A DNA stretch of 64,000 bases from Stenotrophomonas sp. SAU14A_NAIMI4_5 (lineage in GTDB: Bacteria; Pseudomonadota; Gammaproteobacteria; Xanthomonadales; Xanthomonadaceae), in assembly GCF_003086795.1 (NCBI RefSeq), contig NZ_CP026003.1, forward strand, positions 3,725,531 to 3,789,530, written 5' to 3'. A program made the position numbers and the translations under genes. A model generated the notes under the pieces. That model saw nothing but the letters and a program-made list of their open reading frames with translations, did not search any database and was not told the DNA's origin. Positions 1 to 64,000 of this stretch are shown here, piece by piece. Each line of letters begins with the position of its first letter. Position 1 is the stretch's first letter.

Positions 1-2047
1 CCGGCAGCAGCTTCTGGCGCAGAGCTTCGTCCCACGCGGTGTCGCCCTGCATTTCGCCGTCCACGTTCAGACGCGGGTTGCGCTTGAGCAGCATCTCGCG
101 CACCTGGCGCATCTTCAGCGCATCCTTCGAATCGTGGCTGCCGAAGTTGGAGTGCGACAGCAGCGCCACCTTCGGCTCGATGCCGAACAGCTTCATGCGG
201 TACGCAGCCTGCAGGGTCGCTTCGCACAGCTGCTCGGCGGTCGGGTCTTCCTGCACGTGGGTGTCCACGAAGAAGAACACGCCCTGCTGGTTGATCACGC
301 CGGTCATGGCCGAGGTCGAGGTGACCTTCGATTCCAGCGGCAGCACGCTGCGCACGTAGCCCAGCTTCTTGTGGAAGCGGCCGACGATGCCGGTCAGCAT
401 CGCATCGGCTTCGCCACGGGCAACCATCACGGCGGCGATCAGGGTCGGGCGCGAACGCATCAGGTTCTTCGCCGCGGCCACGGTCACGCCGCGGCGGCCG
501 GTCAGGCCGTGGTAGTACTGCCAGTATTCGTTGAAGCGCGGGTCGTCATTGATGTTGGTGACTTCAATGTTCTCGCCGACCTTCAGGCGCAGGCCGAGAC
601 GCTCGATGCGCGATTCGATGACGTCCGGGCGGCCGATCAGGATCGGGTGCGCCAGGCCTTCGTCGACCACGTTCTGCACCGCCTGCAGCACCACTTCTTC
701 TTCGCCCTCGGCGTAGACCACGCGCTGCTTGTCGTTGCGCGCGCGGTCGTAGACCGGCTTCATCATCAGGCTGGTGCGGTAGACGAACTGGGCCAGCTTG
801 TCGCGGTAGGCGCCCATGTCGGCGATCGGACGGGCGGCCACGCCCGAATCCATCGCGGCCTGGGCCACGGCGGCCGACAGCTCCACCAGCAGGCGGCGGT
901 CGAACGGACGCGGGATCAGGTATTCACGGCCGAAGCTCGGGGTGTCACCGCCATAGGCCGAGCCCATGTCGGTGGCCGCACGGCGGGCCAGCGCGGCGAT
1001 GGCGCGCACGCAGGCGATCTTCATTTCCTCGTTGATCGCGGTGGCGCCGACGTCCAGCGCGCCGCGGAACAGGTACGGGAAGCACAGCACGTTGTTGACC
1101 TGGTTCGGGTAGTCCGAACGGCCGGTGCCGATGATCGCGTCCGGACGGGCGGCGCGCGCCAGTTCCGGCATGATTTCCGGGGTCGGGTTGGCCAAGGCGA
1201 AGATCACCGGATCCGGCGCCATGGTCTTGACCATCTCGGCGGTCAGGATGCCCGGGGCCGACAGGCCCAGGAAGATGTCCGCGCCGTCGACGATCTCGGC
1301 CAGGGTGCGCTTGTCGGTGTCGCGCGCATAGCGCTGCTTTTCCGGGTCCAGGTCGGTACGGCCGGTGTGGATGACACCCTCGCGGTCGAAGGCCAGGATG
1401 TTCTCCGGCTTCAGGCCCAGCTGTACCAGCATGTTCACGCAGGAAATGCCGGCCGCGCCCATGCCCGTGGTCGCCAGCTTCACTTCTTCGATCTTCTTGC
1501 CGGTGATGGCCATGGCGTTGATCACCGCGGCACCGACGATGATCGCCGTGCCGTGCTGGTCGTCATGGAACACCGGGATCTTCATGCGCTCGCGCAGCTT
1601 GCGCTCGACGATGAAGCATTCCGGAGCCTTGATGTCTTCCAGGTTGATGCCGCCGAAGGTCGGCTCCAGCGAGGCGATGATGTCGACCAGCTTGTCCGGG
1701 TCGGTCTCGTCCACTTCGATGTCGAACACATCGATGCCGGCGAACTTCTGGAACAGGACGCCCTTGCCTTCCATCACCGGCTTGCCGGCCAGTGCGCCGA
1801 TGTTGCCCAGGCCCAGCACCGCGGTGCCGTTGGAGATGACCGCCACCAGGTTGCCGCGCGCGGTCAGCTCGCTGGCCTGCTGCGGGTCGGCCTTGATCGC
1901 TTCACAGGCGTAAGCAACGCCCGGCGAATACGCCAGCGACAGGTCGCGCTGGGTCAGCATGGGCTTGGTTGCAGAGACCTTGATCTTGCCCGGCGGGGAC
2001 ATCCGGTGGTAATCGAGGGCGGCCTGTTTGAAATCTTCGTTGGACAT
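1..2047 (-). CDS. maeB: NADP-dependent malic enzyme with phosphotransacetylase-like C-terminus (partial)
   Basis: Oxidatively decarboxylates malate to pyruvate with NADPH production, in the cytoplasm. The reading frame begins [20 protein letters not shown] and carries the malic-enzyme block around YSPGVA (about residues 40-45) and [17 protein letters not shown] shortly after. The remainder continues into the phosphotransacetylase-like half typical of MaeB. The gene runs off the left edge: about 682 codons are present, against roughly 760 in the family, so the last ~80 residues are missing. It lies downstream of dctA on the same strand, 228 bp away, which fits a C4-dicarboxylate uptake and breakdown pairing. 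The intervening 2048-2275 contains a GC-rich dyad, so co-transcription is uncertain. Family assignment is firm. Confidence 0.95.
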
Positions 2048-2275
2048 CGACGTGGATTAATGAATGGGCAGAGGGGACAGGGGATGATACCCCCGTTGGA
2101 GGGCCTGGACCTGTCGCTATCCTGTCGCAATCATGCTGCGACCGCACAATTCCGTGCCGTATGCGACCAGTCCAGAGACCAGCTTCGGCGTTGCCCATGA
2201 CAGCCATGGGTCGCCTTGAAACGTTGCGGGGCCGCGTCACTCACGTGACCGGCCCCGCGGTACCACACACCTGTG

Positions 2276-3619
2276 TCAGCCCTTGGCGGGCAGTGCCTCC
2301 GGCACGGCATCGACCGGCGGCGGCAGCTCGCTCTCGCGGCCGTCCAGTGCCAGCTTCAGGCGGTCACGGTCCAGCGCGCCTTCCCAGCGCGACACCACCA
2401 CCGTGGCCACCGCATTGCCGATGAAGTTGGTCAGCGAGCGGCATTCGCTCATGAAGCGGTCCACGCCCAGGATCAGTGCCATGCCGGCCACCGGCACTTC
2501 CGGCACCACGGCCAGGGTGGCGGCCAGGGTGATGAAGCCGGCACCGGTGACGCCGGCCGCGCCCTTGGAGCTGAGCATGGCGACCAGCAGCAGGGCGATC
2601 TGGTGGCCCAGGGTCAGTTCGGTGTTGGTGGCCTGGGCGATGAACAGCGCGGCCAGGGTCATGTAGATGTTGGTGCCGTCCAGGTTGAACGAGTAGCCGG
2701 TGGGGACCACCAGGCCGACCACCGACTTGCTGCAGCCGGCGCGTTCCATCTTCTCCATCAGCGACGGCAGTGCCGATTCCGAGGACGAGGTACCCAGCAC
2801 CAGCAGCAGCTCGGCCTTCAGGTAGCGGGCCAGCTTGAACACCGAGAACCCGCACAGGCGGCAGACCACGCCGAGGATGACGGCCACGAACAGGAAGGCG
2901 GTCAGGTAGAACGAACCCACCAGCCAGGCCAGGTTGATCAGCGAACCGACGCCGTACTTGCCGATGGTGAAGGCAATGGCACCGAAGGCACCGATCGGGG
3001 CGGCCTTCATCAGGATGTGCACCAGCTTGAACACCGGGGCGACCAGCGCCTCCAGGAAGTTCACGATCGGCTTGCCCTTCTCACCCACCGAAGCCAGCGC
3101 GATGCCGAACAGCACGGCCACGAACAGCACCTGCAGGATGTTGCCATCGACGAAGGCGCTGATCAGCGTCTTCGGGATGACGTCCATCAGGAAGCCGACC
3201 AGGGTCAGGTCATGCGACTTCTCGACGTAGCTGTGGACCGCGGTCTGGTCCAGCTCGGCCGGGTTGATGTTCATGCCCGCGCCCGGCTGCACGACGTGCG
3301 CCACGATCATGCCGACGATCAGGGCCAGGGTGGAGAAGAACAGGAAGTACGCCATCGCCTTGGCGAAGACGCGGCCCACCGTGCGCAGGTGGGTCATGCC
3401 GGAGATGCCGGTGACGATGGTCAGGAAGATCACCGGCGCGATGATCATCTTCACCAGGTTGATGAAGGCATCGCCCAGCGGCTTCATCTTCTCGCCGATC
3501 AACGGCTCGTAATGGCCGAGGACGGCGCCCAGGATGATCGCCACGATCACCTGGAAGTACAGCTGGCGGTAGAGCGGCAACGGCTTGCTGGGCACCGGTG
3601 CAGTGGTCGGGATGTGCAT
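2276..3619 (-). CDS. dctA: C4-dicarboxylate:cation symporter DctA
   Basis: Inner-membrane symporter of the DAACS family that imports succinate, fumarate and malate. The 447-residue product has the usual length and eight-plus hydrophobic segments, the serine-rich re-entrant motif TSSSESALP (277-285) and the substrate/cation motif NLDGTNIYM (312-320). The start chosen is the ATG at 3619 ([10 protein letters not shown]), preceded by a GGAG ribosome site about 8 bases upstream. An in-frame upstream ATG at 3730 would add 37 non-conserved residues. The gene is divergent from an OprO/P-like porin across a 335-bp spacer, and maeB lies downstream. A nearby DctB-like sensor kinase (frameshifted here) is a plausible but unproven regulator. 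Confidence 0.95.
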
Positions 3620-3954
3620 GGCGGACTCCGGAAGGGGAGAGTTCTGACGCGAACGGCCCCTGCCTGCGCAGGGATCGTCTCCGTGGATCTGGTCGCAGGC
3701 AAGGCACGGCGTGCGTGGTGGTGCGACCAATGGACGCCTTTGTACGCGCAGGGCACGCTGCCGCAGATAACCTATTGGTACTAGCCCCCCGGTTCAGGTG
3801 GCTCGGGTGCCTACACTGGCGCCGCACCGCCTGTCCCGGGGACGGCCACCGGCCCGACCTGAACGATCGGGCGCCCCCCTGCGAAAGTTCCGGCCAGCGC
3901 GGCCGTTGTTGTCCTGTCCACACGCATCCGAGAGAGAGAGAGAGCCGCACCACC
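3620..3954. other. 335-bp divergent intergenic spacer between dctA and the porin gene
   Basis: This spacer should hold the promoters of both dctA (leftward) and the porin gene (rightward). The only obvious element is a run of alternating AG at 3931-3944, just upstream of the porin start, which probably serves as its ribosome site. No convincing sigma-54 or sigma-70 promoter, tRNA or repeat could be assigned by eye. Confidence 0.5.
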
Positions 3955-5121
3955 ATGCGCCCCATTCCGACCCTGCTGGCCCTGTCGCTGGCCGCCCTGC
4001 CCGCCTTCGCCTCCGCCGCCGATTTCGACAACTGGCCGACCAAGTACGCCTTCAGCGACGGCACCGAACTGGCCGCCACCGCCAACATCGCCTACGACTA
4101 CAACGACTTTTCCTCGGCCAGCGGCATCGAGGATGCTGACGCGGTGCGCCGCAAGGAATTCGGCGCGACCCTGAAGAAGAAGGGCGTGTACGACGCGATG
4201 GTGTACTACGACTTCCAGTCCGATACCTGGCTGGACGTGTTCGTGCGCTTCGAGAGCAAGGCCTTCTTCGGCCGTGATGTCGGCCGCTTCCGCTTCGGCT
4301 ACATGAAGACCCCGGTCGGCCTGGACGGCAACACCTCCTCGCGTGCCGGCAGCTTCACCGAAGTCGCCCTGCCCGTGCAGGCCTTCTACGCCGCCCGCCG
4401 CACCGGTGCCGAGTGGGTGCTGGAACGCCCGCAGTACCTGCTGCAGGCCGGCGCCTACGGTGGCAAGGACCTGCAGGGTGACAACCCGGGCACCATGCAG
4501 GCCGTGCGTGCGGTCTGGACCCCGGTGAAGGCACCGGGCGACGTGGTCCACCTGGGCCTGGCCTATTCGCAGGAAAACCCGCGCGGCTACCGCGACGGCC
4601 GCGACGTGCACCACGAAGCCAGCGCCCGCCTGCGTGCGCGCCCGGAAGCCGGCCTGACCGACATCCGCCTGGTCGATTCGGGCGCCCTGGTCACCGCCGA
4701 CCAGATCCGCCGCACCGGCCTGGAAGGCATCTGGATCCGCGGTCCGTTCTCGCTGCAGGGTGAAGCCCTGCAGGCCACGGTGACCCGCAAGGGCCTGCCC
4801 GACTACACCGGCAGCGGCCAGTACGCCATGGCCAGCTGGGTGCTGACCGGCGAATCGCGCCCGTACAGCGCTGGCGCAGTGGCCAACATCAAGCCGGCCC
4901 ACAGCTACGGCGCGGTCGAGCTGCTGGCACGCTACAGCCGCCTGGACCTGGACGATGGCAGCATCCTTGGCGGCCGCCAGCACGACCTGACCGTGGGCGC
5001 CAACTGGTACCTGACCAGCCACTTCAAGTTCCAGGCGAACTACGTGAAGGTCGATGCCAGCCGCCGTGGCGTGCACAGCACCCCGGAAATCTTCGAACTG
5101 CGCGCGCAGATGCACTTCTGA
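3955..5121 (+). CDS. OprO/OprP-like outer-membrane porin
   Basis: Predicted 388-residue outer-membrane beta-barrel porin of the phosphate-selective porin O/P superfamily. The protein begins with a Sec signal peptide (MRPIPTLLALSLAALPAFASAA, split about residue 20). It is then rich in alternating aromatic and polar strands and ends in ...RAQMHF, the terminal phenylalanine typical of BAM substrates. A purine-rich AGAGAG tract precedes the ATG at 3955. Despite the family name, many relatives carry organic anions. The position opposite dctA and near citrate and tricarboxylate genes suggests a dicarboxylate or tricarboxylate substrate, which is inference. It resembles the porin at 12576 in size and layout. 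Confidence 0.88.
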   Translation: MRPIPTLLALSLAALPAFASAADFDNWPTKYAFSDGTELAATANIAYDYNDFSSASGIEDADAVRRKEFGATLKKKGVYDAMVYYDFQSDTWLDVFVRFESKAFFGRDVGRFRFGYMKTPVGLDGNTSSRAGSFTEVALPVQAFYAARRTGAEWVLERPQYLLQAGAYGGKDLQGDNPGTMQAVRAVWTPVKAPGDVVHLGLAYSQENPRGYRDGRDVHHEASARLRARPEAGLTDIRLVDSGALVTADQIRRTGLEGIWIRGPFSLQGEALQATVTRKGLPDYTGSGQYAMASWVLTGESRPYSAGAVANIKPAHSYGAVELLARYSRLDLDDGSILGGRQHDLTVGANWYLTSHFKFQANYVKVDASRRGVHSTPEIFELRAQMHF

Positions 5122-5141
5122 TCCCTTCCACAGACCAGAAA

Positions 5142-5170
5142 CCGGCGGGCGTGCATGCCACGCCCGCCGG
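5142..5170. terminator. GC-rich dyad downstream of the porin gene
   Basis: A near-perfect inverted repeat (CCGGCGGGCGTG arm, complementary arm ending CCCGCCGG) lies 20 bp after the porin stop and 19 bp before the next start. There is no T-tract, so termination is a guess. It could instead be an attenuating or mRNA-stabilising hairpin. Confidence 0.45.
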
Positions 5171-5189
5171 CCCTGCGTAGACTGCGCCC

Positions 5190-7837
5190 ATGTACTGGCT
5201 CAGCCGCCATCGGATGCTGTTGCTGACCATCGCGGTGATGGTGGGTGGCACCGTGCTGTGCGCGATCGCCGCCGGCCACTTCGCCTGGCGCCGCGCGCTG
5301 GCCGCCGAAAGCAACCAGGTGCAACGCCAGCTGCAGCTGTACGGCCAGGGCCTGCAGCAGCGCATTGACCGCTTCGGCACCCTGCCGCAGGTGATGGCGC
5401 TGGACCCGGACCTGCTGCAGGCACTGCGCGCGCCGCTGACACCCGCCGCAACGCAGCGCCTGAACCTCAAGCTGCAGCGCGCCAACCAGGTCACCCGCAC
5501 CTCGACCCTGACCCTGGTCGGCCGCAATGGCGTGGCCTGGCGGCCAGCAACTTCGACCAGCCCTCGACCAATGTCGGCGAGGACTACGCCTACCGCCCCT
5601 ACTACCAGCAGGCGCTGGCGCACGGGCGTGGCCGCTTCTACGGCATCGGCATGACCACCGGCGTGCCGGGCTACTTCATGTCCGAGGCGATCGTCGATGG
5701 TGACGGCCAGCGCATCGGCGTGATCGTCATCAAGATCGAGCTGTCCGCACTGGAACAGGAGTGGCTGGGCAGCCCTGACGTGGTGCTGGCCAGCGACAAC
5801 CATGACGTGGTGTTCCTGGCCAACCGCGATGAGTGGCGTTACCGCCTGCTGCGCCCGCTGGGCGCCGACGAGCGCCGCGAGATGCTCGACGCCCGCCAGT
5901 ACGCCGACCGTTCGCTGCAGCCGCTGCGCGTGCGCACCGAGGACGTACTGGCCGATGGCGGGCGCATGGTGCGCCTGCTCGACCCGGCGCTGCCGCAGGC
6001 GATGCTGTGGCAGACCCTGCCCCTGCCCGACGAGGACTGGAGCCTGCACCTGCTGCACGATGCCGGCGGTGCTTCGAGCGCGGGCCGCGCTGCGGCCATG
6101 GCCGGTGCCGCGGTGTGGCTGGCGCTGGGCTTCCTGATGCTGTTCGTGCAGCAGCGCCGGCGCCTGTCACGGCACCGCCAGCGCAGCCGCAGCGAGCTGG
6201 AAACCCTGCTCAAGCAGCACGCGCAGGAACTGCGCACCGCCCAGGACGGCCTGCTGCAGGCCGCCACCGACGCCGACAGCGGGCTCAGCCGCAGCCTCGA
6301 GCACCTGCCGCAGGGCGTGGTCATCATCGACCGCGAACTGCGCCTGGTGGCGTGGAACTCGCGCTACATCGAACTGTTCCGCTTCCCGCAGGGGCTGGTG
6401 CGGGTGGGCCGGCCGATCGAGGAGCTGTTCCGCTTCAACGCCCGTCGCGGCCTGCTCGGTCCCGGGCCGATCGACGATGCCATCGAGCGCCGCTTGAACC
6501 ACCTGCGCAGCGGCCGCCCGCACATGCGCGAAAGCGAGAAGGACGACGGCACGGTGCTGGAGATCCGCGGCAATCCCCTGCCCGACGGCGGCTTCGTCAC
6601 CAGCTATGCGGACATCACCAGCTACAAGAACGCCGCGCGCGAACTGCGCTCGCTGGCCGATGCGCTGGAACACCGCGTGGCCGAGCGCACCCATGACCTG
6701 GACGAAGCGCGCCGCGAGGCCGTGCAGGCCAATCGCTACAAGACCCGCTTCGTCGCCTCGGCCGTGCACGACCTGCTGCAGCCGCTGAATGCCGCGCGCA
6801 TGTTCGTTTCGGTGCTGCGCGCGCGGCTGAGTGGTGAAGCGCGCGAACTGAGCGAGCACGTCGATGCCGCACTGGCCGCGCAGGACGCCATCCTCAACAG
6901 CCTGCTGGACATCTCGCGGCTGGAATCGGGCTCCCTGCAGACCCGCGTGCGCGCCTTCGCGCTGTCCCCGCTGCTGGAAACCCTGGCCCGCGAGTTCGGC
7001 ATCGCCGCGCAGAGCCGTGGCCTGCAGCTGCATTGGGTCGACACCCGCGCGGTGGTGGTCAGCGATGAAGCCCTGCTGCGCCGCATCCTGCAGAACTTCC
7101 TGTCCAATGCGCTGCGCTACACCCCGCGTGGGCGCGTGCTGATCGGCTGCCGGCGCGTGGGCGACCAGCTGCGCATCGAAGTGCACGACCAGGGCCCGGG
7201 CATTCCGGAAAGCCTGCAGGGCGAGATCTTCGAGGAATTCCGCCGCCTGAACGATGGCGTCGAACAGGAACGCGGCGCCGGCCTGGGCCTGGCCATCGTC
7301 GAGCGCATCGGCCGCCTGCTCGGCCATCGCATCAGCCTGCGCTCCACCCTGGGCAAGGGCAGCGTGTTCGCGGTGAGCGTGGCGCTGGGGCACGCCGACG
7401 ATGTGGCCGCGCCGGCACCGCCACCCGTGCTGGCCGCCGAACCGTCCGACGACAGTCCGCTGCGCCAATGCCGCGTCTGGAGCATCGATGATGATCCACG
7501 TGTGTGCGCGGCCACCCGCGCCCTGCTGGAACGCTGGGGCTGCAACGTGGAACTGGCCGATGGCCCGCACGGCGCACTGGAAATCGCCAGCGCGCTGAAC
7601 GTGCCGCAGTTGCTGCTGCTGGACGTGCGCATGGGGCAATGGCACGGGCCGGATCTGTACGAGGCGCTGTGCACGCTGTGGCAGGCGCGGCCGCCGGTGA
7701 TCCTGGTGACCGCCGAGCGCGATGACGCGCTGAAGGCGCATGCGGCCGAACAGGGCTGGGGCATGGTGGCCAAGCCGGTGAAGCCGCCCGCGCTGCGCGC
7801 GTTGATGACGCAGATGCTGTTGCGGCATCGGGCGTAG
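5190..7837 (+). pseudogene. DctB-like hybrid sensor histidine kinase, interrupted by a one-base frameshift
   Basis: Membrane sensor kinase read in two frames: 5190-5537, then continuing in the -1 frame to 7837. Near 5535-5538 (GTGGCCTGG) one C appears to be missing. Restoring it joins GRNGVA to LAASNFDQPSTNVGEDYAY and gives a continuous protein of about 882 residues. Its layout would be: TM1 (~8-30), periplasmic Cache-like sensor, TM2 (~304-322), PAS (~362-480), H-box VHDLLQPLNAARMF (His ~527), HATPase N-box NFLSNALRY and G-boxes, and a C-terminal receiver with LLLLDVRM (Asp ~812). As given, translation from 5190 stops at 5654. A second possible start at 5651 would yield a cytoplasmic remainder lacking TM1. 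The cause is either a recent mutation or an assembly error. The LuxR regulator at 8427 is the likely partner. The TAG stop lies inside a SMAG repeat. Confidence 0.85.
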
Positions 7838-7965
7838 AGTCGAGCTTGCTCGACTGCAATGCTCCGCTTCCTGTAGAGCCGAGCCCACGTTCGGCTGCAG
7901 TGCCTTGTAGAGTCGAGCTTGCTCGACTGGAGCCGCAAACACCAGTCGAGCAAGCTCGACTCTAC
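7834..7965. repeat. Cluster of four SMAG/REP palindromes
   Basis: Four GTAG-headed palindromes lie between the convergent sensor kinase and DUF695 genes: 7834-7855, 7873-7896, 7907-7928 and, inverted, 7944-7965. Three share the AGTCGAGC/GCTCGACT arms and one uses AGCCGAGC/TTCGGCT. The third and fourth can pair with each other to form a larger hairpin, giving a plausible bidirectional 3' end for both transcripts. The first GTAG supplies the TAG stop of the kinase gene. Confidence 0.9.
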
Positions 7966-7970
7966 GTAGC

Positions 7971-8423
7971 TCAATTTACCTTGGAATCCTGCAGCGGCAG
8001 GTCCAGTTCGGGCTGGGCCAGAGCCCAGTCGAGGTCGTATTCCATCTGGAACTCCCACTCCCGCAGCTGTGCGGCTGCAGCGAGCAGCTCCTGCAGCCGG
8101 TCATTCGCCTGTTCGGGATCGTGTACCCGATACAGCAGGACGCGCTCGCCACGGGCGGTGATGCGGGCAAGGAAAACGGCATTACCGTCCGCTCCAATGC
8201 TTGATTCGAGCTGCCCTTCCAGGCGCGTGACCACCTCCAGCTCTTCCGGGGTGGGCATGCCGTTGTCACCCAACTCTCTGCAGCCGATGCCGATCCGCAG
8301 GTGCCAGGGGAATGTATCCCGCCCTGCGAAACTCCGCAGCGCCGTGTTGACCACCACCACCGCAGGATCCTCGCCGAGGGTCGTGTTGATGAGGGCGTAG
8401 AACGGCGCCGGGGTTTCGCGCAT
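7971..8423 (-). CDS. DUF695 domain protein
   Basis: A 150-residue soluble protein without signal peptide or membrane segment. It resembles the DUF695 family: an N-terminal half with VVVNTALRSF, then GIGCRELGDNGMPTPEE and a charged C-terminal half. The function of the family is not established. The start is 3 bp after the stop of the LuxR regulator (8427), so it looks translationally coupled as the last gene of the minus-strand operon beginning at tctD (12231). The long run of short inter-gene distances suggests a role tied to the two-component system, but the sequence gives no direct evidence. Confidence 0.8.
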   Translation of the reverse strand: MRETPAPFYALINTTLGEDPAVVVVNTALRSFAGRDTFPWHLRIGIGCRELGDNGMPTPEELEVVTRLEGQLESSIGADGNAVFLARITARGERVLLYRVHDPEQANDRLQELLAAAAQLREWEFQMEYDLDWALAQPELDLPLQDSKVN

Positions 8424-8426
8424 CGG

Positions 8427-9074
8427 TCAGATCCCGCCGGCGTCGCCTTCCGGTTCCAGCGCCTTCACCAGCACCGCCGCCTGGGTGCGGCTGTGGCACT
8501 CCAGCTTCTTCAGGATGGCGGTCACGTGGACCTTCACCGTGTTCTCGGCCAGGCCCAGTTCGTAGGCGATCTGCTTGTTGAGCAGGCCATCGGCCAGGCA
8601 CAGCAGCACGCGGAACTGCTGCGGGGTGAGCTGGGCCAGGCGCGCGGCCAGCAGTGCGTCGGACTCACTACGCTCCGGTGCCATCGCCGGGAACCACAGG
8701 CTGCCGTCGAGCACGGCCTGCACCGCCTGGCCGATGGTCTCGGCCGGGGCGGACTTGGGGATGAAACCGGCGGCGCCGAACTGCTGCGCGCGGCGGATCA
8801 CCCGCGGGTGGTCATTGGAGGAAAGGATCACCACCGGGATATCCGGATGCGAGCCGCGCACGTGCAGCAGCGCGGAAAAACCGTGCGCGCCGGGCATGGT
8901 CAGGTCCAGCAGCACCAGGTCCACCTCGGGCTGGGCATCGAGGGCTTCGGCCAGGGCATCGGCGCTGGCCACCTCGCGCACCTGCGCCAGCGGCAGGCTC
9001 TGCCGCAGCGACTGCACCACCGCCGAACGCAGCAGCGGATGGTCATCGGCGATCAGGATGGTGTATTCGCTCAT
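8427..9074 (-). CDS. NarL/FixJ-type LuxR-family response regulator
   Basis: Two-domain cytoplasmic transcription regulator of 215 residues. The receiver has the acidic pair in IADDH, phospho-acceptor Asp about residue 57 in LVLLDLTMPG, and a conserved Lys in FIPKS. The C-terminal LuxR helix-turn-helix begins LTPQQFRVLLCLADG and ends ENTVKVHVTAILKKL. The start at 9074 (MSEYTILIADDH) is chosen because the longer frame to 9140 adds 22 residues without family similarity. It is 28 bp downstream of the binding-protein gene and 3 bp upstream of the DUF695 gene. A likely partner is the hybrid kinase at 5190, since this kinase type is commonly found with LuxR regulators. If so, the frameshift there may leave it without input. 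Confidence 0.93.
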   Translation of the reverse strand: MSEYTILIADDHPLLRSAVVQSLRQSLPLAQVREVASADALAEALDAQPEVDLVLLDLTMPGAHGFSALLHVRGSHPDIPVVILSSNDHPRVIRRAQQFGAAGFIPKSAPAETIGQAVQAVLDGSLWFPAMAPERSESDALLAARLAQLTPQQFRVLLCLADGLLNKQIAYELGLAENTVKVHVTAILKKLECHSRTQAAVLVKALEPEGDAGGI

Positions 9075-9102
9075 GGGGCCATTGTACGTGCAGGCCGGCG
9101 GG

Positions 9103-10158
9103 TCAGCGCCCGGTCGGCTCCACGCTGCTGCGCCAGGCATCGAGGAACTGGCGGCGCTTCAGCGCGTCCAGGTACACCAGCAGGCCCGGGCCCAGCTGGA
9201 TCGGGCGGCGGCTGCGACCAGGGGCATCGTCGCTGCGCGCGTTGCCGGTGACGATCGGCATCAGCCGTGCCTCGCGTGAGAGCACCTGCTGGCCACGCGG
9301 CGACAGCAGGTAATCGAGGAAGCGGCGCGCCTCTTCCGGGTGCGGCCCGGTACGCGGGATCACTGCCGTGCGCAGCACCACCAGGGTGTAGTCCTCCGGC
9401 TCGATGATGGCCAGCGGCGCGCCGCCATCGATGCGTGCCTGGGCATACGAGCCCAGCACGTTGTAGACCAGCGACAGTTCGCCGCTGGTGACCTTGTCCA
9501 GCAGCACGCCGGTGCGCTCCTCGCGCAGCACCGCGTTGTCGCCCAGCGCGCCCAGCAGCGCACCGGCGATGCTGCCACGCTGTGCGTCCTGAGTGGCCAG
9601 CAGGTAGCCCACGCTGCTGCGCTCGATATCGTAGGTGCCGACCCTGCCGCGCAGCGGCGTGCCCTCCGCGCGCAGCAGGTCCAGCAGCTGGCGGCGCGTA
9701 TGCGGGGCCTTGGCGGCAGGCAGGCGGCGGGTGTTGTAGACCATCACCACCGGCTCGTAGCTGATGCCGAACGCCTCGCTGCGCCACTGCGCCCAGGCCG
9801 GCAGCGCGGCGGTCTGTGCCGAGCGGTGCGGCAGCGCATGGCCATCGTTCACCAGCTTGGTCTGCAGGTCCATGCCGCTGGAAATGAGCAGGTCCGGCGA
9901 ATCCGGCCCGGCACGGTCGTGCAGGTAACGCGCGTACAGGTCCTGGGTGATGATGTCCTCGTACACCACTTCGGTGCCGGGGTGCAGGCGCTGGTAATCG
10001 GCGATGACCACCGCGAACACCTCGATGTCGGTGCTGCCGTGGATGCGCAGCTGCGCGGTGGCCGGGCCCTGCGCGGCGAAGCGGCGCACGTCGCCGGGCG
10101 CGGCCAGCACCGGCAGCGCCAGCAGCAGGGCGAAGGCGGTGGCGAACAGGCGGATCAT
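9103..10158 (-). CDS. Periplasmic extracellular solute-binding protein in the tctDE operon
   Basis: A 351-residue exported protein with a Sec signal peptide (cleavage near ALPVLA). The mature part resembles type-2 periplasmic binding proteins of the AfuA/iron-binding kind: STDIEVFAVVIADYQ near the N-terminus, PDLLISSGMDLQ in the middle and EEARRFLDYLLSPRGQQVLS near the C-terminus. No ABC or TTT permease gene lies nearby. The ATG at 10158 overlaps the stop of the sensor kinase by four bases, so it is translationally coupled to tctE. By analogy with Bordetella BctC/BctE, it may present ligand to the kinase rather than to a transporter. That role is inference. Confidence 0.85.
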   Translation of the reverse strand: MIRLFATAFALLLALPVLAAPGDVRRFAAQGPATAQLRIHGSTDIEVFAVVIADYQRLHPGTEVVYEDIITQDLYARYLHDRAGPDSPDLLISSGMDLQTKLVNDGHALPHRSAQTAALPAWAQWRSEAFGISYEPVVMVYNTRRLPAAKAPHTRRQLLDLLRAEGTPLRGRVGTYDIERSSVGYLLATQDAQRGSIAGALLGALGDNAVLREERTGVLLDKVTSGELSLVYNVLGSYAQARIDGGAPLAIIEPEDYTLVVLRTAVIPRTGPHPEEARRFLDYLLSPRGQQVLSREARLMPIVTGNARSDDAPGRSRRPIQLGPGLLVYLDALKRRQFLDAWRSSVEPTGR

Positions 10159-11546
10159 GGACTGCTCCGGGGCAGGCGGATGGTGGCGACCAGGCCGCCC
10201 TGCGGGCGGTTGCTCAGGTCGATGTGGCCGCCGTGGCTGTCGACCACGCGCTTGACGATGGCCAGGCCCAGGCCGGCGCCACCGGCCGGTGCGCCCTCGC
10301 CACGGGCGAAGCGCTCGAACACGCGCCCGGCATCGGCCGCGGCAATGCCGGCGCCGTGATCGGCAATGGTCAGTACCGCCTGCCCGCCTTCCACGGTCAG
10401 CGCGATCTGCAGCGGGCCGTCACCGCCGTACTTCAGGGCGTTGTCGACCAGGTTCTTGATCGCCTCGCGCAGCAGCAGCGCATCGCCGTGCACCTGCACC
10501 GGCTCGGCGGTCATCGCCAGCTGCACGCGCGGTGCAGGACCGGCCTGCGGCAGTGCTTCATGCAGGGCCTGGTGCACGGTCTCGGCCAGGTCCACGGCAG
10601 CGAAACGCTGCAGGTTCGAACGGTGGATCACGCTGGCATCGCTGAGCAGCTGGTTGAGCAGGCGGCTCATGTGGGTGGCATTGCGCTCGATGGCCTGCAG
10701 GCTGCGCCGCATGTCGTCCGGGTCGTCGTCGTCCAGTGCCAGCTGCGCCTGCGCGCGCAGTGCGGCCAATGGCGTGCGCATCTGGTGCGCGGCCTCGGCC
10801 ATGAACGCACGCAGCGTCTCGTTGCTGCTGGACAGGCGCTCCATGAAACGGTTCAACGCCGCGACCATCTGGTCCATCTCGCGCGGCACGCGCGCGTCCA
10901 GCGGCTTCAGATCGGACGGCTCGCGCCGCGACAGCTCGCGCTCCACCCGCACCAGCGGACGGAACGCGCGGTGCACGCCGAAGGCCACCAGTGCGAGCAG
11001 CAGCAGCGACAGCACGCCGATGGCCAGCAGCGCGCGGTTGACCATGTCCTGCGCCAGCGCCTCGCGCGCGCGGCGGGTCTGCCCCACCTGCACCTGCACT
11101 TCGCCCTGCGCGGACGCGGCGGCGAAGCTGCGGCTGACCACCACGAAGCGCACGGTCTCGCCACTGTAGGACGCATCGAACAGCTGCGGCTGCGTTCCCG
11201 GCCGACGCGGTGGCGCGGGCAGGTCACCATAGCCGGTGATGAGGTTGCCGCGGCTGTCGGCCACCCGATAGAACACGCGGTCCTCCGCTGCCATCGCCAG
11301 CAGATCCAGCGCGGCGTACGGCAGGTCCACCTGCCACTGGCCATCGACCAGCGCCACCGAATCGGCGATGGACAACGCAGATGACACCAGCAGGTGGTCG
11401 TAGGAACGGTTGGCGGCGCGCTGGCCGTAATCGCGCGCGGCAAACAGCAGGGCCACCGCGAACACCGCCAGCAGCGTGCCCAGGTACAGCAGCAGGGTGC
11501 GCCGCAGCGAGCCCGGCGCGGCGACCGCAGTACGCACCTCAGCCAT
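10155..11546 (-). CDS. tctE: TctE-like sensor histidine kinase
   Basis: Inner-membrane kinase, 463 residues from the ATG at 11546 (MAEVRTAVAAP). An ATG two codons upstream (11552) is also possible. It has TM1 around 17-36 (LLLYLGTLLAVFAVALLF), a periplasmic sensor of about 130 residues, TM2 near 168-190, an H-box AEAAHQMRTPLAAL with His near 254, and an ATPase domain with LVDNALKYG and GAGLGLAIV. It overlaps the end of tctD by 8 bases. The TctD/TctE pair classically controls tricarboxylate uptake. Here the neighbouring porin and CitMHS transporter are the obvious targets, which is inference from position. Confidence 0.93.
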   Translation of the reverse strand: MAEVRTAVAAPGSLRRTLLLYLGTLLAVFAVALLFAARDYGQRAANRSYDHLLVSSALSIADSVALVDGQWQVDLPYAALDLLAMAAEDRVFYRVADSRGNLITGYGDLPAPPRRPGTQPQLFDASYSGETVRFVVVSRSFAAASAQGEVQVQVGQTRRAREALAQDMVNRALLAIGVLSLLLLALVAFGVHRAFRPLVRVERELSRREPSDLKPLDARVPREMDQMVAALNRFMERLSSSNETLRAFMAEAAHQMRTPLAALRAQAQLALDDDDPDDMRRSLQAIERNATHMSRLLNQLLSDASVIHRSNLQRFAAVDLAETVHQALHEALPQAGPAPRVQLAMTAEPVQVHGDALLLREAIKNLVDNALKYGGDGPLQIALTVEGGQAVLTIADHGAGIAAADAGRVFERFARGEGAPAGGAGLGLAIVKRVVDSHGGHIDLSNRPQGGLVATIRLPRSSP

Positions 11547-12231
11547 CGCCATCGCTGCTGCCGTCGCCGGCTTCTTCCAGCAGGTAGCCGACACCCCGCA
11601 CGGTGGTGATGCGCAGCGGCGCACCGGCCAGCTTCTTTCTCAGGCGACCGATGTACAGCTCGATGGCGTTCGGCCCGGCTTCGTCGTCGAAGCCGAACAG
11701 GCCGTTGCCGATCTCGTCCTTGCCAACCACCTGGCCGAGGCGGCCGACCAGGATTTCCAGCAGCCGGTATTCGCGGTTGGGCAGTTCGATCGGCTCACCG
11801 TCCACGCTGACGCGGTGCGCGGCGTTGTCGAACTGGAAGCCACCGACCTGCACCACTTCGCTGGCCTGGCCGCGTGCACGGCGCAGCAGCACGCGGCAGC
11901 GCGCTTCGAATTCGCGGAAATCGAAGGGCTTGCCGAGGTAATCGTCGGCGCCGACGTCCAGTGCCTGCACGCGGTCTTCGATGCCATCGCGCGCGGTCAG
12001 CATCAGCACCGGCGTGCTGTCGCCGCGCTCGCGCATGCCGGCCAGCACGCGCAGGCCATCCAGCTTGGGCAGGCCGATGTCCAGCACCACCAGGTCGAAG
12101 CTCTGGTACCGCAGCACGCTGGCGGCGGCGAGGCCGTCGGCCTGCCAGTCCACCGCGTGGCCGCTGCGGCGCATGCGGCGGATGATGGCATCGGCCAGAT
12201 CCGGATTGTCTTCGACCAGCAGCAGGCGCAT
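11539..12231 (-). CDS. tctD: TctD-like OmpR-family response regulator
   Basis: A 230-residue cytoplasmic regulator with an N-terminal receiver (acidic residues in LVEDNPDLA, phospho-acceptor Asp51 in VVLDIGLPKLDG, conserved Lys in YLGKPFD) and a C-terminal winged helix (ELPNREYRLLEILV to ITTVRGVGYLLEE). It is first in a minus-strand operon with tctE, a binding protein, a LuxR regulator and DUF695. The divergent neighbour across a 344-bp spacer is an OprO/P-like porin followed by a CitMHS transporter, the arrangement expected for control of citrate uptake. The symbol is by family resemblance. The substrate is not shown by the sequence. Confidence 0.93.
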   Translation of the reverse strand: MRLLLVEDNPDLADAIIRRMRRSGHAVDWQADGLAAASVLRYQSFDLVVLDIGLPKLDGLRVLAGMRERGDSTPVLMLTARDGIEDRVQALDVGADDYLGKPFDFREFEARCRVLLRRARGQASEVVQVGGFQFDNAAHRVSVDGEPIELPNREYRLLEILVGRLGQVVGKDEIGNGLFGFDDEAGPNAIELYIGRLRKKLAGAPLRITTVRGVGYLLEEAGDGSSDGDG

Positions 12232-12575
12232 CGGCGGGCAACGGAGGGACGCAGGGGGAAGCGAATGCTACCGCGTGCGGCGCGGCGGCGTGTGGCGGGC
12301 CTTCCGCCGGGCATGGCCCGGCGCTACCGGGGATCACGGTGCCGATGCCTTCCGCCGGGCACGGCCCGGCGCTACCGGGATCGCGGTGCGGACGCATCCC
12401 GGGGCACCGTAGCGGTGGTAGCGCCGGGCCATGCCCGGCGAGCGCAGCGGCCCGTTTTACGCTGCACCGCACAAACCGCTGACAGGACGATGACAGCTAC
12501 CGCAACCCAGACTGCGGCCGCGCACCATCCGGTGCCCACGATTGCCGCGCGCCCGGCGCGCACCTGGGAGGGTTT
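12232..12575. repeat. 344-bp divergent spacer with three SMAG palindromes
   Basis: The region between tctD (leftward) and the porin gene (rightward) contains three palindromes of the CGCCGGGC/GCCCGGCG type. Two are in inverted orientation (12305-12327 and 12353-12375) and one is direct (12418-12440), the latter headed GTAG. They occupy the middle, leaving about 135 bp before the porin start for promoter and operator sequences. No TctD operator could be identified by eye. Confidence 0.85.
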
Positions 12576-13748
12576 GTGGAACTGAAGTTTGCCTGGCAGC
12601 GCCCCGCCGCCATGATGGCCCTGGCTGCGCTGGCCGCGCCGGCCTTTGCTGAAGACGACCGGCCGGTCACCGCCACCGTCGGCGGCCGCCTGCACCTGGA
12701 TTTCGCTACGTTCGACAACGACGACCGTGGCACCCCGAACAAGGACGACACCGAGATCCGCCGCGCCTGGCTGGACGTGTCGGGCAAGTTCTTCGTGGTC
12801 GACTACAAGGCCGAAGCGGACTTTTCCGGCGACCGCGTCGAGGCCAAGGACGTCTACCTCAGCCGCAGCTTCGGCAAGGCCGGCAAGCTGACGGTCGGCC
12901 AGTTCAAGCAGTATTTCTCGCTGGATGACCGCACCAGCTCCAACTACGGCAGCTTCCTGGAGCGCGGCAACGCCGGCACCACGCTGGCGCCGCTGTACCG
13001 CCTGGGCGCGTCCTGGCAGGCCAATCCGGGTGATTTCACCTGGGCGGCCAGCCTCTACAGCCTGGAAAGCATCGATGCCTGGCAGGTGAAGGGCCGCGCC
13101 GCCGGTGGCCGCGTCACCTGGGCACCCTCGCCCAGCGATGGCGACGTGCTGCACCTGGGCCTGTCGCTGGCCCATGAGGCCTACGACAACCCCGGCAGCA
13201 ACGGCACCCCGGGCCTGAAGATCCGCCCGCGCCCGGCCGGCCACCTGTCCGACGAGAGCCGCCTGACCCTGGTCGACTTCTCCGCCGGCCGCGATACCGA
13301 CGTCAACAAGTGGTCGCTGGAATACGCGCAGGTGCGCGGCCCACTGTCCTGGCAGGGCGAGTTCAGCGGCGCCACCTTCGATGACGGCGCCCAGCGCGGC
13401 GACGTGATGGCTGCCTACGGCATGCTCAGCTGGTTCGTCACCGGCGAAAGCAAGGCCTACGACCGCAAGACCGGCCGCTTCGCGCGGGTCAAGGACATCC
13501 GCCACAAGGCCGGTGCCTTCGAAGTGGCGCTGCGCTACGACCAGATGTGGGGCGCGCAGCACCTCGATGGTGCGCCGGACCTGCGCCGCGGCAGCACCGC
13601 TGCATGGACGCTGGGCGGCAACTGGTACCTGCGCGACAACCTGCGCTTCATGCTCGACGTGATCGAAAGCCGCAACCGTGACCGCCTGGCCGGGGTGACG
13701 CTGGACCGCACGCGCGCGGTCACCGGCCGCCTGCAGTTCGACTTCTGA
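12576..13748 (+). CDS. OprO/OprP-like porin next to the citrate transporter gene
   Basis: A 390-residue outer-membrane porin of the O/P superfamily, beginning at a GTG (12576) that follows a GGGAGG ribosome site. The ATG at 12612 lacks one. The signal peptide ends near AALAAPAFA, and the barrel contains DDTEIRRAWLDVSGKFF and TLGGNWYLRDNLRFMLD and ends with phenylalanine (LQFDF). It precedes the CitMHS transporter gene by about 58 bp and is divergent from tctD, so outer-membrane passage of citrate or its metal complex is the likely role (inferred from position). It is a paralogue-like match in layout to the porin at 3955. Confidence 0.88.
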   Translation: MELKFAWQRPAAMMALAALAAPAFAEDDRPVTATVGGRLHLDFATFDNDDRGTPNKDDTEIRRAWLDVSGKFFVVDYKAEADFSGDRVEAKDVYLSRSFGKAGKLTVGQFKQYFSLDDRTSSNYGSFLERGNAGTTLAPLYRLGASWQANPGDFTWAASLYSLESIDAWQVKGRAAGGRVTWAPSPSDGDVLHLGLSLAHEAYDNPGSNGTPGLKIRPRPAGHLSDESRLTLVDFSAGRDTDVNKWSLEYAQVRGPLSWQGEFSGATFDDGAQRGDVMAAYGMLSWFVTGESKAYDRKTGRFARVKDIRHKAGAFEVALRYDQMWGAQHLDGAPDLRRGSTAAWTLGGNWYLRDNLRFMLDVIESRNRDRLAGVTLDRTRAVTGRLQFDF

Positions 13749-13806
13749 GCCACGCACTCCCTCCCCCCTCCCCCCTCTTCAACCGCAGTACGCAAGGAGT
13801 CCGCAG

Positions 13807-15138
13807 ATGATGCTGAGCATCCTCGGCTTTGGCATGGTCATTACGTTCATGTACTTGATCATGAGCAAACGACTGTCGCCGCTGGTCGCCCTGATCACCA
13901 TCCCGATCATCTTCGCCCTGCTCGGCGGATTTGGCGCCAACATCGATGAAATGATGCTGGAAGGCATCAAGAAGATCGCGCCGACCGGCGTGATGCTGAT
14001 GTTCGCCATCCTCTACTTCGGCGTGATGATCGATGCGGGCCTGTTCGACCCGCTGGTGCGCATCATCCTGCGCTTCGTCAAGGGCGATCCGATGAAGATC
14101 GTGCTCGGCACCGCCGTGCTGGCGATGCTGATCTCGCTCGACGGCGATGGCTCGACCACCTACATGATCACCGTCTCGGCGATGCTGCCGCTGTACCAGC
14201 GCCTGGGCATGAACGCGCTGAACATGACCTGCGTGACCATCCTCGCCGGCGGCGTGATGAACCTGACCCCGTGGGGCGGCCCGACTGCACGCGCAGCCAC
14301 CGCGCTGCACGTGGACCCGGCCGATGTGTTCGTGCCGCTGATCCCGTCGATGGTGATCGCCTGTGCCGGCGTGTTGCTGCTGGCCTGGTACCTGGGCATG
14401 AAGGAACGCCGCCGCCTGGGCGTGGTCACCCTGCCGCAGGGTGGCAGCTGGATGGACAACAGCATGTCCGATGACAACAACGCGCTGCCGTCGGTGGAAG
14501 ACGCCGAGGACATCAAGCGGCCGAAGCTGCTGTGGGTGAACCTGGTGCTGACCCTGGCCCTGATGGGTGCACTGATCGCCGGCGTGCTGCCGATGCCGGT
14601 GCTGTTCATGGTCGGCTTCGCCATCGCCCTGGTCATCAACTACCCGAACCTGGCCGAGCAGCGCCGCCGCGTGGTCAACCACGCCGGCAACGTGCTGTCG
14701 GTGGTCGCATTGATCTTCGCCGCGGGCATCTTCACCGGCATCCTCAACAACACCGGCATGGTCGAGGCGATGTCGCACAGCTTCCTGGCGATCATTCCCG
14801 AATCGTGGGGCCCGTACCTGGCCGTCATCACCGCCATCGCGTCGATGCCGTTCACCTTCTTCATGTCCAACGACGCCTTCTACTTCGGCGTGCTGCCGAT
14901 CCTGTCCGAGGCCGCCGGCAACTACGGCATCACCCCGGTGGAAATGGCCCGCGCCTCGCTGGCCGGGCAGCCGGTGCACCTGCTCAGTCCGCTGGTGCCG
15001 TCCACCTACCTGCTGGTGGGCCTGGCCAAGGTCGAATTCGCCGACCACCAGAAGTTCACCCTGAAGTGGGCGATCGCCATCTCGCTGCTGTTGATGGTCG
15101 GCGGCCTGCTGTTCGGCCTGTATCCCTTCGCATCCTGA
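13807..15138 (+). CDS. CitMHS-family citrate transporter
   Basis: Polytopic inner-membrane carrier of 443 residues, matching the CitM/CitH family that imports citrate as a complex with Mg2+ or another divalent metal, coupled to protons. It has about eleven hydrophobic segments. Conserved features include LISLDGDGSTTYMI, GGVMNLTPWGGPTARAA and ASMPFTFFMSNDAFYFG. A strong AAGGAG ribosome site lies 8 bases before the ATG at 13807. It follows the porin gene and precedes the SDR gene with a short gap (25 bp), suggesting one transcript, probably under TctDE control. In related Xanthomonas a citrate transporter of this family has been named CitH. The symbol is left blank because orthology was not tested. 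Confidence 0.92.
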   Translation: MMLSILGFGMVITFMYLIMSKRLSPLVALITIPIIFALLGGFGANIDEMMLEGIKKIAPTGVMLMFAILYFGVMIDAGLFDPLVRIILRFVKGDPMKIVLGTAVLAMLISLDGDGSTTYMITVSAMLPLYQRLGMNALNMTCVTILAGGVMNLTPWGGPTARAATALHVDPADVFVPLIPSMVIACAGVLLLAWYLGMKERRRLGVVTLPQGGSWMDNSMSDDNNALPSVEDAEDIKRPKLLWVNLVLTLALMGALIAGVLPMPVLFMVGFAIALVINYPNLAEQRRRVVNHAGNVLSVVALIFAAGIFTGILNNTGMVEAMSHSFLAIIPESWGPYLAVITAIASMPFTFFMSNDAFYFGVLPILSEAAGNYGITPVEMARASLAGQPVHLLSPLVPSTYLLVGLAKVEFADHQKFTLKWAIAISLLLMVGGLLFGLYPFAS

Positions 15139-15163
15139 TCCGGACACCAAGGAGCCTTCTGCA

Positions 15164-15904
15164 ATGACGCTTCGAATCGCTTACGTCACCAGCGGCATGG
15201 GCAGTGTCGGCACTGCCATCTGCCAGAGCCTGGCCCGTTCCGGCCACACCGTGGTCGCCGGCTGCGCACCGAACTCGCCGCGCAAGGCCAACTGGCTGCG
15301 CGAACAGCGCGAACAGGGCTTCGACTTCATCGCCTCCGAAGGCAACGCCACCGACTGGGCCTCGACCACGGCGGCCTTCGCCAAGGTGCGTGCCGAGGTG
15401 GGCGAGGTGGACGTGCTGGTCAACAACTCCGGCGGCAGCCGTGACCTGCTGTTCCGGCAGATGACGGTGGAAGATTGGAATGCAGTGATCGCCTCCAACC
15501 TCAACGCGCTGTTCAACCTGACCAAGCAGGTGGTCGACGGCATGGCCACGCGTGGCTGGGGCCGCATCGTCAACATCGGCTCGGTCAGCGCGCACAAGGG
15601 CCAGATCGGCCAGGTGAACTACGCGACGGCGAAGGCGGCGATGCACGGTTTCAGCCGTGCGCTGGCTGCTGAAGTCGCTTCGCGCGGGGTCACCGTGAAC
15701 ACCTTGTCGCCGGGCTACATCGCCAGCCAGGCGATCAGCAGCTTCCCGCCGGACGTGCTGGACCGGTTGGCCGCCTCGGTGCCGGTGCGTCGCCTGGGCC
15801 GCCCGGAAGAAGTGGCCGGCCTGGTGGCCTGGTTGGCTTCGGATGAAGCCTCGTATGTGACCGGTGCGGATTACCCGGTGAATGGTGGGTTGTACATGGG
15901 TTAG
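15164..15904 (+). CDS. SDR-family reductase resembling acetoacetyl-CoA reductase (PhbB)
   Basis: A 246-residue cytoplasmic short-chain dehydrogenase/reductase. The cofactor loop is TSGMGSVGTA near the N-terminus, followed by the structural motif VNNSGG, catalytic Ser in NIGSVSAHKG, the YATAK active site (Tyr/Lys) and the C-terminal PGYI and GADYPVNGGLYMG segments. This pattern is that of NADPH-dependent 3-oxoacyl/acetoacetyl-CoA reductases. AAGGAG lies 9 bases before the ATG. It is 25 bp behind the citrate transporter, so it may be co-transcribed. The physiological substrate is unclear, as no phaC or phaA gene lies in the window. Confidence 0.88.
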   Translation: MTLRIAYVTSGMGSVGTAICQSLARSGHTVVAGCAPNSPRKANWLREQREQGFDFIASEGNATDWASTTAAFAKVRAEVGEVDVLVNNSGGSRDLLFRQMTVEDWNAVIASNLNALFNLTKQVVDGMATRGWGRIVNIGSVSAHKGQIGQVNYATAKAAMHGFSRALAAEVASRGVTVNTLSPGYIASQAISSFPPDVLDRLAASVPVRRLGRPEEVAGLVAWLASDEASYVTGADYPVNGGLYMG

Positions 15905-15907
15905 GCC

Positions 15908-15962
15908 CATCCACGCACGGCGTGGATCTACTGTTTCAGTAGAGCCACGCCACGCGTGGATG
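15908..15962. repeat. Inverted pair of SMAG palindromes
   Basis: Two palindromes of the ATCCACGC/GCGTGGAT type in opposite orientations (15908-15931 and 15939-15962) fill the 75-bp gap between the convergent SDR and TonB-receptor genes. Together they can form one long hairpin and probably act at the 3' ends of both transcripts. Confidence 0.88.
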
Positions 15963-15979
15963 CTTCATGCCCCTGCCGA

Positions 15980-18268
15980 TCAGAAGTCCGCCGCCACCGT
16001 CATGAACACCTGGCGCGGTGCGCTGGCATGGATGGCGTAACGCGTACCATTCGGGTCGGTCGGTGCGAACGAACTCAGCTGGCCGGCATACCGCTTGTTG
16101 GTCAGGTTGGTCGCGTTCAACGACACGCGGATGTTGCGCAGGCCCATGCCCGGCCCGAAGTCATAACCGGCGCCCGCATCAAAGGTGGTCACGCCCGGCA
16201 CCGACTGGTCGTTGGTGTAGGTGTAGTAGCGCTTGCCGGTGTACTTGGCGCGCAGGCTGGCGAAGAAGCCATCGCGGTTCCAGCTGATTTCGCTGGACGC
16301 CATGCGCTGCGGCGTGTCCACGGTGATCTTGCCGGCCACCGGCACGATCTCGCCACCCGAGGTGTAGTTGTCCTCGTAGGTGGTCTTGTTCCAGGACAGC
16401 GCGTTGTACCACTGCAGGCCGTCGATCGGCTTGAGGATGAAGGTCAGCTCGGCACCGTGGCTCTTCACCGAACCCACGTTGATGAAGCGGGTGACGCACT
16501 CCGGGCGCGTGCCGACTTCGATGCTCGAGCACGGGTTGAGCGACAGCAGGCGGTTGTCGAAGGTCACGTTGTAGGCGGCGATCGATGCCTGGTACTTCTC
16601 GCCGAAGGTGCGGAAGCCGGCTTCCAGGCTCTTGGACTTCTCCGGCTCCAGCCCGGCACTGGCCGCGAACGATTCCGGCGAGACCTGCAGCGGGCCACCG
16701 CTGCCACCGCCAACGAAGGCCGCGATGTTCTCGGCATACGAAGCGAACAGCTCGTTGTTGGCATTGAGCTTGAAGCCCACGCCGACCTGCGGCAGCACCG
16801 ATTCCTTGGCGGTCAGCGTGCCCGAAGCGATGCTGATTTCCACACCGCCCTTGGCGGTGGCGCGCATGCGCGTGTTCGGGCTCTTCAGGCCCACGTCCAC
16901 GGTAAGGCGCTGGTCGAGGAAGCGCATGCGGTCCTGCACGTAGAACTGCTGCGTGCGGATGTCGAAGTCCTGGTTGAACAGCAGGCGGTCCGGGTTCTTC
17001 AGGTACAGATCATCCAGGAACGGGCCGCTGATGTAATAGAAATTGCGCGACACGTTGTGGTCGTTCTGCTCGTACCACAGGCCGGCTTCCAGCTCGTGGA
17101 TGCCCACCTGCCACGACAGCGCGGCGGTCAGGCCGTCGCGGTTGATGGTGTAGTTGGTGCTGCGGATCGAGATCGGCAGCATCTGGTCGGTGCCCGGGTA
17201 GGACGGCTGGCCCGGCGCCCACCAGTGGCCCTGGCCACGGTTGTCGTGGTGGTAGGCCACCAGCTTCAGGCGACCCTGCTCGCCCAGGCGCAGGTCGGCG
17301 TCGACCGAGTACAGGTTGTCATCACGCAGCGCACGGCTCTGGTAGTACGCATCGTCGATGCTGTTGACGCCGCCACTGAACTGGCACTTGGCCGGATCAC
17401 GCGTACCCGGCGCGCAGTAGGCAGCGGCGACGGCGCGGTCCCAGTCCGGTGCGTAGATGTTCCAGTCCCAGCCCAGGCCGCGGTCCAGCATGTCCTTGGA
17501 CAGGTAGGCGTAGTTGGCCTGGCTGGCGCGCGAGGTGGCGACGAACGCACCGAAGCGATGGTCGCCGACGTTCCACACGGCCTTGGCGTTGAACTGGCGC
17601 GTGGTCTGGTTCTGGTACGGCGCGGCCCACATGTCCTGGTCCTGGTGCACGCCGGAGACGTAGGCCGAGAAGCCGTTGATGTCGCCGGTGTCCACGCGCA
17701 GGTAGCCGCGGCGCTGGTTGTTGTCACCGACGGTGACACTGGCACGGCCGCCGAATTCGGTGGACGGGTCCATCGAGAAGTACTGGATGGTGCCGCCGAG
17801 GTTGCTGGTGGAGGCCACGCCCAGCGAACCGATGCCCTGCGACAATTCGGCGCCGGCGAGGTTCTCGGCGATCAGCGCGCGGGCGATGCTCAGGCCGTTG
17901 TAATTGCCGTAGCTGTTGTCGCCCAGCGGAATGCCATCGAGCGTGTAGCCGAGACGGCTCTTGTCGAAGCCGCGCAGGCTGATGGTCTGCGATTCTTCGT
18001 TGGCGCCGAAGGCATCGTTGGACTGCACCGACACGCCGGGCAGGCGGTCGAGGATCTTCTGGCCACTGGTGCCCGGCGGCAGCACCTGCTTGTCGACGGC
18101 GGTGATGCGCTGCACCTGGCGGGTTTCGCCCTGGCCGATGACGGACACGGTGTCGAGCGTCTGTGCGCTCAGCGCGGCGTCGGCGGTGGCATCGGTGGTT
18201 TCAGCGGCATGGGCGCTGGCGGCGGAAAGCGCGATCGCGACGGCGATCGTGAGGTGTCGGGTCTGCAT
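15980..18268 (-). CDS. TonB-dependent outer-membrane receptor
   Basis: A 762-residue receptor starting MQTRHLTIAVAIALSAASAHA (signal peptide split near residue 21). An ATG 15 bases upstream (18283) is also in frame. The plug domain follows with TVSVIGQGETRQVQ, LDRLPGVSVQSND, ISLRGFDKSRLGYTLDG and TSNLGGTIQY. The beta-barrel region ends with the terminal phenylalanine (MTVAADF). There is no N-terminal FecA-type signalling domain. The substrate cannot be read from the sequence. Citrate-related genes upstream make iron-citrate conceivable, but no TonB/ExbBD or ABC genes lie nearby. It is convergent with the SDR gene across an inverted SMAG pair. Confidence 0.92.
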   Translation of the reverse strand: MQTRHLTIAVAIALSAASAHAAETTDATADAALSAQTLDTVSVIGQGETRQVQRITAVDKQVLPPGTSGQKILDRLPGVSVQSNDAFGANEESQTISLRGFDKSRLGYTLDGIPLGDNSYGNYNGLSIARALIAENLAGAELSQGIGSLGVASTSNLGGTIQYFSMDPSTEFGGRASVTVGDNNQRRGYLRVDTGDINGFSAYVSGVHQDQDMWAAPYQNQTTRQFNAKAVWNVGDHRFGAFVATSRASQANYAYLSKDMLDRGLGWDWNIYAPDWDRAVAAAYCAPGTRDPAKCQFSGGVNSIDDAYYQSRALRDDNLYSVDADLRLGEQGRLKLVAYHHDNRGQGHWWAPGQPSYPGTDQMLPISIRSTNYTINRDGLTAALSWQVGIHELEAGLWYEQNDHNVSRNFYYISGPFLDDLYLKNPDRLLFNQDFDIRTQQFYVQDRMRFLDQRLTVDVGLKSPNTRMRATAKGGVEISIASGTLTAKESVLPQVGVGFKLNANNELFASYAENIAAFVGGGSGGPLQVSPESFAASAGLEPEKSKSLEAGFRTFGEKYQASIAAYNVTFDNRLLSLNPCSSIEVGTRPECVTRFINVGSVKSHGAELTFILKPIDGLQWYNALSWNKTTYEDNYTSGGEIVPVAGKITVDTPQRMASSEISWNRDGFFASLRAKYTGKRYYTYTNDQSVPGVTTFDAGAGYDFGPGMGLRNIRVSLNATNLTNKRYAGQLSSFAPTDPNGTRYAIHASAPRQVFMTVAADF

Positions 18269-18396
18269 GTGGATCCATTGCATGGGGGGAGTCCGCCGCG
18301 ACTCGGCACGGCGCGAGGCCACTATGCGAATGGAAGATGAAATGTTTTTTACGAAGTGGCGCGGGTGTTGCGGGCAGTGACGCGCGTCTCGTTCGT

Positions 18397-18690
18397 GGGG
18401 TTTTGTCGGCAGGGCTGCGCCCTGCACCCGCTCGATGCAACGTCAACGTCAACGTCAACGGCAAGAGCGGCTATCCGTGGGATGGCGGGGTGGGTCCGGT
18501 TGCGGGGGACGCTGCAAGTACGTCCATGTAAGCTCGGTCGCCGCTTGCTCGTGTGCGCTGTCCTGCGCACACGGCAAGACCGGGGTTGGGCGTCCTGCCC
18601 AACCCGCCCGAGGCATGCCTCGGGCCCATGCGGCTCACGCCCCCGCAACCGGACCCACCCCGCCTTCGACAGTTTCCTGCGAGCTGTTGG
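18397..18690 (+). repeat. Composite hairpin repeat, copy 1
   Basis: Intergenic element between the TonB receptor start and the QEGLA gene end. In order it holds a GCAGGGC hairpin (18409-18425), a (CAACGT)n run (18438-18461), and a long stem with perfectly complementary 25-base arms (18484-18508 and 18640-18664; core TGGGTCCGGTT). The conserved loop ACGCTGCAAGTACGTCC...TAAGCTCGGTCGCCGC is followed by three nested small hairpins not found in the shortest copy. After the stem comes CTTCGACAG, then a SMAG element (18726). The same order recurs at 55570 and, reversed, at 56150. It has no coding potential: the apparent reading frames are short and inconsistent. Function unknown. Confidence 0.85.
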
Positions 18691-18725
18691 AACCTGCCGC
18701 TGATGGAACCTGCTGCTGTTGGTGG

Positions 18726-18785
18726 GTGCCGACCGTTGGTCGGCACAGGGTCGGATCCCGTTGCTTGGCAACGGGCTCTGACCCC
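18726..18785. repeat. SMAG palindrome followed by a GGGTC dyad
   Basis: A GTGCCGACC/GGTCGGCAC palindrome (18726-18746) is followed at once by a dyad (18748-18785) with outer arms GGGTCGGATCCC and GGGCTCTGACCCC. The two arms pair except for a conserved two-position mismatch. A T-rich stretch follows on the plus strand. Together with the composite repeat they fill the 18284-18839 gap, which otherwise shows nothing recognisable apart from the TonB-receptor leader. Confidence 0.85.
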
Positions 18786-18839
18786 GGTTCTGTTTTTGAT
18801 TTTTGCGACTGTTTTCGGTGGGGCTTCCACCAACGCCTT

Positions 18840-20093
18840 TCACTCCGGCGCCAGCTGGTCCATCCGGATGCGGTTGGCGAACAGCGAGAACGCCAGCATT
18901 CCCGCCAGGCCATTGGCCCGGCTCACCCAATGCGGCAGCCAGCGCGGTGGCTTCAGTACGCCGCTCTCGAACAACGGTGCGAACGCGATCGCGTCGGTCA
19001 GGCTCATCTTGCCGGCAAACAACCAGCGGCAGACCTGCAGGCGGTCCTCGGCCAGCATGTGGCGGAAGAACGTGTGCACCGACACCAGTCCGCGCAGGTA
19101 CACCGTGTCCTTGGTGAAGGCCAGGCCGCCGCTCGGTGGTACGCCGCGGAACACGCGCTGCGCCGAGGCGAAGCTTTCCTCCGGGTTCTGCCCGGCATCG
19201 CAGAAGTAGCGGTACACCTCGATGAAATCCGCACCTTCGCGTGCCATCGCGATGGCTTCGGTGCGCAGGCTGATGCGCTTCAGACGCTCGATGTCGATGC
19301 TGCCGGTGATCTGCTCGGCGAACGTAGCCAGGCCTTCCTGGGTGGCGGTCACCCGTGGTGAGGACAGCGCCAGGCTGGGCAGCACCGGTTGTTCGCGGCC
19401 GTTCAAGGCGGTCAGCGAATGCACCAGCGCTTCGTGGTGGAACAACTGCGCGCGGTCGTAGGCGCTGAAGCGTGCACTGGTGCGCAGGCGGATGCGGGTC
19501 GGGCCGGCAGCAGCCTTGGACACCAGCTCCGGGTCCAGCTGGACCTGGATGATGCGCGATTCGAAGAAACCATCGAGGTCGTTCTGCAGCTGCAACTGCA
19601 GGGCGATGGCGGAGACGGGCACCTGTTCTTCCGGGGCCAGCAGTTCGCTGTCGAGCTCGCTGGCGATCTGGATGAAGTGGCGGGCCGCTTCGCGCGTGCT
19701 CGGGCCATTGCCGGGCAATGGCTGCTCCGGCGCACCGAACAGCTGCACGGAACAGCGATCGACAGCGGCGGTGCCCAGGCCTTCCAGCAGCTGCGCAGCC
19801 AGGTCCCAGCTCTGCGCGGACTGCTGCACGTAGTGGCCCAGCGGATGGCTGGGATCACATTCGGCGGCGATGGCGGCCAGCGCGCGGCGTTCCTCGCTGA
19901 AGTCCAGTTTCGGATAGTCCACCTTCGGCAGCACCGGCTGGCCGCGCGCCACGCTGTCCAGGAACGGTGCCTGCACCGTTGCCGGCCAACTGGTGAGCCC
20001 CAGCAGGCGGATGCCGCCCACGGCCTCGACCAGTCGCGCGTCGAGCGCCGCATGGTGGGCCACGTCATGGTCCAGCGTCGCGGTCGTTTCCAT
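18840..20093 (-). CDS. QEGLA-motif protein (DUF1704 / MatCA-like putative peptidase)
   Basis: A 417-residue soluble protein from the ATG at 20093 (METTATLDHDV). The frame upstream to 20300 is repeat-derived. It contains the diagnostic TQEGLATFAEQ segment and an upstream FHHEALVHSL, whose histidines and glutamate form the metal-site motif seen in tyrosine-carboxypeptidase-like DUF1704 proteins. Bacterial members are annotated as flavohaemoglobin expression-modulating proteins, a label with little mechanism behind it. It stands alone on the minus strand, with repeat-rich spacers on both sides, and no partner gene is evident. Confidence 0.88.
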   Translation of the reverse strand: METTATLDHDVAHHAALDARLVEAVGGIRLLGLTSWPATVQAPFLDSVARGQPVLPKVDYPKLDFSEERRALAAIAAECDPSHPLGHYVQQSAQSWDLAAQLLEGLGTAAVDRCSVQLFGAPEQPLPGNGPSTREAARHFIQIASELDSELLAPEEQVPVSAIALQLQLQNDLDGFFESRIIQVQLDPELVSKAAAGPTRIRLRTSARFSAYDRAQLFHHEALVHSLTALNGREQPVLPSLALSSPRVTATQEGLATFAEQITGSIDIERLKRISLRTEAIAMAREGADFIEVYRYFCDAGQNPEESFASAQRVFRGVPPSGGLAFTKDTVYLRGLVSVHTFFRHMLAEDRLQVCRWLFAGKMSLTDAIAFAPLFESGVLKPPRWLPHWVSRANGLAGMLAFSLFANRIRMDQLAPE

Positions 20094-20144
20094 GGGCGGA
20101 CTATAGCGCCCTGCCCCGGGTTTGGTCGTTTCAAGCGGAACCCG

Positions 20145-20289
20145 GTAGTTGCCAACCTTGGTTGGCATCCGCCGCAGGCGGGGCTTCTGACACACCCGTG
20201 CCAACCAGGGTTGGCACCTGCCAGGGGCAGGCAGAGGCGGGTCCGTTGCAGGGTTCAGAGCCCATTGCGATGCAATGGGATCCGACCCT
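20145..20289. repeat. Two SMAG-type palindromes and one GGGTC dyad
   Basis: Spacer between rsgA and the QEGLA gene. It holds GTTGCCAACC/GGTTGGCA (20145-20168, with GTAG head), GTGCCAACC/GGTTGGCAC (20198-20217) and a dyad with arms GGGTTCAGAGCCCATTGC and GCAATGGGATCCGACCC (20251-20289). The last belongs to the same family as 18748, 25978 and 48997. Confidence 0.85.
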
Positions 20290-20299
20290 GCGATACCCA

Positions 20300-21400
<1,101 letters not shown>

Positions 21401-21522
21401 CGCCGCCATTCTAACCGGCCCGATGCCCTGCCAGCCCAACAACGGCAGGCCCTGGGGCCTTGCCATGCACTGCAGCAATTCCGGTAGGATGGAAACCCCA
21501 CGCCTTTTGACGGCCCAGCCCC

Positions 21523-22797
21523 ATGTCCACCCCCTCGCACAAGCCCCTGGCCACCCGCGAGCGCCTTTCCGAAGTGCGCTACGAGATCCGCGGAGAGCTG
21601 GCCCGGCGAGCGCGGGAGCTGGAAGCGCAGGGCCGCAAGCTGATCAAGCTGAACATCGGCAACCCGGGCAACTTCGGCTTCCGTGCGCCGGAACACCTGC
21701 AGCACGCCATCGCCGATGACATGGGCCGCACCGATCCCTATACCCACCAGCAGGGCCTGCCGGTGGCCCGCGAAGCCATCGCCGCCGCCTATGCGCGCCG
21801 TGGTGCGCCCGATGCCCACCCGGACCGCGTGTTCGTCGGCAACGGCGTCAGCGAGCTGATCGACCTGTCGCTGCGCGCCCTGCTGAACCCGGGCGACGAA
21901 GTGCTGGTGCCCTCGCCGGACTACCCGCTGTGGTCGGCCGCGGCCATCCTCAACGACGGCCGCCCGGTGTACTACCGCTGCGCGCCGGAGAACGGCTTCC
22001 AGCCCGACCCGACCGAGATCGAGACGCTGGTGTCCTCGCGTACCCGCGCCATCGTGCTGATCAACCCGAACAACCCCAGCGGCGCCAGCTACCCGCGCGA
22101 GCTGCTGGAGCGCGTGGTCGAGATTGCCCGCCGCCACAACCTGCTGCTGCTGGTCGACGAGATCTACGACCAGATCCTGTACGACGACGCGGTGTTCCAG
22201 CCGGTCGCGCCGCTGGCCGGCGACCATCCGTGCCTGACCTTCAGCGGCCTGAGCAAGGTGCACCGCGCCTGCGGCTGGCGCGTGGGCTGGGCCCACCTCA
22301 CCGGCGACGACGCGCGCCTGGGCGAGTTCCGCGCCGCGCTCGACCTGCTAAGCGCGCTGCGCCTGTGCGCCAACGTGCCGGGCCAGTACGCCATCGACGC
22401 CGCGGTGAACGGCCCGGACACCATTTCCGAACTGTGCGCCCCCGGCGGCCGCCTGTATGAAACCCGCCGCGCGGTGATCGAGGCCTGCAACGCCAGCGAG
22501 CACCTGTCGCTGGTCGCCCCGGCCGGCGCGCTGTACGCGTTCCCGGCCGTGGTCGGTGCCGCCGCCAAGGGCTTCGACGACCATAACTTCGCGCTGGACC
22601 TGATGAACGACGAAGGCGTGCTGGTCGTGCCGGGCTCGAGCTTCAACGTGCCCTACCGCCACCACTTCCGCGTGACCCTGCTGCCGGAAGCCTCGGTGAT
22701 GCGCGATGTGTTCGCGCGCATCGACCGCGTGCTGGCCCGCCGCGCCGAAGACGCCACCAAGGTCGTGCCGCTGAAGCCGCGCCGCTCGGTGGCCTGA
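21523..22797 (+). CDS. alaA: AlaA-like alanine aminotransferase (PLP-dependent, class I)
   Basis: A 424-residue fold-type I aminotransferase of the AlaA/YfbQ group, making alanine from pyruvate and glutamate. Visible motifs are KLIKLNIGNPGNFGF near the start, GNGVSELIDLSLRALL, LINPNNPSGASYP, LVDEIYDQILYDD and the PLP lysine in FSGLSKVHRACGWRVGW. The C-terminus has VVPGSSFNV and FRVTLLPE. It is followed without gap by the GDSL hydrolase (GTG at 22800) and a methyltransferase, forming a likely three-gene transcript. Divergent from rsgA. Confidence 0.92.
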   Translation: MSTPSHKPLATRERLSEVRYEIRGELARRARELEAQGRKLIKLNIGNPGNFGFRAPEHLQHAIADDMGRTDPYTHQQGLPVAREAIAAAYARRGAPDAHPDRVFVGNGVSELIDLSLRALLNPGDEVLVPSPDYPLWSAAAILNDGRPVYYRCAPENGFQPDPTEIETLVSSRTRAIVLINPNNPSGASYPRELLERVVEIARRHNLLLLVDEIYDQILYDDAVFQPVAPLAGDHPCLTFSGLSKVHRACGWRVGWAHLTGDDARLGEFRAALDLLSALRLCANVPGQYAIDAAVNGPDTISELCAPGGRLYETRRAVIEACNASEHLSLVAPAGALYAFPAVVGAAAKGFDDHNFALDLMNDEGVLVVPGSSFNVPYRHHFRVTLLPEASVMRDVFARIDRVLARRAEDATKVVPLKPRRSVA

Positions 22798-22799
22798 GC

Positions 22800-23417
22800 G
22801 TGGCGCTGTCCTACCTGGCGCTGGGCGACTCGTACACCATCGGCGAAGCGGTCGCGGTTGAAGGCCGCTGGCCGCACCAGCTGGCTGCCGCGCTGCGTGC
22901 GCAGGGCGTGGACCTGGCCGACCCGCTGACCATCGCCACCACCGGCTGGACCACCGACGAGCTCGACGCTGGCATCAATGCGGCCGCACCGCAGGGCCCG
23001 TTCGATTTCGTCAGCCTGCTGATCGGGGTCAACAACCAGTACCGCGGGCGCCCGCTGGACGAGTACCGCCAGCAGTTCGAGGCCCTGCTGCAGCGTGCGA
23101 TCGGCTATGCCGGTGGCGATGCCGGGCGCGTGCTGGTGCTGTCCTTCCCCGACTGGGGCACGACCCCGTTCGGTGCCGGCAGCGGCCGTGACCTGGCCCG
23201 CATCGGGATCGAGACCGACGAATTCAACGCCGCCGCCAAGGTCATCAGCACCCAGCAGGGCGTGGCCTTCGTCGACATCACCGACATCAGCCGCACGCAC
23301 GGCGCCGACCCGGCGATGATCGCCGAGGACGGCCTGCATCCCTCCGCGCGGATGTATGCGTTGTGGGCCGCACGCGCCCTGCCCGTGGCCACGCGCCTGC
23401 TGCAGCGAACGGACTGA
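22800..23417 (+). CDS. SGNH/GDSL-family hydrolase
   Basis: A 205-residue esterase-type hydrolase. Block I is LALGDSYTIGEA with the nucleophilic Ser. The block III-like Asn is in LIGVNNQYRG. The catalytic Asp/His are in EDGLHPSARMY near the C-terminus. No signal peptide is seen, so it is probably cytoplasmic. The start is a GTG at 22800, two bases after the stop of alaA, indicating translational coupling. The next gene begins right after its stop. The substrate is unknown. Confidence 0.9.
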   Translation: MALSYLALGDSYTIGEAVAVEGRWPHQLAAALRAQGVDLADPLTIATTGWTTDELDAGINAAAPQGPFDFVSLLIGVNNQYRGRPLDEYRQQFEALLQRAIGYAGGDAGRVLVLSFPDWGTTPFGAGSGRDLARIGIETDEFNAAAKVISTQQGVAFVDITDISRTHGADPAMIAEDGLHPSARMYALWAARALPVATRLLQRTD

Positions 23418-23420
23418 GTG

Positions 23421-24137
23421 ATGGATGGCCTGCCAGGGAACGGCACACCACTGAACTGTTCGCCGCTGGAGCGCGGCCAGGCACGGGCCATCGCCGAGGC
23501 GTTCCGCCCGGTGCAGGCCTGGGGCAACCGCCGCGACTACTACTACACGCGCGGCAAGCTGGGCAGCGACCCGCTGTACGACGGCGTGCTGCAGCACCTT
23601 CCCGACGATGGCCTGCCGCTGCTCGACCTGGGCTGCGGGCTGGGCCTGTTCGCCCACGTGCTGCGCCAGCGCGGCCGCGGCCAGCCCTATCTGGGCGTGG
23701 ACGTGGATGCGGGCAAGATCGCCCGCGCGCAGCGGGCCGGTGGCGACCTGCTGAATGTGCGATTCGACTGCCTGGACGTGCAGGCGCCCCTGCCTGCGCA
23801 GGCCGGGCACGTGCTGCTGCTGGACGTGCTGCAGTACCTGGATGCGCAGCCGCAGCTGGACCTGCTGAAAGCCGCCAGCGCCCGGGTCGCGCCCGGCGCC
23901 CGCCTGCTGCTGCGCACGCCGCTGGCCACCGGCGACCGCCGCGACCGCACCACGCGCGTGGCTGATCGGCTGGCCTGGCTGGTGGGCTGGATGGGCACCC
24001 GGCCGCGGCATTACCCCGACCCGGCACTGCTGCGGGCGACGCTGGCCGAAGCCGGATTGCAGGTGGGCGAGGTGCAGCCGCTGCATGGGCGCACACCGTT
24101 CAACAGCTGGCTGCTGGTAGCGCAGCGGGAGCGGTAG
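23421..24137 (+). CDS. SAM-dependent class I methyltransferase
   Basis: A 238-residue cytoplasmic protein with a Rossmann-type SAM site: motif I LLDLGCGLGLFAHVL, motif II GVDVDAGKIARAQ, then VLLLDVLQYLD and ARLLLRTPLA. A GTG at 23418 directly precedes the chosen ATG at 23421; either could start. It is third in the alaA-GDSL-methyltransferase set with no spacing. The target substrate is not evident. The TAG stop (24135-24137) lies inside the GTAG head of a SMAG element, suggesting that the element inserted at, or reshaped, the C-terminus. Confidence 0.85.
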   Translation: MDGLPGNGTPLNCSPLERGQARAIAEAFRPVQAWGNRRDYYYTRGKLGSDPLYDGVLQHLPDDGLPLLDLGCGLGLFAHVLRQRGRGQPYLGVDVDAGKIARAQRAGGDLLNVRFDCLDVQAPLPAQAGHVLLLDVLQYLDAQPQLDLLKAASARVAPGARLLLRTPLATGDRRDRTTRVADRLAWLVGWMGTRPRHYPDPALLRATLAEAGLQVGEVQPLHGRTPFNSWLLVAQRER

Positions 24138-24195
24138 CGCCGGGCCATGCCCGGCGGAATTCCGCAGAGGTTCGCCGGGCATGGCCCGGCGCTAC
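24134..24195. repeat. Inverted SMAG pair between convergent genes
   Basis: Two GTAGCGCCGGGC/GCCCGGCG palindromes face each other (24134-24156 and, inverted, 24173-24195), spanning the whole gap between the methyltransferase and deacetylase genes. They can form a single long hairpin, and the first supplies the methyltransferase stop codon. Confidence 0.9.
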
Positions 24196-24199
24196 CAAG

Positions 24200-24979
24200 C
24201 TACAGCGACGGCAGCCGCGCCTTCAGCCCGCGCTGGTCCAGCACCTGCAGCACGCGCTCGATGATGGCCAGGTTGTGGCCATGTGCGGCACCTTCATGCA
24301 GCAGCACGATGGCACCGGGCTGCAGGTCCGGCAGCAGGCGCGCCATCACGCCGTCGGGCGTGCAGCCCACGCCGTCATAGCCACGCGCGGTCCAGCCCAC
24401 CCGCACCAGGCCCAGCGCGGCCAGCACCGGCGCCACGAACGGGTTGGTCATGCCCACCACAGAGCGGTACCAGCGTGTCGGGCGGCCGCTGACCGCCTGC
24501 AGGGCCTGGTGGCAGCCTTCGATCTCGGCACGCATCGCCGACGGGCCCAGCCGCCAGAAGCGGGTCTGCGGATGGGTATGGCTGTGGTTGCCGAGGTCGT
24601 GGCCGCGACGCAGGATCTCTTCCACCAGGACCGGATGCGCCAGTGCGCGCTCGCCGACCAGGAAGAAGGTCGCCTTCGCCTGGTGCCGGTCGAGCAGATC
24701 CAGCAGTGCCGGGGTCTCCTCGCTGGGGCCATCGTCGATGGTCAGCCAGACGCTGTCGCCCGCATCGGGCAGGCGGTCCAGCACCGGCGTGTAGAAGCGG
24801 CTGTTGGGCAGGAACACCGGCACCATGAACAGTGCGTGGCTGGCCACCATCAACGGCAGCCCCCAGTGCCAGCCGGCCAGCACCCAGACCAGGATCACCG
24901 CCACCTGCGACGCCACCAGCCAGGGCAGCCAGCGCCACGGCCGGGTCGGGATGCGATGCAATGTTCCTGCGTTGGTCAT
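24200..24979 (-). CDS. Membrane-anchored polysaccharide deacetylase (NodB domain)
   Basis: A 259-residue protein starting MTNAGTLHRIPTRPW, with two N-terminal hydrophobic segments (about 16-32 and 35-51) and a NodB domain outside the membrane. Metal and catalytic motifs are visible: LTIDDGPSEET (catalytic Asp pair) and GNHSHTHP (His ligands), with later blocks RWYRSVVG and AIVLLHEGAA. Such enzymes remove acetyl groups from cell-wall or surface polysaccharides. The long upstream frame to 25843 is antisense to the glutaredoxin gene and was discarded. An ATG at 24994 is an alternative start without a ribosome site. Confidence 0.88.
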   Translation of the reverse strand: MTNAGTLHRIPTRPWRWLPWLVASQVAVILVWVLAGWHWGLPLMVASHALFMVPVFLPNSRFYTPVLDRLPDAGDSVWLTIDDGPSEETPALLDLLDRHQAKATFFLVGERALAHPVLVEEILRRGHDLGNHSHTHPQTRFWRLGPSAMRAEIEGCHQALQAVSGRPTRWYRSVVGMTNPFVAPVLAALGLVRVGWTARGYDGVGCTPDGVMARLLPDLQPGAIVLLHEGAAHGHNLAIIERVLQVLDQRGLKARLPSL

Positions 24980-25039
24980 GCCCCATGATGCCATGGGGCG
25001 TAGAATGGGTGATTCGAATTTACGGACCCTAGACTGCCC

Positions 25040-25966
25040 ATGTCCCTCGATCCCGCCCTGCGTTCGCGCATCGAATCCCTCCTCAACGACAACCGCGTCG
25101 TGCTGTTCATGAAGGGCCAGCCGTCGATGCCGCAGTGCGGCTTCTCGGCCAAGGCCGTGGGCGCCCTGCAGGACCTGGGCGTCGATTTCGCCCACGTCAA
25201 CGTGCTGGCCGACCAGGAAATCCGTGAAGGCATCAAGGCCTATGGCGACTGGCCGACCATCCCGCAGCTGTACATCGACGGCGAACTGGTCGGTGGCAGC
25301 GACATCATCCTGCAGATGGCCGCCAGCGGCGAACTGAGCACCGTGCTCGGCCTGGCCGCACCGGACCGCACCCCGCCGCGCATCACCGTCACCCCGGCCG
25401 CGGTGGAAATGCTGAAGGGCGCGCTGGCCGATGCCCCGGGCGCTTCGCTGCAGCTGACCATCGATGCGCGCTTCCAGCCGAACTTCCAGCTGGCCCCGCA
25501 CGATGACAGCGCGATCGCCGCCGAATCCAACGGCCTGCGCGTGCAGTTCGACCTGTCCAGCGCGCGCCGCGCCGACGGCATCACCATCGACTGGGTCGAT
25601 GACATCCGCGGCAAGGGCCTGGCCATCGACAACCCGAACGCGCCCAAGCCGGTGCAGGAAATCAGCGTGCGTGACGCCGACGACCTCGTGCGTGCAGGCA
25701 ACGTGACCCTGGTCGACGTGCGCCCGGCCGACGAACGCGCCATTGCCGCCGTCGGTGTGCCGTTCAAGAGCTTCGACGGCAACGGCCGTGCCGAGCTGGA
25801 AGGCCTGCCCAAGGACACCCCGCTGGCCTTCCTGTGCCACCACGGTGGCCGCAGCGCGCAGGCTGCCGAGCAGTTCCGCACCCTGGGCTTCACCAAGGTG
25901 TTCAACGTCACCGGCGGCATCGACGCCTGGTCGGACGAAGTGGACAACGGCGTGCCGAAGTACTGA
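25040..25966 (+). CDS. grxD: Monothiol glutaredoxin with A-type-like and rhodanese domains
   Basis: A 308-residue protein. Residues 1-105 are a Grx4-type monothiol glutaredoxin with the CGFS active site (MPQCGFSAKA) and WPTIPQLYIDGELVGG, which binds and transfers Fe-S clusters. Residues ~112-205 resemble an A-type Fe-S carrier fold (RITVTPAAVEMLK ... ITIDWVDDIRGKGLAIDNPN) but lack the three cysteines of IscA/ErpA. Residues ~215-305 are a rhodanese domain, with active Cys in FLCHHGGRSAQAA. The combination suggests Fe-S or sulfur trafficking. Biochemical roles of the middle and last parts are inferred. It is followed by a dyad and a strong terminator. Confidence 0.92.
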   Translation: MSLDPALRSRIESLLNDNRVVLFMKGQPSMPQCGFSAKAVGALQDLGVDFAHVNVLADQEIREGIKAYGDWPTIPQLYIDGELVGGSDIILQMAASGELSTVLGLAAPDRTPPRITVTPAAVEMLKGALADAPGASLQLTIDARFQPNFQLAPHDDSAIAAESNGLRVQFDLSSARRADGITIDWVDDIRGKGLAIDNPNAPKPVQEISVRDADDLVRAGNVTLVDVRPADERAIAAVGVPFKSFDGNGRAELEGLPKDTPLAFLCHHGGRSAQAAEQFRTLGFTKVFNVTGGIDAWSDEVDNGVPKY

Positions 25967-25977
25967 TCGGCCGCTAC

Positions 25978-26016
25978 GGGGTCAGAGCCCTTTCCTGCGG
26001 AAAGGGCTCTGACCCC
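25978..26016. repeat. GGGTC-type dyad (perfect copy)
   Basis: A perfect inverted repeat with arms GGGGTCAGAGCCCTTTCC and its complement around a TGC loop, just after grxD. It is the same family as the dyads at 18748, 20251 and 48997, but here both arms carry the AG version, so no mismatch is present. Confidence 0.88.
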
Positions 26017-26022
26017 ACCACT

Positions 26023-26053
26023 AAAAACGCCGGCAGACGCCGGCGTTTTTTTT
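26023..26053 (+). terminator. Rho-independent terminator after grxD
   Basis: AAAACGCCGGC ... GCCGGCG stem followed by eight T residues, a textbook intrinsic terminator for the plus strand. The A-run on the left makes it potentially bidirectional, serving the convergent DUF924 gene too. Confidence 0.93.
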
Positions 26054-26076
26054 ATCCACGCGTGGCGTGGATCTAC
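26054..26076 (-). repeat. SMAG palindrome overlapping the DUF924 stop codon
   Basis: ATCCACGC/GCGTGGAT palindrome with its GTAG head on the minus strand. The TAG at 26075-26073 is the stop codon of the DUF924 gene. Confidence 0.9.
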
Positions 26077-26612
26077 CCGGCGAAGCCGCCTTCGGCGAGG
26101 AAATCCAGTTCTTCCGGACTGGGCATGCGGCCCAGCACGGCGTTGCGGTGCGGGAAGCGGCCGAAGCGGCGGATGACGTCGCGGTGGACTTCGGCGTACT
26201 GCAGGTATTCCTTGTCGCCCAGCACGTCGAACATGGCCACCGAACGATCCTGGTCGAACGGATCTTCGGAATGCTCGAACGGCAGGTAGATGAAAGCACG
26301 CAGCTTGGGCACCAGCTGCAGGTCCAGGCCTTCCTCGATGGCGCGCATGGCGTAATGCCGGGCCAGGCCATCGGTGGCGAAGGAATGGGCGGTACCGCGG
26401 AAGCAGTTGCGCGGGAACTGGTCCAGCAGCAGCATCAGCGCCAGCGCGCCCTCGGAACTGCCCAGCCAGTGTTCGCGCCCACGCGACGCCGCCGCGTAGT
26501 GCTCCTCCAGGAACCGCTCGCGGAACCGCGCGTCGAACGCGTCATCGCGGGCGAACCACTTCGTCGGGCCCGCCTCGCTCCAGAATTCCACCACTTGCGC
26601 GGCAACGTCCAT
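26073..26612 (-). CDS. DUF924 family protein
   Basis: A 179-residue soluble protein, beginning MDVAAQVVEFWSEAGP at the ATG 26612 behind a GGAGAGCAGG ribosome site. DUF924 hallmarks are visible: EFW near the start, KWF, LMLLLDQFPRNCFRGTAHSFATD and YLPFEHSED, then RFGRFPHRNAVLGR near the C-terminus. The family is tetratricopeptide-like, with no agreed function. It is downstream of the AMP nucleosidase gene (43-bp gap) on the same strand, so co-transcription is likely. Its stop lies in a SMAG head. Confidence 0.88.
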   Translation of the reverse strand: MDVAAQVVEFWSEAGPTKWFARDDAFDARFRERFLEEHYAAASRGREHWLGSSEGALALMLLLDQFPRNCFRGTAHSFATDGLARHYAMRAIEEGLDLQLVPKLRAFIYLPFEHSEDPFDQDRSVAMFDVLGDKEYLQYAEVHRDVIRRFGRFPHRNAVLGRMPSPEELDFLAEGGFAG

Positions 26613-26655
26613 CACCTGCTCTCCAGGGCCAGCGCGCGGCGCCAGACCATCATCA

Positions 26656-27432
26656 TCATTCGTCAAAGCGCAGGTGGCGGACCGACTTGCCGTTGCGCCG
26701 GATAAGCTTAAGCGCCTCGATACCGATCTGGATATGGTTTTCCACGAACTGGGAGCTGACCTTGGCATCGGAGGCCTCGGTCTTGACCCCGTCGGGGATC
26801 ATCGGCTGGTCGGACACCAGCAGCAGCGCCCCGCTGGGGATGTGGTTGGCGAAGCCGGCAGCGAACACCGTGGCCGTTTCCATGTCGATGGCCATGCAGC
26901 GCATCGCCCGCAGCCGCTCCTTGAAGGCCTCATCATGCTCCCAGACCCGGCGGTTGGTCGTGTAGACCGTGCCGGTCCAGTAGTCGTGGCCGAGGTCGCG
27001 GATCATTGTGGACACCGCCCGCTGCAGGGCGAAGGCCGGCAGCGCCGGCACTTCCGGCGGCAGGTAGTCGCCCGAGGTGCCCTCTCCGCGGATGGCGGCG
27101 ATCGGCAGCACCAGGTCGCCCAGCTGGTTCTTGCGCTTGAGCCCCCCGCACTTGCCCAGGAACAGCACGGCCTTGGGCATCACCGCCGACAGCAGGTCCA
27201 TGATGATGGCGGCATTGGGGCTGCCCATGCCGAAGTTGATCATGGTGATGTCGTCGAAGGTGGCACTGGCCATCGGCCGGTCCAGGCCGACGATGGGCGC
27301 CCCGGTCAGCTCGGCGAAGGTATGCAGGTAGCCGCCGAAGTTGGTCAGCAGGATGTGCTGGCCGAACTGGTCCAGGGGCACGCCGGTATAGCGTGGCAAC
27401 CAGTTGTCGACGATTTCCTGCTTGCTCTTCAT
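26656..27432 (-). CDS. amn: AMP nucleosidase (short form)
   Basis: A 258-residue phosphorylase-superfamily enzyme that would cleave AMP to adenine and ribose 5-phosphate. It carries the Amn-type segments INFGMGSPNAAIIMDLL, LFLGKCGGLKRKNQLGD, YWTGTVYTTNRRVWEHD and the nucleoside-binding MRCMAIDMETATVFAAGF. E. coli Amn is nearly twice as long. This form corresponds to the catalytic half and lacks the N-terminal regulatory domain, as in relatives. The ATG at 27432 (MKSKQEIVDNWLPRY) is preferred over an extension to 27504. The DUF924 gene follows. Confidence 0.88.
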   Translation of the reverse strand: MKSKQEIVDNWLPRYTGVPLDQFGQHILLTNFGGYLHTFAELTGAPIVGLDRPMASATFDDITMINFGMGSPNAAIIMDLLSAVMPKAVLFLGKCGGLKRKNQLGDLVLPIAAIRGEGTSGDYLPPEVPALPAFALQRAVSTMIRDLGHDYWTGTVYTTNRRVWEHDEAFKERLRAMRCMAIDMETATVFAAGFANHIPSGALLLVSDQPMIPDGVKTEASDAKVSSQFVENHIQIGIEALKLIRRNGKSVRHLRFDE

Positions 27433-27499
27433 GGCGCATCCGCTACGGCGTGGGGCCGCTATTGTAGGCGCGTGCCCGCCAGCCTTCACCTGGCCCGGC

Positions 27500-27533
27500 A
27501 ACAAAGAAGGGCGGCCCTGCGGCCGCCCTTCGG
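27500..27533 (-). terminator. Hairpin terminator after the autotransporter gene
   Basis: A GAAGGGCGGCC/GGCCGCCCTTC stem, followed on the minus strand by TTTGTTG, sits between the autotransporter stop (27582) and the amn start. The short T-tract suggests a moderate intrinsic terminator. Confidence 0.75.
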
Positions 27534-27581
27534 GGTTCCCGGCACGTCCTGCCCGGGAACCGTTACTGCCTCGCCGGGCGC

Positions 27582-30971
<3,390 letters not shown>

Positions 30972-31219
30972 CAACAGGTACGTCCTTGAATTCCATGGGA
31001 GGTGCGATGCCAGCCATGCGCGTTGGCACAGGGCCGCCAGCAAGGGGAGAGCCACACGCTGCTGCGTTCGAACACCGCAGGTGTCACCAAAAATTAATGC
31101 TTCGTTCACAATTTCTGTATAGGGAAATTCCTACATCCGCCCCTGCCCAACGTCACTTGGCAAGCGCCCCCGGCGCCGGATAGCGTCGGTGGATTCACGC
31201 GCCTGCCAGGGGAATCTGC

Positions 31220-32626
31220 ATGCCATCCACGCTGTTGCGCGCCGGGCTTGGCCTGGCGTTGGCCTCACTGAGCACCGCACCGGCGGTGGGCGCGTCGCGC
31301 TTCGTCGCCGACCCCTACCCCAGCACCTACCAGGCCCACCCCGACGGCCCGGTGCTGATCCAGAACGCCACCGTGCTGACCGGCACCGGCCAGCGCCTGG
31401 AGCATGCCGACGTGCTGCTGCGCGACGGCCGCATCGTCGCCGTCGGCGCGCAGCTGCAGGCCGATGCCGGCATCACCCGCATCGATGCGCAGGGCAAGTG
31501 GGTCACCCCCGGGTTGATCGACGTGCATTCGCACCTGGGCGTCTACCCCAGCCCGGGCGTCAGCGCGCACAGCGACGGCAACGAGATGACCGCGCCGGTC
31601 ACCGCCAATGTCTGGGCCGAGCACTCGGTGTGGCCGCAGGATCCCGGCTTCACCGCGGCCCTGGCCGGTGGCGTGACCAGCATGCAGGTGCTGCCCGGCT
31701 CGGCCAACCTGGTCGGCGGCCGCGGCGTGGTGCTGAAGAACGTGCCGGCCACCACCTACCAGGCGATGAAATTCCCCGGCGCGCCGTGGGGCCTGAAAAT
31801 GGCCTGCGGCGAAAACCCGAAGCGCGTCTACGGCGGAAAGGGCACCGCCCCGGCCACGCGCATGGGCAACGTGGCCGGCTACCGCGCCGCCTTCATCGAC
31901 GCGGCCGACTACATCGCCAAGAACAGCCCGAAGCCGGCCAAGCGCAAGGGCTGGTTCGGCAGCGACAAGGGCGACAGCGCCGGTGATGCCGGCGGCAAGC
32001 GCGACCTCAAGCTGGACACGCTGGCCGGCGCCATCCAGGGCGACATCCGCGTGCACATCCACTGCTACCGCGCCGACGAGATGGCCACCATGCTCGACCT
32101 GGCCAAGGAATTCGGCTTCAAGGTGGCCGCCTTCCACCACGGCGTGGAAGCCTACAAGCTGGCCGACCGGCTGGCCGCCGATGGCGTCTGCGGTGCGCTC
32201 TGGGCCGACTGGTGGGGCTTCAAGATGGAAGCCTTCGATGGCATCGCCGAGAACATCGCGCTGGTCGACCGGCCGAAGAACAGCTGCGCCATCGTCCATT
32301 CCGATTCGCCCGAGGGCATCCAGCGCCTCAACCAGGAAGCGGCCAAGGTGATGGCCGCAGCACGCCGCGCGCGCATGCCGGACATCACCCCGGAGCACGC
32401 GATCACCTGGATGACCGCCAACGCCGCCAAGGCGCTGGGCATCGAAGGCCAGACCGGCACCCTGGAGGCCGGCAAGATGGCCGACGTGGTGGTGTGGAAC
32501 GGCAATCCCTTCAGTTCGTATGCGCTGGCCGAGCAGGTCTTCGTCGATGGCCGCCGTCTGTATGACCGCGGTGCGCCGGCGGCGACGCCGCGTTCGGATT
32601 TCCAGCTTGGCCAGGAGGTGCGCTGA
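31220..32626 (+). CDS. Exported metal-dependent amidohydrolase
   Basis: A 468-residue amidohydrolase-superfamily protein with a signal peptide (MPSTLLRAGLGLALASL..., split near GASR). The metal site HxH is intact in TPGLIDVHSHLGVYP. Later ligands are likely in VHIHCY and AAFHHGVEA, and the catalytic Asp in VHSDSPEG. The C-terminal block LEAGKMADVVVWNGNPF is typical of imidazolonepropionase/dihydroorotase-like members. Probably periplasmic; substrate unknown. Its stop overlaps the ATG of the next amidohydrolase gene (TGATG), so the two are translationally coupled and probably function together. Confidence 0.92.
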   Translation: MPSTLLRAGLGLALASLSTAPAVGASRFVADPYPSTYQAHPDGPVLIQNATVLTGTGQRLEHADVLLRDGRIVAVGAQLQADAGITRIDAQGKWVTPGLIDVHSHLGVYPSPGVSAHSDGNEMTAPVTANVWAEHSVWPQDPGFTAALAGGVTSMQVLPGSANLVGGRGVVLKNVPATTYQAMKFPGAPWGLKMACGENPKRVYGGKGTAPATRMGNVAGYRAAFIDAADYIAKNSPKPAKRKGWFGSDKGDSAGDAGGKRDLKLDTLAGAIQGDIRVHIHCYRADEMATMLDLAKEFGFKVAAFHHGVEAYKLADRLAADGVCGALWADWWGFKMEAFDGIAENIALVDRPKNSCAIVHSDSPEGIQRLNQEAAKVMAAARRARMPDITPEHAITWMTANAAKALGIEGQTGTLEAGKMADVVVWNGNPFSSYALAEQVFVDGRRLYDRGAPAATPRSDFQLGQEVR

Positions 32627-33909
32627 TGGGCCGTTCCACGCAGATGACGAAGCCTGTCAGGAAGAGCCGCCGAGCATGGCCCGGCGCTACCGTGGTCGCA
32701 CTGTTGTTGCTGGCAACCGCGGCTTCGGCGCAGGACCTGCTGGTCCGCAATGCCACGGTGCATACCGCCAGCGCGCGCGGCAGCTTGCAGAACACCGACG
32801 TGCTGGTGCAGGGCGGCATGATCCGCGCGGTCGGCCCCGGCCTGGCGGCACCGGGCGGCGTGGCCGTGGTGGAGGCCAACGGCCGCCCGCTCACTCCGGC
32901 CCTGTTCGGCGGCATCACCGAGATCGGCATCGAAGAGGTCTCCGGTGAATCGAGCACGGTGGACAGCACGCTGAAGATCGGCGAGCAGCCGCTGCGCCCG
33001 GAATTCGACGTCACCCTCGCCTACAACCCGGCCTCGGTGCTGATTCCCGTGGCGCGCCTGGATGGCATCGGTTTCACCGCGCTGGGCGCAGCCACCGGCG
33101 GTGGCTTCGTGGCCGGCCAGGGCGGCGTGATGCGCCTGGATGGCAGTGCCGACCCGATCGGCCCGCGTGCGCTGTTCCTGCGCCTGGGCGCGGCTGCGTC
33201 TGAGCTGACCGGGCAATCGCGCGCGGCGCAGTGGATGCTGCTGCAGCAGATGGTGGACGAAGCGCGCGGCCAGGTCGCCGCCGACTCACCGCATGCGCTG
33301 CTGACACCCGCCGGCCGCCGCACCCTGGCCCGCTATCTCTCCGGCCAGGGCCGCATCGTGGTGGAAGTGGACCGTGCCGCCGACATCCGCCAGCTGCTGC
33401 ACTGGGCTGCGCGCGAGAAGGTGAAGATCGCCATCGCCGGTGGCGCCGAGGCCTGGCAGATGGCCGCGGAACTGGCGGCGGCACAGGTGCCGGTGTTCGT
33501 CGATGCGCTGGGCAACCTGCCCACCAGCTTCGACCAGATCGGCGCCACCCTGGAAAACGCCGCGCGCCTGCAGCGCGCGGGCGTACCGGTCAGCTTCGCC
33601 CAGCGCGACGACGCCTCGCACAATGCGCGCAAGATGCGCCAGCTGGCCGGCAATGCAGTGGCCAATGGCCTGCCCTGGGCCGATGGCCTGGCCGGGCTGA
33701 CCCGGGTGCCGGCACAGGTGCTGGGCGTGGCCGACCAGATCGGCACCATCGAACCGGGCAAGCGCGCCGACCTGGTGCTGTGGGAGGGCGATCCGCTGGA
33801 TGTGGCGCACTATGCAGAACAGGTCTGGCTGGGTGGGCGCGCGATGCCGATGCGCTCGCGCCAGACCGAACTGCGTGACCGCTACCTGCAGCACAACGCG
33901 CAGCCCTGA
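32626..33909 (+). CDS. Amidohydrolase-like protein lacking the HxH metal motif
   Basis: A 427-residue partner of the preceding amidohydrolase, with the same superfamily framework (DLLVRNATVHTAS..., IEPGKRADLVLWEGDPLD). The segment equivalent to GLIDVHSH reads LTPALFGGITEIGIEE, without histidines, so a standard binuclear metal centre is unlikely. It could be a non-catalytic subunit of a heteromer or use another mechanism; both are inference. The N-terminus is odd: the export signal includes RRAWPGAT, encoded by a SMAG palindrome (32668-32690). A start at M7 (32644) is possible. It overlaps the upstream gene by one base. Confidence 0.9.
   Translation: MGRSTQMTKPVRKSRRAWPGATVVALLLLATAASAQDLLVRNATVHTASARGSLQNTDVLVQGGMIRAVGPGLAAPGGVAVVEANGRPLTPALFGGITEIGIEEVSGESSTVDSTLKIGEQPLRPEFDVTLAYNPASVLIPVARLDGIGFTALGAATGGGFVAGQGGVMRLDGSADPIGPRALFLRLGAAASELTGQSRAAQWMLLQQMVDEARGQVAADSPHALLTPAGRRTLARYLSGQGRIVVEVDRAADIRQLLHWAAREKVKIAIAGGAEAWQMAAELAAAQVPVFVDALGNLPTSFDQIGATLENAARLQRAGVPVSFAQRDDASHNARKMRQLAGNAVANGLPWADGLAGLTRVPAQVLGVADQIGTIEPGKRADLVLWEGDPLDVAHYAEQVWLGGRAMPMRSRQTELRDRYLQHNAQP
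32668..32690 (-). repeat. SMAG palindrome inside a coding sequence
   Basis: CGCCGAGC/GCCCGGCG palindrome with an inverted GTAG head, one mismatch in the stem. It lies in frame within the signal-peptide region of the second amidohydrolase, encoding RRAWPGAT. All other copies seen in the window are intergenic or only touch stop codons. Confidence 0.85.
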
Positions 33910-33927
33910 CCTACGAGGAATCCGCCG

Positions 33928-34560
33928 ATGCCGACCCTGCGCTGGTACTTCGATTTCGTCTCGCCCTACTCCTACCTGCACTGGCAGAAGGTCAAGCAGC
34001 TGCCGCAGTTCGCAGCCATCCAGCCGGTGCCGATCGCCTTCGGCGCGGTGCTGCACCACCTGGGCAACCTCGGCCCGGCCGAGATTCCGGCCAAGCGCCG
34101 TTTCATCTACCGGCAGCTGCTGTGGACGGCGCAGGCCGAAGGCACGCCGCTGCGCTTCCCGCCCGCCCATCCGTTCAACCCTCTGGCCGCGCTGCGCCTG
34201 TGCCTGGCCGCCGGGGCCAGCACGCAGGCGGTGGATGTGCTGTTCGACTGGATCTGGCGCGAAGGCAATACCGGTGACAGCGCCGAAACGCTGCGCATAC
34301 CGGCGGCCCGGCTGGGCATCAACGACGTTCAGGCGGCCTGCGCCGAAGCGTCAGTGAAGGAACAGCTGCGCCGCAATACCGAGGCCGCGATCGACGCCGG
34401 CCTGTTCGGCGTGCCGACCCTGTCCATCGACGGCGAACTGTTCTGGGGCAACGATGCGCACCCGATGATGGCCGCCGTGCTGGCCGACCCCGGCCTGCTG
34501 CAGCGTCCGGACTGGCAGGCCGTGGTAACGCTTCCAGTGGCGGTGCAGCGCAATCGCTGA
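33928..34560 (+). CDS. 2-hydroxychromene-2-carboxylate isomerase-like (DsbA/kappa-GST fold)
   Basis: A 210-residue soluble thioredoxin-fold protein related to HCCA isomerase and kappa-class glutathione transferases. The N-terminus WYFDFVSPYSYLHW has the active-site Ser of this family. A helical insertion follows, and the C-terminal end has LFGVPTLSIDGELFWGND. In naphthalene degraders HCCA isomerase is glutathione dependent, but no aromatic pathway genes lie here, so the actual substrate is unknown. It starts 18 bp after the second amidohydrolase, with a GAGGAA ribosome site, and may share its transcript. Confidence 0.88.
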   Translation: MPTLRWYFDFVSPYSYLHWQKVKQLPQFAAIQPVPIAFGAVLHHLGNLGPAEIPAKRRFIYRQLLWTAQAEGTPLRFPPAHPFNPLAALRLCLAAGASTQAVDVLFDWIWREGNTGDSAETLRIPAARLGINDVQAACAEASVKEQLRRNTEAAIDAGLFGVPTLSIDGELFWGNDAHPMMAAVLADPGLLQRPDWQAVVTLPVAVQRNR

Positions 34561-34652
34561 ACAGGCAGTGGCGCAATTCCCTCGCGCGCCCCGGATAAAA
34601 TTGCGATAGCTTTCACATTCCGAACCTACAACCGCCCTGGAGGGGGAGCCGG

Positions 34653-35594
34653 ATGCGCATCGGAATCGTTGTCGATTCGGCCTGCGACCTGCCGCAGGAT
34701 TTCATTGCCGCGCACAACATCGTGGTGCTGCCGATCACCGTGCGGATCGGCGAAGCGGTGCTGGCCGACCACCGCGACGAGCAGGCGACGCTCAGCTTCC
34801 TGCACGCCCACGTGGCCGAGCATGGTGCCGAAGCCGAGACCATCCCCTTCAGCGTCAACCAGATCCGCGATCTGTTCCTGCAGCAGCTGGTGATCGATTA
34901 CGACCACGTGTTCTGCATGACCATCACCAAGACGCGCAGTCCGATCCACGACAACGCGCTGCAGGCCAGCTTCGCCATCCTCAACGACTACAAGCCCGTG
35001 CGCCAGGCGGCGGGCTACAACTCGCCGTTCGCGCTGCGCGTGCTGGATACCCAGAACCTGTTCGCCGCCCAGGCGGTGACCGCGGTGGAGGCGGTGCGGC
35101 TGCGCGACAGCGGTGCCAGCGTGCAGCAGATCCGCGAGCGGCTGGAAGAACTGTTCGGCAACGTGCACGGCTACATGGTCACCCGCGACCTGTACTACAT
35201 GCGCGCCCGCGCCCGCCACAAGGGCGACCGCAGCGTCGGCCTGCTCAGCGCCGCGCTGGGCAGCGCGCTGGACATCAAGCCGGTGCTGCACGGCTACAAG
35301 GGCGAGACCGGGCCGGTGGCCAAGATCAAGGGCTTCGACAACGCCGTGCAGAAGCTGTTCGGCGTGGTCGGCCAGCGCGTGCGCAACGGCCTGATGACCC
35401 CCACCGTCTGCGTCAGCTATGGCGGCGAGCTGGAGGAACTGCGTGCCCTGCCCGGCTATGCCGCGATGAAGGACCTGTGCGCCAGCCACGACGTGGCGGT
35501 GTACGAGTCGGTGATGAGCCTGACCGGCATGGTCAACGTGGGCAAGGGCGCGGTGACGATCGGCTTTGCCGATGGGCCGCATCGCTTCGAATAA
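34653..35594 (+). CDS. DegV family (fatty-acid-binding) protein
   Basis: A 313-residue cytoplasmic protein of the DegV/FakB fold, beginning MRIGIVVDSACDLPQDF, the standard DegV opening (D-S-A-C-D-L). It continues with LPITVRIGEAVLADH, MTITKTRSPIHDNALQAS, RVLDTQNLFAAQAV and the C-terminal VYESVMSLTGMVNVGKGAVTIGF. Gram-positive FakB members bind fatty acids for phosphorylation by FakA. No FakA-like gene is seen here, so the role is open. GGAGGGGGAGCC precedes the ATG. Single gene, flanked by an isomerase and a small unknown gene. Confidence 0.9.
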   Translation: MRIGIVVDSACDLPQDFIAAHNIVVLPITVRIGEAVLADHRDEQATLSFLHAHVAEHGAEAETIPFSVNQIRDLFLQQLVIDYDHVFCMTITKTRSPIHDNALQASFAILNDYKPVRQAAGYNSPFALRVLDTQNLFAAQAVTAVEAVRLRDSGASVQQIRERLEELFGNVHGYMVTRDLYYMRARARHKGDRSVGLLSAALGSALDIKPVLHGYKGETGPVAKIKGFDNAVQKLFGVVGQRVRNGLMTPTVCVSYGGELEELRALPGYAAMKDLCASHDVAVYESVMSLTGMVNVGKGAVTIGFADGPHRFE

Positions 35595-35663
35595 GCCGTT
35601 CTGGCGTACACAAGCATTGCACTGCGGCTGTGCCAGCCTTGCCACACCTCAAGGAGACGAACC

Positions 35664-36002
35664 ATGCCTGCGCAGTACCACATCAGCCTGCCCGACCCGT
35701 CCAAGGCCCGCGGCAACGACCCTGACCTGTCCTTCCATTCGCAGAGCGCCGGCGGTTTCGCCGAGGAGCTGCAGGATGCCCTGCGCAGGGGCACCCTGTT
35801 CGAGCGCTGGAAGGCCAAGCAGCCCGACCCGGACGCCGTGGAACCGCAGTGGGGCGTGACCGACCCGGACGCCACCGTGACCGGCGAGCAGAAGGACCTG
35901 CGCATCAACCTGGTGGCCACCACCCGCATCGACAGTGATGTGTTCAAGCAGCGCCTGCGCCTGCTGGCCGGCCACCACTGGGAACTGCGCGACGTGCGTT
36001 GA
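35664..36002 (+). CDS. Small conserved-looking hypothetical protein
   Basis: A 112-residue soluble, acidic protein, MPAQYHISLPDPSKARGNDPD to HHWELRDVR, with no signal peptide, membrane segment or recognisable domain. An AAGGAG ribosome site lies 10 bases before the ATG, and codon use (GC-rich third positions) matches its neighbours, supporting a real gene. It follows the DegV gene by 69 bp on the same strand. The function is not recognised. Confidence 0.8.
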   Translation: MPAQYHISLPDPSKARGNDPDLSFHSQSAGGFAEELQDALRRGTLFERWKAKQPDPDAVEPQWGVTDPDATVTGEQKDLRINLVATTRIDSDVFKQRLRLLAGHHWELRDVR

Positions 36003-36014
36003 GGCGCCCGCACC

Positions 36015-36071
36015 CGCCGGGCATGGCCCGGCGCTACCGCCACGATGGGTAGCGCCGGGCCACGCCCGGCG
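36015..36071. repeat. Inverted SMAG pair
   Basis: CGCCGGGC/GCCCGGCG palindromes at 36015-36037 (inverted) and 36049-36071 (direct, GTAG head) lie between the convergent hypothetical gene and efflux outer-membrane gene. They can fold together as a long hairpin. Confidence 0.9.
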
Positions 36072-36082
36072 ATTCCATGTCG

Positions 36083-37495
36083 TTACCAGCCGCCGCCCAG
36101 CGCGCGGTACAGCTCCACCCTTGCTATCGCGGCCGTGGCCTGGCTGTTGGCCAGCGCGGCCTGGTTGTCCAGCGCGATGCGCTGGGTGCTCAGCACATCC
36201 AGCATGTCGACCACACCAGCCTGGTACTGGCGCCGCGCCGCCCCCAGGGCCGTCTCGCTCTGCGCCACCGCCACCTGCAGCTGCGTCGTGCGCTGCTGCT
36301 CGGCCGCGTAGCCATCGATGGCATCGTCCACTTCATGCCAGGCCTGCAGCACCGTGCGCTGGAACTGCAGCGCGGACTGCTGCTGTTGCAGCCGGCTCAG
36401 CGCCAGGTTTGCTTTCAACCGCCCACCCTGGAAGATCGGCAGGCTGATCGACGGACCGATGCTGAAGCGGTGCGCATCCCAGCCGTCCAGGTCATCCAGC
36501 TGCTTGGCCTGGAAACCGGCATCGCCATTCAAGGTGATGCGCGGCAGAAAGCTGGCCTTGGCCACGCCGATGTTCGCGGTGGCCGCATGCAACGCTGCTT
36601 CGGCGCGGCGGATGTCCGGGCGGCGTTCGGCCAGTTCACTGGGCAGGCCCACGGCCACGTCGGGCAGTGCCGGCCAGTCGCTGCGCACGTCCTGCAGCTG
36701 CGCATCCAGCGCCTGCGGCGGCCTGGCCAGCAGGAACGCCAGCGCGTTGCGCAGCTGCGACTGCCGGTGCCGCAGCGGCGCGACGCGTGCCTGCAGCGCG
36801 GCCACCTGCGCCGCCGCGCTTGATACCTGCAGCGTGCTGGCCACGCCCTGGCGCTGCCGCGCCTCGGTCAGCCGCTGGATGTCGGCGGCGATGCCCAGGT
36901 TGTCCTCGGTGATCGCCAGCAGCTGCGAGGTTGCGCGCAGCTGCAGGTAGGATCGCGCGGTTTCGGCCAGCAGCGCGATGCGCACGGCATGCGCATCCTC
37001 CTCCGCCATCTGCACGCGCGCATTGGCGGCTTCCACCTGGCGGCGCACGCGGCCCCACAGGTCCAGTTCCCAGCTCAGGCCGATGCCGGCCTGGAACAGG
37101 CCGTAGTCTTCGCGGCCGGCGTTGCCGGACGGATCGCTCAGGCCCACCTCGCTGTTACGCGCACGCACGCCACTGGCGCTGGCCGCCACCGAGGGCAGCC
37201 GGTCGGCCGCGCTGATGCCACGCGCCGCGCGGCTCTGCTGCACGCGGTTGGCCGCCAGTTGCAGGTCCAGGTTGGACTGCAGCACCTGCTGCGCAAGCTG
37301 GCCCAGCAGCGGATCATCGAAGCCCGCCCACCACGCCGCATCGTCGTCGAGGGTCACAGTGGCCACGGCGTCACCCTGCCACTGTGCCGGCAGCTGGGCC
37401 TGTGGCCGTACGAAGTCCGGGCCCATCGTGCAGGCCGCCACGGCCAGGCACAGCGCCGCGCTGGCCAGCGTCTTCGCCACCTGATGCGCGCTCAT
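36083..37495 (-). CDS. NodT-family outer-membrane efflux lipoprotein
   Basis: A 470-residue TolC-like channel of the NodT/OprM group. The signal peptide ends in a lipobox (LAVAACTMGPDF, lipidated Cys near 22). Two outer-membrane-factor repeats follow, with GLSWELDLWGRVRRQVEAAN, GLPSELAERRPDIRRAEAALH and YQAGVVDMLDVLSTQRIALDNQAA. It is the third structural gene of a minus-strand operon, with the ATG at 37495 overlapping the stop of the periplasmic adaptor gene by four bases. It probably forms the exit duct of the EmrAB-type pump encoded upstream. Confidence 0.93.
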   Translation of the reverse strand: MSAHQVAKTLASAALCLAVAACTMGPDFVRPQAQLPAQWQGDAVATVTLDDDAAWWAGFDDPLLGQLAQQVLQSNLDLQLAANRVQQSRAARGISAADRLPSVAASASGVRARNSEVGLSDPSGNAGREDYGLFQAGIGLSWELDLWGRVRRQVEAANARVQMAEEDAHAVRIALLAETARSYLQLRATSQLLAITEDNLGIAADIQRLTEARQRQGVASTLQVSSAAAQVAALQARVAPLRHRQSQLRNALAFLLARPPQALDAQLQDVRSDWPALPDVAVGLPSELAERRPDIRRAEAALHAATANIGVAKASFLPRITLNGDAGFQAKQLDDLDGWDAHRFSIGPSISLPIFQGGRLKANLALSRLQQQQSALQFQRTVLQAWHEVDDAIDGYAAEQQRTTQLQVAVAQSETALGAARRQYQAGVVDMLDVLSTQRIALDNQAALANSQATAAIARVELYRALGGGW

Positions 37496-38529
37496 GCGCC
37501 CTCCCCGCCCTGCAGGTCCACGCGCGCTTCCACCGACATGCCGGCGCGCAGCTGCTCCGCCAGCGGCTGGCCCGGCTCCAGCACGATCTTCACCGGGATG
37601 CGCTGCACCACCTTGGTGAAGTTGCCGGTGGCATTCTCCGGCGCGACGGCGGCAAAGGTCACACCGGTGGCCGGGGCGATGCTGTCGATGTGGCCGTGCA
37701 GGCGCGTGCCGGGAAACACGTCCACCGTCAGCTCCACCGGCTGCCCGGCATGCATGCGGGTCATCTGCGTTTCCTGGAAGTTGGCGACCACGAAGGCGCG
37801 CTGCAGCGGCACCACCGCGGCCACCGCCGTACCGGGGGTCAGGTAGGCGCCCACGCGCACCGCACGGCGGCCGACCACACCGTCAATCGGCGCGCGCAGC
37901 TCGGTGTGGGAAAGGTCCAGCTCCGCGCGTGCCTGCGCGGCCTCAGCGCGCTGCACGGCGGCCTGTGCGGACTGCACGCCGGCGGCCAGGATGTCGGTGC
38001 GCTGGCGTGCGGTGCTCAGCGCCGCCTGGCCCTGCTGCAGGTGCGCGTTGGCCACGGCCTGCTTCGACTGCGCCTGCTGCGCGTTCTGCACGGTGCCGGC
38101 ACCATCGCGGGCCAGTTCGCGGTAGCGCTGCTGGTCGGCGCTGGCCAGGGTCAGTTCGGAGCGGCTGACATCGACGCTGGCCCGGGCCTGTTCGATCAGC
38201 GAGCCCTGCTGGGCAAGCGCGGCCTGTGCATTGGCCAGTTGCGCGCGCGCGTTGGCCAGATCGGCGCGCGCGGCCTGCAACGCCACCTGGTAATCGCGGT
38301 CGTCGATGCGGGCCAGCACGTCGCCGGCCTTCACCCGCTGATTGTCCTGCACGTCGACGCTGCTGACGAAGCCGGCCACCTTCGGCGCAACCACGGTGAA
38401 ATCGGCATTGACGTAGGCGTTGTCGGTGCGCTGGTAGCGCCCGTCGCGCAGCAGCAGCCAGCCGCCGATGGCCAGGGCCAGCACGCCCAGGGCGAGGCCG
38501 GTGTTGAGGGTTGTCTTGTTGACGGTCAT
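37492..38529 (-). CDS. HlyD/EmrA-type periplasmic adaptor
   Basis: A 345-residue membrane-fusion protein with one N-terminal transmembrane anchor (LALGVLALAIGGWLLL), the biotinyl-lipoyl half-motif RYQRTDNAYVNADFTVVAPKV, a long alpha-helical hairpin rich in Ala/Gln (about 85-200), the second lipoyl half ELRAPIDGVVGRRAVRVGAYL and a barrel domain. The start at 38529 has AAGGAATCC in front. The frame to 38565 adds 12 residues. It links the MFS pump (gene ends at 38552) to the outer-membrane channel gene that follows it. Confidence 0.93.
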   Translation of the reverse strand: MTVNKTTLNTGLALGVLALAIGGWLLLRDGRYQRTDNAYVNADFTVVAPKVAGFVSSVDVQDNQRVKAGDVLARIDDRDYQVALQAARADLANARAQLANAQAALAQQGSLIEQARASVDVSRSELTLASADQQRYRELARDGAGTVQNAQQAQSKQAVANAHLQQGQAALSTARQRTDILAAGVQSAQAAVQRAEAAQARAELDLSHTELRAPIDGVVGRRAVRVGAYLTPGTAVAAVVPLQRAFVVANFQETQMTRMHAGQPVELTVDVFPGTRLHGHIDSIAPATGVTFAAVAPENATGNFTKVVQRIPVKIVLEPGQPLAEQLRAGMSVEARVDLQGGEGA

Positions 38530-38551
38530 GGGGGATTCCTTGCGAAGGGGG

Positions 38552-40066
38552 TCAGGCCACGGCACGTGGCGGATGGACGCGGGTGGCCCACGCCAGCAGC
38601 GGCAGGCAGCCCAGGGCCACCAGCGCGACCAGCCAGTACAGGTCGGCCGAGGTCAGCGCCTGTACCTGGGCGTGCAGGCGGGCGGGCAGATCGGTGCTGG
38701 CCGGCAGCCACGGCTGGTTGCCCAGGTGGTCCACCAGCGCCGTGGAATGGAGGTGGCGCCGCGACTGCCCGACCGCGTCGAGCACGCCGCCGGCAAACAC
38801 TGCGGAAAAACCCTTGACGGTGTTGAACCAGGCCGAGGCATAGGGGCCGTCCTGCGGTGCCAGGCCCGTGGTGGCCAGCAGCAGCAGCGGCAGCACCGCC
38901 ATCGGCTGCGCCACCACCTGCAGCAGCTGCACCCACAGGAAGTTGTCGCGGTTCCACTGCACATCCAGGTGCGCGCCGATGAAGCAGGCGGCGGCCAGCA
39001 GGACCAGCCCCGTCGCCTGCACCCAGCGGCAATCCACCGCACGCTGGTTCATCAGGGTGGCCACCAGCGGCAGCGCGATGACCTGCGGCAGCGCGACCCA
39101 CAGCAGCATCGGTGCGGTCTGCAGCGGCCGATAGCCCTGCACGCTGGCCAGGTAGCCGGACGGAATGGAGATGACTGCCAGCAGCACGAACAGCACGCCG
39201 ATGCAGGTCACCAGCGAGTAGCTGAGGTTGCGATGGGCCAGCAGCTGCAGCTTGAAGAACGGCAGCGGGTGGAACCATTCGTTGATGAAGAACAGCACCA
39301 GCAGGCCGCCGCCACCGCCCAGCAGCACCGTGATCAACGATGAGTCGAACCAGTTCAGGCGCGCGCCCTGGGTCAGGCCCAGCACCAGCATCACCAGCGC
39401 GGGCAGCCCCAGCGCCAGGCCCACGCCATTGAACTGGGCGAAGCGTTCCAGCCGCAGCGGGTCCTGCGGCAGCCCCCAGCCCACCATCGCCATGCCGGCC
39501 ACGCAGAACGGCACGATCTGCCAGAACGCGAACTGCCAGCCGGCGTGCTCGACCCACAGCGCCGCCAGCGGCGTGCCCATGCTCGGTCCGAACGTCGCCG
39601 TCAGCGCATAGCCGGCCAGGCCGTACAGCTTGATGCCCGGCGGCAGGAAGCGCAGGGCCACGCTCATCAGCAGCGGCGGCAGCGCGCCCCCGGCCAGGCC
39701 CTGCAGCCCGCGCAGCAGCAGGAAGGTCGGCAGGTTCGGCGCCAGCGGGCACAGCACGCCCAGCAGCATGAAGGCGGCGATCATCACCAGGGCGAAGCGG
39801 CGCAGCGAAAAGGTCACGGCGCACCAGGGCGCGAAGGCCATGGCGCTGACCGACATCGCGCTGTACACGCTGATGATCCAGCTGCCGTCGTCGACGCTGA
39901 AACCCATCGCGCCGCGGATATCGGCCAGCGCGACCTTGGTGATGTTCTCGTTGAAGCCCGACACCAGCACCACCAGCAGCACGCCGCACAGGCCGACCAC
40001 GATGCGGCGGTCGAAGGCGGGGGCAATGGGGGCGGCCGGAGCCCGTGGCAGGGCGACCGCGCTCAT
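38552..40066 (-). CDS. DHA2-family MFS drug transporter (EmrB-like)
   Basis: A 504-residue inner-membrane antiporter with about 14 hydrophobic segments, consistent with the DHA2 family. The start at 40066 (MSAVALPRAPAAP) is followed by TM1 (RRIVVGLCGVLLVVLVSGF) and the motif C-like GYALTATFGPSMGTPLAALW. It should export hydrophobic drugs or similar compounds by proton antiport as part of the tripartite complex with the adaptor and the NodT lipoprotein. The upstream frame to 40561 passes through repeat DNA and was discarded. A LysR regulator lies 265 bp upstream on the same strand. Confidence 0.92.
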   Translation of the reverse strand: MSAVALPRAPAAPIAPAFDRRIVVGLCGVLLVVLVSGFNENITKVALADIRGAMGFSVDDGSWIISVYSAMSVSAMAFAPWCAVTFSLRRFALVMIAAFMLLGVLCPLAPNLPTFLLLRGLQGLAGGALPPLLMSVALRFLPPGIKLYGLAGYALTATFGPSMGTPLAALWVEHAGWQFAFWQIVPFCVAGMAMVGWGLPQDPLRLERFAQFNGVGLALGLPALVMLVLGLTQGARLNWFDSSLITVLLGGGGGLLVLFFINEWFHPLPFFKLQLLAHRNLSYSLVTCIGVLFVLLAVISIPSGYLASVQGYRPLQTAPMLLWVALPQVIALPLVATLMNQRAVDCRWVQATGLVLLAAACFIGAHLDVQWNRDNFLWVQLLQVVAQPMAVLPLLLLATTGLAPQDGPYASAWFNTVKGFSAVFAGGVLDAVGQSRRHLHSTALVDHLGNQPWLPASTDLPARLHAQVQALTSADLYWLVALVALGCLPLLAWATRVHPPRAVA

Positions 40067-40225
40067 CGGCGGCGGCCGATCCGTGCAGCGCACGGCAGGT
40101 GAAGCGACATGGCGTGCGCTCCGTGAATGTGGGGAGCGCAGTCTAGGCAGGCCCACTGCTGCGAAAAATGGCGTGGATGCGATGCCAGCCGTGCGCCAGA
40201 CGCACGGGTTGTGAATTACTGGTAG

Positions 40226-40314
40226 GTGCCGACCGTTGGTCGGCACAGGATGCTGGTAGGTGCCGACCGTTGGTCGGCACAGGGGCCTGGTGGGTGCCGA
40301 CCGTTGGTCGGCAC
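40226..40314. repeat. Three SMAG palindromes at an exact 34-bp period
   Basis: GTGCCGACC/GGTCGGCAC palindromes begin at 40226, 40260 and 40294 in the same orientation. They lie in the 265-bp gap between the LysR gene and the MFS pump gene, i.e. in the pump operon's upstream region. The constant 34-bp period suggests local duplication. Confidence 0.9.
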
Positions 40315-40331
40315 GCCTTTCGGGCTCGGCT

Positions 40332-41240
40332 CTACACAGCGTCCGCGTCGCACATCGTCTTGATCGCGCGGCGCAGCCAGCGATGTGCCGGATCGTTGTC
40401 CATGCGCGGGTGCCAGGCCTGCACCAGGGCCACCGTACGCACCGATACCGGCAGCGGGAACATGCGCAGCGGCAGCCCCATGTAGGTGATGCGATCAAGC
40501 ATGACGCTCGGCATCTGCGGCAGCACCAGATCCGACGATGCCGCCGCGAAGATCGCGCCATGGAAGGTGGGGATCACCATCGCCACGCGTCGGCTCAGGC
40601 CGAGTTGCGCCAGCTCATCATCGATCGGACCGTGGGCGATGCCGCGCCGCGAAACGGAGATGTGGTCGCAGGCAGCGAAGCGCTCGGCGGTGATGTCCCC
40701 GTCGAACAGTGGATGATCCTCGCGCGCCGCACCCAGCAGCGCCGTGGTGAACAGGTTCTGCACCTTGGTCTCCGGCGCATGCTTGCCGGCCGTGCTGATG
40801 AACAGGTCGATCCGGCCCTGCACCATCGCATCATCATCGGTATCGCCTTCGGGCATGAAGCGCAGCGTGCAGCGCGGCGCCTGCTGGCGGAACACCTCGC
40901 GCAGGCGGCCGCCGTAGCTGCCGATGAACACATCGTTGGCGCGGATGCTGAAGGTGTGCTCCAGGGTCTGGATGTCCACTTCGCGGCCGTCATGGAACAC
41001 CCGGTGCGCCTGCTCGATCACGTCGCGCACCTGTTCGCGCAGCTCCAGCGCGCGCGGGGTCGGGGCCAGGCCGCGGCCGGCGCGCACCAGCACCGGGTCA
41101 CCCAGCGCGTCGCGGATCCGCCCCAGGGTCCGGCTCATGGCCGGGGCACTGAGGTTCATGCGCCGCGCCGCCCCGGCGACGCTGCCTTCGTCCAGCAGGA
41201 CGTCGAGGGCGAGCAGCAGGTTCAGGTCAGGCAGGGGCAT
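40332..41240 (-). CDS. LysR-family regulator upstream of the efflux operon
   Basis: A 302-residue regulator from the ATG at 41240 (MPLPDLNLLLALDVLL). The N-terminal winged helix-turn-helix is GSVAGAARRMNLSAPAMSRTLGRIRDALGDPVLVRAG, and the C-terminal effector domain resembles the NodD/NahR-like group (PTPRALELREQV start of the linker). It is in the same direction as the MFS-adaptor-channel genes, so it could be the first gene of that transcript or an independent regulator of it. Its inducer is unknown. The gap between it and the pump gene is filled by three SMAG repeats. Confidence 0.92.
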   Translation of the reverse strand: MPLPDLNLLLALDVLLDEGSVAGAARRMNLSAPAMSRTLGRIRDALGDPVLVRAGRGLAPTPRALELREQVRDVIEQAHRVFHDGREVDIQTLEHTFSIRANDVFIGSYGGRLREVFRQQAPRCTLRFMPEGDTDDDAMVQGRIDLFISTAGKHAPETKVQNLFTTALLGAAREDHPLFDGDITAERFAACDHISVSRRGIAHGPIDDELAQLGLSRRVAMVIPTFHGAIFAAASSDLVLPQMPSVMLDRITYMGLPLRMFPLPVSVRTVALVQAWHPRMDNDPAHRWLRRAIKTMCDADAV

Positions 41241-41380
41241 GGCAGTCTCCAACAGGTGGAGTGACTCTACGACACCCTTGGTCAATGTCGATTGCATCCG
41301 GTGCAGGTATTGCCTGCGCCGCACGGCATGGGTGCACGGCGCGGCATGGGCGACCATCACCCCCTGCCAAGGAGCCCCCC

Positions 41381-41821
41381 ATGTTCATAACCCTGCTGGT
41401 CGCCCTCGACGGCGGCCCCCAGCACGACACCCTGCTGGATCTGGTCACCCACGTTGCCGGACCGCGCAGCCGCATCCACCTGCTGTGCGTGCTCGATCCG
41501 GAGTTCGCCCTGCCCGCCGATGCCAGCGATGCCGACCGCCGCGAGTACCCCGCCGCCGAACGCCAGCGGGCGAAGGCCGAAGGCCTGCTGCAGGACGCCA
41601 TCGCACAGCTGCGCGAGCGTGGGGTAGATGCCCGCCCGCTGCTGCCGGCAGGCGATCCCGCCGAGGTGATCAGCACCCAGGCGCGCGAGCTGGGCGCCGA
41701 CCTGATCGTTATCGGCCACCGGCACCTGTCACGGCTGCAGCGCCTGCTCGACAGCTCGGTGGCGCAGTGGACGCTGGACCACGCGCCGTGTCCGGTGCTG
41801 GTGGAGACGCGCGGCGGCTGA
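41381..41821 (+). CDS. Universal stress protein (UspA family)
   Basis: A 146-residue cytoplasmic protein of the Usp alpha/beta fold. It begins MFITLLVALDGGPQ with the ATP-loop Asp and ends with the nucleotide-binding segment IVIGHRHLSRLQRLLDSSVAQWTLDHAPCPVLV, which resembles G2xG9xG(S/T) but with substitutions. An AAGGAG site lies 10 bases before the ATG at 41381; the frame upstream to 41261 has no similarity. It is a single gene, divergent from the LysR regulator. Confidence 0.9.
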   Translation: MFITLLVALDGGPQHDTLLDLVTHVAGPRSRIHLLCVLDPEFALPADASDADRREYPAAERQRAKAEGLLQDAIAQLRERGVDARPLLPAGDPAEVISTQARELGADLIVIGHRHLSRLQRLLDSSVAQWTLDHAPCPVLVETRGG

Positions 41822-41833
41822 CCCGACCAGAAG

Positions 41834-41858
41834 GCTGCCAACCAAGGTTGGCAACTAC
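41834..41858 (-). repeat. SMAG-type palindrome
   Basis: TGCCAACC/GGTTGGCA palindrome with inverted GTAG head, between the convergent usp and diguanylate cyclase genes. Same subfamily as 20145-20168. Confidence 0.85.
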
Positions 41859-41874
41859 CGGTGCCGCGCCCGCC

Positions 41875-43320
41875 TCAACAATCGATCACGCCTTCCTCGC
41901 CGCTCTCGTCGTCCAGCACCCGTGCGTGCAGGGTCACCTGGTTGCGGCCGGCGCGCTTGGCGGCGTACAGCCCGGCATCGGCATCGGCCAGCAGCTGGTC
42001 GGCGCTGGCCGTGGCCGGCGGGTGCAGGTAGGCCACGCCGATGCTGATGCTGACCGGGCCTTCGGGCAGGCTCAGCGCTTCCACCGCCATGCGCAGCCGC
42101 TCGGCCAGTGCCAGCACGCCCGACAGCGGACTGCCCGGCACGATCACCGCGAACTCCTCGCCGCCATAGCGCGCCACGCTGTCGGCCGCGCGCCCGGCGG
42201 TGGCCTGCAGCACCGCCGCCACCGCACGCAGGCAGCGGTCGCCGGCCGGGTGGCCGTGCTGGTCGTTGAATGCCTTGAAGTGGTCGATGTCCACCAGCAA
42301 CAGCGCCAGCTCGGTGCCGCTGCGGCGGGCACGGTTCCATTCGGCCTGCAGCACGGTGTCGAACTGCCGCCGGTTGGCCACGCCGGTCAGGCCGTCCTGC
42401 CGCGCCAGCTGGTCGAGGGTGGCCTGGCCTTCCAGCAGGTCGATCTGCAGCAGGGTGCTGCGCAGGCCGAAGCCCAGCGTGGCCACCACGAACCCGGCTA
42501 CCGCCAGCGGCCGCGCGTGGTCCACCACCAGGGTGCCGACCACCAGCAGCAGCAATGGCAGGATCATCGGCCCGCCGGCCTGCACCAGCCGCGACAGGCG
42601 CGGGTGCAGCACCCGCCCCGGCACCGGGGACTGGCGCAGGGCCAGCACCGCCAGCAGCAGGAACGGCACGTCGATCAGCAGGTCGTTGTAGGCACCGAAG
42701 GACTGCTCGGCGGTGTAGTGGTTGATGTAATACGCCACCACCAGGTAGCCCAGCGCATACAGCGCCAGCGCACGGAAGAACGCACGACGCTCGGGCACGT
42801 CGCCGGCAAGCCAGCGCACCACGGCAAATGCAGCGATGCACAGGTTCTGGATGTCGAACATGTGCTGCATGTTGGCCATCGCCTGATCATCGATGTCGAT
42901 GCGGTCGGCAAAGGACTGGGTGTGCACGAAGAACAGCACGCCCAGCAGGGCGGCCATCAGCCCGTCGATGAGGCTGATGGTCCAGCGCTCGCGGCGTGCC
43001 CGGGCCAGGATGAAGACCAGCGGCACGCCGTACAGCACGTACAGCAGCAAGCTGGCGCTGGGGGTGATGTTGGAGCGGCCGGCGCTGAGCGCATCGACCA
43101 TGTTGAAGCCCATGCCACCGGCCCACAGCAGCAGGGCCAGCGCGGTGGCGCGCCAGCCCAGCGCCGCACAGTCGCGCTGGGCCCGCCAGAGGCAGGCGGC
43201 CGCGGCCAGCAACGGTGCCGCGGTCAGGAAGGCGAAGGATCCGCCACCGGCCGTCCCAGGCCAGAACGCCACGACCAACCCGTGACACAGCACGTACAGC
43301 AGCGCCAGCACGACCGGCAT
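41875..43320 (-). CDS. Membrane-bound diguanylate cyclase (GGDEF)
   Basis: A 481-residue protein with about ten hydrophobic segments over the first ~310 residues, forming a membrane sensor of unknown ligand, and a C-terminal GGDEF domain starting DQLARQDGLTGVANRRQF. The active site is RYGGEEF and is intact, so c-di-GMP synthesis is expected. The allosteric I-site RxxD (RAAD, five residues before GGEEF) is present, indicating product inhibition. The ATG at 43320 follows a GGGGAGTGC site. It stands alone, divergent from the RIO-kinase gene. c-di-GMP would affect motility and biofilm. Confidence 0.93.
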   Translation of the reverse strand: MPVVLALLYVLCHGLVVAFWPGTAGGGSFAFLTAAPLLAAAACLWRAQRDCAALGWRATALALLLWAGGMGFNMVDALSAGRSNITPSASLLLYVLYGVPLVFILARARRERWTISLIDGLMAALLGVLFFVHTQSFADRIDIDDQAMANMQHMFDIQNLCIAAFAVVRWLAGDVPERRAFFRALALYALGYLVVAYYINHYTAEQSFGAYNDLLIDVPFLLLAVLALRQSPVPGRVLHPRLSRLVQAGGPMILPLLLLVVGTLVVDHARPLAVAGFVVATLGFGLRSTLLQIDLLEGQATLDQLARQDGLTGVANRRQFDTVLQAEWNRARRSGTELALLLVDIDHFKAFNDQHGHPAGDRCLRAVAAVLQATAGRAADSVARYGGEEFAVIVPGSPLSGVLALAERLRMAVEALSLPEGPVSISIGVAYLHPPATASADQLLADADAGLYAAKRAGRNQVTLHARVLDDESGEEGVIDC

Positions 43321-43518
43321 GCACTCCCCCCATCCGTAAGGCCGTATGCGCGCACCATAGCGCAGCCCGCGGCCACTGCGGCGTGATCCGCTTTGGAAAA
43401 AGCGGATCCGCGACGCTCACGGGCCCGCCGGGAGGCCGCTGGGCAGCCGCGACCGGTAAATGCGAAAATCCACCCCCATCCCAGCGAGCGCCTGTGCGCC
43501 GACCGCCCCCGAGATCCC

Positions 43519-44382
43519 GTGAAAACCCCCGAAGCACTGCGCGCGCTGATCGACGACGGCGTGATCGATGAAGTACTACGCCCGCTCAAGAGCGGCAAGG
43601 AAGCGGCCGTGTACGTGGTACGCAGCGGCGACGACGTGCGCTGCGCGAAGGTCTACAAGGACATGGCCCAGCGCAGCTTCCAGCAGCGCGTGCAGTACCA
43701 GGAAGGCCGCAAGGTGCGCGGCAGCCGCGAGGCGCGTGCGGTGGGCAAGGCCAGCAAGTACGGCCGCAAGCAGCAGGAGGCGGCCTGGAAGAACACCGAG
43801 GTGGACGCGCTGTACCTGCTGCGCGATGCCGGCGTGCGCGTGCCCGAGCCGTACGGGTATTACCACGGCGTGCTGGTGATGGAGCTGGTCACCGATGCCG
43901 ACGGTTTCTCCGCCGCCCGCCTCGGCGAGGTGGAGCTGGAACCGGAGCAGGCCCGCCAGTTCCACCAGACCCTGGTCCGGCAGGTGGTGCGCATGCTGTG
44001 CTGCGGCCTGATCCATGGCGATCTCTCGCCGTACAACGTGCTGGTCGGTCCCGATGGCCCGGTGGTGATCGATTTCCCCCAGGTGGTCAGTGCGGGCGGT
44101 AACAACGCCGCGCGCAGCATGCTGCTGCGGGATGTGAACAACCTCACCGCCTACCTGGGCCGTTTCGCGCCCGAACTGCTGGACACCTGGTATGGCGAAG
44201 AGATGTGGGCACTGTTCGAGGCTGGCAGCCTGCTGCCGGACAGCGAACTCACCGGCACCTTCGTGCACGATGAATCCACCATCGACCTGGACAGCGTGCG
44301 CTACGCCATCAACGATGCCCGCGAAGAAGCCCTGATCCGCCAGCAGGGGCGTGAGGCGGCGGAAGAAGACGACGACCGGTAG
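43519..44382 (+). CDS. RIO1-like serine protein kinase
   Basis: A 287-residue kinase of the atypical RIO family. It has PLKSGKEAAVYVVRSGDDVRCAKVY (nucleotide loop and Lys), EVDALYLLRDAGVRVPEPYGY, catalytic loop LIHGDLSPYNVLV and the metal-binding VIDFPQVV in place of DFG. The start is taken as the GTG at 43519 (VKTPEALRALIDDG); the longer frame to 43393 encodes non-family residues. In bacteria the role of RIO kinases is poorly known; archaeal and eukaryotic relatives act in ribosome maturation. The TAG stop lies in a SMAG head. Confidence 0.88.
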   Translation: MKTPEALRALIDDGVIDEVLRPLKSGKEAAVYVVRSGDDVRCAKVYKDMAQRSFQQRVQYQEGRKVRGSREARAVGKASKYGRKQQEAAWKNTEVDALYLLRDAGVRVPEPYGYYHGVLVMELVTDADGFSAARLGEVELEPEQARQFHQTLVRQVVRMLCCGLIHGDLSPYNVLVGPDGPVVIDFPQVVSAGGNNAARSMLLRDVNNLTAYLGRFAPELLDTWYGEEMWALFEAGSLLPDSELTGTFVHDESTIDLDSVRYAINDAREEALIRQQGREAAEEDDDR

Positions 44383-44436
44383 CGTCGAGCCTGCTCGACG
44401 ATTCTCAAGGCAATGCCGGCCAGCGGCCGGCACTAC
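44379..44436. repeat. Two SMAG palindromes of different subfamilies
   Basis: GTAGCGTCGAGC/GCTCGACG (44379-44400), containing the RIO-kinase stop codon, is followed by an inverted TGCCGGCC/GGCCGGCA element (44414-44436). They fill the gap between the convergent RIO-kinase and fghA genes. Confidence 0.9.
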
Positions 44437-44444
44437 CGTCAGGG

Positions 44445-45275
44445 TCAGGCCTTCAGCGCGCGGGCGTGATGGGCGATGTGCTCACCGATGAAGCTGGCGA
44501 TGAAGTAATAGCTGTGGTCGTAGCCCGGCTGCAGGCGCAGGGTCAGCGGATGGCCGACGGCATCGCAGGCCTGCTGCAGGCGTTCGGGCTGCAGCTGGTT
44601 CTGCAGGAACTCATCGCCATCACCCTGGTCGACCAGCAGCGGTAGGCGCTCGCTGGCGGTGGCCACCAGCGCGGTGGCATCCCACTGCGCCCAGTCGGCC
44701 GGGTTGTCCCCCAGGTAGGCAGTGAACGCCTTCTGGCCCCACGGCACCTGGCTCGGCGCCACGATCGGCGAGAACGCCGACACGCTGCGGTAGCGGCCCG
44801 GGTTGCGCAGCGCCAGCACCAGCGCGCCGTGCCCACCCATCGAATGGCCACTGATCGCGCGCGCATCGCTGGCCGGGAAGTTCGCTTCAATCAGCGCCGG
44901 CAGTTCGTGCACCACGTAGTCGTGCATGCGGTAATGCTTCGCCCACGGCTGTTCGGTGGCGTTGAGGTAGAAGCCCGCGCCCTTGCCCAGGTCGTAGCCT
45001 TCGGCATCGGCCACGTCATCGCCGCGCGGGCTGGTGTCCGGCGCCACCAGGATGACGCCATGCTCGGCGGCGTAGCGCTGCGCGCCGGCCTTGGTGATGA
45101 CGTTCTGCTCGGTGCAGGTCAGGCCGCTCAGCCAGTACAGCACCGGCAGCGTCTGCGTGGCGGCCTGTGGCGGCAGGTACACGGCGAACTGCATGTCGCA
45201 GCCCAGCGTGGTCGAATGATGGCGATAGACGTCCTGCCAGCCGCCGAAACAGGCGCGGTGTTCGATGCGTTCCAT
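44445..45275 (-). CDS. fghA: S-formylglutathione hydrolase
   Basis: A 276-residue alpha/beta hydrolase (esterase D family) that releases formate and glutathione from S-formylglutathione, the last step of glutathione-dependent formaldehyde oxidation. Nucleophile motif [14 protein letters not shown], oxyanion region [16 protein letters not shown] and the C-terminal [13 protein letters not shown] with the catalytic His are all present. The length is standard. A GGGAG site precedes the ATG. It is third in the frmR-frmA-fghA order, 48 bp after frmA, and is likely co-repressed by FrmR. Confidence 0.96.
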
Positions 45276-45323
45276 GGAGTGCTCCCAGCGGCGGCAGGCA
45301 CGCGGCCTGCCGCCTGGCGTGAT

Positions 45324-46475
<1,152 letters not shown>

Positions 46476-46492
46476 CTATGTTGCGCCGTTGT

Positions 46493-46768
46493 TTATTTCA
46501 GGTATGAGCGGATCAGCCCGCTCATCTCGCGCACGCGTTCGGCGCGTTGTTCATCGGAGGTGGCCGGCTGGCCGAATTCCTCGCGCAGGTGGGCTTCCAT
46601 CACCTCGGACATCAGCCCGTTGACCGCGCCACGGATGGCCGCGATCTGCTGCAGCACCGGCCCGCAGTCGGCGCCCGCCTCCAGCGCGCGGTCCAGCGCA
46701 TCGCACTGGCCGCGGATGCGGCGCACGCGGGCCAGGACCTTCTTCTTTTCTTCGGGGGAATGCGGCAT
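46493..46768 (-). CDS. frmR: Formaldehyde-responsive repressor FrmR
   Basis: A 91-residue all-helical DUF156/CsoR-family repressor, starting MPHSPEEKKKVLARVRRIRGQ, close to E. coli FrmR. The key Cys sits in GADCGPVLQQIAAIRGAVNGL; in E. coli FrmR formaldehyde crosslinks the N-terminal Pro2 with this Cys, and both residues are present here. FrmR binds an operator upstream of itself, and a matching palindrome lies at 46789-46807. It is the first gene of the frmR-frmA-fghA operon. Confidence 0.95.
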   Translation of the reverse strand: MPHSPEEKKKVLARVRRIRGQCDALDRALEAGADCGPVLQQIAAIRGAVNGLMSEVMEAHLREEFGQPATSDEQRAERVREMSGLIRSYLK

Positions 46769-46788
46769 GGCGAGCCACCTGCGGAACT

Positions 46789-46807
46789 ATACTGGGGGAT
46801 AGTATAC
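46789..46807. promoter_or_regulatory. Probable FrmR operator
   Basis: Inverted repeat TATACT and AGTATA arms separated by a G-rich centre (GGGGGAT), 21 bp upstream of the frmR start. It matches the pattern of FrmR/RcnR-type operators (AT-rich arms around a G/C tract). The TATACT arm could also overlap the -10 region. Confidence 0.85.
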
Positions 46808-46850
46808 ACAGGCGACGCTGGGGCTCAATCCGCAGGGCGATCCAGGGCGT

Positions 46851-47759
46851 TCAGTCGAACGCGCCCGCCGCGGCCAGCCGGGTCAGTTCATCCACCACGA
46901 AGCGCACTTTCGGCCGCAGGTGGCGGGTCGGCGGCCACAGTGCGTGGATCTCGATGTGCCGCTGCATGCACTCGTCCAGCACCGATTGCAGGGCGCCGGA
47001 CTGCAGGTGCCGACGGACCAGCGAGACCGGCATCTGGCAGATGCCGAGCCCGGCGATGGCACCGTCGATCACCGCATCGCCATCGTTGAGCTGGTGGGTG
47101 GCCTGCGGAATGAAGGTGCCGCCCTCGCCGTCCGGGCCAATCCGCCACGCCATCGGCTGGCCGTGGCGGTAGCCGACGATGCTGCGGTGCTGGCGCAGCT
47201 CGTCCACGCTGCGCGGCACGCCGTGCGCCTGCAGGTACGACGGCGCGGCGCAGGTGACCAGGCGCTGGCTGCCCAGCCGGCGTGCCACCAGGTGCTCGGC
47301 CTGCTGCAGGCCACCAAAGCGGATCAGCAGGTCGATGCCTTCCTCGATCGGGTCGACGAAGTGGTCGTTGAAGGTCACGGTCAGCTGCAGGTCGGGGTAC
47401 TGCTGGCACAGCTTCAGCAGCACCGGCATCACCACCAGGCGGCCGAAAGACGAGGGCATGTCGATGCGCAGGCGTCCGCTGGGCAGGTGCGCGGCCGAGC
47501 CCAGGCAGGCCTCGGCGGCGGAGATCTCATCCAGCGCGGCCGCGCACGAGGCGTAGTAGGCCTCGCCGTCGGTGGTCAGCGAGATGCGTCGGGTGGTGCG
47601 GTGGAACAGGCGCACACCGAGCCGCGCCTCCAGCCGGGCGATGGCCTTGCCCACCGCCGAGCGCGAGATGCCCAGCGCTTCGGCCGCCTCGGTGAAGGTG
47701 CCGGCGCGCGCCGTGGTGACGAAGGTCACCAGGCCATTCAAGGATTCCACGGGCAGCAT
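46851..47759 (-). CDS. LysR-family regulator divergent from the OYE gene
   Basis: A 302-residue regulator from the ATG at 47759 (MLPVESLNGLVTFVTTARAG). The DNA-binding domain is GTFTEAAEALGISRSAVGKAIARLEARLGVRLFHRTTRR, and the effector domain starts near LPSGRLRIDMPSSFGRLVVMP, as in the CrgA/AaeR-like group. The shared 128-bp promoter region with the old yellow enzyme gene at 47888 makes that gene the likely target. Induction by electrophilic substrates would be typical, but it is inference. Extension to 47960 has no family support. Confidence 0.92.
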   Translation of the reverse strand: MLPVESLNGLVTFVTTARAGTFTEAAEALGISRSAVGKAIARLEARLGVRLFHRTTRRISLTTDGEAYYASCAAALDEISAAEACLGSAAHLPSGRLRIDMPSSFGRLVVMPVLLKLCQQYPDLQLTVTFNDHFVDPIEEGIDLLIRFGGLQQAEHLVARRLGSQRLVTCAAPSYLQAHGVPRSVDELRQHRSIVGYRHGQPMAWRIGPDGEGGTFIPQATHQLNDGDAVIDGAIAGLGICQMPVSLVRRHLQSGALQSVLDECMQRHIEIHALWPPTRHLRPKVRFVVDELTRLAAAGAFD

Positions 47760-47887
47760 CGGCAGCCTCCATTGGGGACACGATGTCCCGCCAAGAGGGA
47801 AATCGAAGCTCTTTATGTGCCTTGGTGTCAACTCCATCCTGTGTGCATGGCGCCACGGGCGCCCTCCCCCACACCGAGATGACCGAG

Positions 47888-48991
47888 ATGACCGACCTGC
47901 TGTTCCGCCCCTTCGACCTGGCGGGAACCCCGCTGCACAACCGCATTGCCATGGCGCCAATGACCCGTGCCCGCAACCCGGGCGCCGTGGCCAACGAGCT
48001 GACCGCGCAGTACTACCGGCAGCGCGCCAGCGCCGGCCTGATCATCAGCGAAGGCACGCCGGTCTCGCCGCAGGGCCAGGGCTACATCGACGTGCCGGGC
48101 ATCTGGTCGGCCGAACAGGTGGCGGGCTGGAACCTGGTGACCGACGCGGTGCACGCCGCGCAGGGCACGATCTTCGCCCAGCTGTGGCACGTCGGCCGCA
48201 TGTCGCACAGCTCGCTGCAGCCCGACGGCGGCCAGCCGGTCAGCGCCGGTACGCGTGCCGTGGGCAGCGACCCGCGCAACTTCGCCTTCGTGTACCTGGA
48301 TGACGGCAGCCGCGGCCGCGTCGATCCGACCCCGCCGCGCGCCCTGCGCACCGATGAAGTACCGGGAATCGTCAGCGACTTCGTGCATGGCGCGGAAAAT
48401 GCCATCGCCGCCGGCTTCGACGGCATCGAACTGCACGCCGCCAACGGCTACCTGTTCGAGCAGTTCCTCAACCCGCTCACCAACGATCGGCAGGACCTCT
48501 ACGGCGGCTCGCTGCGCAACCGCGCACGACTGATCCTGGATACCGTCGATGCACTGGCCGCAAGCATCGGCGCGCATCGCGTCGGCGTGCGCCTGGCACC
48601 GAACAGCCAGGTCTTCGACATGCCGGCCTATGCCGAGAACGAAGCCAGCTACCTGTACCTGGCCGAAGAACTGGGCAAGCGCGGGCTGGCCTACGTGCAT
48701 CTGAATGACAACTACCTGCATGGCGAGCGCGCGATCGGCGAAGACTTCCTGAAGGCCTTCAAGCAGGCCTACGGCGGCACCGTGCTGCTGGCCGGCGGCA
48801 TGACCCGTGAGTACGCGCTGCGCCTGGTCGATGAAGGCACGATCGACATCGCCGCCTTCGGCCAGCCGTTCATCGCCAACCCGGATCTGGTCGAGCGCCT
48901 GCAGCAGGACATCGCGCTGGCCGCGCCGGATCGCGACACCTACTACGGTGGTGGCCGCGAGGGCTATCTGGATTACCCGGTCGCGGGCTGA
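47888..48991 (+). CDS. nemA: Old yellow enzyme-type alkene reductase
   Basis: A 367-residue FMN enzyme of the OYE/NemA family that reduces activated alkenes, quinones and nitro-compounds with NAD(P)H. Visible parts are FRPFDLAGTPLHNRIAMAPMTRARN near the N-terminus (catalytic Thr region), SAQLWHVGRMS-like TIFAQLWHVGRMSH, the substrate-binding FDGIELHAANGYLFEQFLNP (His/Asn pair) and NDRQDLYGGSLRNRARL. An ATG three codons earlier (47879) is an alternative start. Divergent LysR gene upstream. The symbol is by family, and the native substrate is not known. Confidence 0.92.
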   Translation: MTDLLFRPFDLAGTPLHNRIAMAPMTRARNPGAVANELTAQYYRQRASAGLIISEGTPVSPQGQGYIDVPGIWSAEQVAGWNLVTDAVHAAQGTIFAQLWHVGRMSHSSLQPDGGQPVSAGTRAVGSDPRNFAFVYLDDGSRGRVDPTPPRALRTDEVPGIVSDFVHGAENAIAAGFDGIELHAANGYLFEQFLNPLTNDRQDLYGGSLRNRARLILDTVDALAASIGAHRVGVRLAPNSQVFDMPAYAENEASYLYLAEELGKRGLAYVHLNDNYLHGERAIGEDFLKAFKQAYGGTVLLAGGMTREYALRLVDEGTIDIAAFGQPFIANPDLVERLQQDIALAAPDRDTYYGGGREGYLDYPVAG

Positions 48992-48996
48992 CCGGG

Positions 48997-49037
48997 CATG
49001 GGGTCAGAGCCGCGCCAGGCGCGGATCCGACCCCATG
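48997..49037. repeat. GGGTC-type dyad
   Basis: CATGGGGTCAGAGCCGCGCC arm and its near complement GGCGCGGATCCGACCCCATG between the convergent OYE and SMI1/KNR4 genes. It repeats the AG-versus-GA mismatch seen at 18748 and 20251. Confidence 0.88.
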
Positions 49038-49040
49038 CGT

Positions 49041-49718
49041 TCAAGCGTCCTCGCGCACGTAGGCGAACGACTCGTCCAGCCGCGGGAAGCCGATCACCTG
49101 CTGTACCAGCGCCTGTGCCTCGTCATCGGTGATGTCGCCTTCAGCAATTTCGCTCTCGCGCGCGAACAGCGCCGCCACTGCCGCGTACTGGTCGGCGCGC
49201 AGAACCGGCTGGTGGTTCTGCAACCAGCGCTGCAGGTTCACGGCCAGCTCGCCATGCGACAACAGCGTATACGGCCGCTCATATTCGGCCACCGCTTCAA
49301 CCATCTTGCGGAACACGAAGTCCTGGTAGTTGGCGGCCAGCACATCGGCACGGTCATCGTCATGCCACACCAGCACGACCGGCGGCTCGTCGAAGCCGGG
49401 GGCATTGGTCCAGAAGCAGTAGCTGTCACCTGCCCCGGTGCGTGCGAACGGCAGCAGCTGCAGGTCCGCGCGCAGGGGATTGTAGTGATCTTCAGCCGTG
49501 AGCTCCTGCCACGCCTCCAGCAGCTCGTCGTGCTCCAGCGGCTCGTAGTCCTGGGCATACAGCAGTACCGGCGGGTCGTCCTGCAGCGTGGGGAACACCG
49601 TTTTGGACCACTGCGGATGGCTGCCGCCCCAGCTCAACCGACCTGCGTCATGCAGCTGCTGGAACAGCGGCGGGAATGCCTGGCCGGTCGCCTGTTCGAT
49701 GTCGCTCAATCTGCTCAT
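49041..49718 (-). CDS. SMI1/KNR4-like protein
   Basis: A 225-residue soluble acidic protein starting MSRLSDIEQATGQAFPPLF (ATG 49718, with AAGGA five bases upstream; a second ATG at 49733 lacks a site). The opening helix and the FPPLFQQLHDAGRL segment, and the later DSYCFWTN and PPVVLVWHDDD, fit the SMI1/KNR4 superfamily. In bacteria many members are immunity proteins of contact-dependent or polymorphic toxins; others are housekeeping. No toxin gene lies beside it, so its role is not assigned. Confidence 0.75.
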   Translation of the reverse strand: MSRLSDIEQATGQAFPPLFQQLHDAGRLSWGGSHPQWSKTVFPTLQDDPPVLLYAQDYEPLEHDELLEAWQELTAEDHYNPLRADLQLLPFARTGAGDSYCFWTNAPGFDEPPVVLVWHDDDRADVLAANYQDFVFRKMVEAVAEYERPYTLLSHGELAVNLQRWLQNHQPVLRADQYAAVAALFARESEIAEGDITDDEAQALVQQVIGFPRLDESFAYVREDA

Positions 49719-49833
49719 GGATGTCCTTGTCATGGGGAGCCACCTACCTTGCCTGAATTCACCCGGCAGATGAACCCGCAGCCTGCTCCAGCAGGTCTAG
49801 ACTGCACGCAACCGGCCCCCGCAGATCCCTGCC

Positions 49834-50250
49834 ATGGACTCCCCCGCCCGCACCTTCATCGTCAACATCGATGTGCCCGATCTGGCCGCTGCCGAAGCGT
49901 TCTACGTTGCAGCCTTCGGCCTGCGCGTCGGCCGCCGGCTGGGGACCGGCGCGCTTGAACTGCTCGGTGGTTCCACCCCGCTGTACCTGCTGCAGAGTGA
50001 TGCGGGCAGCGTGGCCACCGACGAGGGCGACGTGCGCGATTACGAGCGGCATTGGACGCCGCTGCACCTGGACTGGGTGGTAGAAGACATCAATGTCGCG
50101 CTGTCACGCGCGGTGGCCGCCGGCGCGGTGATCGAACTGCCGGTGAGCGAACGCCGCTGGGGGCGGCTGGCGGTGCTGGCCGACCCGTTCGGGCATGGGT
50201 TCTGCCTGATCCAGTTCGTTGGGTTGGGGTATGACGCGCTGGTGGAGTGA
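49834..50250 (+). CDS. VOC-family (glyoxalase/bleomycin-resistance-like) protein
   Basis: A 138-residue protein with the paired beta-alpha-beta-beta-beta modules of the VOC superfamily. It begins FIVNIDVPDLAAAEAFYVAAFGL and has TPLHLDWVVEDINVALSRAVAAGA, then GRLAVLADPFGHGFCLIQF at the second module. Metal-ligand residues (His in LHLDWV, Glu/His late) are plausible but not certain. Members detoxify electrophiles or bind drugs. It is a single gene between the SMI1/KNR4 and LysR genes, followed by SMAG repeats. Confidence 0.88.
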   Translation: MDSPARTFIVNIDVPDLAAAEAFYVAAFGLRVGRRLGTGALELLGGSTPLYLLQSDAGSVATDEGDVRDYERHWTPLHLDWVVEDINVALSRAVAAGAVIELPVSERRWGRLAVLADPFGHGFCLIQFVGLGYDALVE

Positions 50251-50261
50251 TCGGGGCCTGC

Positions 50262-50347
50262 CATCCACGCATGGCGTGGATCTACTGCATCCACGCATGG
50301 CGTGGATCTACTGCCTGATGCGGTGGGTGCCGACCGGTGGTCGGCAC
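50262..50347. repeat. Three SMAG palindromes
   Basis: Two identical inverted CATCCACGC/GCGTGGAT elements (50262-50285 and 50288-50311, 26-bp period) and a GTGCCGACC/GGTCGGCAC element (50327-50347) lie between the convergent VOC and LysR genes. Confidence 0.9.
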
Positions 50348-50358
50348 GGCATCCCGCC

Positions 50359-51243
50359 TCACTCCCGCAACATGTCCACGAACGCGCGCAGCGCCGACGA
50401 CATCTGCCGCTGCTTCGGGTAATACAGCACGAAGCCGGGAAAGGGTTCACTCCAGTCCTGCAGCACCGCCACCATCGTCCCGGCCTCGATATGCGGGCGC
50501 GCGGCATCTTCCAGCACATAGGCCAGGCCGAAACCATCCAGCACCGCGCGCATGATGGTGGTCTGCTCGCTCAGCGTCAGCCGCCCGCGCACGTCGATTT
50601 CCAGCGACTGCCCATCGCGGTCGAACTGCCACTTGTACAGGTGCCCGCTGGCGAAACGGAAACGGATGCATTCGTGCTGCAGCAGGTCGCGCGGGTGCTG
50701 CGGCGCCGGGTGCTGCCGCAGGTACTCCGGCGAGGCCACGATCATGCCGTGCAGCGCCGGCCCCAGCGGCACCGCCACCATGTCCTCGGGCACGAACTCA
50801 TGCAGGCGCACGCCGGCATCGAAGCCATCGGCGACGATGTCGACCAGGCCATCGTTCTCTGTCAGCTCCAGCCGCACATCCGGGTGCGCGCGCAGGAAGC
50901 GGGTCAGCCGCGGACCGAGCTGGGTCGGCACCGCCGCACGCGCCGCGTTGATGCGCAGCAGGCCGGTCGGGCTGTCCCTGAACTGGTTCATTTCTTCCAG
51001 CGCGTCGTGCACCTGGCCCAACGCTGGCTGCAGCCGGTCCAGCAGGCGCTGCCCGGCCTCGGTCAGGGCCACGCTGCGGGTGGTGCGGTGGAACAGGCCC
51101 ACGCCCAGCCGTTCTTCCAGCGCGCGGATCGCATAGCTCACCGCCGAGGTCGACAGGGTCAGCTCGCCGCCGGCCTTGCGGAAGCTGCGGTGGCGGGCCA
51201 CGGCGGCGAAGGCGGCCAGGTGGGAGAGATTGTCAGAGGCCAT
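50359..51243 (-). CDS. LysR-family regulator divergent from the alcohol dehydrogenase gene
   Basis: A 294-residue regulator: MASDNLSHLAAFAAVARHRS, helix-turn-helix SFRKAGGELTLSTSAVSYAIRALEERLGVGLFHRTTRSV, then an effector domain opening with GLLRINAARAAVPTQLGPRL and closing with GTMVAVLQDWSEPFPGFVLYYP, as in the CrgA/AaeR-like clade common in Xanthomonadaceae. It shares a 104-bp intergenic region with the divergent zinc alcohol dehydrogenase gene and probably regulates it. The ligand is not known. Confidence 0.92.
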   Translation of the reverse strand: MASDNLSHLAAFAAVARHRSFRKAGGELTLSTSAVSYAIRALEERLGVGLFHRTTRSVALTEAGQRLLDRLQPALGQVHDALEEMNQFRDSPTGLLRINAARAAVPTQLGPRLTRFLRAHPDVRLELTENDGLVDIVADGFDAGVRLHEFVPEDMVAVPLGPALHGMIVASPEYLRQHPAPQHPRDLLQHECIRFRFASGHLYKWQFDRDGQSLEIDVRGRLTLSEQTTIMRAVLDGFGLAYVLEDAARPHIEAGTMVAVLQDWSEPFPGFVLYYPKQRQMSSALRAFVDMLRE

Positions 51244-51347
51244 TATGCAGTCTGCCTTGATGAATCATGCCGATATCCAGGCTTTGTAGGCCGGTACTAG
51301 GGGCGTATTGTAAAGCGCCTTTCGACAAACCCCGCCAAGGATTCCCC

Positions 51348-52400
51348 ATGTCCCTCGCCCATGGTTATGCGGTACGCACCAACACCGCCCCGCTCGAGCC
51401 CTTCACCTTCGAACGTCGCGCCGTCGGCGCCAACGACATCCGCATCGAAGTGCTGTACAGCGGCATCTGCCATTCCGACCTGCACCAGGCCCGCGACGAT
51501 TGGGGCGGCGCCGAGTACCCGATGGTGCCGGGCCACGAGATCATCGGCCGCGTGGTCGAAGTCGGCCCGTCCGTCACCACCCTGAAGGTCGGCGATTTCG
51601 CCGGCGTCGGCTGCATGGTCGATTCCTGCCGCCATTGCGATGCCTGCGACCACGACCTGGAGCAGTACTGCGAAAAGGGCCCGACCTACACCTACAACAG
51701 CCACGACCGGAACACCGGCGAGCTGACCATGGGTGGCTACTCCGACCACATCGTGGTCGAGCAGCGGTTCGTGGTGAAGGTCTCTGAAAAGCTGGACCTG
51801 AAGGCCGCCGCGCCGCTGCTGTGCGCCGGCATCACCACCTACTCGCCGCTGCGCCACTGGAAGGTCGGCCCGGGCCAGAAGGTGGGCGTGATCGGTCTGG
51901 GTGGCCTCGGCCACATGGGCGTGAAGTTCGCCAAGGCGATGGGCGCCACCGTGGTGATGATCACCACCACCCCGGAAAAGGGTGCCGACGCCAAGCGCCT
52001 GGGTGCCGACGAAGTGCTGGTCTCGCGCGACGCGGAGCAGATGAAGGCCCACGCCAACAGCTTCGACTTCCTGCTCAACACGGTGCCGGTCAGCCATGAC
52101 ACCAACCCGTACATGAGCCTGCTCAAGCGCGATGCCACCATGTGCCTGGTCGGCGTCATCACCGAACTCGACCCGCCGCTGATGGGTGGCACGGTCATCT
52201 TCGGCCGCAAGCACGTCACCGGCTCGGCCATCGGCGGCATGGCCGAAACCCAGGAGATGATGGACTTCTGCGCCGAGCACGGCATCGTCAGCGATGTTGA
52301 AGTGATCAACATCAAGGACGTGAACCAGGCCTGGGAGCGCATGGCGAAGAACGATGTGCGCTACCGCTTCGTGATCGACATGGCCACCATCAAGGCCTGA
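51348..52400 (+). CDS. Zinc-dependent NAD(P) alcohol/aldehyde dehydrogenase (YahK/CAD type)
   Basis: A 350-residue medium-chain dehydrogenase. Catalytic-zinc residues are in SGICHSDLHQARDDW and MVPGHEIIGRVVEVG, and structural-zinc Cys in DSCRHCDACDHDLEQYC. The nucleotide loop VIGLGGLGHMGVKFAKAMGA is followed by ITTTPEKGADAKRLGA. This is the YahK/cinnamyl-alcohol group, broad-range NADPH aldehyde reductases. AAGGATTCC precedes the ATG at 51348; the longer frame was rejected. A strong terminator follows at 52421. It probably belongs to the aldehyde-detoxifying set with frmRAB and the OYE gene. Confidence 0.93.
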   Translation: MSLAHGYAVRTNTAPLEPFTFERRAVGANDIRIEVLYSGICHSDLHQARDDWGGAEYPMVPGHEIIGRVVEVGPSVTTLKVGDFAGVGCMVDSCRHCDACDHDLEQYCEKGPTYTYNSHDRNTGELTMGGYSDHIVVEQRFVVKVSEKLDLKAAAPLLCAGITTYSPLRHWKVGPGQKVGVIGLGGLGHMGVKFAKAMGATVVMITTTPEKGADAKRLGADEVLVSRDAEQMKAHANSFDFLLNTVPVSHDTNPYMSLLKRDATMCLVGVITELDPPLMGGTVIFGRKHVTGSAIGGMAETQEMMDFCAEHGIVSDVEVINIKDVNQAWERMAKNDVRYRFVIDMATIKA

Positions 52401-52420
52401 TCGCTGCAGTGATGGAACGA

Positions 52421-52450
52421 AAAAACCCCGGCATTGCCGGGGTTTTTTCT
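52421..52450 (+). terminator. Rho-independent terminator after the alcohol dehydrogenase gene
   Basis: AAAAAACCCCGGC/GCCGGGGTTTTTT stem with a T-run immediately after. The symmetrical A and T runs make it work in both directions, for the dehydrogenase and for the convergent gshA. Confidence 0.93.
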
Positions 52451-52454
52451 TTAG

Positions 52455-52512
52455 GTAGTGCCGGCCGCTGGCCGGCAACTCCGTACAGCTGCCGGCCAGC
52501 GGCCGGCACTAC
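52455..52512. repeat. Inverted SMAG pair
   Basis: GTAGTGCCGGCC/GGCCGGCA (52455-52478) and its inverse (52490-52512) face each other next to the terminator, between the dehydrogenase and gshA genes. Confidence 0.9.
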
Positions 52513-52522
52513 CGCGAGACGG

Positions 52523-53887
52523 TCAGTACGCGAATTCTTTGAACACCGGATCGACATCGCCATGCCAGCGGCCATGGAACAGCGCCAGCTTGCGCTCGGC
52601 CGGGGTCAGGCCCGATTCGACGATCTCCTGCAGCACGTCCAGGAACTTGCTTTCGTCCTGGCCATCGGCATTGCGTGCACCGCGGCGCTTGAGGCCTTCC
52701 ACGGAAATCTTCACCGCTTCGCGGGCCAGGTCGCGCACGGTGCCGTTGCGGAACGGCAGGCCCATCGCGTACTTCGGCACGCCGTCGCGCAGCGCGTGGC
52801 GCTCGGCCAGGCTGAAATCACGCACCAGGTCCCAGGCCGCATCCAGCGCGGTGTCGTCGTACAGCAGGCCGACCCAGAACGCCGGCAGCGCGCACAGGCG
52901 GCTCCACGGGCCACCGTCGGCACCGCGCATTTCCAGGTACTTCTTCAGGCGCACTTCCGGGAAGGCGGTGGTCATGTGGTCCGACCAGTCGCGCAGCGTC
53001 GGCAGCGCACCCGGCAGCACCGGCAGCTTGCCCTGCATGAAATCGCGGAAGCTCTGCCCGCTGGCATCGTGGTAGATGCCATCGCGGTAGGAGAAGTACA
53101 TCGGCACGTCGAGCAGGTAATCGACATAGCGCTCGTAACCGAAGCCATCCTCGAACACGAAGTCGAGCATCCCGGTACGGTCGGCGTCGGTGTCGGTCCA
53201 GATGTGCGAGCGGTAGCTCAGGTAGCCGTTCGGCTTGCCTTCGGTGAACGGCGAATCGGCGAACAGCGCGGTGGCGATCGGCTGCAGCGCCAGCGACACG
53301 CGGAACTTCTTCACCATGTCCGCTTCGGTGGCGTAATCCAGGTTGACCTGCACGGTGGAGGTGCGGGTCATCATGTCCAGGCCGAGCGAACCGACCTTGG
53401 GCATGTAGGAACGCATGATCTTGTAGCGGCCCTTGGGCATCCACGGCATTTCATCGCGCGTCCACTTCGGCTGGAAGCCCATGCCGAGGAAGCCGAGCTG
53501 CAGTTCGCCGGCCACCTGCGCCACTTCGTTCAAGTGGGTGCCGGTTTCCACGCAGGTCTGGTGGATGGTTTCCAGCGCCGCACCGGACAGCTCCAGCTGG
53601 CCGGCCGGCTCCAGCGTCACCGAGGCGTTGTCACGCAGCAGGGCGATGGTGTTGCCGTTCTCCTGCACCGGCTCCCAGCCGAAGCGGGTCAGGCCGTTGA
53701 GCAGGGCTTCGATGCCGCGCTCGCCTTCGAAGGTCGGCGGGCGAAGATCGTCCAGGCGGAACCCGAACTTCTCGTGTTCGGTACCGATGCGCCACTGCGC
53801 ACGGGGCTTTTCGCCGGAGGCAAGCACCTCGACCAGCTCCGAGCGGTCGGTAATGGGCGTATCGGCGACGTGGCTGGGGCTCGACAA
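52523..53887 (-). CDS. gshA: Glutamate-cysteine ligase, plant/alphaproteobacterial type
   Basis: A 454-residue ligase making gamma-glutamylcysteine for glutathione synthesis. The sequence shows the GCS2-type blocks [60 protein letters not shown] and [12 protein letters not shown]. This class, shared with plants, is typical of Xanthomonadaceae. No ATG fits: the family start matches a TTG at 53887 (read as [12 protein letters not shown]), with no clear ribosome site. The ATG at 54001 would add 38 unrelated residues. The start is therefore uncertain. The product would supply the thiol used by FrmA and FghA nearby. Confidence 0.9.
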
Positions 53888-54038
53888 GGGGAGGACTCGC
53901 TGGACAGTGGCAGGGGATGTGGGGCTGGGGGCCTTCCATCGCAAGGGCGCACTATAGCGTGGCGGCCCTTCGCAGCATGCGACGGTGACGGGTTTCAGCA
54001 TCCTACCGACGACCTCTTGACCCCCGTACACTCAGGCC

Positions 54039-54743
54039 ATGAGCCGCCATTCACGACACCCGGAACTGCACCGCGCCGACCGCGTCGGCTGGCTGCGCGC
54101 CGCCGTGCTGGGGGCCAACGACGGCATCGTCTCGGTCGCCGGCCTGGTGGTCGGCGTGGCCGCCAGCGGTGCCTCGGCCAGCACGATCCTGGCCACCGGC
54201 GTGGCCGGCACCGTGGCCGGCGCGATGTCGATGGCCGCCGGAGAATACGTTTCGGTGCAGACCCAGGCCGACACCGAAGCGGCCGACCTGGCCGTGGAAA
54301 TGCGCGAGCTGCACGAAGACCCGCACAGCGAGCTGGACGAGCTGACCGCGATCTATCGCCATCGCGGCCTGCAGCCGGCACTGGCCCGGCACGTGGCCGA
54401 GCAGCTGACCGCACACGATGCGCTGGGCGCACACGCACGCGACGAGCTCGGCATCACCGACACCCTGCGCGCACGCCCCCTGCAGGCTGCCCTGGCCTCG
54501 GCCGGTGCGTTTACCTGCGGCGCCGCACTGCCGGTGCTGACCGCCCTGTTCTCCAGCGCGGCGCAAGTCACCGTGGCGACCACCGCCAGCACCCTGATCG
54601 GCCTGTGCCTGACCGGCGCGATGGCCGCCCGTGCAGGTGGCGCGCCGCCGCTGCGCGGCGCGGTGCGGGTGATGTTCTGGGGCGCACTGGCGATGGCCGC
54701 CGCCGCGGGCATCGGCAAACTGCTGGGGGCCCACCTGTCATGA
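54039..54743 (+). CDS. VIT1/CCC1-family iron or manganese transporter
   Basis: A 234-residue membrane protein of the vacuolar-iron-transporter family. VGWLRAAVLGANDGIVSVAGLVVGVAASG is the diagnostic first segment, followed by TVAGAMSMAAGEYVSVQTQADTE (metal site), a cytoplasmic helix-rich domain with conserved Glu, and three C-terminal transmembrane segments. It would move Fe2+ or Mn2+ out of the cytoplasm. Its stop overlaps the ATG of the AraC regulator (ATGA), so the two are one transcript. It is divergent from gshA across 151 bp. Confidence 0.93.
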   Translation: MSRHSRHPELHRADRVGWLRAAVLGANDGIVSVAGLVVGVAASGASASTILATGVAGTVAGAMSMAAGEYVSVQTQADTEAADLAVEMRELHEDPHSELDELTAIYRHRGLQPALARHVAEQLTAHDALGAHARDELGITDTLRARPLQAALASAGAFTCGAALPVLTALFSSAAQVTVATTASTLIGLCLTGAMAARAGGAPPLRGAVRVMFWGALAMAAAAGIGKLLGAHLS

Positions 54744-55564
54744 CCACGATGCTGCCGCCTGACATTGCCCTGCTGGCCGAGATGGCCAGCCTGGCCGGCT
54801 GCGACCGTGCCGAAGGCTATGCCTGCATCACCGCGCGCCGCGAGCACGGTGCCAGTTCGGTGGAGATACCGCAGCCGCAGTTCGTCATCCTGCTGGAAGG
54901 CAGCAAGCAGGTACGCACCGCGCACCAGTCGCTGACCGCCCACGCCGGTGACATGCTGCTGTTCACCCAGCGCTGCCGGATCGATGTGGTCAACACCCCC
55001 GACGCAGGCACCGGCCGCTACCTCGGCGCCATCGTGCCGCTGTGCGCGGAAGTACTGAGTGCGGCGCGCACGCTGTGGAGCGAAGCACTGCCTGCGCCCG
55101 GCGATGCGATCGCGCAGCCGCGGCTGGTCGACCACGGCACGGTGCTGCGGCGCTGGCGCCAGGCATTGCAGGACGGGCATTACAGCGAAGCACGGTTGGC
55201 CTTGGCCGAACTGGTGCTGGCCTGGTGCCGGCAGGGCCACGGCAACCTGCTGTTGCCGCAGGCCCCGAGCTTGGGCGAGCAGATCCGCGACCGCATCGCC
55301 GCCGAGCCAGCGCGTGATTGGCAGTCGCGCGATGTGGAAGACCAGTTCGCGCTGAGCGGCGCGACCCTGCGCCGGCGCCTCGCCGCAGAACGCACCAGCC
55401 TTCGCCAGCTGCTGACCGAGGCGCGGCTGGCACACGGCATGACACTGCTGTACACGACCGATCTACCGCTGAAGACGGTGGCCGCCCGCGCGGGGTATCG
55501 CTCGGCGGCGAGTTTCAGCAAGCGCTTCGCCGAGCAGTACGGGCTGGCTCCGACGGACATCTAA
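54740..55564 (+). CDS. AraC-family transcriptional regulator
   Basis: A 274-residue regulator translationally coupled to the VIT gene. The N-terminal effector domain resembles the AraC N-terminal family seen in one-carbon or stress regulators (PQFVILLEGSKQVRTAHQSL, GDMLLFTQRCRIDVVN). The C-terminal AraC DNA-binding domain has two helix-turn-helix units: FALSGATLRRRLAAERTS and LPLKTVAARAGYRSAASFSKRFAEQYGLAPTD. The earlier part of the reading frame, back to 52409, is antisense to gshA and is not coding. The coupling suggests it controls the VIT transporter or a linked stress response. The ligand is unknown. Confidence 0.92.
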   Translation: MTTMLPPDIALLAEMASLAGCDRAEGYACITARREHGASSVEIPQPQFVILLEGSKQVRTAHQSLTAHAGDMLLFTQRCRIDVVNTPDAGTGRYLGAIVPLCAEVLSAARTLWSEALPAPGDAIAQPRLVDHGTVLRRWRQALQDGHYSEARLALAELVLAWCRQGHGNLLLPQAPSLGEQIRDRIAAEPARDWQSRDVEDQFALSGATLRRRLAAERTSLRQLLTEARLAHGMTLLYTTDLPLKTVAARAGYRSAASFSKRFAEQYGLAPTDI

Positions 55565-55569
55565 GGGGT

Positions 55570-55863
55570 GGGGTTGTCTGGCAGGGCTTGCAGCCCTGCA
55601 CCTGCTTCAAGCCGCGGCAACGGCAACGTCCAAAGCCGGAGCGGCATTCCGTGGGATGGCGGGGCACTGTGGGTTTGCGGGGACGCCGTAACCCCCCCTC
55701 CGGGGTCCGGCCCAGCCGCTGGCGGCTGTGCGTTCGGGCGCTCGCGAAGCAGTGCTTCGCAAGCAAAGCGCCCTCACCCATGGGGGCTTGGTCGCCGCAT
55801 CCATGCGGCTCACACCCCGCAAACCCACAGTGCCCCACCTTCGACAGGTTCACGCGGCTGTTG
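55570..55863 (+). repeat. Composite hairpin repeat, copy 2
   Basis: Same order as copy 1. A GCAGGGC hairpin lies at 55581-55599, followed by CAACGGCAACG and the long stem (arms 55658-55682 and 55815-55839, 24 of 25 positions paired). The conserved CTTGGTCGCCGCATCCATGCGGCTCAC sits before the right arm, and CTTCGACAG follows. The stem core is CACTGTGGGTTT instead of TGGGTCCGGTT, yet both arms changed together. Its loop carries different inserted hairpins (for example the 55737-55773 set) from copy 1. A SMAG follows at 55881. Confidence 0.85.
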
Positions 55864-55873
55864 GGAACTGCTG

Positions 55874-56135
55874 ATGGTGGGTGCCGACCGTTGGTCGGCA
55901 CATCCGTCGGATATCGAATGAATTCATCCACGCATGGCGTGGATCGACTGATAACGGCGACTTTTGGTAGGTGTCGACCGTTGGTCGGCACATCTGTCAA
56001 ATATCGGATAAATCATCCACGCATGGCGTGGATCTACTGGTAACGGCGGCTTTTGGTATGTGCCGACGGTTGGTCGGCACATCTGTCAGACATCGATATC
56101 CGACCCCGTGCCGACCAACGGTCGGCACCCACCAA
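55874..56135. repeat. Tandem ~90-bp array of SMAG palindrome pairs
   Basis: Alternating elements: GTGCCGACC type at 55881-55901, 55971-55991 and 56060-56080, with inverted ATCCACGC type at 55925-55948 and 56014-56037. The spacing is 90 then 89 bp, and intervening DNA (ATCTGTC..ATATCG and AACGGCG.CTTTT) is also repeated, so the array arose by tandem duplication. A last, inverted GTGCCGACC element (56108-56128) belongs to the reverse composite copy. Confidence 0.88.
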
Positions 56136-56149
56136 AGCAGAGCGCCGTT

Positions 56150-56368
56150 CTGACAGATCGCGGAGAACTGTCGAAGGCGGGGTGGGTCCGGTTGAGGGGG
56201 CGTGAGCCGCATGGATGCGGCGACCGAGCTTACAGGGACGTACTTGCAGCGTCCCCCTCAACCGGACCCACCCCGCCTACCCTCAGGAAACCTGCCTTTG
56301 ACGTTGCTTCGGCCGTTGCCGTTGCATTGAGCAGGTGCAGGGCTGCAAGCCCTGCCGAACAAAACCCC
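56150..56368 (-). repeat. Composite hairpin repeat, copy 3 (reverse orientation)
   Basis: The shortest copy. Perfect 25-base stem arms (56176-56200 and 56253-56277) are like copy 1, except for one base pair changed on both sides (GTTGAGGGGG pairs with CCCCCTCAAC; copy 1 has C-G there). The loop holds only the conserved GTGAGCCGCATGGATGCGG / GCTTACAGGGACGTACTTGC part, without the extra hairpins. The GCAACGG run and GCAGGGC hairpin (56337-56355) follow in reversed order. Confidence 0.85.
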
Positions 56369-56463
56369 CTGAGCATTCCACGCAGTGGTTTGAGCGCATC
56401 GCGCGCACGCCACCCGGCACGCTGCACAGCGACGGAATATCCCGCCTTACCGAGCCCCACCTC

Positions 56464-57438
56464 ATGACCCTGCGTCACCTGCCCCTGCGCGGCGCCCTGC
56501 TGCTCGCCCTGTCCTCCCTGCCGCTGGCCGCCCTGGCCGAAGCCACCTCGCCCGCCCCCACCCAGCAGGTGCCGGGCGTCTACCACCAGCGCGTCGGCGC
56601 CCTGCAGGTCACCGCCCTCTTCGATGGCGTCGTCGCGCTCGGCCGCCAGCAAGTGGTCGATGTCTCGCCCACCCTGGTCACCCGCCTGCTCGACGGCCGC
56701 TACGTGCCCGAGGACAAGAAGGGCCTGCAGACCGCGGTCAACGCCTTCCTGGTCCGCCAGGGCAACCACCTGACCCTGGTCGATACCGGCACCGCGCAGT
56801 GCTTCGGACCCGGCCTGGGCCAGGTGCTGGGCAACCTGCGCGCCGCCGGCGTCGATCCGGCCGAGGTGGACGACATCCTGCTCACCCACGCCCACCCGGA
56901 CCACATGTGCGGCGTGCTCGACGCGCAGGGCCAGCCGGCCTACCCCAATGCCACGGTGTGGCTGTCCAAGGCCGATGCCGACTACTGGCTGGACCCGGCC
57001 AGCGAAGCCGGTGCGCCGGAGGGCGTGCGTTTCGCCTTCCCGCTGGCCCGCAACGCGGTGGCGCCGTACCAGGCCCACGGCAGGCTGCGCACGTTCAAGC
57101 CCGGTGATGCCCTGCCCGGCGGCGCGGTGGCGATGGACACCCACGGCCATACCCCCGGCCATGTCTCCTACCGGTTCGACAGCCAGGGCCAGTCGTTGCT
57201 GGTGTGGGGCGATGTGCTGCACTTCCACGCGGTGCAGTTCGCGCACCCGGAAGCGGCCTTCGAGGCCGATGCCGACCGCAAGGCGGCCATCGCCAGCCGT
57301 CGCGGGCTGCTTGAGCAGGCCACCGCCAAGGGCTGGTGGGTGGCCGGTGCGCACCTGCCGTTCCCCGGCCTGGGCCATGTGCGCCGCGAGGGCGAGGCTT
57401 ACGCGTGGGTGCCGGCGGAGTATTCGCCGTTGAAATGA
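56464..57438 (+). CDS. Exported metallo-beta-lactamase-fold hydrolase
   Basis: A 324-residue MBL-fold protein with a signal peptide (MTLRHLPLRGALLLALSSLPLAALA). Metal ligands are THAHPDHMCGV (HxHxDH), later DTHGHTPGHVSYRF with a His, and the Asp/His of WGDVLHFH. It matches the secreted lactonase-like or hydrolase group rather than classical beta-lactamases, so the substrate is unknown; an antibiotic role is not implied. The ATG at 56464 is preferred because the frame upstream is repeat DNA. It stands alone, followed by SMAG repeats. Confidence 0.9.
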   Translation: MTLRHLPLRGALLLALSSLPLAALAEATSPAPTQQVPGVYHQRVGALQVTALFDGVVALGRQQVVDVSPTLVTRLLDGRYVPEDKKGLQTAVNAFLVRQGNHLTLVDTGTAQCFGPGLGQVLGNLRAAGVDPAEVDDILLTHAHPDHMCGVLDAQGQPAYPNATVWLSKADADYWLDPASEAGAPEGVRFAFPLARNAVAPYQAHGRLRTFKPGDALPGGAVAMDTHGHTPGHVSYRFDSQGQSLLVWGDVLHFHAVQFAHPEAAFEADADRKAAIASRRGLLEQATAKGWWVAGAHLPFPGLGHVRREGEAYAWVPAEYSPLK

Positions 57439-57443
57439 GGTGC

Positions 57444-57514
57444 CGCCGGGCATGGCCCCGCGCTACCGGTCCCCGGTCGCGGCAACATCGGGTAGCGCCG
57501 GGCCATGCCCGGCG
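57444..57514. repeat. Inverted SMAG pair
   Basis: CGCCGGGC-type palindromes at 57444-57466 (inverted, one mismatch) and 57492-57514 (direct, GTAG head) between the convergent MBL and engB genes. Confidence 0.88.
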
Positions 57515-57531
57515 AGCGCAGCGGAGACGCC

Positions 57532-58134
57532 TTACGCCAGCCCCAGCCAGCCGCCGATCACGCCGCGGGCTTCGTCCACGCCGGTGCGGTCCTCACCGGA
57601 GAACACCTGCACGCTGACGCTGTCGCCATAGGCCGAATGCAGTTCCTTGCGGACCTTCTGCAGGGTCTGCATCTGCTGGCTGCGGCTGAGCTTGTCGGCC
57701 TTGGTCAGCAGCGCGTGCGCGGGCATGCCACGCTGCACGGCATAGGACAGCATCTGCCGGTCGTAGTCCTTCAGTGGGTGGCGGATGTCCATCACCACCA
57801 CCAGGCCCTTGAGCGCTTCGCGGGTGCGGAAATACCGGTCGATGAAGGCCTGCCAGTGCGCCTGCAGGTCCAGCGGCACCTTGGCGTAGCCGTAACCGGG
57901 CAGGTCGACCAGGTGCGCTTCCGGGGTGATCTGGAAGAACACCAGCTGCTGGGTGCGGCCGGGGGTCTTGGACACGCGGGCCAGGGAGTTCTGCCGGGTC
58001 AGCGCGTTGAGGGCGCTGGATTTGCCGGCGTTGGAGCGGCCGGCGAAGGCCACTTCGGCCCCTTCATCGGGCGGCAGCTGCCGCACGTTGTGGGCCGAGA
58101 GGTGGTAACGGGCGCGTTCGATGAGCAATGACAT
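57532..58134 (-). CDS. engB: Ribosome-biogenesis GTP-binding protein YihA/EngB
   Basis: A 200-residue essential-type GTPase of the TRAFAC class involved in 50S assembly. The G1 motif is AFAGRSNAGKSSALNAL, the switch region KTPGRTQQLVFF, G3 VDLPGYGYAKVP and G4 LLTKADKLSRSQ. The ATG at 58134 (MSLLIERARYHLSAHNV) gives the normal length; the longer frame to 58536 is antisense to the cytochrome gene. It is divergent from cytochrome c4, an arrangement common in gammaproteobacteria. Confidence 0.95.
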   Translation of the reverse strand: MSLLIERARYHLSAHNVRQLPPDEGAEVAFAGRSNAGKSSALNALTRQNSLARVSKTPGRTQQLVFFQITPEAHLVDLPGYGYAKVPLDLQAHWQAFIDRYFRTREALKGLVVVMDIRHPLKDYDRQMLSYAVQRGMPAHALLTKADKLSRSQQMQTLQKVRKELHSAYGDSVSVQVFSGEDRTGVDEARGVIGGWLGLA

Positions 58135-58291
58135 GCCACTAGGATCGCATGTTGCGGCGCCGCGCGCCCGTGCCGGGGGCCGCGGGCCGGGAAAATGCTG
58201 CACTGCTGCGTTGACCGTGCGCGGAAACGGCGTTGATAATCCGGGCGATGCCGGCGGCCACGCCCCGGCCCGGTCCATACGGAGCTTTAGC

Positions 58292-59092
58292 ATGCGCCAC
58301 GCTCGCGTTCTTGCCGTATCCGCTCTTGCCACCGCCGTCGTTGTTGCCGCCGCTGCGTTCGCGCAGACCACGCTGACCCCGCTGCCCGACAACGGGCCGA
58401 TCCGCACCGCCTCGCTGGAAGTGGATTTCAGCAAGACCACCTGGGGCGACGCCAAGGCCGGCCAGACCAAGGCCTCGGCCTGCGCGGCCTGCCATGGGGC
58501 CGACGGCAATTCCACGGTGGAGATGTACCCGTCCATCGCCGGCCAGAGCGAACGCTACGTGGCCCAGCAGATGGCCCTGATCGCCAACGGCCAGCGCAGT
58601 TCCGGCGCGTCGGTGGCGATGGTGCCCTTCGTGCAGAACCTCACCCCGCAGGACATGCGCGATATCGGCGCGTTCTTCGCCACCCAGAAGGCCACCGCCG
58701 GCATCGCCGACGATACCGCCGTGGCCGACGGCCCCTACAAGGGCATGAAGTTCTACGAGATCGGCCAGCAGCTGTACCGCGGTGGCGACGCCACGCGCGG
58801 CCTGCCCGCCTGCATGGCCTGCCACGGCCCCAGCGGCGCCGGCAACCCCGGCCCGGCCTACCCGCACATCGGCGGCCAGCACGCCAGCTACGTCGCCCGC
58901 CGCCTGCAGGAATACCAGGCCGGGCAGACCAACGAGACCGACAAGGCGCACTTCCAGATCATGGCCGCCGTCGCCCAGAAGCTGAGCGAGCAGGAAGTCC
59001 AGGCGCTCTCCAGCTACCTGCAGGGCCTGCACAACAAGGCCGATGACATCGCCGCCGAGGCCACCGCCACGCAACCGGCCGCCGCCCCCTGA
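58292..59092 (+). CDS. Dihaem cytochrome c4
   Basis: A 266-residue periplasmic electron carrier. The signal peptide ends near AAAAFAQ. Two haem sites are present, CAACHGADGN and CMACHGPSG, each followed by a Met ligand region (VAMVPFVQNLTPQDM and FQIMAAVAQKLS), giving the internal duplication expected of c4. A short Ala-rich tail ends ATQPAAAP. The ATG at 58292 has GGAG 9 bases before it. It would feed terminal oxidases. The two DsbA-like genes that follow on the same strand handle thiols in the same compartment. Confidence 0.93.
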   Translation: MRHARVLAVSALATAVVVAAAAFAQTTLTPLPDNGPIRTASLEVDFSKTTWGDAKAGQTKASACAACHGADGNSTVEMYPSIAGQSERYVAQQMALIANGQRSSGASVAMVPFVQNLTPQDMRDIGAFFATQKATAGIADDTAVADGPYKGMKFYEIGQQLYRGGDATRGLPACMACHGPSGAGNPGPAYPHIGGQHASYVARRLQEYQAGQTNETDKAHFQIMAAVAQKLSEQEVQALSSYLQGLHNKADDIAAEATATQPAAAP

Positions 59093-59198
59093 CCACCACT
59101 GGTCGGCCCGGGTCGCCACTGCGGCCCGCGGCTGCGGTATGTTTCCTTCACGCCGGCGGCTGCGCCGGCGTTGTTATTTTCAATGGAGATGCGTGTCG

Positions 59199-59846
59199 AT
59201 GAGGTTGATTCCCCGCCTTCTGCTGTCCCTGCTGGTGATGCTGCCGCTGGCCGCCTGCGCCGCCACCCCCGCCAATGCCCCGCTGGTTGAAGGCAAAGAC
59301 TACGAGCGCATCGCCAAGTCCGGCCCGTTCCAGCCGCTGGCCGGCAAGATCGAAGTCGTTGAAGTGTTCGGCTACACCTGCCCGCACTGCGCTCACTTCG
59401 AGCCGCAGCTGGAAGCCTGGGCCGCCAAGCTGCCGGCCGACGTGCGCTTCACCCCGGTCCCGGCCGCCTTCGGCGGTGCCTGGGATGCCTGGGCCCTGGC
59501 CTATTACGCGGCCGATGAAGTGGGCGTTGCCAAGCGCAGCCACGCCGCCGTGTTCAAGGCCCTGCATGAGGACGGCTCGCTGCCGATGCAGAACGTCTCG
59601 GCCGATGAGCTCGCCACCTTCTATACCGCCTATGGCGTGAGCGCCGACCGCTACAAGCAGGCCCTGCGTGGCGATGCGGTGCAGAAGAAGGTCGCCGAAG
59701 CCCGTGCCTTCGCCCAGCGCACCCAGGTGCCGGGCACTCCGGCCATCATCATCAACGGCCAGTATCTGGTGCGTGGCAACAGCTTCGACGACCAGCTGCG
59801 CATCGCGTCCAAGCTGATCTCCGAAGCCCGCGCCCGCGGCCGCTGA
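59199..59846 (+). CDS. dsbA: DsbA-type thiol:disulfide interchange protein, first paralogue
   Basis: A 215-residue periplasmic oxidoreductase. The leader MRLIPRLLLSLLVMLPLAAC ends in a lipobox-like LAAC, so it may be lipid anchored. The thioredoxin core has the active site CPHC (FGYTCPHCAHFEP), and the cis-Pro loop is VPGTPAIIINGQY. It would introduce disulfides into exported proteins with DsbB, which is not in the window. The start at 59199 keeps the leader; GGAG lies 9 bases upstream. A second paralogue follows at 59953. Confidence 0.92.
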   Translation: MRLIPRLLLSLLVMLPLAACAATPANAPLVEGKDYERIAKSGPFQPLAGKIEVVEVFGYTCPHCAHFEPQLEAWAAKLPADVRFTPVPAAFGGAWDAWALAYYAADEVGVAKRSHAAVFKALHEDGSLPMQNVSADELATFYTAYGVSADRYKQALRGDAVQKKVAEARAFAQRTQVPGTPAIIINGQYLVRGNSFDDQLRIASKLISEARARGR

Positions 59847-59952
59847 ACCAATCCCGACCATCGACACGGCGCTGTCGCCGCCGCATGTCATCATTTCCCC
59901 CTGGCCGGCGCCCGCCGCTGGCCCCACCTTTCCAGATGCTGGAGACGTTTCA

Positions 59953-60777
59953 ATGAAGACCCGTATCGCTGCTTTCGCACTTGCAGCCCTGCTGCCGATC
60001 CTGGCGGCCTGCAAGGCCGACGACGGCACCACCAACACCACCGCCCCGGCTGAAGCGGCCGCCACCCCGGCTGCCACCGAGCCTGCCGCGGCCCCCGCCG
60101 CCGAGCCGGCTGCCGCCACCGAAGGCGCTGCCCCGGCCGCCACCGAAGCCGCTCCGGCCGCCGCACCGGCCCCGACCACCACCGCGCTGACCGGCCCGGC
60201 CCCGGTGGAAGGCAGCGACTACCAGGTGATCAGCAATGGCCAGCCGTTCCAGCCGGCCGCCGGCAAGGTCGAAGTGGTCGAGATCTTCGGCTACGTCTGC
60301 CCGGCCTGCGCCGCCTTCCAGCCGCTGGTTGGCCCGTGGAAGGCCGGCCTGCCGAGCGACGTGAACTTCGTCTACGTGCCGGCCATGTTCGGCGGCACCT
60401 GGGACAACTACGCCCGTGCCTTCTACGCCGCGCAGACCCTGGGCGTGCAGGAGAAGACCCACGAAGCGCTGTACGCCGCCATCCACTCGCAGCAGACCCT
60501 GAAGGGTGAGCGCGGCGCCGACTCGGTCGACGACATCGCCAAGTTCTACGCCGGCTACGGCGTGGATCCGAAGCAGTTCGCCGCCACCATGGGCAGCTTC
60601 GCGGTGAACGCCAAGACCAACTCGGCCAAGCAGTTCGCCCAGCGCAGCGCGATCAGCGGCACCCCGTCGATCATCATCAACGGCAAGTACCTGGTGAAGG
60701 GCAAGAGCTTCCCGGACATGCTGCGCATCGCCGACCACCTGATCGCCCGCGAACGCGGTGCGGCCCAGGCTCACTGA
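59953..60777 (+). CDS. DsbA-type lipoprotein with long Ala/Pro/Thr linker, second paralogue
   Basis: A 274-residue exported protein. The leader ends with lipobox LAAC (MKTRIAAFALAALLPILAAC), followed by a ~60-residue low-complexity linker of Ala, Pro, Thr and Glu (about 21-80) and a DsbA domain with CPAC (FGYVCPACAAFQP) instead of CPHC and the cis-Pro loop SGTPSIIINGKY. It is 107 bp after the first paralogue and clearly arose by duplication. The linker could hold the domain away from the membrane. A role different from the first copy (e.g. redox potential or substrate set) is inferred. Confidence 0.9.
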   Translation: MKTRIAAFALAALLPILAACKADDGTTNTTAPAEAAATPAATEPAAAPAAEPAAATEGAAPAATEAAPAAAPAPTTTALTGPAPVEGSDYQVISNGQPFQPAAGKVEVVEIFGYVCPACAAFQPLVGPWKAGLPSDVNFVYVPAMFGGTWDNYARAFYAAQTLGVQEKTHEALYAAIHSQQTLKGERGADSVDDIAKFYAGYGVDPKQFAATMGSFAVNAKTNSAKQFAQRSAISGTPSIIINGKYLVKGKSFPDMLRIADHLIARERGAAQAH

Positions 60778-60800
60778 TCCAAGAGAAAGCATTACCGGCC

Positions 60801-61568
60801 GTGACTTCCCCCCACACACGGACCCTGCGCTTGCTGACGGCCAACATCCAGGCCGGCTCAAGCACCCGCCGCTACAGCGACTATGTGACCCGCAGCTGGT
60901 CACATGCGCTGCCGGCGGGACGCAAGCGCAGCAGCCTGGACGCGATCGCCACCCTGGCGCGCGGCCATGACATCGTCGGCCTGCAGGAGGCCGACCCGGG
61001 CAGCCTGCGGTCGGGCTTCACCAACCAGACCCACTACCTGGCCCAGCGTGCCGGCTTCAATTACTGGAGCCACCAGCCGAACCGGCGCATGGGCGGAGTG
61101 GCGTCCAGCGCCAACGGGCTGCTGAGCAAGCTGGAACCGGTGGAAGTACAGGACCACGCCCTGCCCGGCCGCATCGGCGGGCGCGGCGTGCTGCTGGCCA
61201 AGTTCGGCGATGGCGAGGACGGCCTGGCCGTGGCCGTGGCCCACCTGTCGCTGGGCGCGGGTTCGCGGATGTCGCAGCTCGGCTTCATCGCCGAGCTGCT
61301 GTCCGACCACCCGAACGCGGTGCTGATGGGCGATTTCAACTGCCTGGCCGAGCGCCCGGAAATGCAGGTGCTGTACCAGAAAACCCGGCTGCAGCCGCCA
61401 GGCTGCGTGGTGCCGACCTTCCCCAGCTGGCGCCCGGACCGGGCCATCGACCACATCCTGGTCAGCAGCAGCCTGCAGACCCGCAGCGTGGAAGCCGTAC
61501 CGGCCGCGTTCTCCGACCACCTGGCCCTGGCCATGGCCATCGACGTACCGGCCGAAGCCCTGCGCTGA
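60801..61568 (+). CDS. Endonuclease/exonuclease/phosphatase (EEP) family protein
   Basis: A 255-residue hydrolase of the DNase I-like EEP superfamily, starting at a GTG (60801) behind AAGAGAAAG. Core motifs are present: LLTANIQAG (Asn), IVGLQEADPGSLRSG (catalytic Glu), VAVAHLSLGA (His), LMGDFNCLAERPEM (Asp/Asn) and AIDHILVSSS with the final SDHLALAM (catalytic His). No signal peptide is seen. It could act on nucleic acid, phospholipid or another phosphoester; the sequence does not say which. The 23-bp tandem repeat begins 12 bp after the stop. Confidence 0.9.
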   Translation: MTSPHTRTLRLLTANIQAGSSTRRYSDYVTRSWSHALPAGRKRSSLDAIATLARGHDIVGLQEADPGSLRSGFTNQTHYLAQRAGFNYWSHQPNRRMGGVASSANGLLSKLEPVEVQDHALPGRIGGRGVLLAKFGDGEDGLAVAVAHLSLGAGSRMSQLGFIAELLSDHPNAVLMGDFNCLAERPEMQVLYQKTRLQPPGCVVPTFPSWRPDRAIDHILVSSSLQTRSVEAVPAAFSDHLALAMAIDVPAEALR

Positions 61569-61579
61569 CCCACCGTTCC

Positions 61580-61763
61580 GGTAGGTGCGGACCTGCTGCT
61601 CTGGTGGGTGCGGACCTGCTGCTCTGGTAGGTGCGGACCTGCTGCTCTGGTGGGTGCGGACCTGCTGCTCTGGTGGGTGCGGACCTGCTGCTCTGGTGGG
61701 TGCGGACCTGCTGCTCTGGTAGGTGCGGACCTGCTGCTCTGGTGGGTGCGGACCTGCTGCTCT
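61580..61763. repeat. Eight copies of a 23-bp tandem repeat
   Basis: Eight back-to-back 23-bp units, each a GGTRGGTGCGGACC half and a TGCTGCTCT tail; the only variation is A/G at the fourth base (units 1, 3 and 7 have A). A ninth unit enters a complete GTGCGGACC/GGTCCGCAC palindrome (61770-61790). The period is not a multiple of three, so apparent frames across it are meaningless. Confidence 0.93.
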
Positions 61764-61769
61764 GGTGGG

Positions 61770-61819
61770 TGCGGACCGTTGGTCCGCACGGCTCTCCGCC
61801 GGGCATGGCCCGGCGCTAC
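61770..61819. repeat. Two SMAG palindromes
   Basis: GTGCGGACC/GGTCCGCAC (61770-61790) caps the tandem repeat. An inverted CGCCGGGC/GCCCGGCG element with its GTAG head (61797-61819) supplies the TAG stop of the RhtA-like gene. Confidence 0.9.
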
Positions 61820-62691
61820 CCGGCCTGCACCACCGGGTTCCTCAGCCGCCGTGCGGTCATCGTGCTGCCCACCGAGGCCACCACCGTGCAGCCGATCGCC
61901 AGCCACTGCACGCCCTCCAGGTGCTCGTGCAGCAGCAGCATCGCCCACAGCGCGGCCACCGCCGGTTCCATGCTGATCAGGATGCCAAAGGTCTCTTTCG
62001 GCAGGCGCTTGAGCGCCATCATCTCCAGCGACATCGGGATCGCACTGGACACCAGCGCCACCAGCAGGCCCGCCAGCAGGATCTTCGGCTCCAGCAGCGC
62101 CATGCCGGCATGGGCCACGCCCACCGGCACCACCACCAGCGAGGCCGCCAGCAGCCCCAGTGAAACCGTGTGGCCGGCATGCAGGTGGCCGGCGCGCTTG
62201 CCGAACACGATGTACAGGCCCCAGCACGCGGCCGCCCCCATCGCATAGAGCACGCCGGCCGGGTCCAGCGCCGGGCCGCCGCCCAGCGGCAGCAGCAGCA
62301 ACAGGCCGACCAGCGCGCAGCCCACCCAGAGGAAGTCGATCGGCCGCCGCGAGGACAGCATCGCCACCGTAAGCGGGCCGGTGAACTCGATGGCCACGGC
62401 GATGCCGAAGGGAATGGTGCGGATGGCCATGTAGAACAGCAGGTTCATCAGGCCCAGGGTCAGCCCGTAGCGGAGGATGGTCATCGCATCCACGCGGCTG
62501 GTCTTCCAGCGCCACGGCCGCCAGAACAGCAGCAGCAACAGCGCCGAGAAGCCCACGCGCAGGGCGCTGGTGCCCTGCGCGCCGACCAGCGGAAACAGGT
62601 GTTTTGCGTAGGAGGTGCCGATGGCCAGCGCGGTAACCGAGCCGAGCACCGCCAGCGCCGGCAACATCGGCGCGAATCGGGAAGTCTGCAT
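61816..62691 (-). CDS. rhtA: EamA/DMT-family exporter resembling RhtA
   Basis: A 291-residue inner-membrane protein with ten hydrophobic segments in two EamA repeats (first LPALAVLGSVTALAIGTSYAK; second VLYAMGAAACWGLYIVFGK). The order and length match RhtA, an exporter of threonine and homoserine. The conserved repeat ends are FGIAVAIEFTGPLTVA and FGILISMEPAVAALWAM. The start at 62691 (MQTSRFAPM) is preferred over 62697. It is divergent from an Lrp-family gene that may regulate it. The stop TAG lies in a SMAG element. Confidence 0.9.
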   Translation of the reverse strand: MQTSRFAPMLPALAVLGSVTALAIGTSYAKHLFPLVGAQGTSALRVGFSALLLLLFWRPWRWKTSRVDAMTILRYGLTLGLMNLLFYMAIRTIPFGIAVAIEFTGPLTVAMLSSRRPIDFLWVGCALVGLLLLLPLGGGPALDPAGVLYAMGAAACWGLYIVFGKRAGHLHAGHTVSLGLLAASLVVVPVGVAHAGMALLEPKILLAGLLVALVSSAIPMSLEMMALKRLPKETFGILISMEPAVAALWAMLLLHEHLEGVQWLAIGCTVVASVGSTMTARRLRNPVVQAG

Positions 62692-62763
62692 GCGCACAGT
62701 CTATTGCGCTGGCGGCGAGCACTTGGCTCAATTGACGGCCCGTCCGCGCAATTTCTGCTCGCC

Positions 62764-63237
62764 ATGGCCACCGCCCCCGTGCTGGACAGCTTCGACCACG
62801 CCATCCTCGACCTGCTGCAGCAGGACAACGCCCTGCCGCAGCGGCAGATCGCCGAGGCCGTGCACCTGTCCACCCCCGCCGTGCAGCGGCGCATCAAGCG
62901 CCTGCAGGACAGCGGCGTGATCGCCGCCAACGTGGCCGTGCTCGACGCGGCCAAGGTCGGGCGACCGCTGACCATCATCGTCGAGGTGCGGGTGGTCAGC
63001 GAGCAGCGCGAAAAGGTCGCCCCGTTCCGCCGCCGCGTGCAGGACGATCCGGCCGTGCAGCAGTGCTACTCGATCACCGGCGACGGCGATTTCCTGCTGC
63101 TGCTTTCGGCGGCCTCGATGGAAGAGTACGAAGCGATCACCGAGCGCCTGTTCGGCGGCGATGACAACATCGAGCGCTTCCGCACCTCGGTGGCGCTGGG
63201 CACGTTGAAGCGCAGCTTCTCGGTGCCGCTGGCATGA
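62764..63237 (+). CDS. Lrp/AsnC-family transcriptional regulator
   Basis: A 157-residue regulator. The N-terminal winged helix (LDSFDHAILDLLQQDNALPQRQIAEAVHLSTPAVQRRIKRLQ) precedes the RAM amino-acid-binding domain (GRPLTIIVEVRVVSE ... QQCYSITGDGDFLLLLSAASMEEYEAI). The ATG at 62764 lies about 72 bp from the divergent RhtA-like exporter, an arrangement typical for amino-acid-responsive control of export. It overlaps the M23 peptidase start by four bases, so that gene is coupled to it. Confidence 0.93.
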   Translation: MATAPVLDSFDHAILDLLQQDNALPQRQIAEAVHLSTPAVQRRIKRLQDSGVIAANVAVLDAAKVGRPLTIIVEVRVVSEQREKVAPFRRRVQDDPAVQQCYSITGDGDFLLLLSAASMEEYEAITERLFGGDDNIERFRTSVALGTLKRSFSVPLA

Positions 63238-63785
63238 CCCCGCCGCCCTCCCCTGCCCGACGCCTGCGCCGCTGGCTGCTGTCCGGCGCCCTGCTGCTGG
63301 CCGCCGGCATCGCCGTGCTCTCGCTGTGGAACAGCCCGTGGGCGGCGGCACCGAAGATGCTGTGGGCGCTGGGACGCATGCCACCGGCCACCGAGCTGCC
63401 CGTGCCCGTGGACGGCGTGCGCCCGCGGCAGATCGCCGACACCTTCGGTGCACCCCGCGGCAGTAACCGCACGCATGCCGGCATCGACATCTTCGGCAAG
63501 CGCGGCACGCCCGTGCGCAGCGCTACCGCAGGCGTCGTCGCCGATGTGGGCGAACGCGGGCTCGGCGGGCGCCAGGTCTGGGTGATCGGGCCCGGCCGCG
63601 AGCGCTACTACTACGCGCACCTGGAAGACTGGGCCGAGGGCCTGGCGCGAGGCCAGGTGGTGCAGGCCGGGCAGCTGCTGGGCCATGTCGGCGACAGCGG
63701 CAACGCCAAGGGCACGCCGCCGCACCTGCACTGGGGCATCTACGGCAAGGACGGCGCCCGCGACCCGTTGCCGCTGCTGCGTTGA
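63234..63785 (+). CDS. M23-family metallopeptidase (LytM/lysostaphin type)
   Basis: A 183-residue protein with an N-terminal membrane anchor or signal (RRWLLSGALLLAAGIAVLSLW) and a periplasmic peptidase domain. Zinc ligands are seen in THAGIDIFGKRGTPV (H-x3-D) and PPHLHWGIYG (HxH), and YYYAHLEDW is also conserved. It should cut peptidoglycan crosslinks or act as a regulatory LytM factor. The ATG overlaps the end of the Lrp gene (ATGA), so it is translationally coupled, although no functional link is obvious. Confidence 0.9.
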   Translation: MTPPPSPARRLRRWLLSGALLLAAGIAVLSLWNSPWAAAPKMLWALGRMPPATELPVPVDGVRPRQIADTFGAPRGSNRTHAGIDIFGKRGTPVRSATAGVVADVGERGLGGRQVWVIGPGRERYYYAHLEDWAEGLARGQVVQAGQLLGHVGDSGNAKGTPPHLHWGIYGKDGARDPLPLLR

Positions 63786-63860
63786 TCGCAGTGACGCTGC
63801 GGCTCGACACCACGACGGGCCCGCCGCATCATCAACCGCAGTGACAGGGAGAGCACGCCG

Positions 63861-64000
63861 ATGACCCAGCTTCGCGCCACCCCGCTGTTGATCGCTACCG
63901 TGATCCTGGCCACCGGCTGCAGCACCCTGCAGGCACAGCGCGACCCGTGGTGCAGGCAACTGGCGGCCTACGCCAACACCGCACAGGTCGATGCCCCGCG
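63861..64000 (+). CDS. Start of a putative lipoprotein gene (partial)
   Basis: The ATG at 63861, behind AGGGAGAG, begins MTQLRATPLLIATVILATGC followed by STLQAQRDPWCRQLAAYA. ATGC is a lipobox, so a lipid-anchored protein is expected. The gene runs off the right edge after 46 codons, so its function cannot be read. Confidence 0.75.
   Translation, partial: MTQLRATPLLIATVILATGCSTLQAQRDPWCRQLAAYANTAQVDAP

Follow-up and report, generated by a model that had tools for sequence, protein, structure and literature searches.

The window, a stretch of 64,000 nucleotides from Stenotrophomonas sp. SAU14A_NAIMI4_5, carries three copies of a composite hairpin element. Copy 1 (18397..18690, + strand) lies between two predicted genes of the - strand (15980-18268 and 18840-20093), while copy 2 (55570..55863, + strand) and copy 3 (56150..56368, - strand) stand tail to tail. 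In copy 1 the modules follow each other on the + strand as a GCAGGGC hairpin (18409-18425), a CAACG run (18437-18461), the left (18484..18508) and right (18640..18664) arms of an outer stem, and a CGACAG hairpin (18667-18690), with a neighbouring REP of the SMAG/Smal3 type, GGTGGGTGCCGACCGTTGGTCGGCAC, at 18721..18746. Copy 2 shows the same order on the + strand, with its GCAGGGC hairpin at 55581-55599, CAACG run at 55616-55628, arms at 55658..55682 and 55815..55839, CGACAG hairpin at 55842-55863, and REP (SMAG/Smal3) at 55876..55901. In copy 3, all on the - strand, the GCAGGGC hairpin (56337-56355) is followed by the outer-stem arms on the GCAGGGC side (56253..56277) and the CGACAG side (56176..56200), and then by the SMAG/Smal3 REP (56108..56133). 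The REP adjoining the window copies is the Smal3 repeat, as described in an excerpt of PMC2817692. SMAG REPs directly adjoin many elements of the family. The three copies and their module order had been described in a sequence-only reading of this DNA, and all of them were located at the coordinates it gave.

The outer stem forms 25/25, 24/25, and 25/25 pairs in copies 1, 2, and 3, and a single pair is swapped between copies 1 and 3 (C-G versus A-T), both as previously claimed. The only mismatch falls in copy 2, where C.A on the + strand corresponds to G.U on the opposite strand. The strand on which the element runs from GCAGGGC to CGACAG is called here the reader's strand, and the strand opposite to it the signal strand. 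The stem tip holds two inner hairpins, a and b, and the additional hairpins noticed earlier in copies 1 and 2 are inserts at the tips of different inner hairpins. In copy 1, inner hairpin b (18518..18533, - strand) has the loop octamer CATGGACG, which fits CANGGANG, and an 81-nt insert with three hairpins occupies the tip of inner hairpin a (18545..18625, + strand); on the - strand this insert has GGA in two predicted loops (CAGGACG and CAGGACA). In copy 2, inner hairpin a (55794..55809, - strand) carries the octamer CATGGATG, and an 86-nt insert (55694..55779, + strand) deprives inner hairpin b of its GGA loop. Because of these inserts, copies 1 and 2 have one intact CANGGANG tip apiece. Copy 3 bears on its signal strand, here the + strand, inner hairpin a (56206..56221, GCCGCATGGATGCGGC, octamer CATGGATG), which is formed in the predicted RNA fold, and inner hairpin b (56230..56242, TTACAGGGACGTA, octamer CAGGGACG). 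Compared with 200 dinucleotide shuffles, all of which each copy beats, the folding z-scores of copies 1, 2, and 3 are -10.9, -5.6, and -8.7 as DNA of the reader's strand, and -12.6, -8.5, and -9.3 as RNA of the opposite strand.

These three copies belong to a large family. In the genome of the window, no fewer than 125 copies were counted, which fall into 88 intergenic clusters; this lower bound comes from scoring 150 of 4825 candidates, with two of 127 matches dropped as the antisense image of another match. Pairs make up 37 of the 88 clusters, all of them with the two copies facing each other, and five more copies found within fetched loci each make another facing pair. Models of the element match 31 of the 41 genomes from the genus (10 are without a match), 62 of 250 at the level of the order, and 49 of 274 sampled genomes of the class, the own genome being included. 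The pattern is also present in one contig of a viral collection. The search beyond the window that the sequence-only reading had called for thus found many further copies, and its remark that it recognised no published name for the element agrees with Rfam and with the open-licence literature searched, in neither of which the family was found. No Rfam family reaches its gathering threshold in the window, and at E<=1 the only hit at two loci is a sub-threshold rsmX (22.9 bits, gathering 56) within a predicted gene. A recurrent neighbour gene as carrier of the element was rejected, the sole large cluster of neighbours consisting, by eye, of apparently spurious frames.

The outer stem shows almost no sequence conservation, yet it is paired throughout. 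Its covariation score is 0.563 in the alignment of the own genome (113 distinct rows), 0.841 in that of relatives (129), and 1.055 in that of the class (30), against 0.141, 0.182, and 0.210 after shuffling, and none of 500 shuffles reaches the real score in any of the three. The value for pairs changed on both sides is reached among relatives by 11 of 500 shuffles; further pair types are not above shuffles, which are as high in 494 of 500 cases for relatives and 363 of 500 for the class, so that this measure speaks for no pairing constraint. In genome G518, arm identity between copies is 0.36 (0.30 by chance) and loop identity 0.87, with near-perfect stems. Since pairing is retained without sequence, it must be actively maintained, whatever the function. 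The family can thus be regarded as structured and selected for folding, as had been proposed from the three window copies, now on the basis of many more copies, strong covariation, and stems that pair almost perfectly although in some genomes their sequences are unrelated. One core set leaves out 13 weak-stem cores, mostly with inserts or truncated, and cores shorter than 100 nt.

Matched arms could also arise in a hairpin without function, if template switching and gene conversion at palindromes equalise the arms and conversion between copies keeps the loops. Exchange between copies is indeed plain: at an orthologous site the loops swap types while most of the arm persists, the copy at 3242780 is a hybrid with the left arm of one type and the unmatched right arm of another, and in genome G347, 3 of 11 copies have a core that is inverted relative to the sequence around it. 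In the own genome, the same check for flipped cores gives no clear result for 30 of 125 copies, many of them with shortened cores or inserts. However, conversion, which the sequence-only reading had offered as the alternative to selection, leaves unexplained why CANGGANG loops with free N positions are conserved over 41 families, and it does not account for the strand polarity of mismatches described below, so that a hairpin devoid of function seems very improbable.

The most conserved part of the element is its tip, where the octamers of the two small hairpins, read on the signal strand, are C-A-N-G-G-A-N-G in most copies. Among rows with an 8-nt tip, CANGGANG is found at the two tips in 97/99 and 110/110 rows of the own genome, 125/126 and 114/115 of relatives, 30/30 and 27/27 of the class, and 47/47 and 46/48 of an alignment of five remote genomes (49 rows). 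Both tips carry it in the same distinct row in 93 of 113, 114 of 129, 28 of 30, and 45 of 49 rows, respectively, and these tips are kept across 41 families. Free variation is confined to the two N positions, with any of the four bases at position 3. The closing C-G pair does not swap in the own genome, in the class, or in hairpin a of relatives (4 of 129 in hairpin b of relatives), and the pairs neighbouring it swap freely.

This octamer corresponds to the recognition signal of the regulator CsrA/RsmA. In published work the Rsm consensus is given as (A/U)CANGGANG(U/A), CATGGATG is an Rsm site of Pseudomonas putida that is bound and has been tested by mutation, and a Xanthomonas paper gives ACARGGAUG. 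CsrA can bridge sites 10-63 nt apart, best at more than 18 nt. The distance between the two tip sites is 23 nt for 90/93 cores of the own genome, 48/54 in the order set, and 25/28 at class level; in the same-genus set this holds for just 43 of 100, where a loose pattern also took in other GGA loops. The own genome has one CsrA-family match. Neither the loop signal of the opposite strand nor the strand polarity figures in the sequence-only reading.

Among foldable two-tip copies with rows of up to 125 nt (16 longer rows being left out for the own genome and two for relatives), GGA is free at both sites in the best predicted fold of 54/92 copies of the own genome, 56/114 of relatives, 17/28 of the class, and 22/45 of the remote genomes. 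Site a is free in 82/92, 98/114, 26/28, and 42/45, and site b in 54/92, 56/114, 17/28, and 24/45. In the best predicted RNA folds of window copies 1 and 3, GGGACG or GGACG is paired with CGUCC(C): the site of inner hairpin b in copy 1 pairs with another stretch, and in copy 3 the GGGACG of site b pairs with CGUCCC.

Mismatches in the outer stem set the two strands apart in the near lineages. In distinct outer stems of the genus and order, A.C on the + strand (G.U on the signal strand) outnumbers G.T by 180:21 (components 40:3, 81:7, and 59:11), a count from which 4 of 100 own cores and 2 of 107 same-genus cores were left out. A recount on the model alignments gives 37:8 and 98:14. By genus, the ratio is 93:8 in Xanthomonas and 22:5 in named Stenotrophomonas, and four of four polarised comparisons agree (30:4, 5:1, 33:9, and 30:0). 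In unpaired columns, G>A exceeds C>T only about two-fold per site, and the ratio of T>C to A>G is 1.2 and 0.75. In remote genomes the polarity is absent or weak (6:6 and 23:12).

Instead, the element could act on the reader's strand, at the 3' end of the mRNA of the upstream gene. Of 125 genes on the GCAGGGC side, 78 are read toward the element. Elements lie close to the stop codon of a gene whose sense is opposite to the signal strand, the GCAGGGC module beginning 3-19 nt past the stop in 45 of 62 cases (the distance is negative in 13 and 33-374 nt in four); in the remote genome G457, 5 of 11 copies begin 58-62 nt past the ORF end. The wobble of the flanking GCAGGGC and CGACAG hairpins also leans toward the reader's strand (6:0 and 23:9 distinct), as counted with loose patterns and, for GCAGGGC, a dirty parse. 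Against this stand the outer-stem wobble, which falls on the opposite strand, and the tandem settings, which show no clear preference: between genes in tandem, the signal strand is sense versus antisense in 13:13 single copies (13:11 minus five later found to be paired) and in 34:34 of all copies. Runs of T are scarce as well, and an intrinsic terminator was rejected, a run of at least four T following the stem on the + strand in 8 of 66 remote rows and on the other strand in 4, three copies being counted twice. Gene calls in remote genomes by a length-greedy caller agreed with codon-based calls in 6 of 29 cases, and its counts were left out. Action at the 3' end would, moreover, give the loops no reason to read CNTCCNTG, and it is considered quite unlikely.

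Another explanation is that the element is mobile DNA, whose tips are read as single-stranded DNA of the signal strand by an unknown recombinase that moves it in a RAYT/REP-like fashion, the stem being needed only for transposition. The copies are dispersed, intergenic, and beside REP repeats; they are patchy in the genus, and in all paired clusters the two copies face each other, as in REP dimers. Orthologous sites without the element exist, although they are too diverged to define its ends, and in this respect the mobility suspected earlier may hold. The same wobble polarity would also be expected of a folded DNA strand, if single-stranded DNA of the signal strand were the form recognised. 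On the other side, no Y1 transposase gene adjoins the copies examined: the element was found (E<=1) at none of 25 Y1 transposase (PF01797) loci, six in the own genome and 19 in seven of eight other genomes searched, and no RAYT-like ORF was found in 436 fetched, partly overlapping loci. In S. maltophilia D457, the repeats on either side of two transposase genes, probably the TIRYT genes of PMC3733652, are GGGGTCAGATCC-type palindromes and an AAAAGGGGACGGAGGGG repeat rather than the element, and a RAYT or TIRYT transposon end was rejected. Decaying insertions would not keep the stems of G518 near-perfect despite unrelated arms, and the match to CANGGANG would be coincidental. Taken together, transposition as the sole reason for the stem is regarded as somewhat unlikely. 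An origin as a phage or plasmid element was rejected, copy 3 having no DNA match.

The element also differs from the known repeats that it resembles. Like it, the SMAG/GTAG REPs and BIMEs are intergenic, palindromic, often inverted dimers, and near gene ends. REPs, however, are 20-40 bp long with a GTAG head and have RAYT transposases, whereas the element has neither a GTAG or GTGG head nor a RAYT alongside, a longer sequence-free stem, and a two-hairpin tip; the REPs adjoining it do carry the GTAG or GTGG head and a short conserved stem. MITEs are likewise short, non-coding, inverted-repeat, and multi-copy. Their termini are conserved because they are read by a transposase, whereas the arms of the element are its least conserved part and the loops its most conserved. 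The TIRs of TIRYT transposases of S. maltophilia (PMC3733652) are likewise abundant, dispersed, and inverted, but differ in sequence, as judged at the D457 genes taken as TIRYT.

The closest functional counterparts are the Csr/Rsm decoys CsrB, CsrC, RsmX/Y/Z, RsmW, and the Xanthomonas RsmU, which likewise present several GGA motifs in hairpin loops at a spacing that a CsrA dimer could bridge. RsmU derives from a 3' untranslated region (PMC7694677), and one account states that no rsmB-type RNA had been found in Xanthomonas. Such decoys are encoded by one or few defined RNA genes, whereas the element, known from sequence alone, has more than 100 dispersed intergenic copies, with two sites on a single long stem of almost unconserved sequence and no match to Rfam at the curated threshold.

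The reading tentatively favoured here, with a little less than an even chance, is that the scattered copies are RNA docking sites or decoys for CsrA/RsmA on the signal strand: since the two tip loops spell the CsrA/RsmA signal, a signal-strand RNA would likely dock or decoy this protein. Such an RNA, which would stem either from its own promoter or from transcription running on out of a neighbour, would form a long hairpin presenting two CANGGANG sites at its tip, and a single CsrA/RsmA dimer would likely hold both sites simultaneously. The outer stem would probably just position the two sites and protect the RNA, which would explain a free sequence with kept pairing, while exchange between copies would reshuffle loops and arms. 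The effect would be titration of CsrA/RsmA rather than regulation of the neighbouring gene.

In its broader form, which is possible although less probable than not, a selfish-looking, class-wide hairpin family would double as the missing CsrA/RsmA antagonist. More than 100 docking hairpins per genome would set the level of free regulator, their stems evolving freely as long as they stay paired and site b perhaps being switched by competing pairing. A two-site CsrA signal stands at more than 100 places in this genome and is also present in Xanthomonas and dozens of other families, and in near lineages the kept pairing marks one strand. If the proposal is true, repeats scattered over a genome can determine how active a global regulator is.

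The three window copies, at 18397-18690 and 55570-55863 on the forward strand (copies 1 and 2) and at 56150-56368 on the reverse strand (copy 3), share a long outer stem tipped by two small inner hairpins, sites a and b. Re-inspection bore out all the coordinates and pairings assigned by the sequence-only reading, including the module order common to the three copies (a GCAGGGC hairpin, a CAACG-like run, the stem, a CGACAG/CTGTCG hairpin and a REP), the perfect 25-bp stems of copies 1 and 3, and the single C.A mismatch in copy 2. All three copies fold far more strongly than shuffled sequence. The adjoining REP is the one named Smal3 in PMC2817692. On the signal strand, opposite to the one on which the element was first described (the reader's strand), the loops read as CsrA/RsmA-type octamers; copy 3 keeps both, and copies 1 and 2 keep one each, the other being disrupted by an insert, which in copy 1 adds two hairpins whose predicted loops contain GGA. 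Other hairpin-rich sequences lie exactly at the inner-hairpin tips at 18545-18625, 55694-55779 and further places in the same genome and, since each insert type is seen again in several elements, these tips look like insertion points.

A DNA search of the genome, a single 4.57-Mb contig, gave 112 matching pieces, a figure that also counts reverse-matched arms. The covariance-model search proposed by the sequence-only reading, run with model R1 (built on window copies 1 and 2 together with 30 further copies), returned 127 matches in this genome at E<=1, from which two antisense images were dropped to leave 125 copies. These fall into 88 clusters, 37 of which are pairs with the REP ends facing in 37 of 37, and five more copies in fetched loci each complete a further facing pair. 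At genus level R1 also matched 31 of the 41 genomes covered, and at order level 62 of 250; model R2, built on 130 copies from relatives, had matches in 49 of 274 class-level genomes, in 41 families by count of the listing (own genome included each time). Copy counts from these surveys are lower bounds, because the filters of the large surveys were stricter and only a small number of candidates was scored in each genome. Among the matches listed, a pattern scan of named genomes gave Stenotrophomonas, Xanthomonas, [Pseudomonas] hibiscicola and Methylocucumis oryzae. A search of open-licence papers did not find the family in print.

Across these sets the outer stem keeps its pairing and is free in sequence. 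Pairing reaches 98.1% in the 113 distinct stem-loop cores of this genome (covariation score 0.563, versus 0.141 when shuffled), 95.3% in those of relatives (0.841 versus 0.182) and 98.2% in the 30 class-level copies, which have stems of 21-40 bp (1.055 versus 0.210). Fitting to the model structure biases these alignments towards it, but slid controls drop to at most 0.16. In the two wider sets, relatives and class-level, further pair types were no more numerous than in shuffles. Among the 14 copies of genome G518, arm likeness is 0.36 against 0.30 by chance, with a loop agreement of 0.87, and two other genomes give 0.41 versus 0.35 (G369) and 0.45 versus 0.27 (G457). The copies of genome G347 look young, since both their arms (0.84) and their flanks are alike.

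Where distinct outer stems are mismatched, A.C exceeds G.T on the reader's strand, by 40:3 in this genome, 81:7 in the genus and 59:11 in the order, the last set possibly including a few same-genus copies. Model alignments, which handle insert-bearing cores differently, gave 37:8 and 98:14, and copies located by exact loop pattern, many of them related by descent, gave 93:8 in Xanthomonas and 22:5 in named Stenotrophomonas. An A.C on one strand is a G.U on the opposite strand. Nearest-neighbour polarisation yielded 30:4, 5:1, 33:9 and 30:0 in four matched comparisons; the bias in unpaired columns is about two-fold at most, and a one-strand C>T bias cannot account for the T>C excess. The 30 best class-level copies stand at 6:6 and the 49 copies of five remote genomes at 23:12 (five copies being common to both sets), so that this polarity characterises the near lineages and is not proven family-wide.

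On the signal strand, the inner tips read CANGGANG in 97/99 and 110/110 octamers of this genome, 125/126 and 114/115 of relatives, 30/30 and 27/27 of class-level copies and 47/47 and 46/48 of the remote genomes, counting only rows with an 8-nt tip; letters 3 and 7 are the sole freely varying positions. Both tips are present in 93/113, 114/129, 28/30 and 45/49 distinct rows, respectively; loop-less copies may be missed, as every set was found by models built from members. The commonest tip in this genome is CATGGATG, and the two sites usually lie 23 nt apart. Excerpts of PMC6849547 and PMC4353343 give the Rsm consensus as (A/U)CANGGANG(U/A) and CATGGATG as a mutationally tested Rsm site of P. 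putida, and that spacing falls within the 10-63 nt bridging range of CsrA stated in the excerpt of PMC7652899. The genome has one CsrA-family match.

The element is predicted, at slightly less than an even chance, to act as RNA, docking a dimer of CsrA/RsmA. The predicted folds of two-tip copies leave GGA free at site a in 82/92 cases in this genome, 98/114 in relatives, 26/28 at class level and 42/45 in the remote genomes, and at site b in only 54/92, 56/114, 17/28 and 24/45; this frequent predicted pairing of site b is a result against the RNA reading. Among CTGCAAGTACGTCC-loop copies of this genome, the type of window copies 1 and 3, whose site b pairs with a neighbouring stretch in the predicted fold, site b is predicted free in only 3 of 26. 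A codon-usage gene caller placed the middle of none of the 125 copies inside a predicted gene. For 78 of the 125 copies, the gene on the GCAGGGC side points towards the element; where the GCAGGGC module is recognisable, it begins 3-19 nt past the stop codon in 45 of 62. Settings are convergent for 44 copies, tandem for 34 and 34, and divergent for 13; tandem single copies split 13 to 13 by strand, or 13 to 11 without five later found paired, so neither strand is favoured as RNA by gene orientation, a lack of preference that is one main weakness of the RNA reading.

The strongest rival is a folded single DNA strand recognised by some unknown recombinase. Three of the 11 G347 copies (L528, L530 and L531, versus L523-L527 and L529) carry the core in the opposite orientation to their conserved flanks, as if it flipped between its own inverted arms. 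Among ten other genomes in which the two flanks of the copy 1 site were found on a single locus, the element is absent in five (L337, L339, L340, L341, L344), present in three (L319, L321, L322) and reduced to its GCAGGGC part in L323, with L338 left unclassified. Across 12 genomes, this one among them, the arm at the copy 3 site is largely retained, but several loop types occur. A copy at 3242780-3242891 on the reverse strand of this genome is a hybrid, its left and right arms belonging to different stem types, so that most of its stem cannot form; it is a trace of exchange between copies. No element was found at Y1 transposase loci (six in this genome, 19 elsewhere), and the repeats adjoining two D457 transposase genes are other sequences. 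Two Y1 transposase genes of this genome (L500, L503) are flanked by REPs of types GGGTAGAGTCGACC and CGTAGAGTCGAGC, both absent from the Stenotrophomonas rows of the table as excerpted from PMC2817692. Just past 3828255 (L023, about 1750-1900), one element adjoins repeated GGTGGGTGCTGTT units that look like copies of the REP head made by slippage.

A docking RNA is the most economical account of the wobble pairs and the two-site CsrA signal lying on the same strand; the outer stem would then serve as its sequence-free scaffold.
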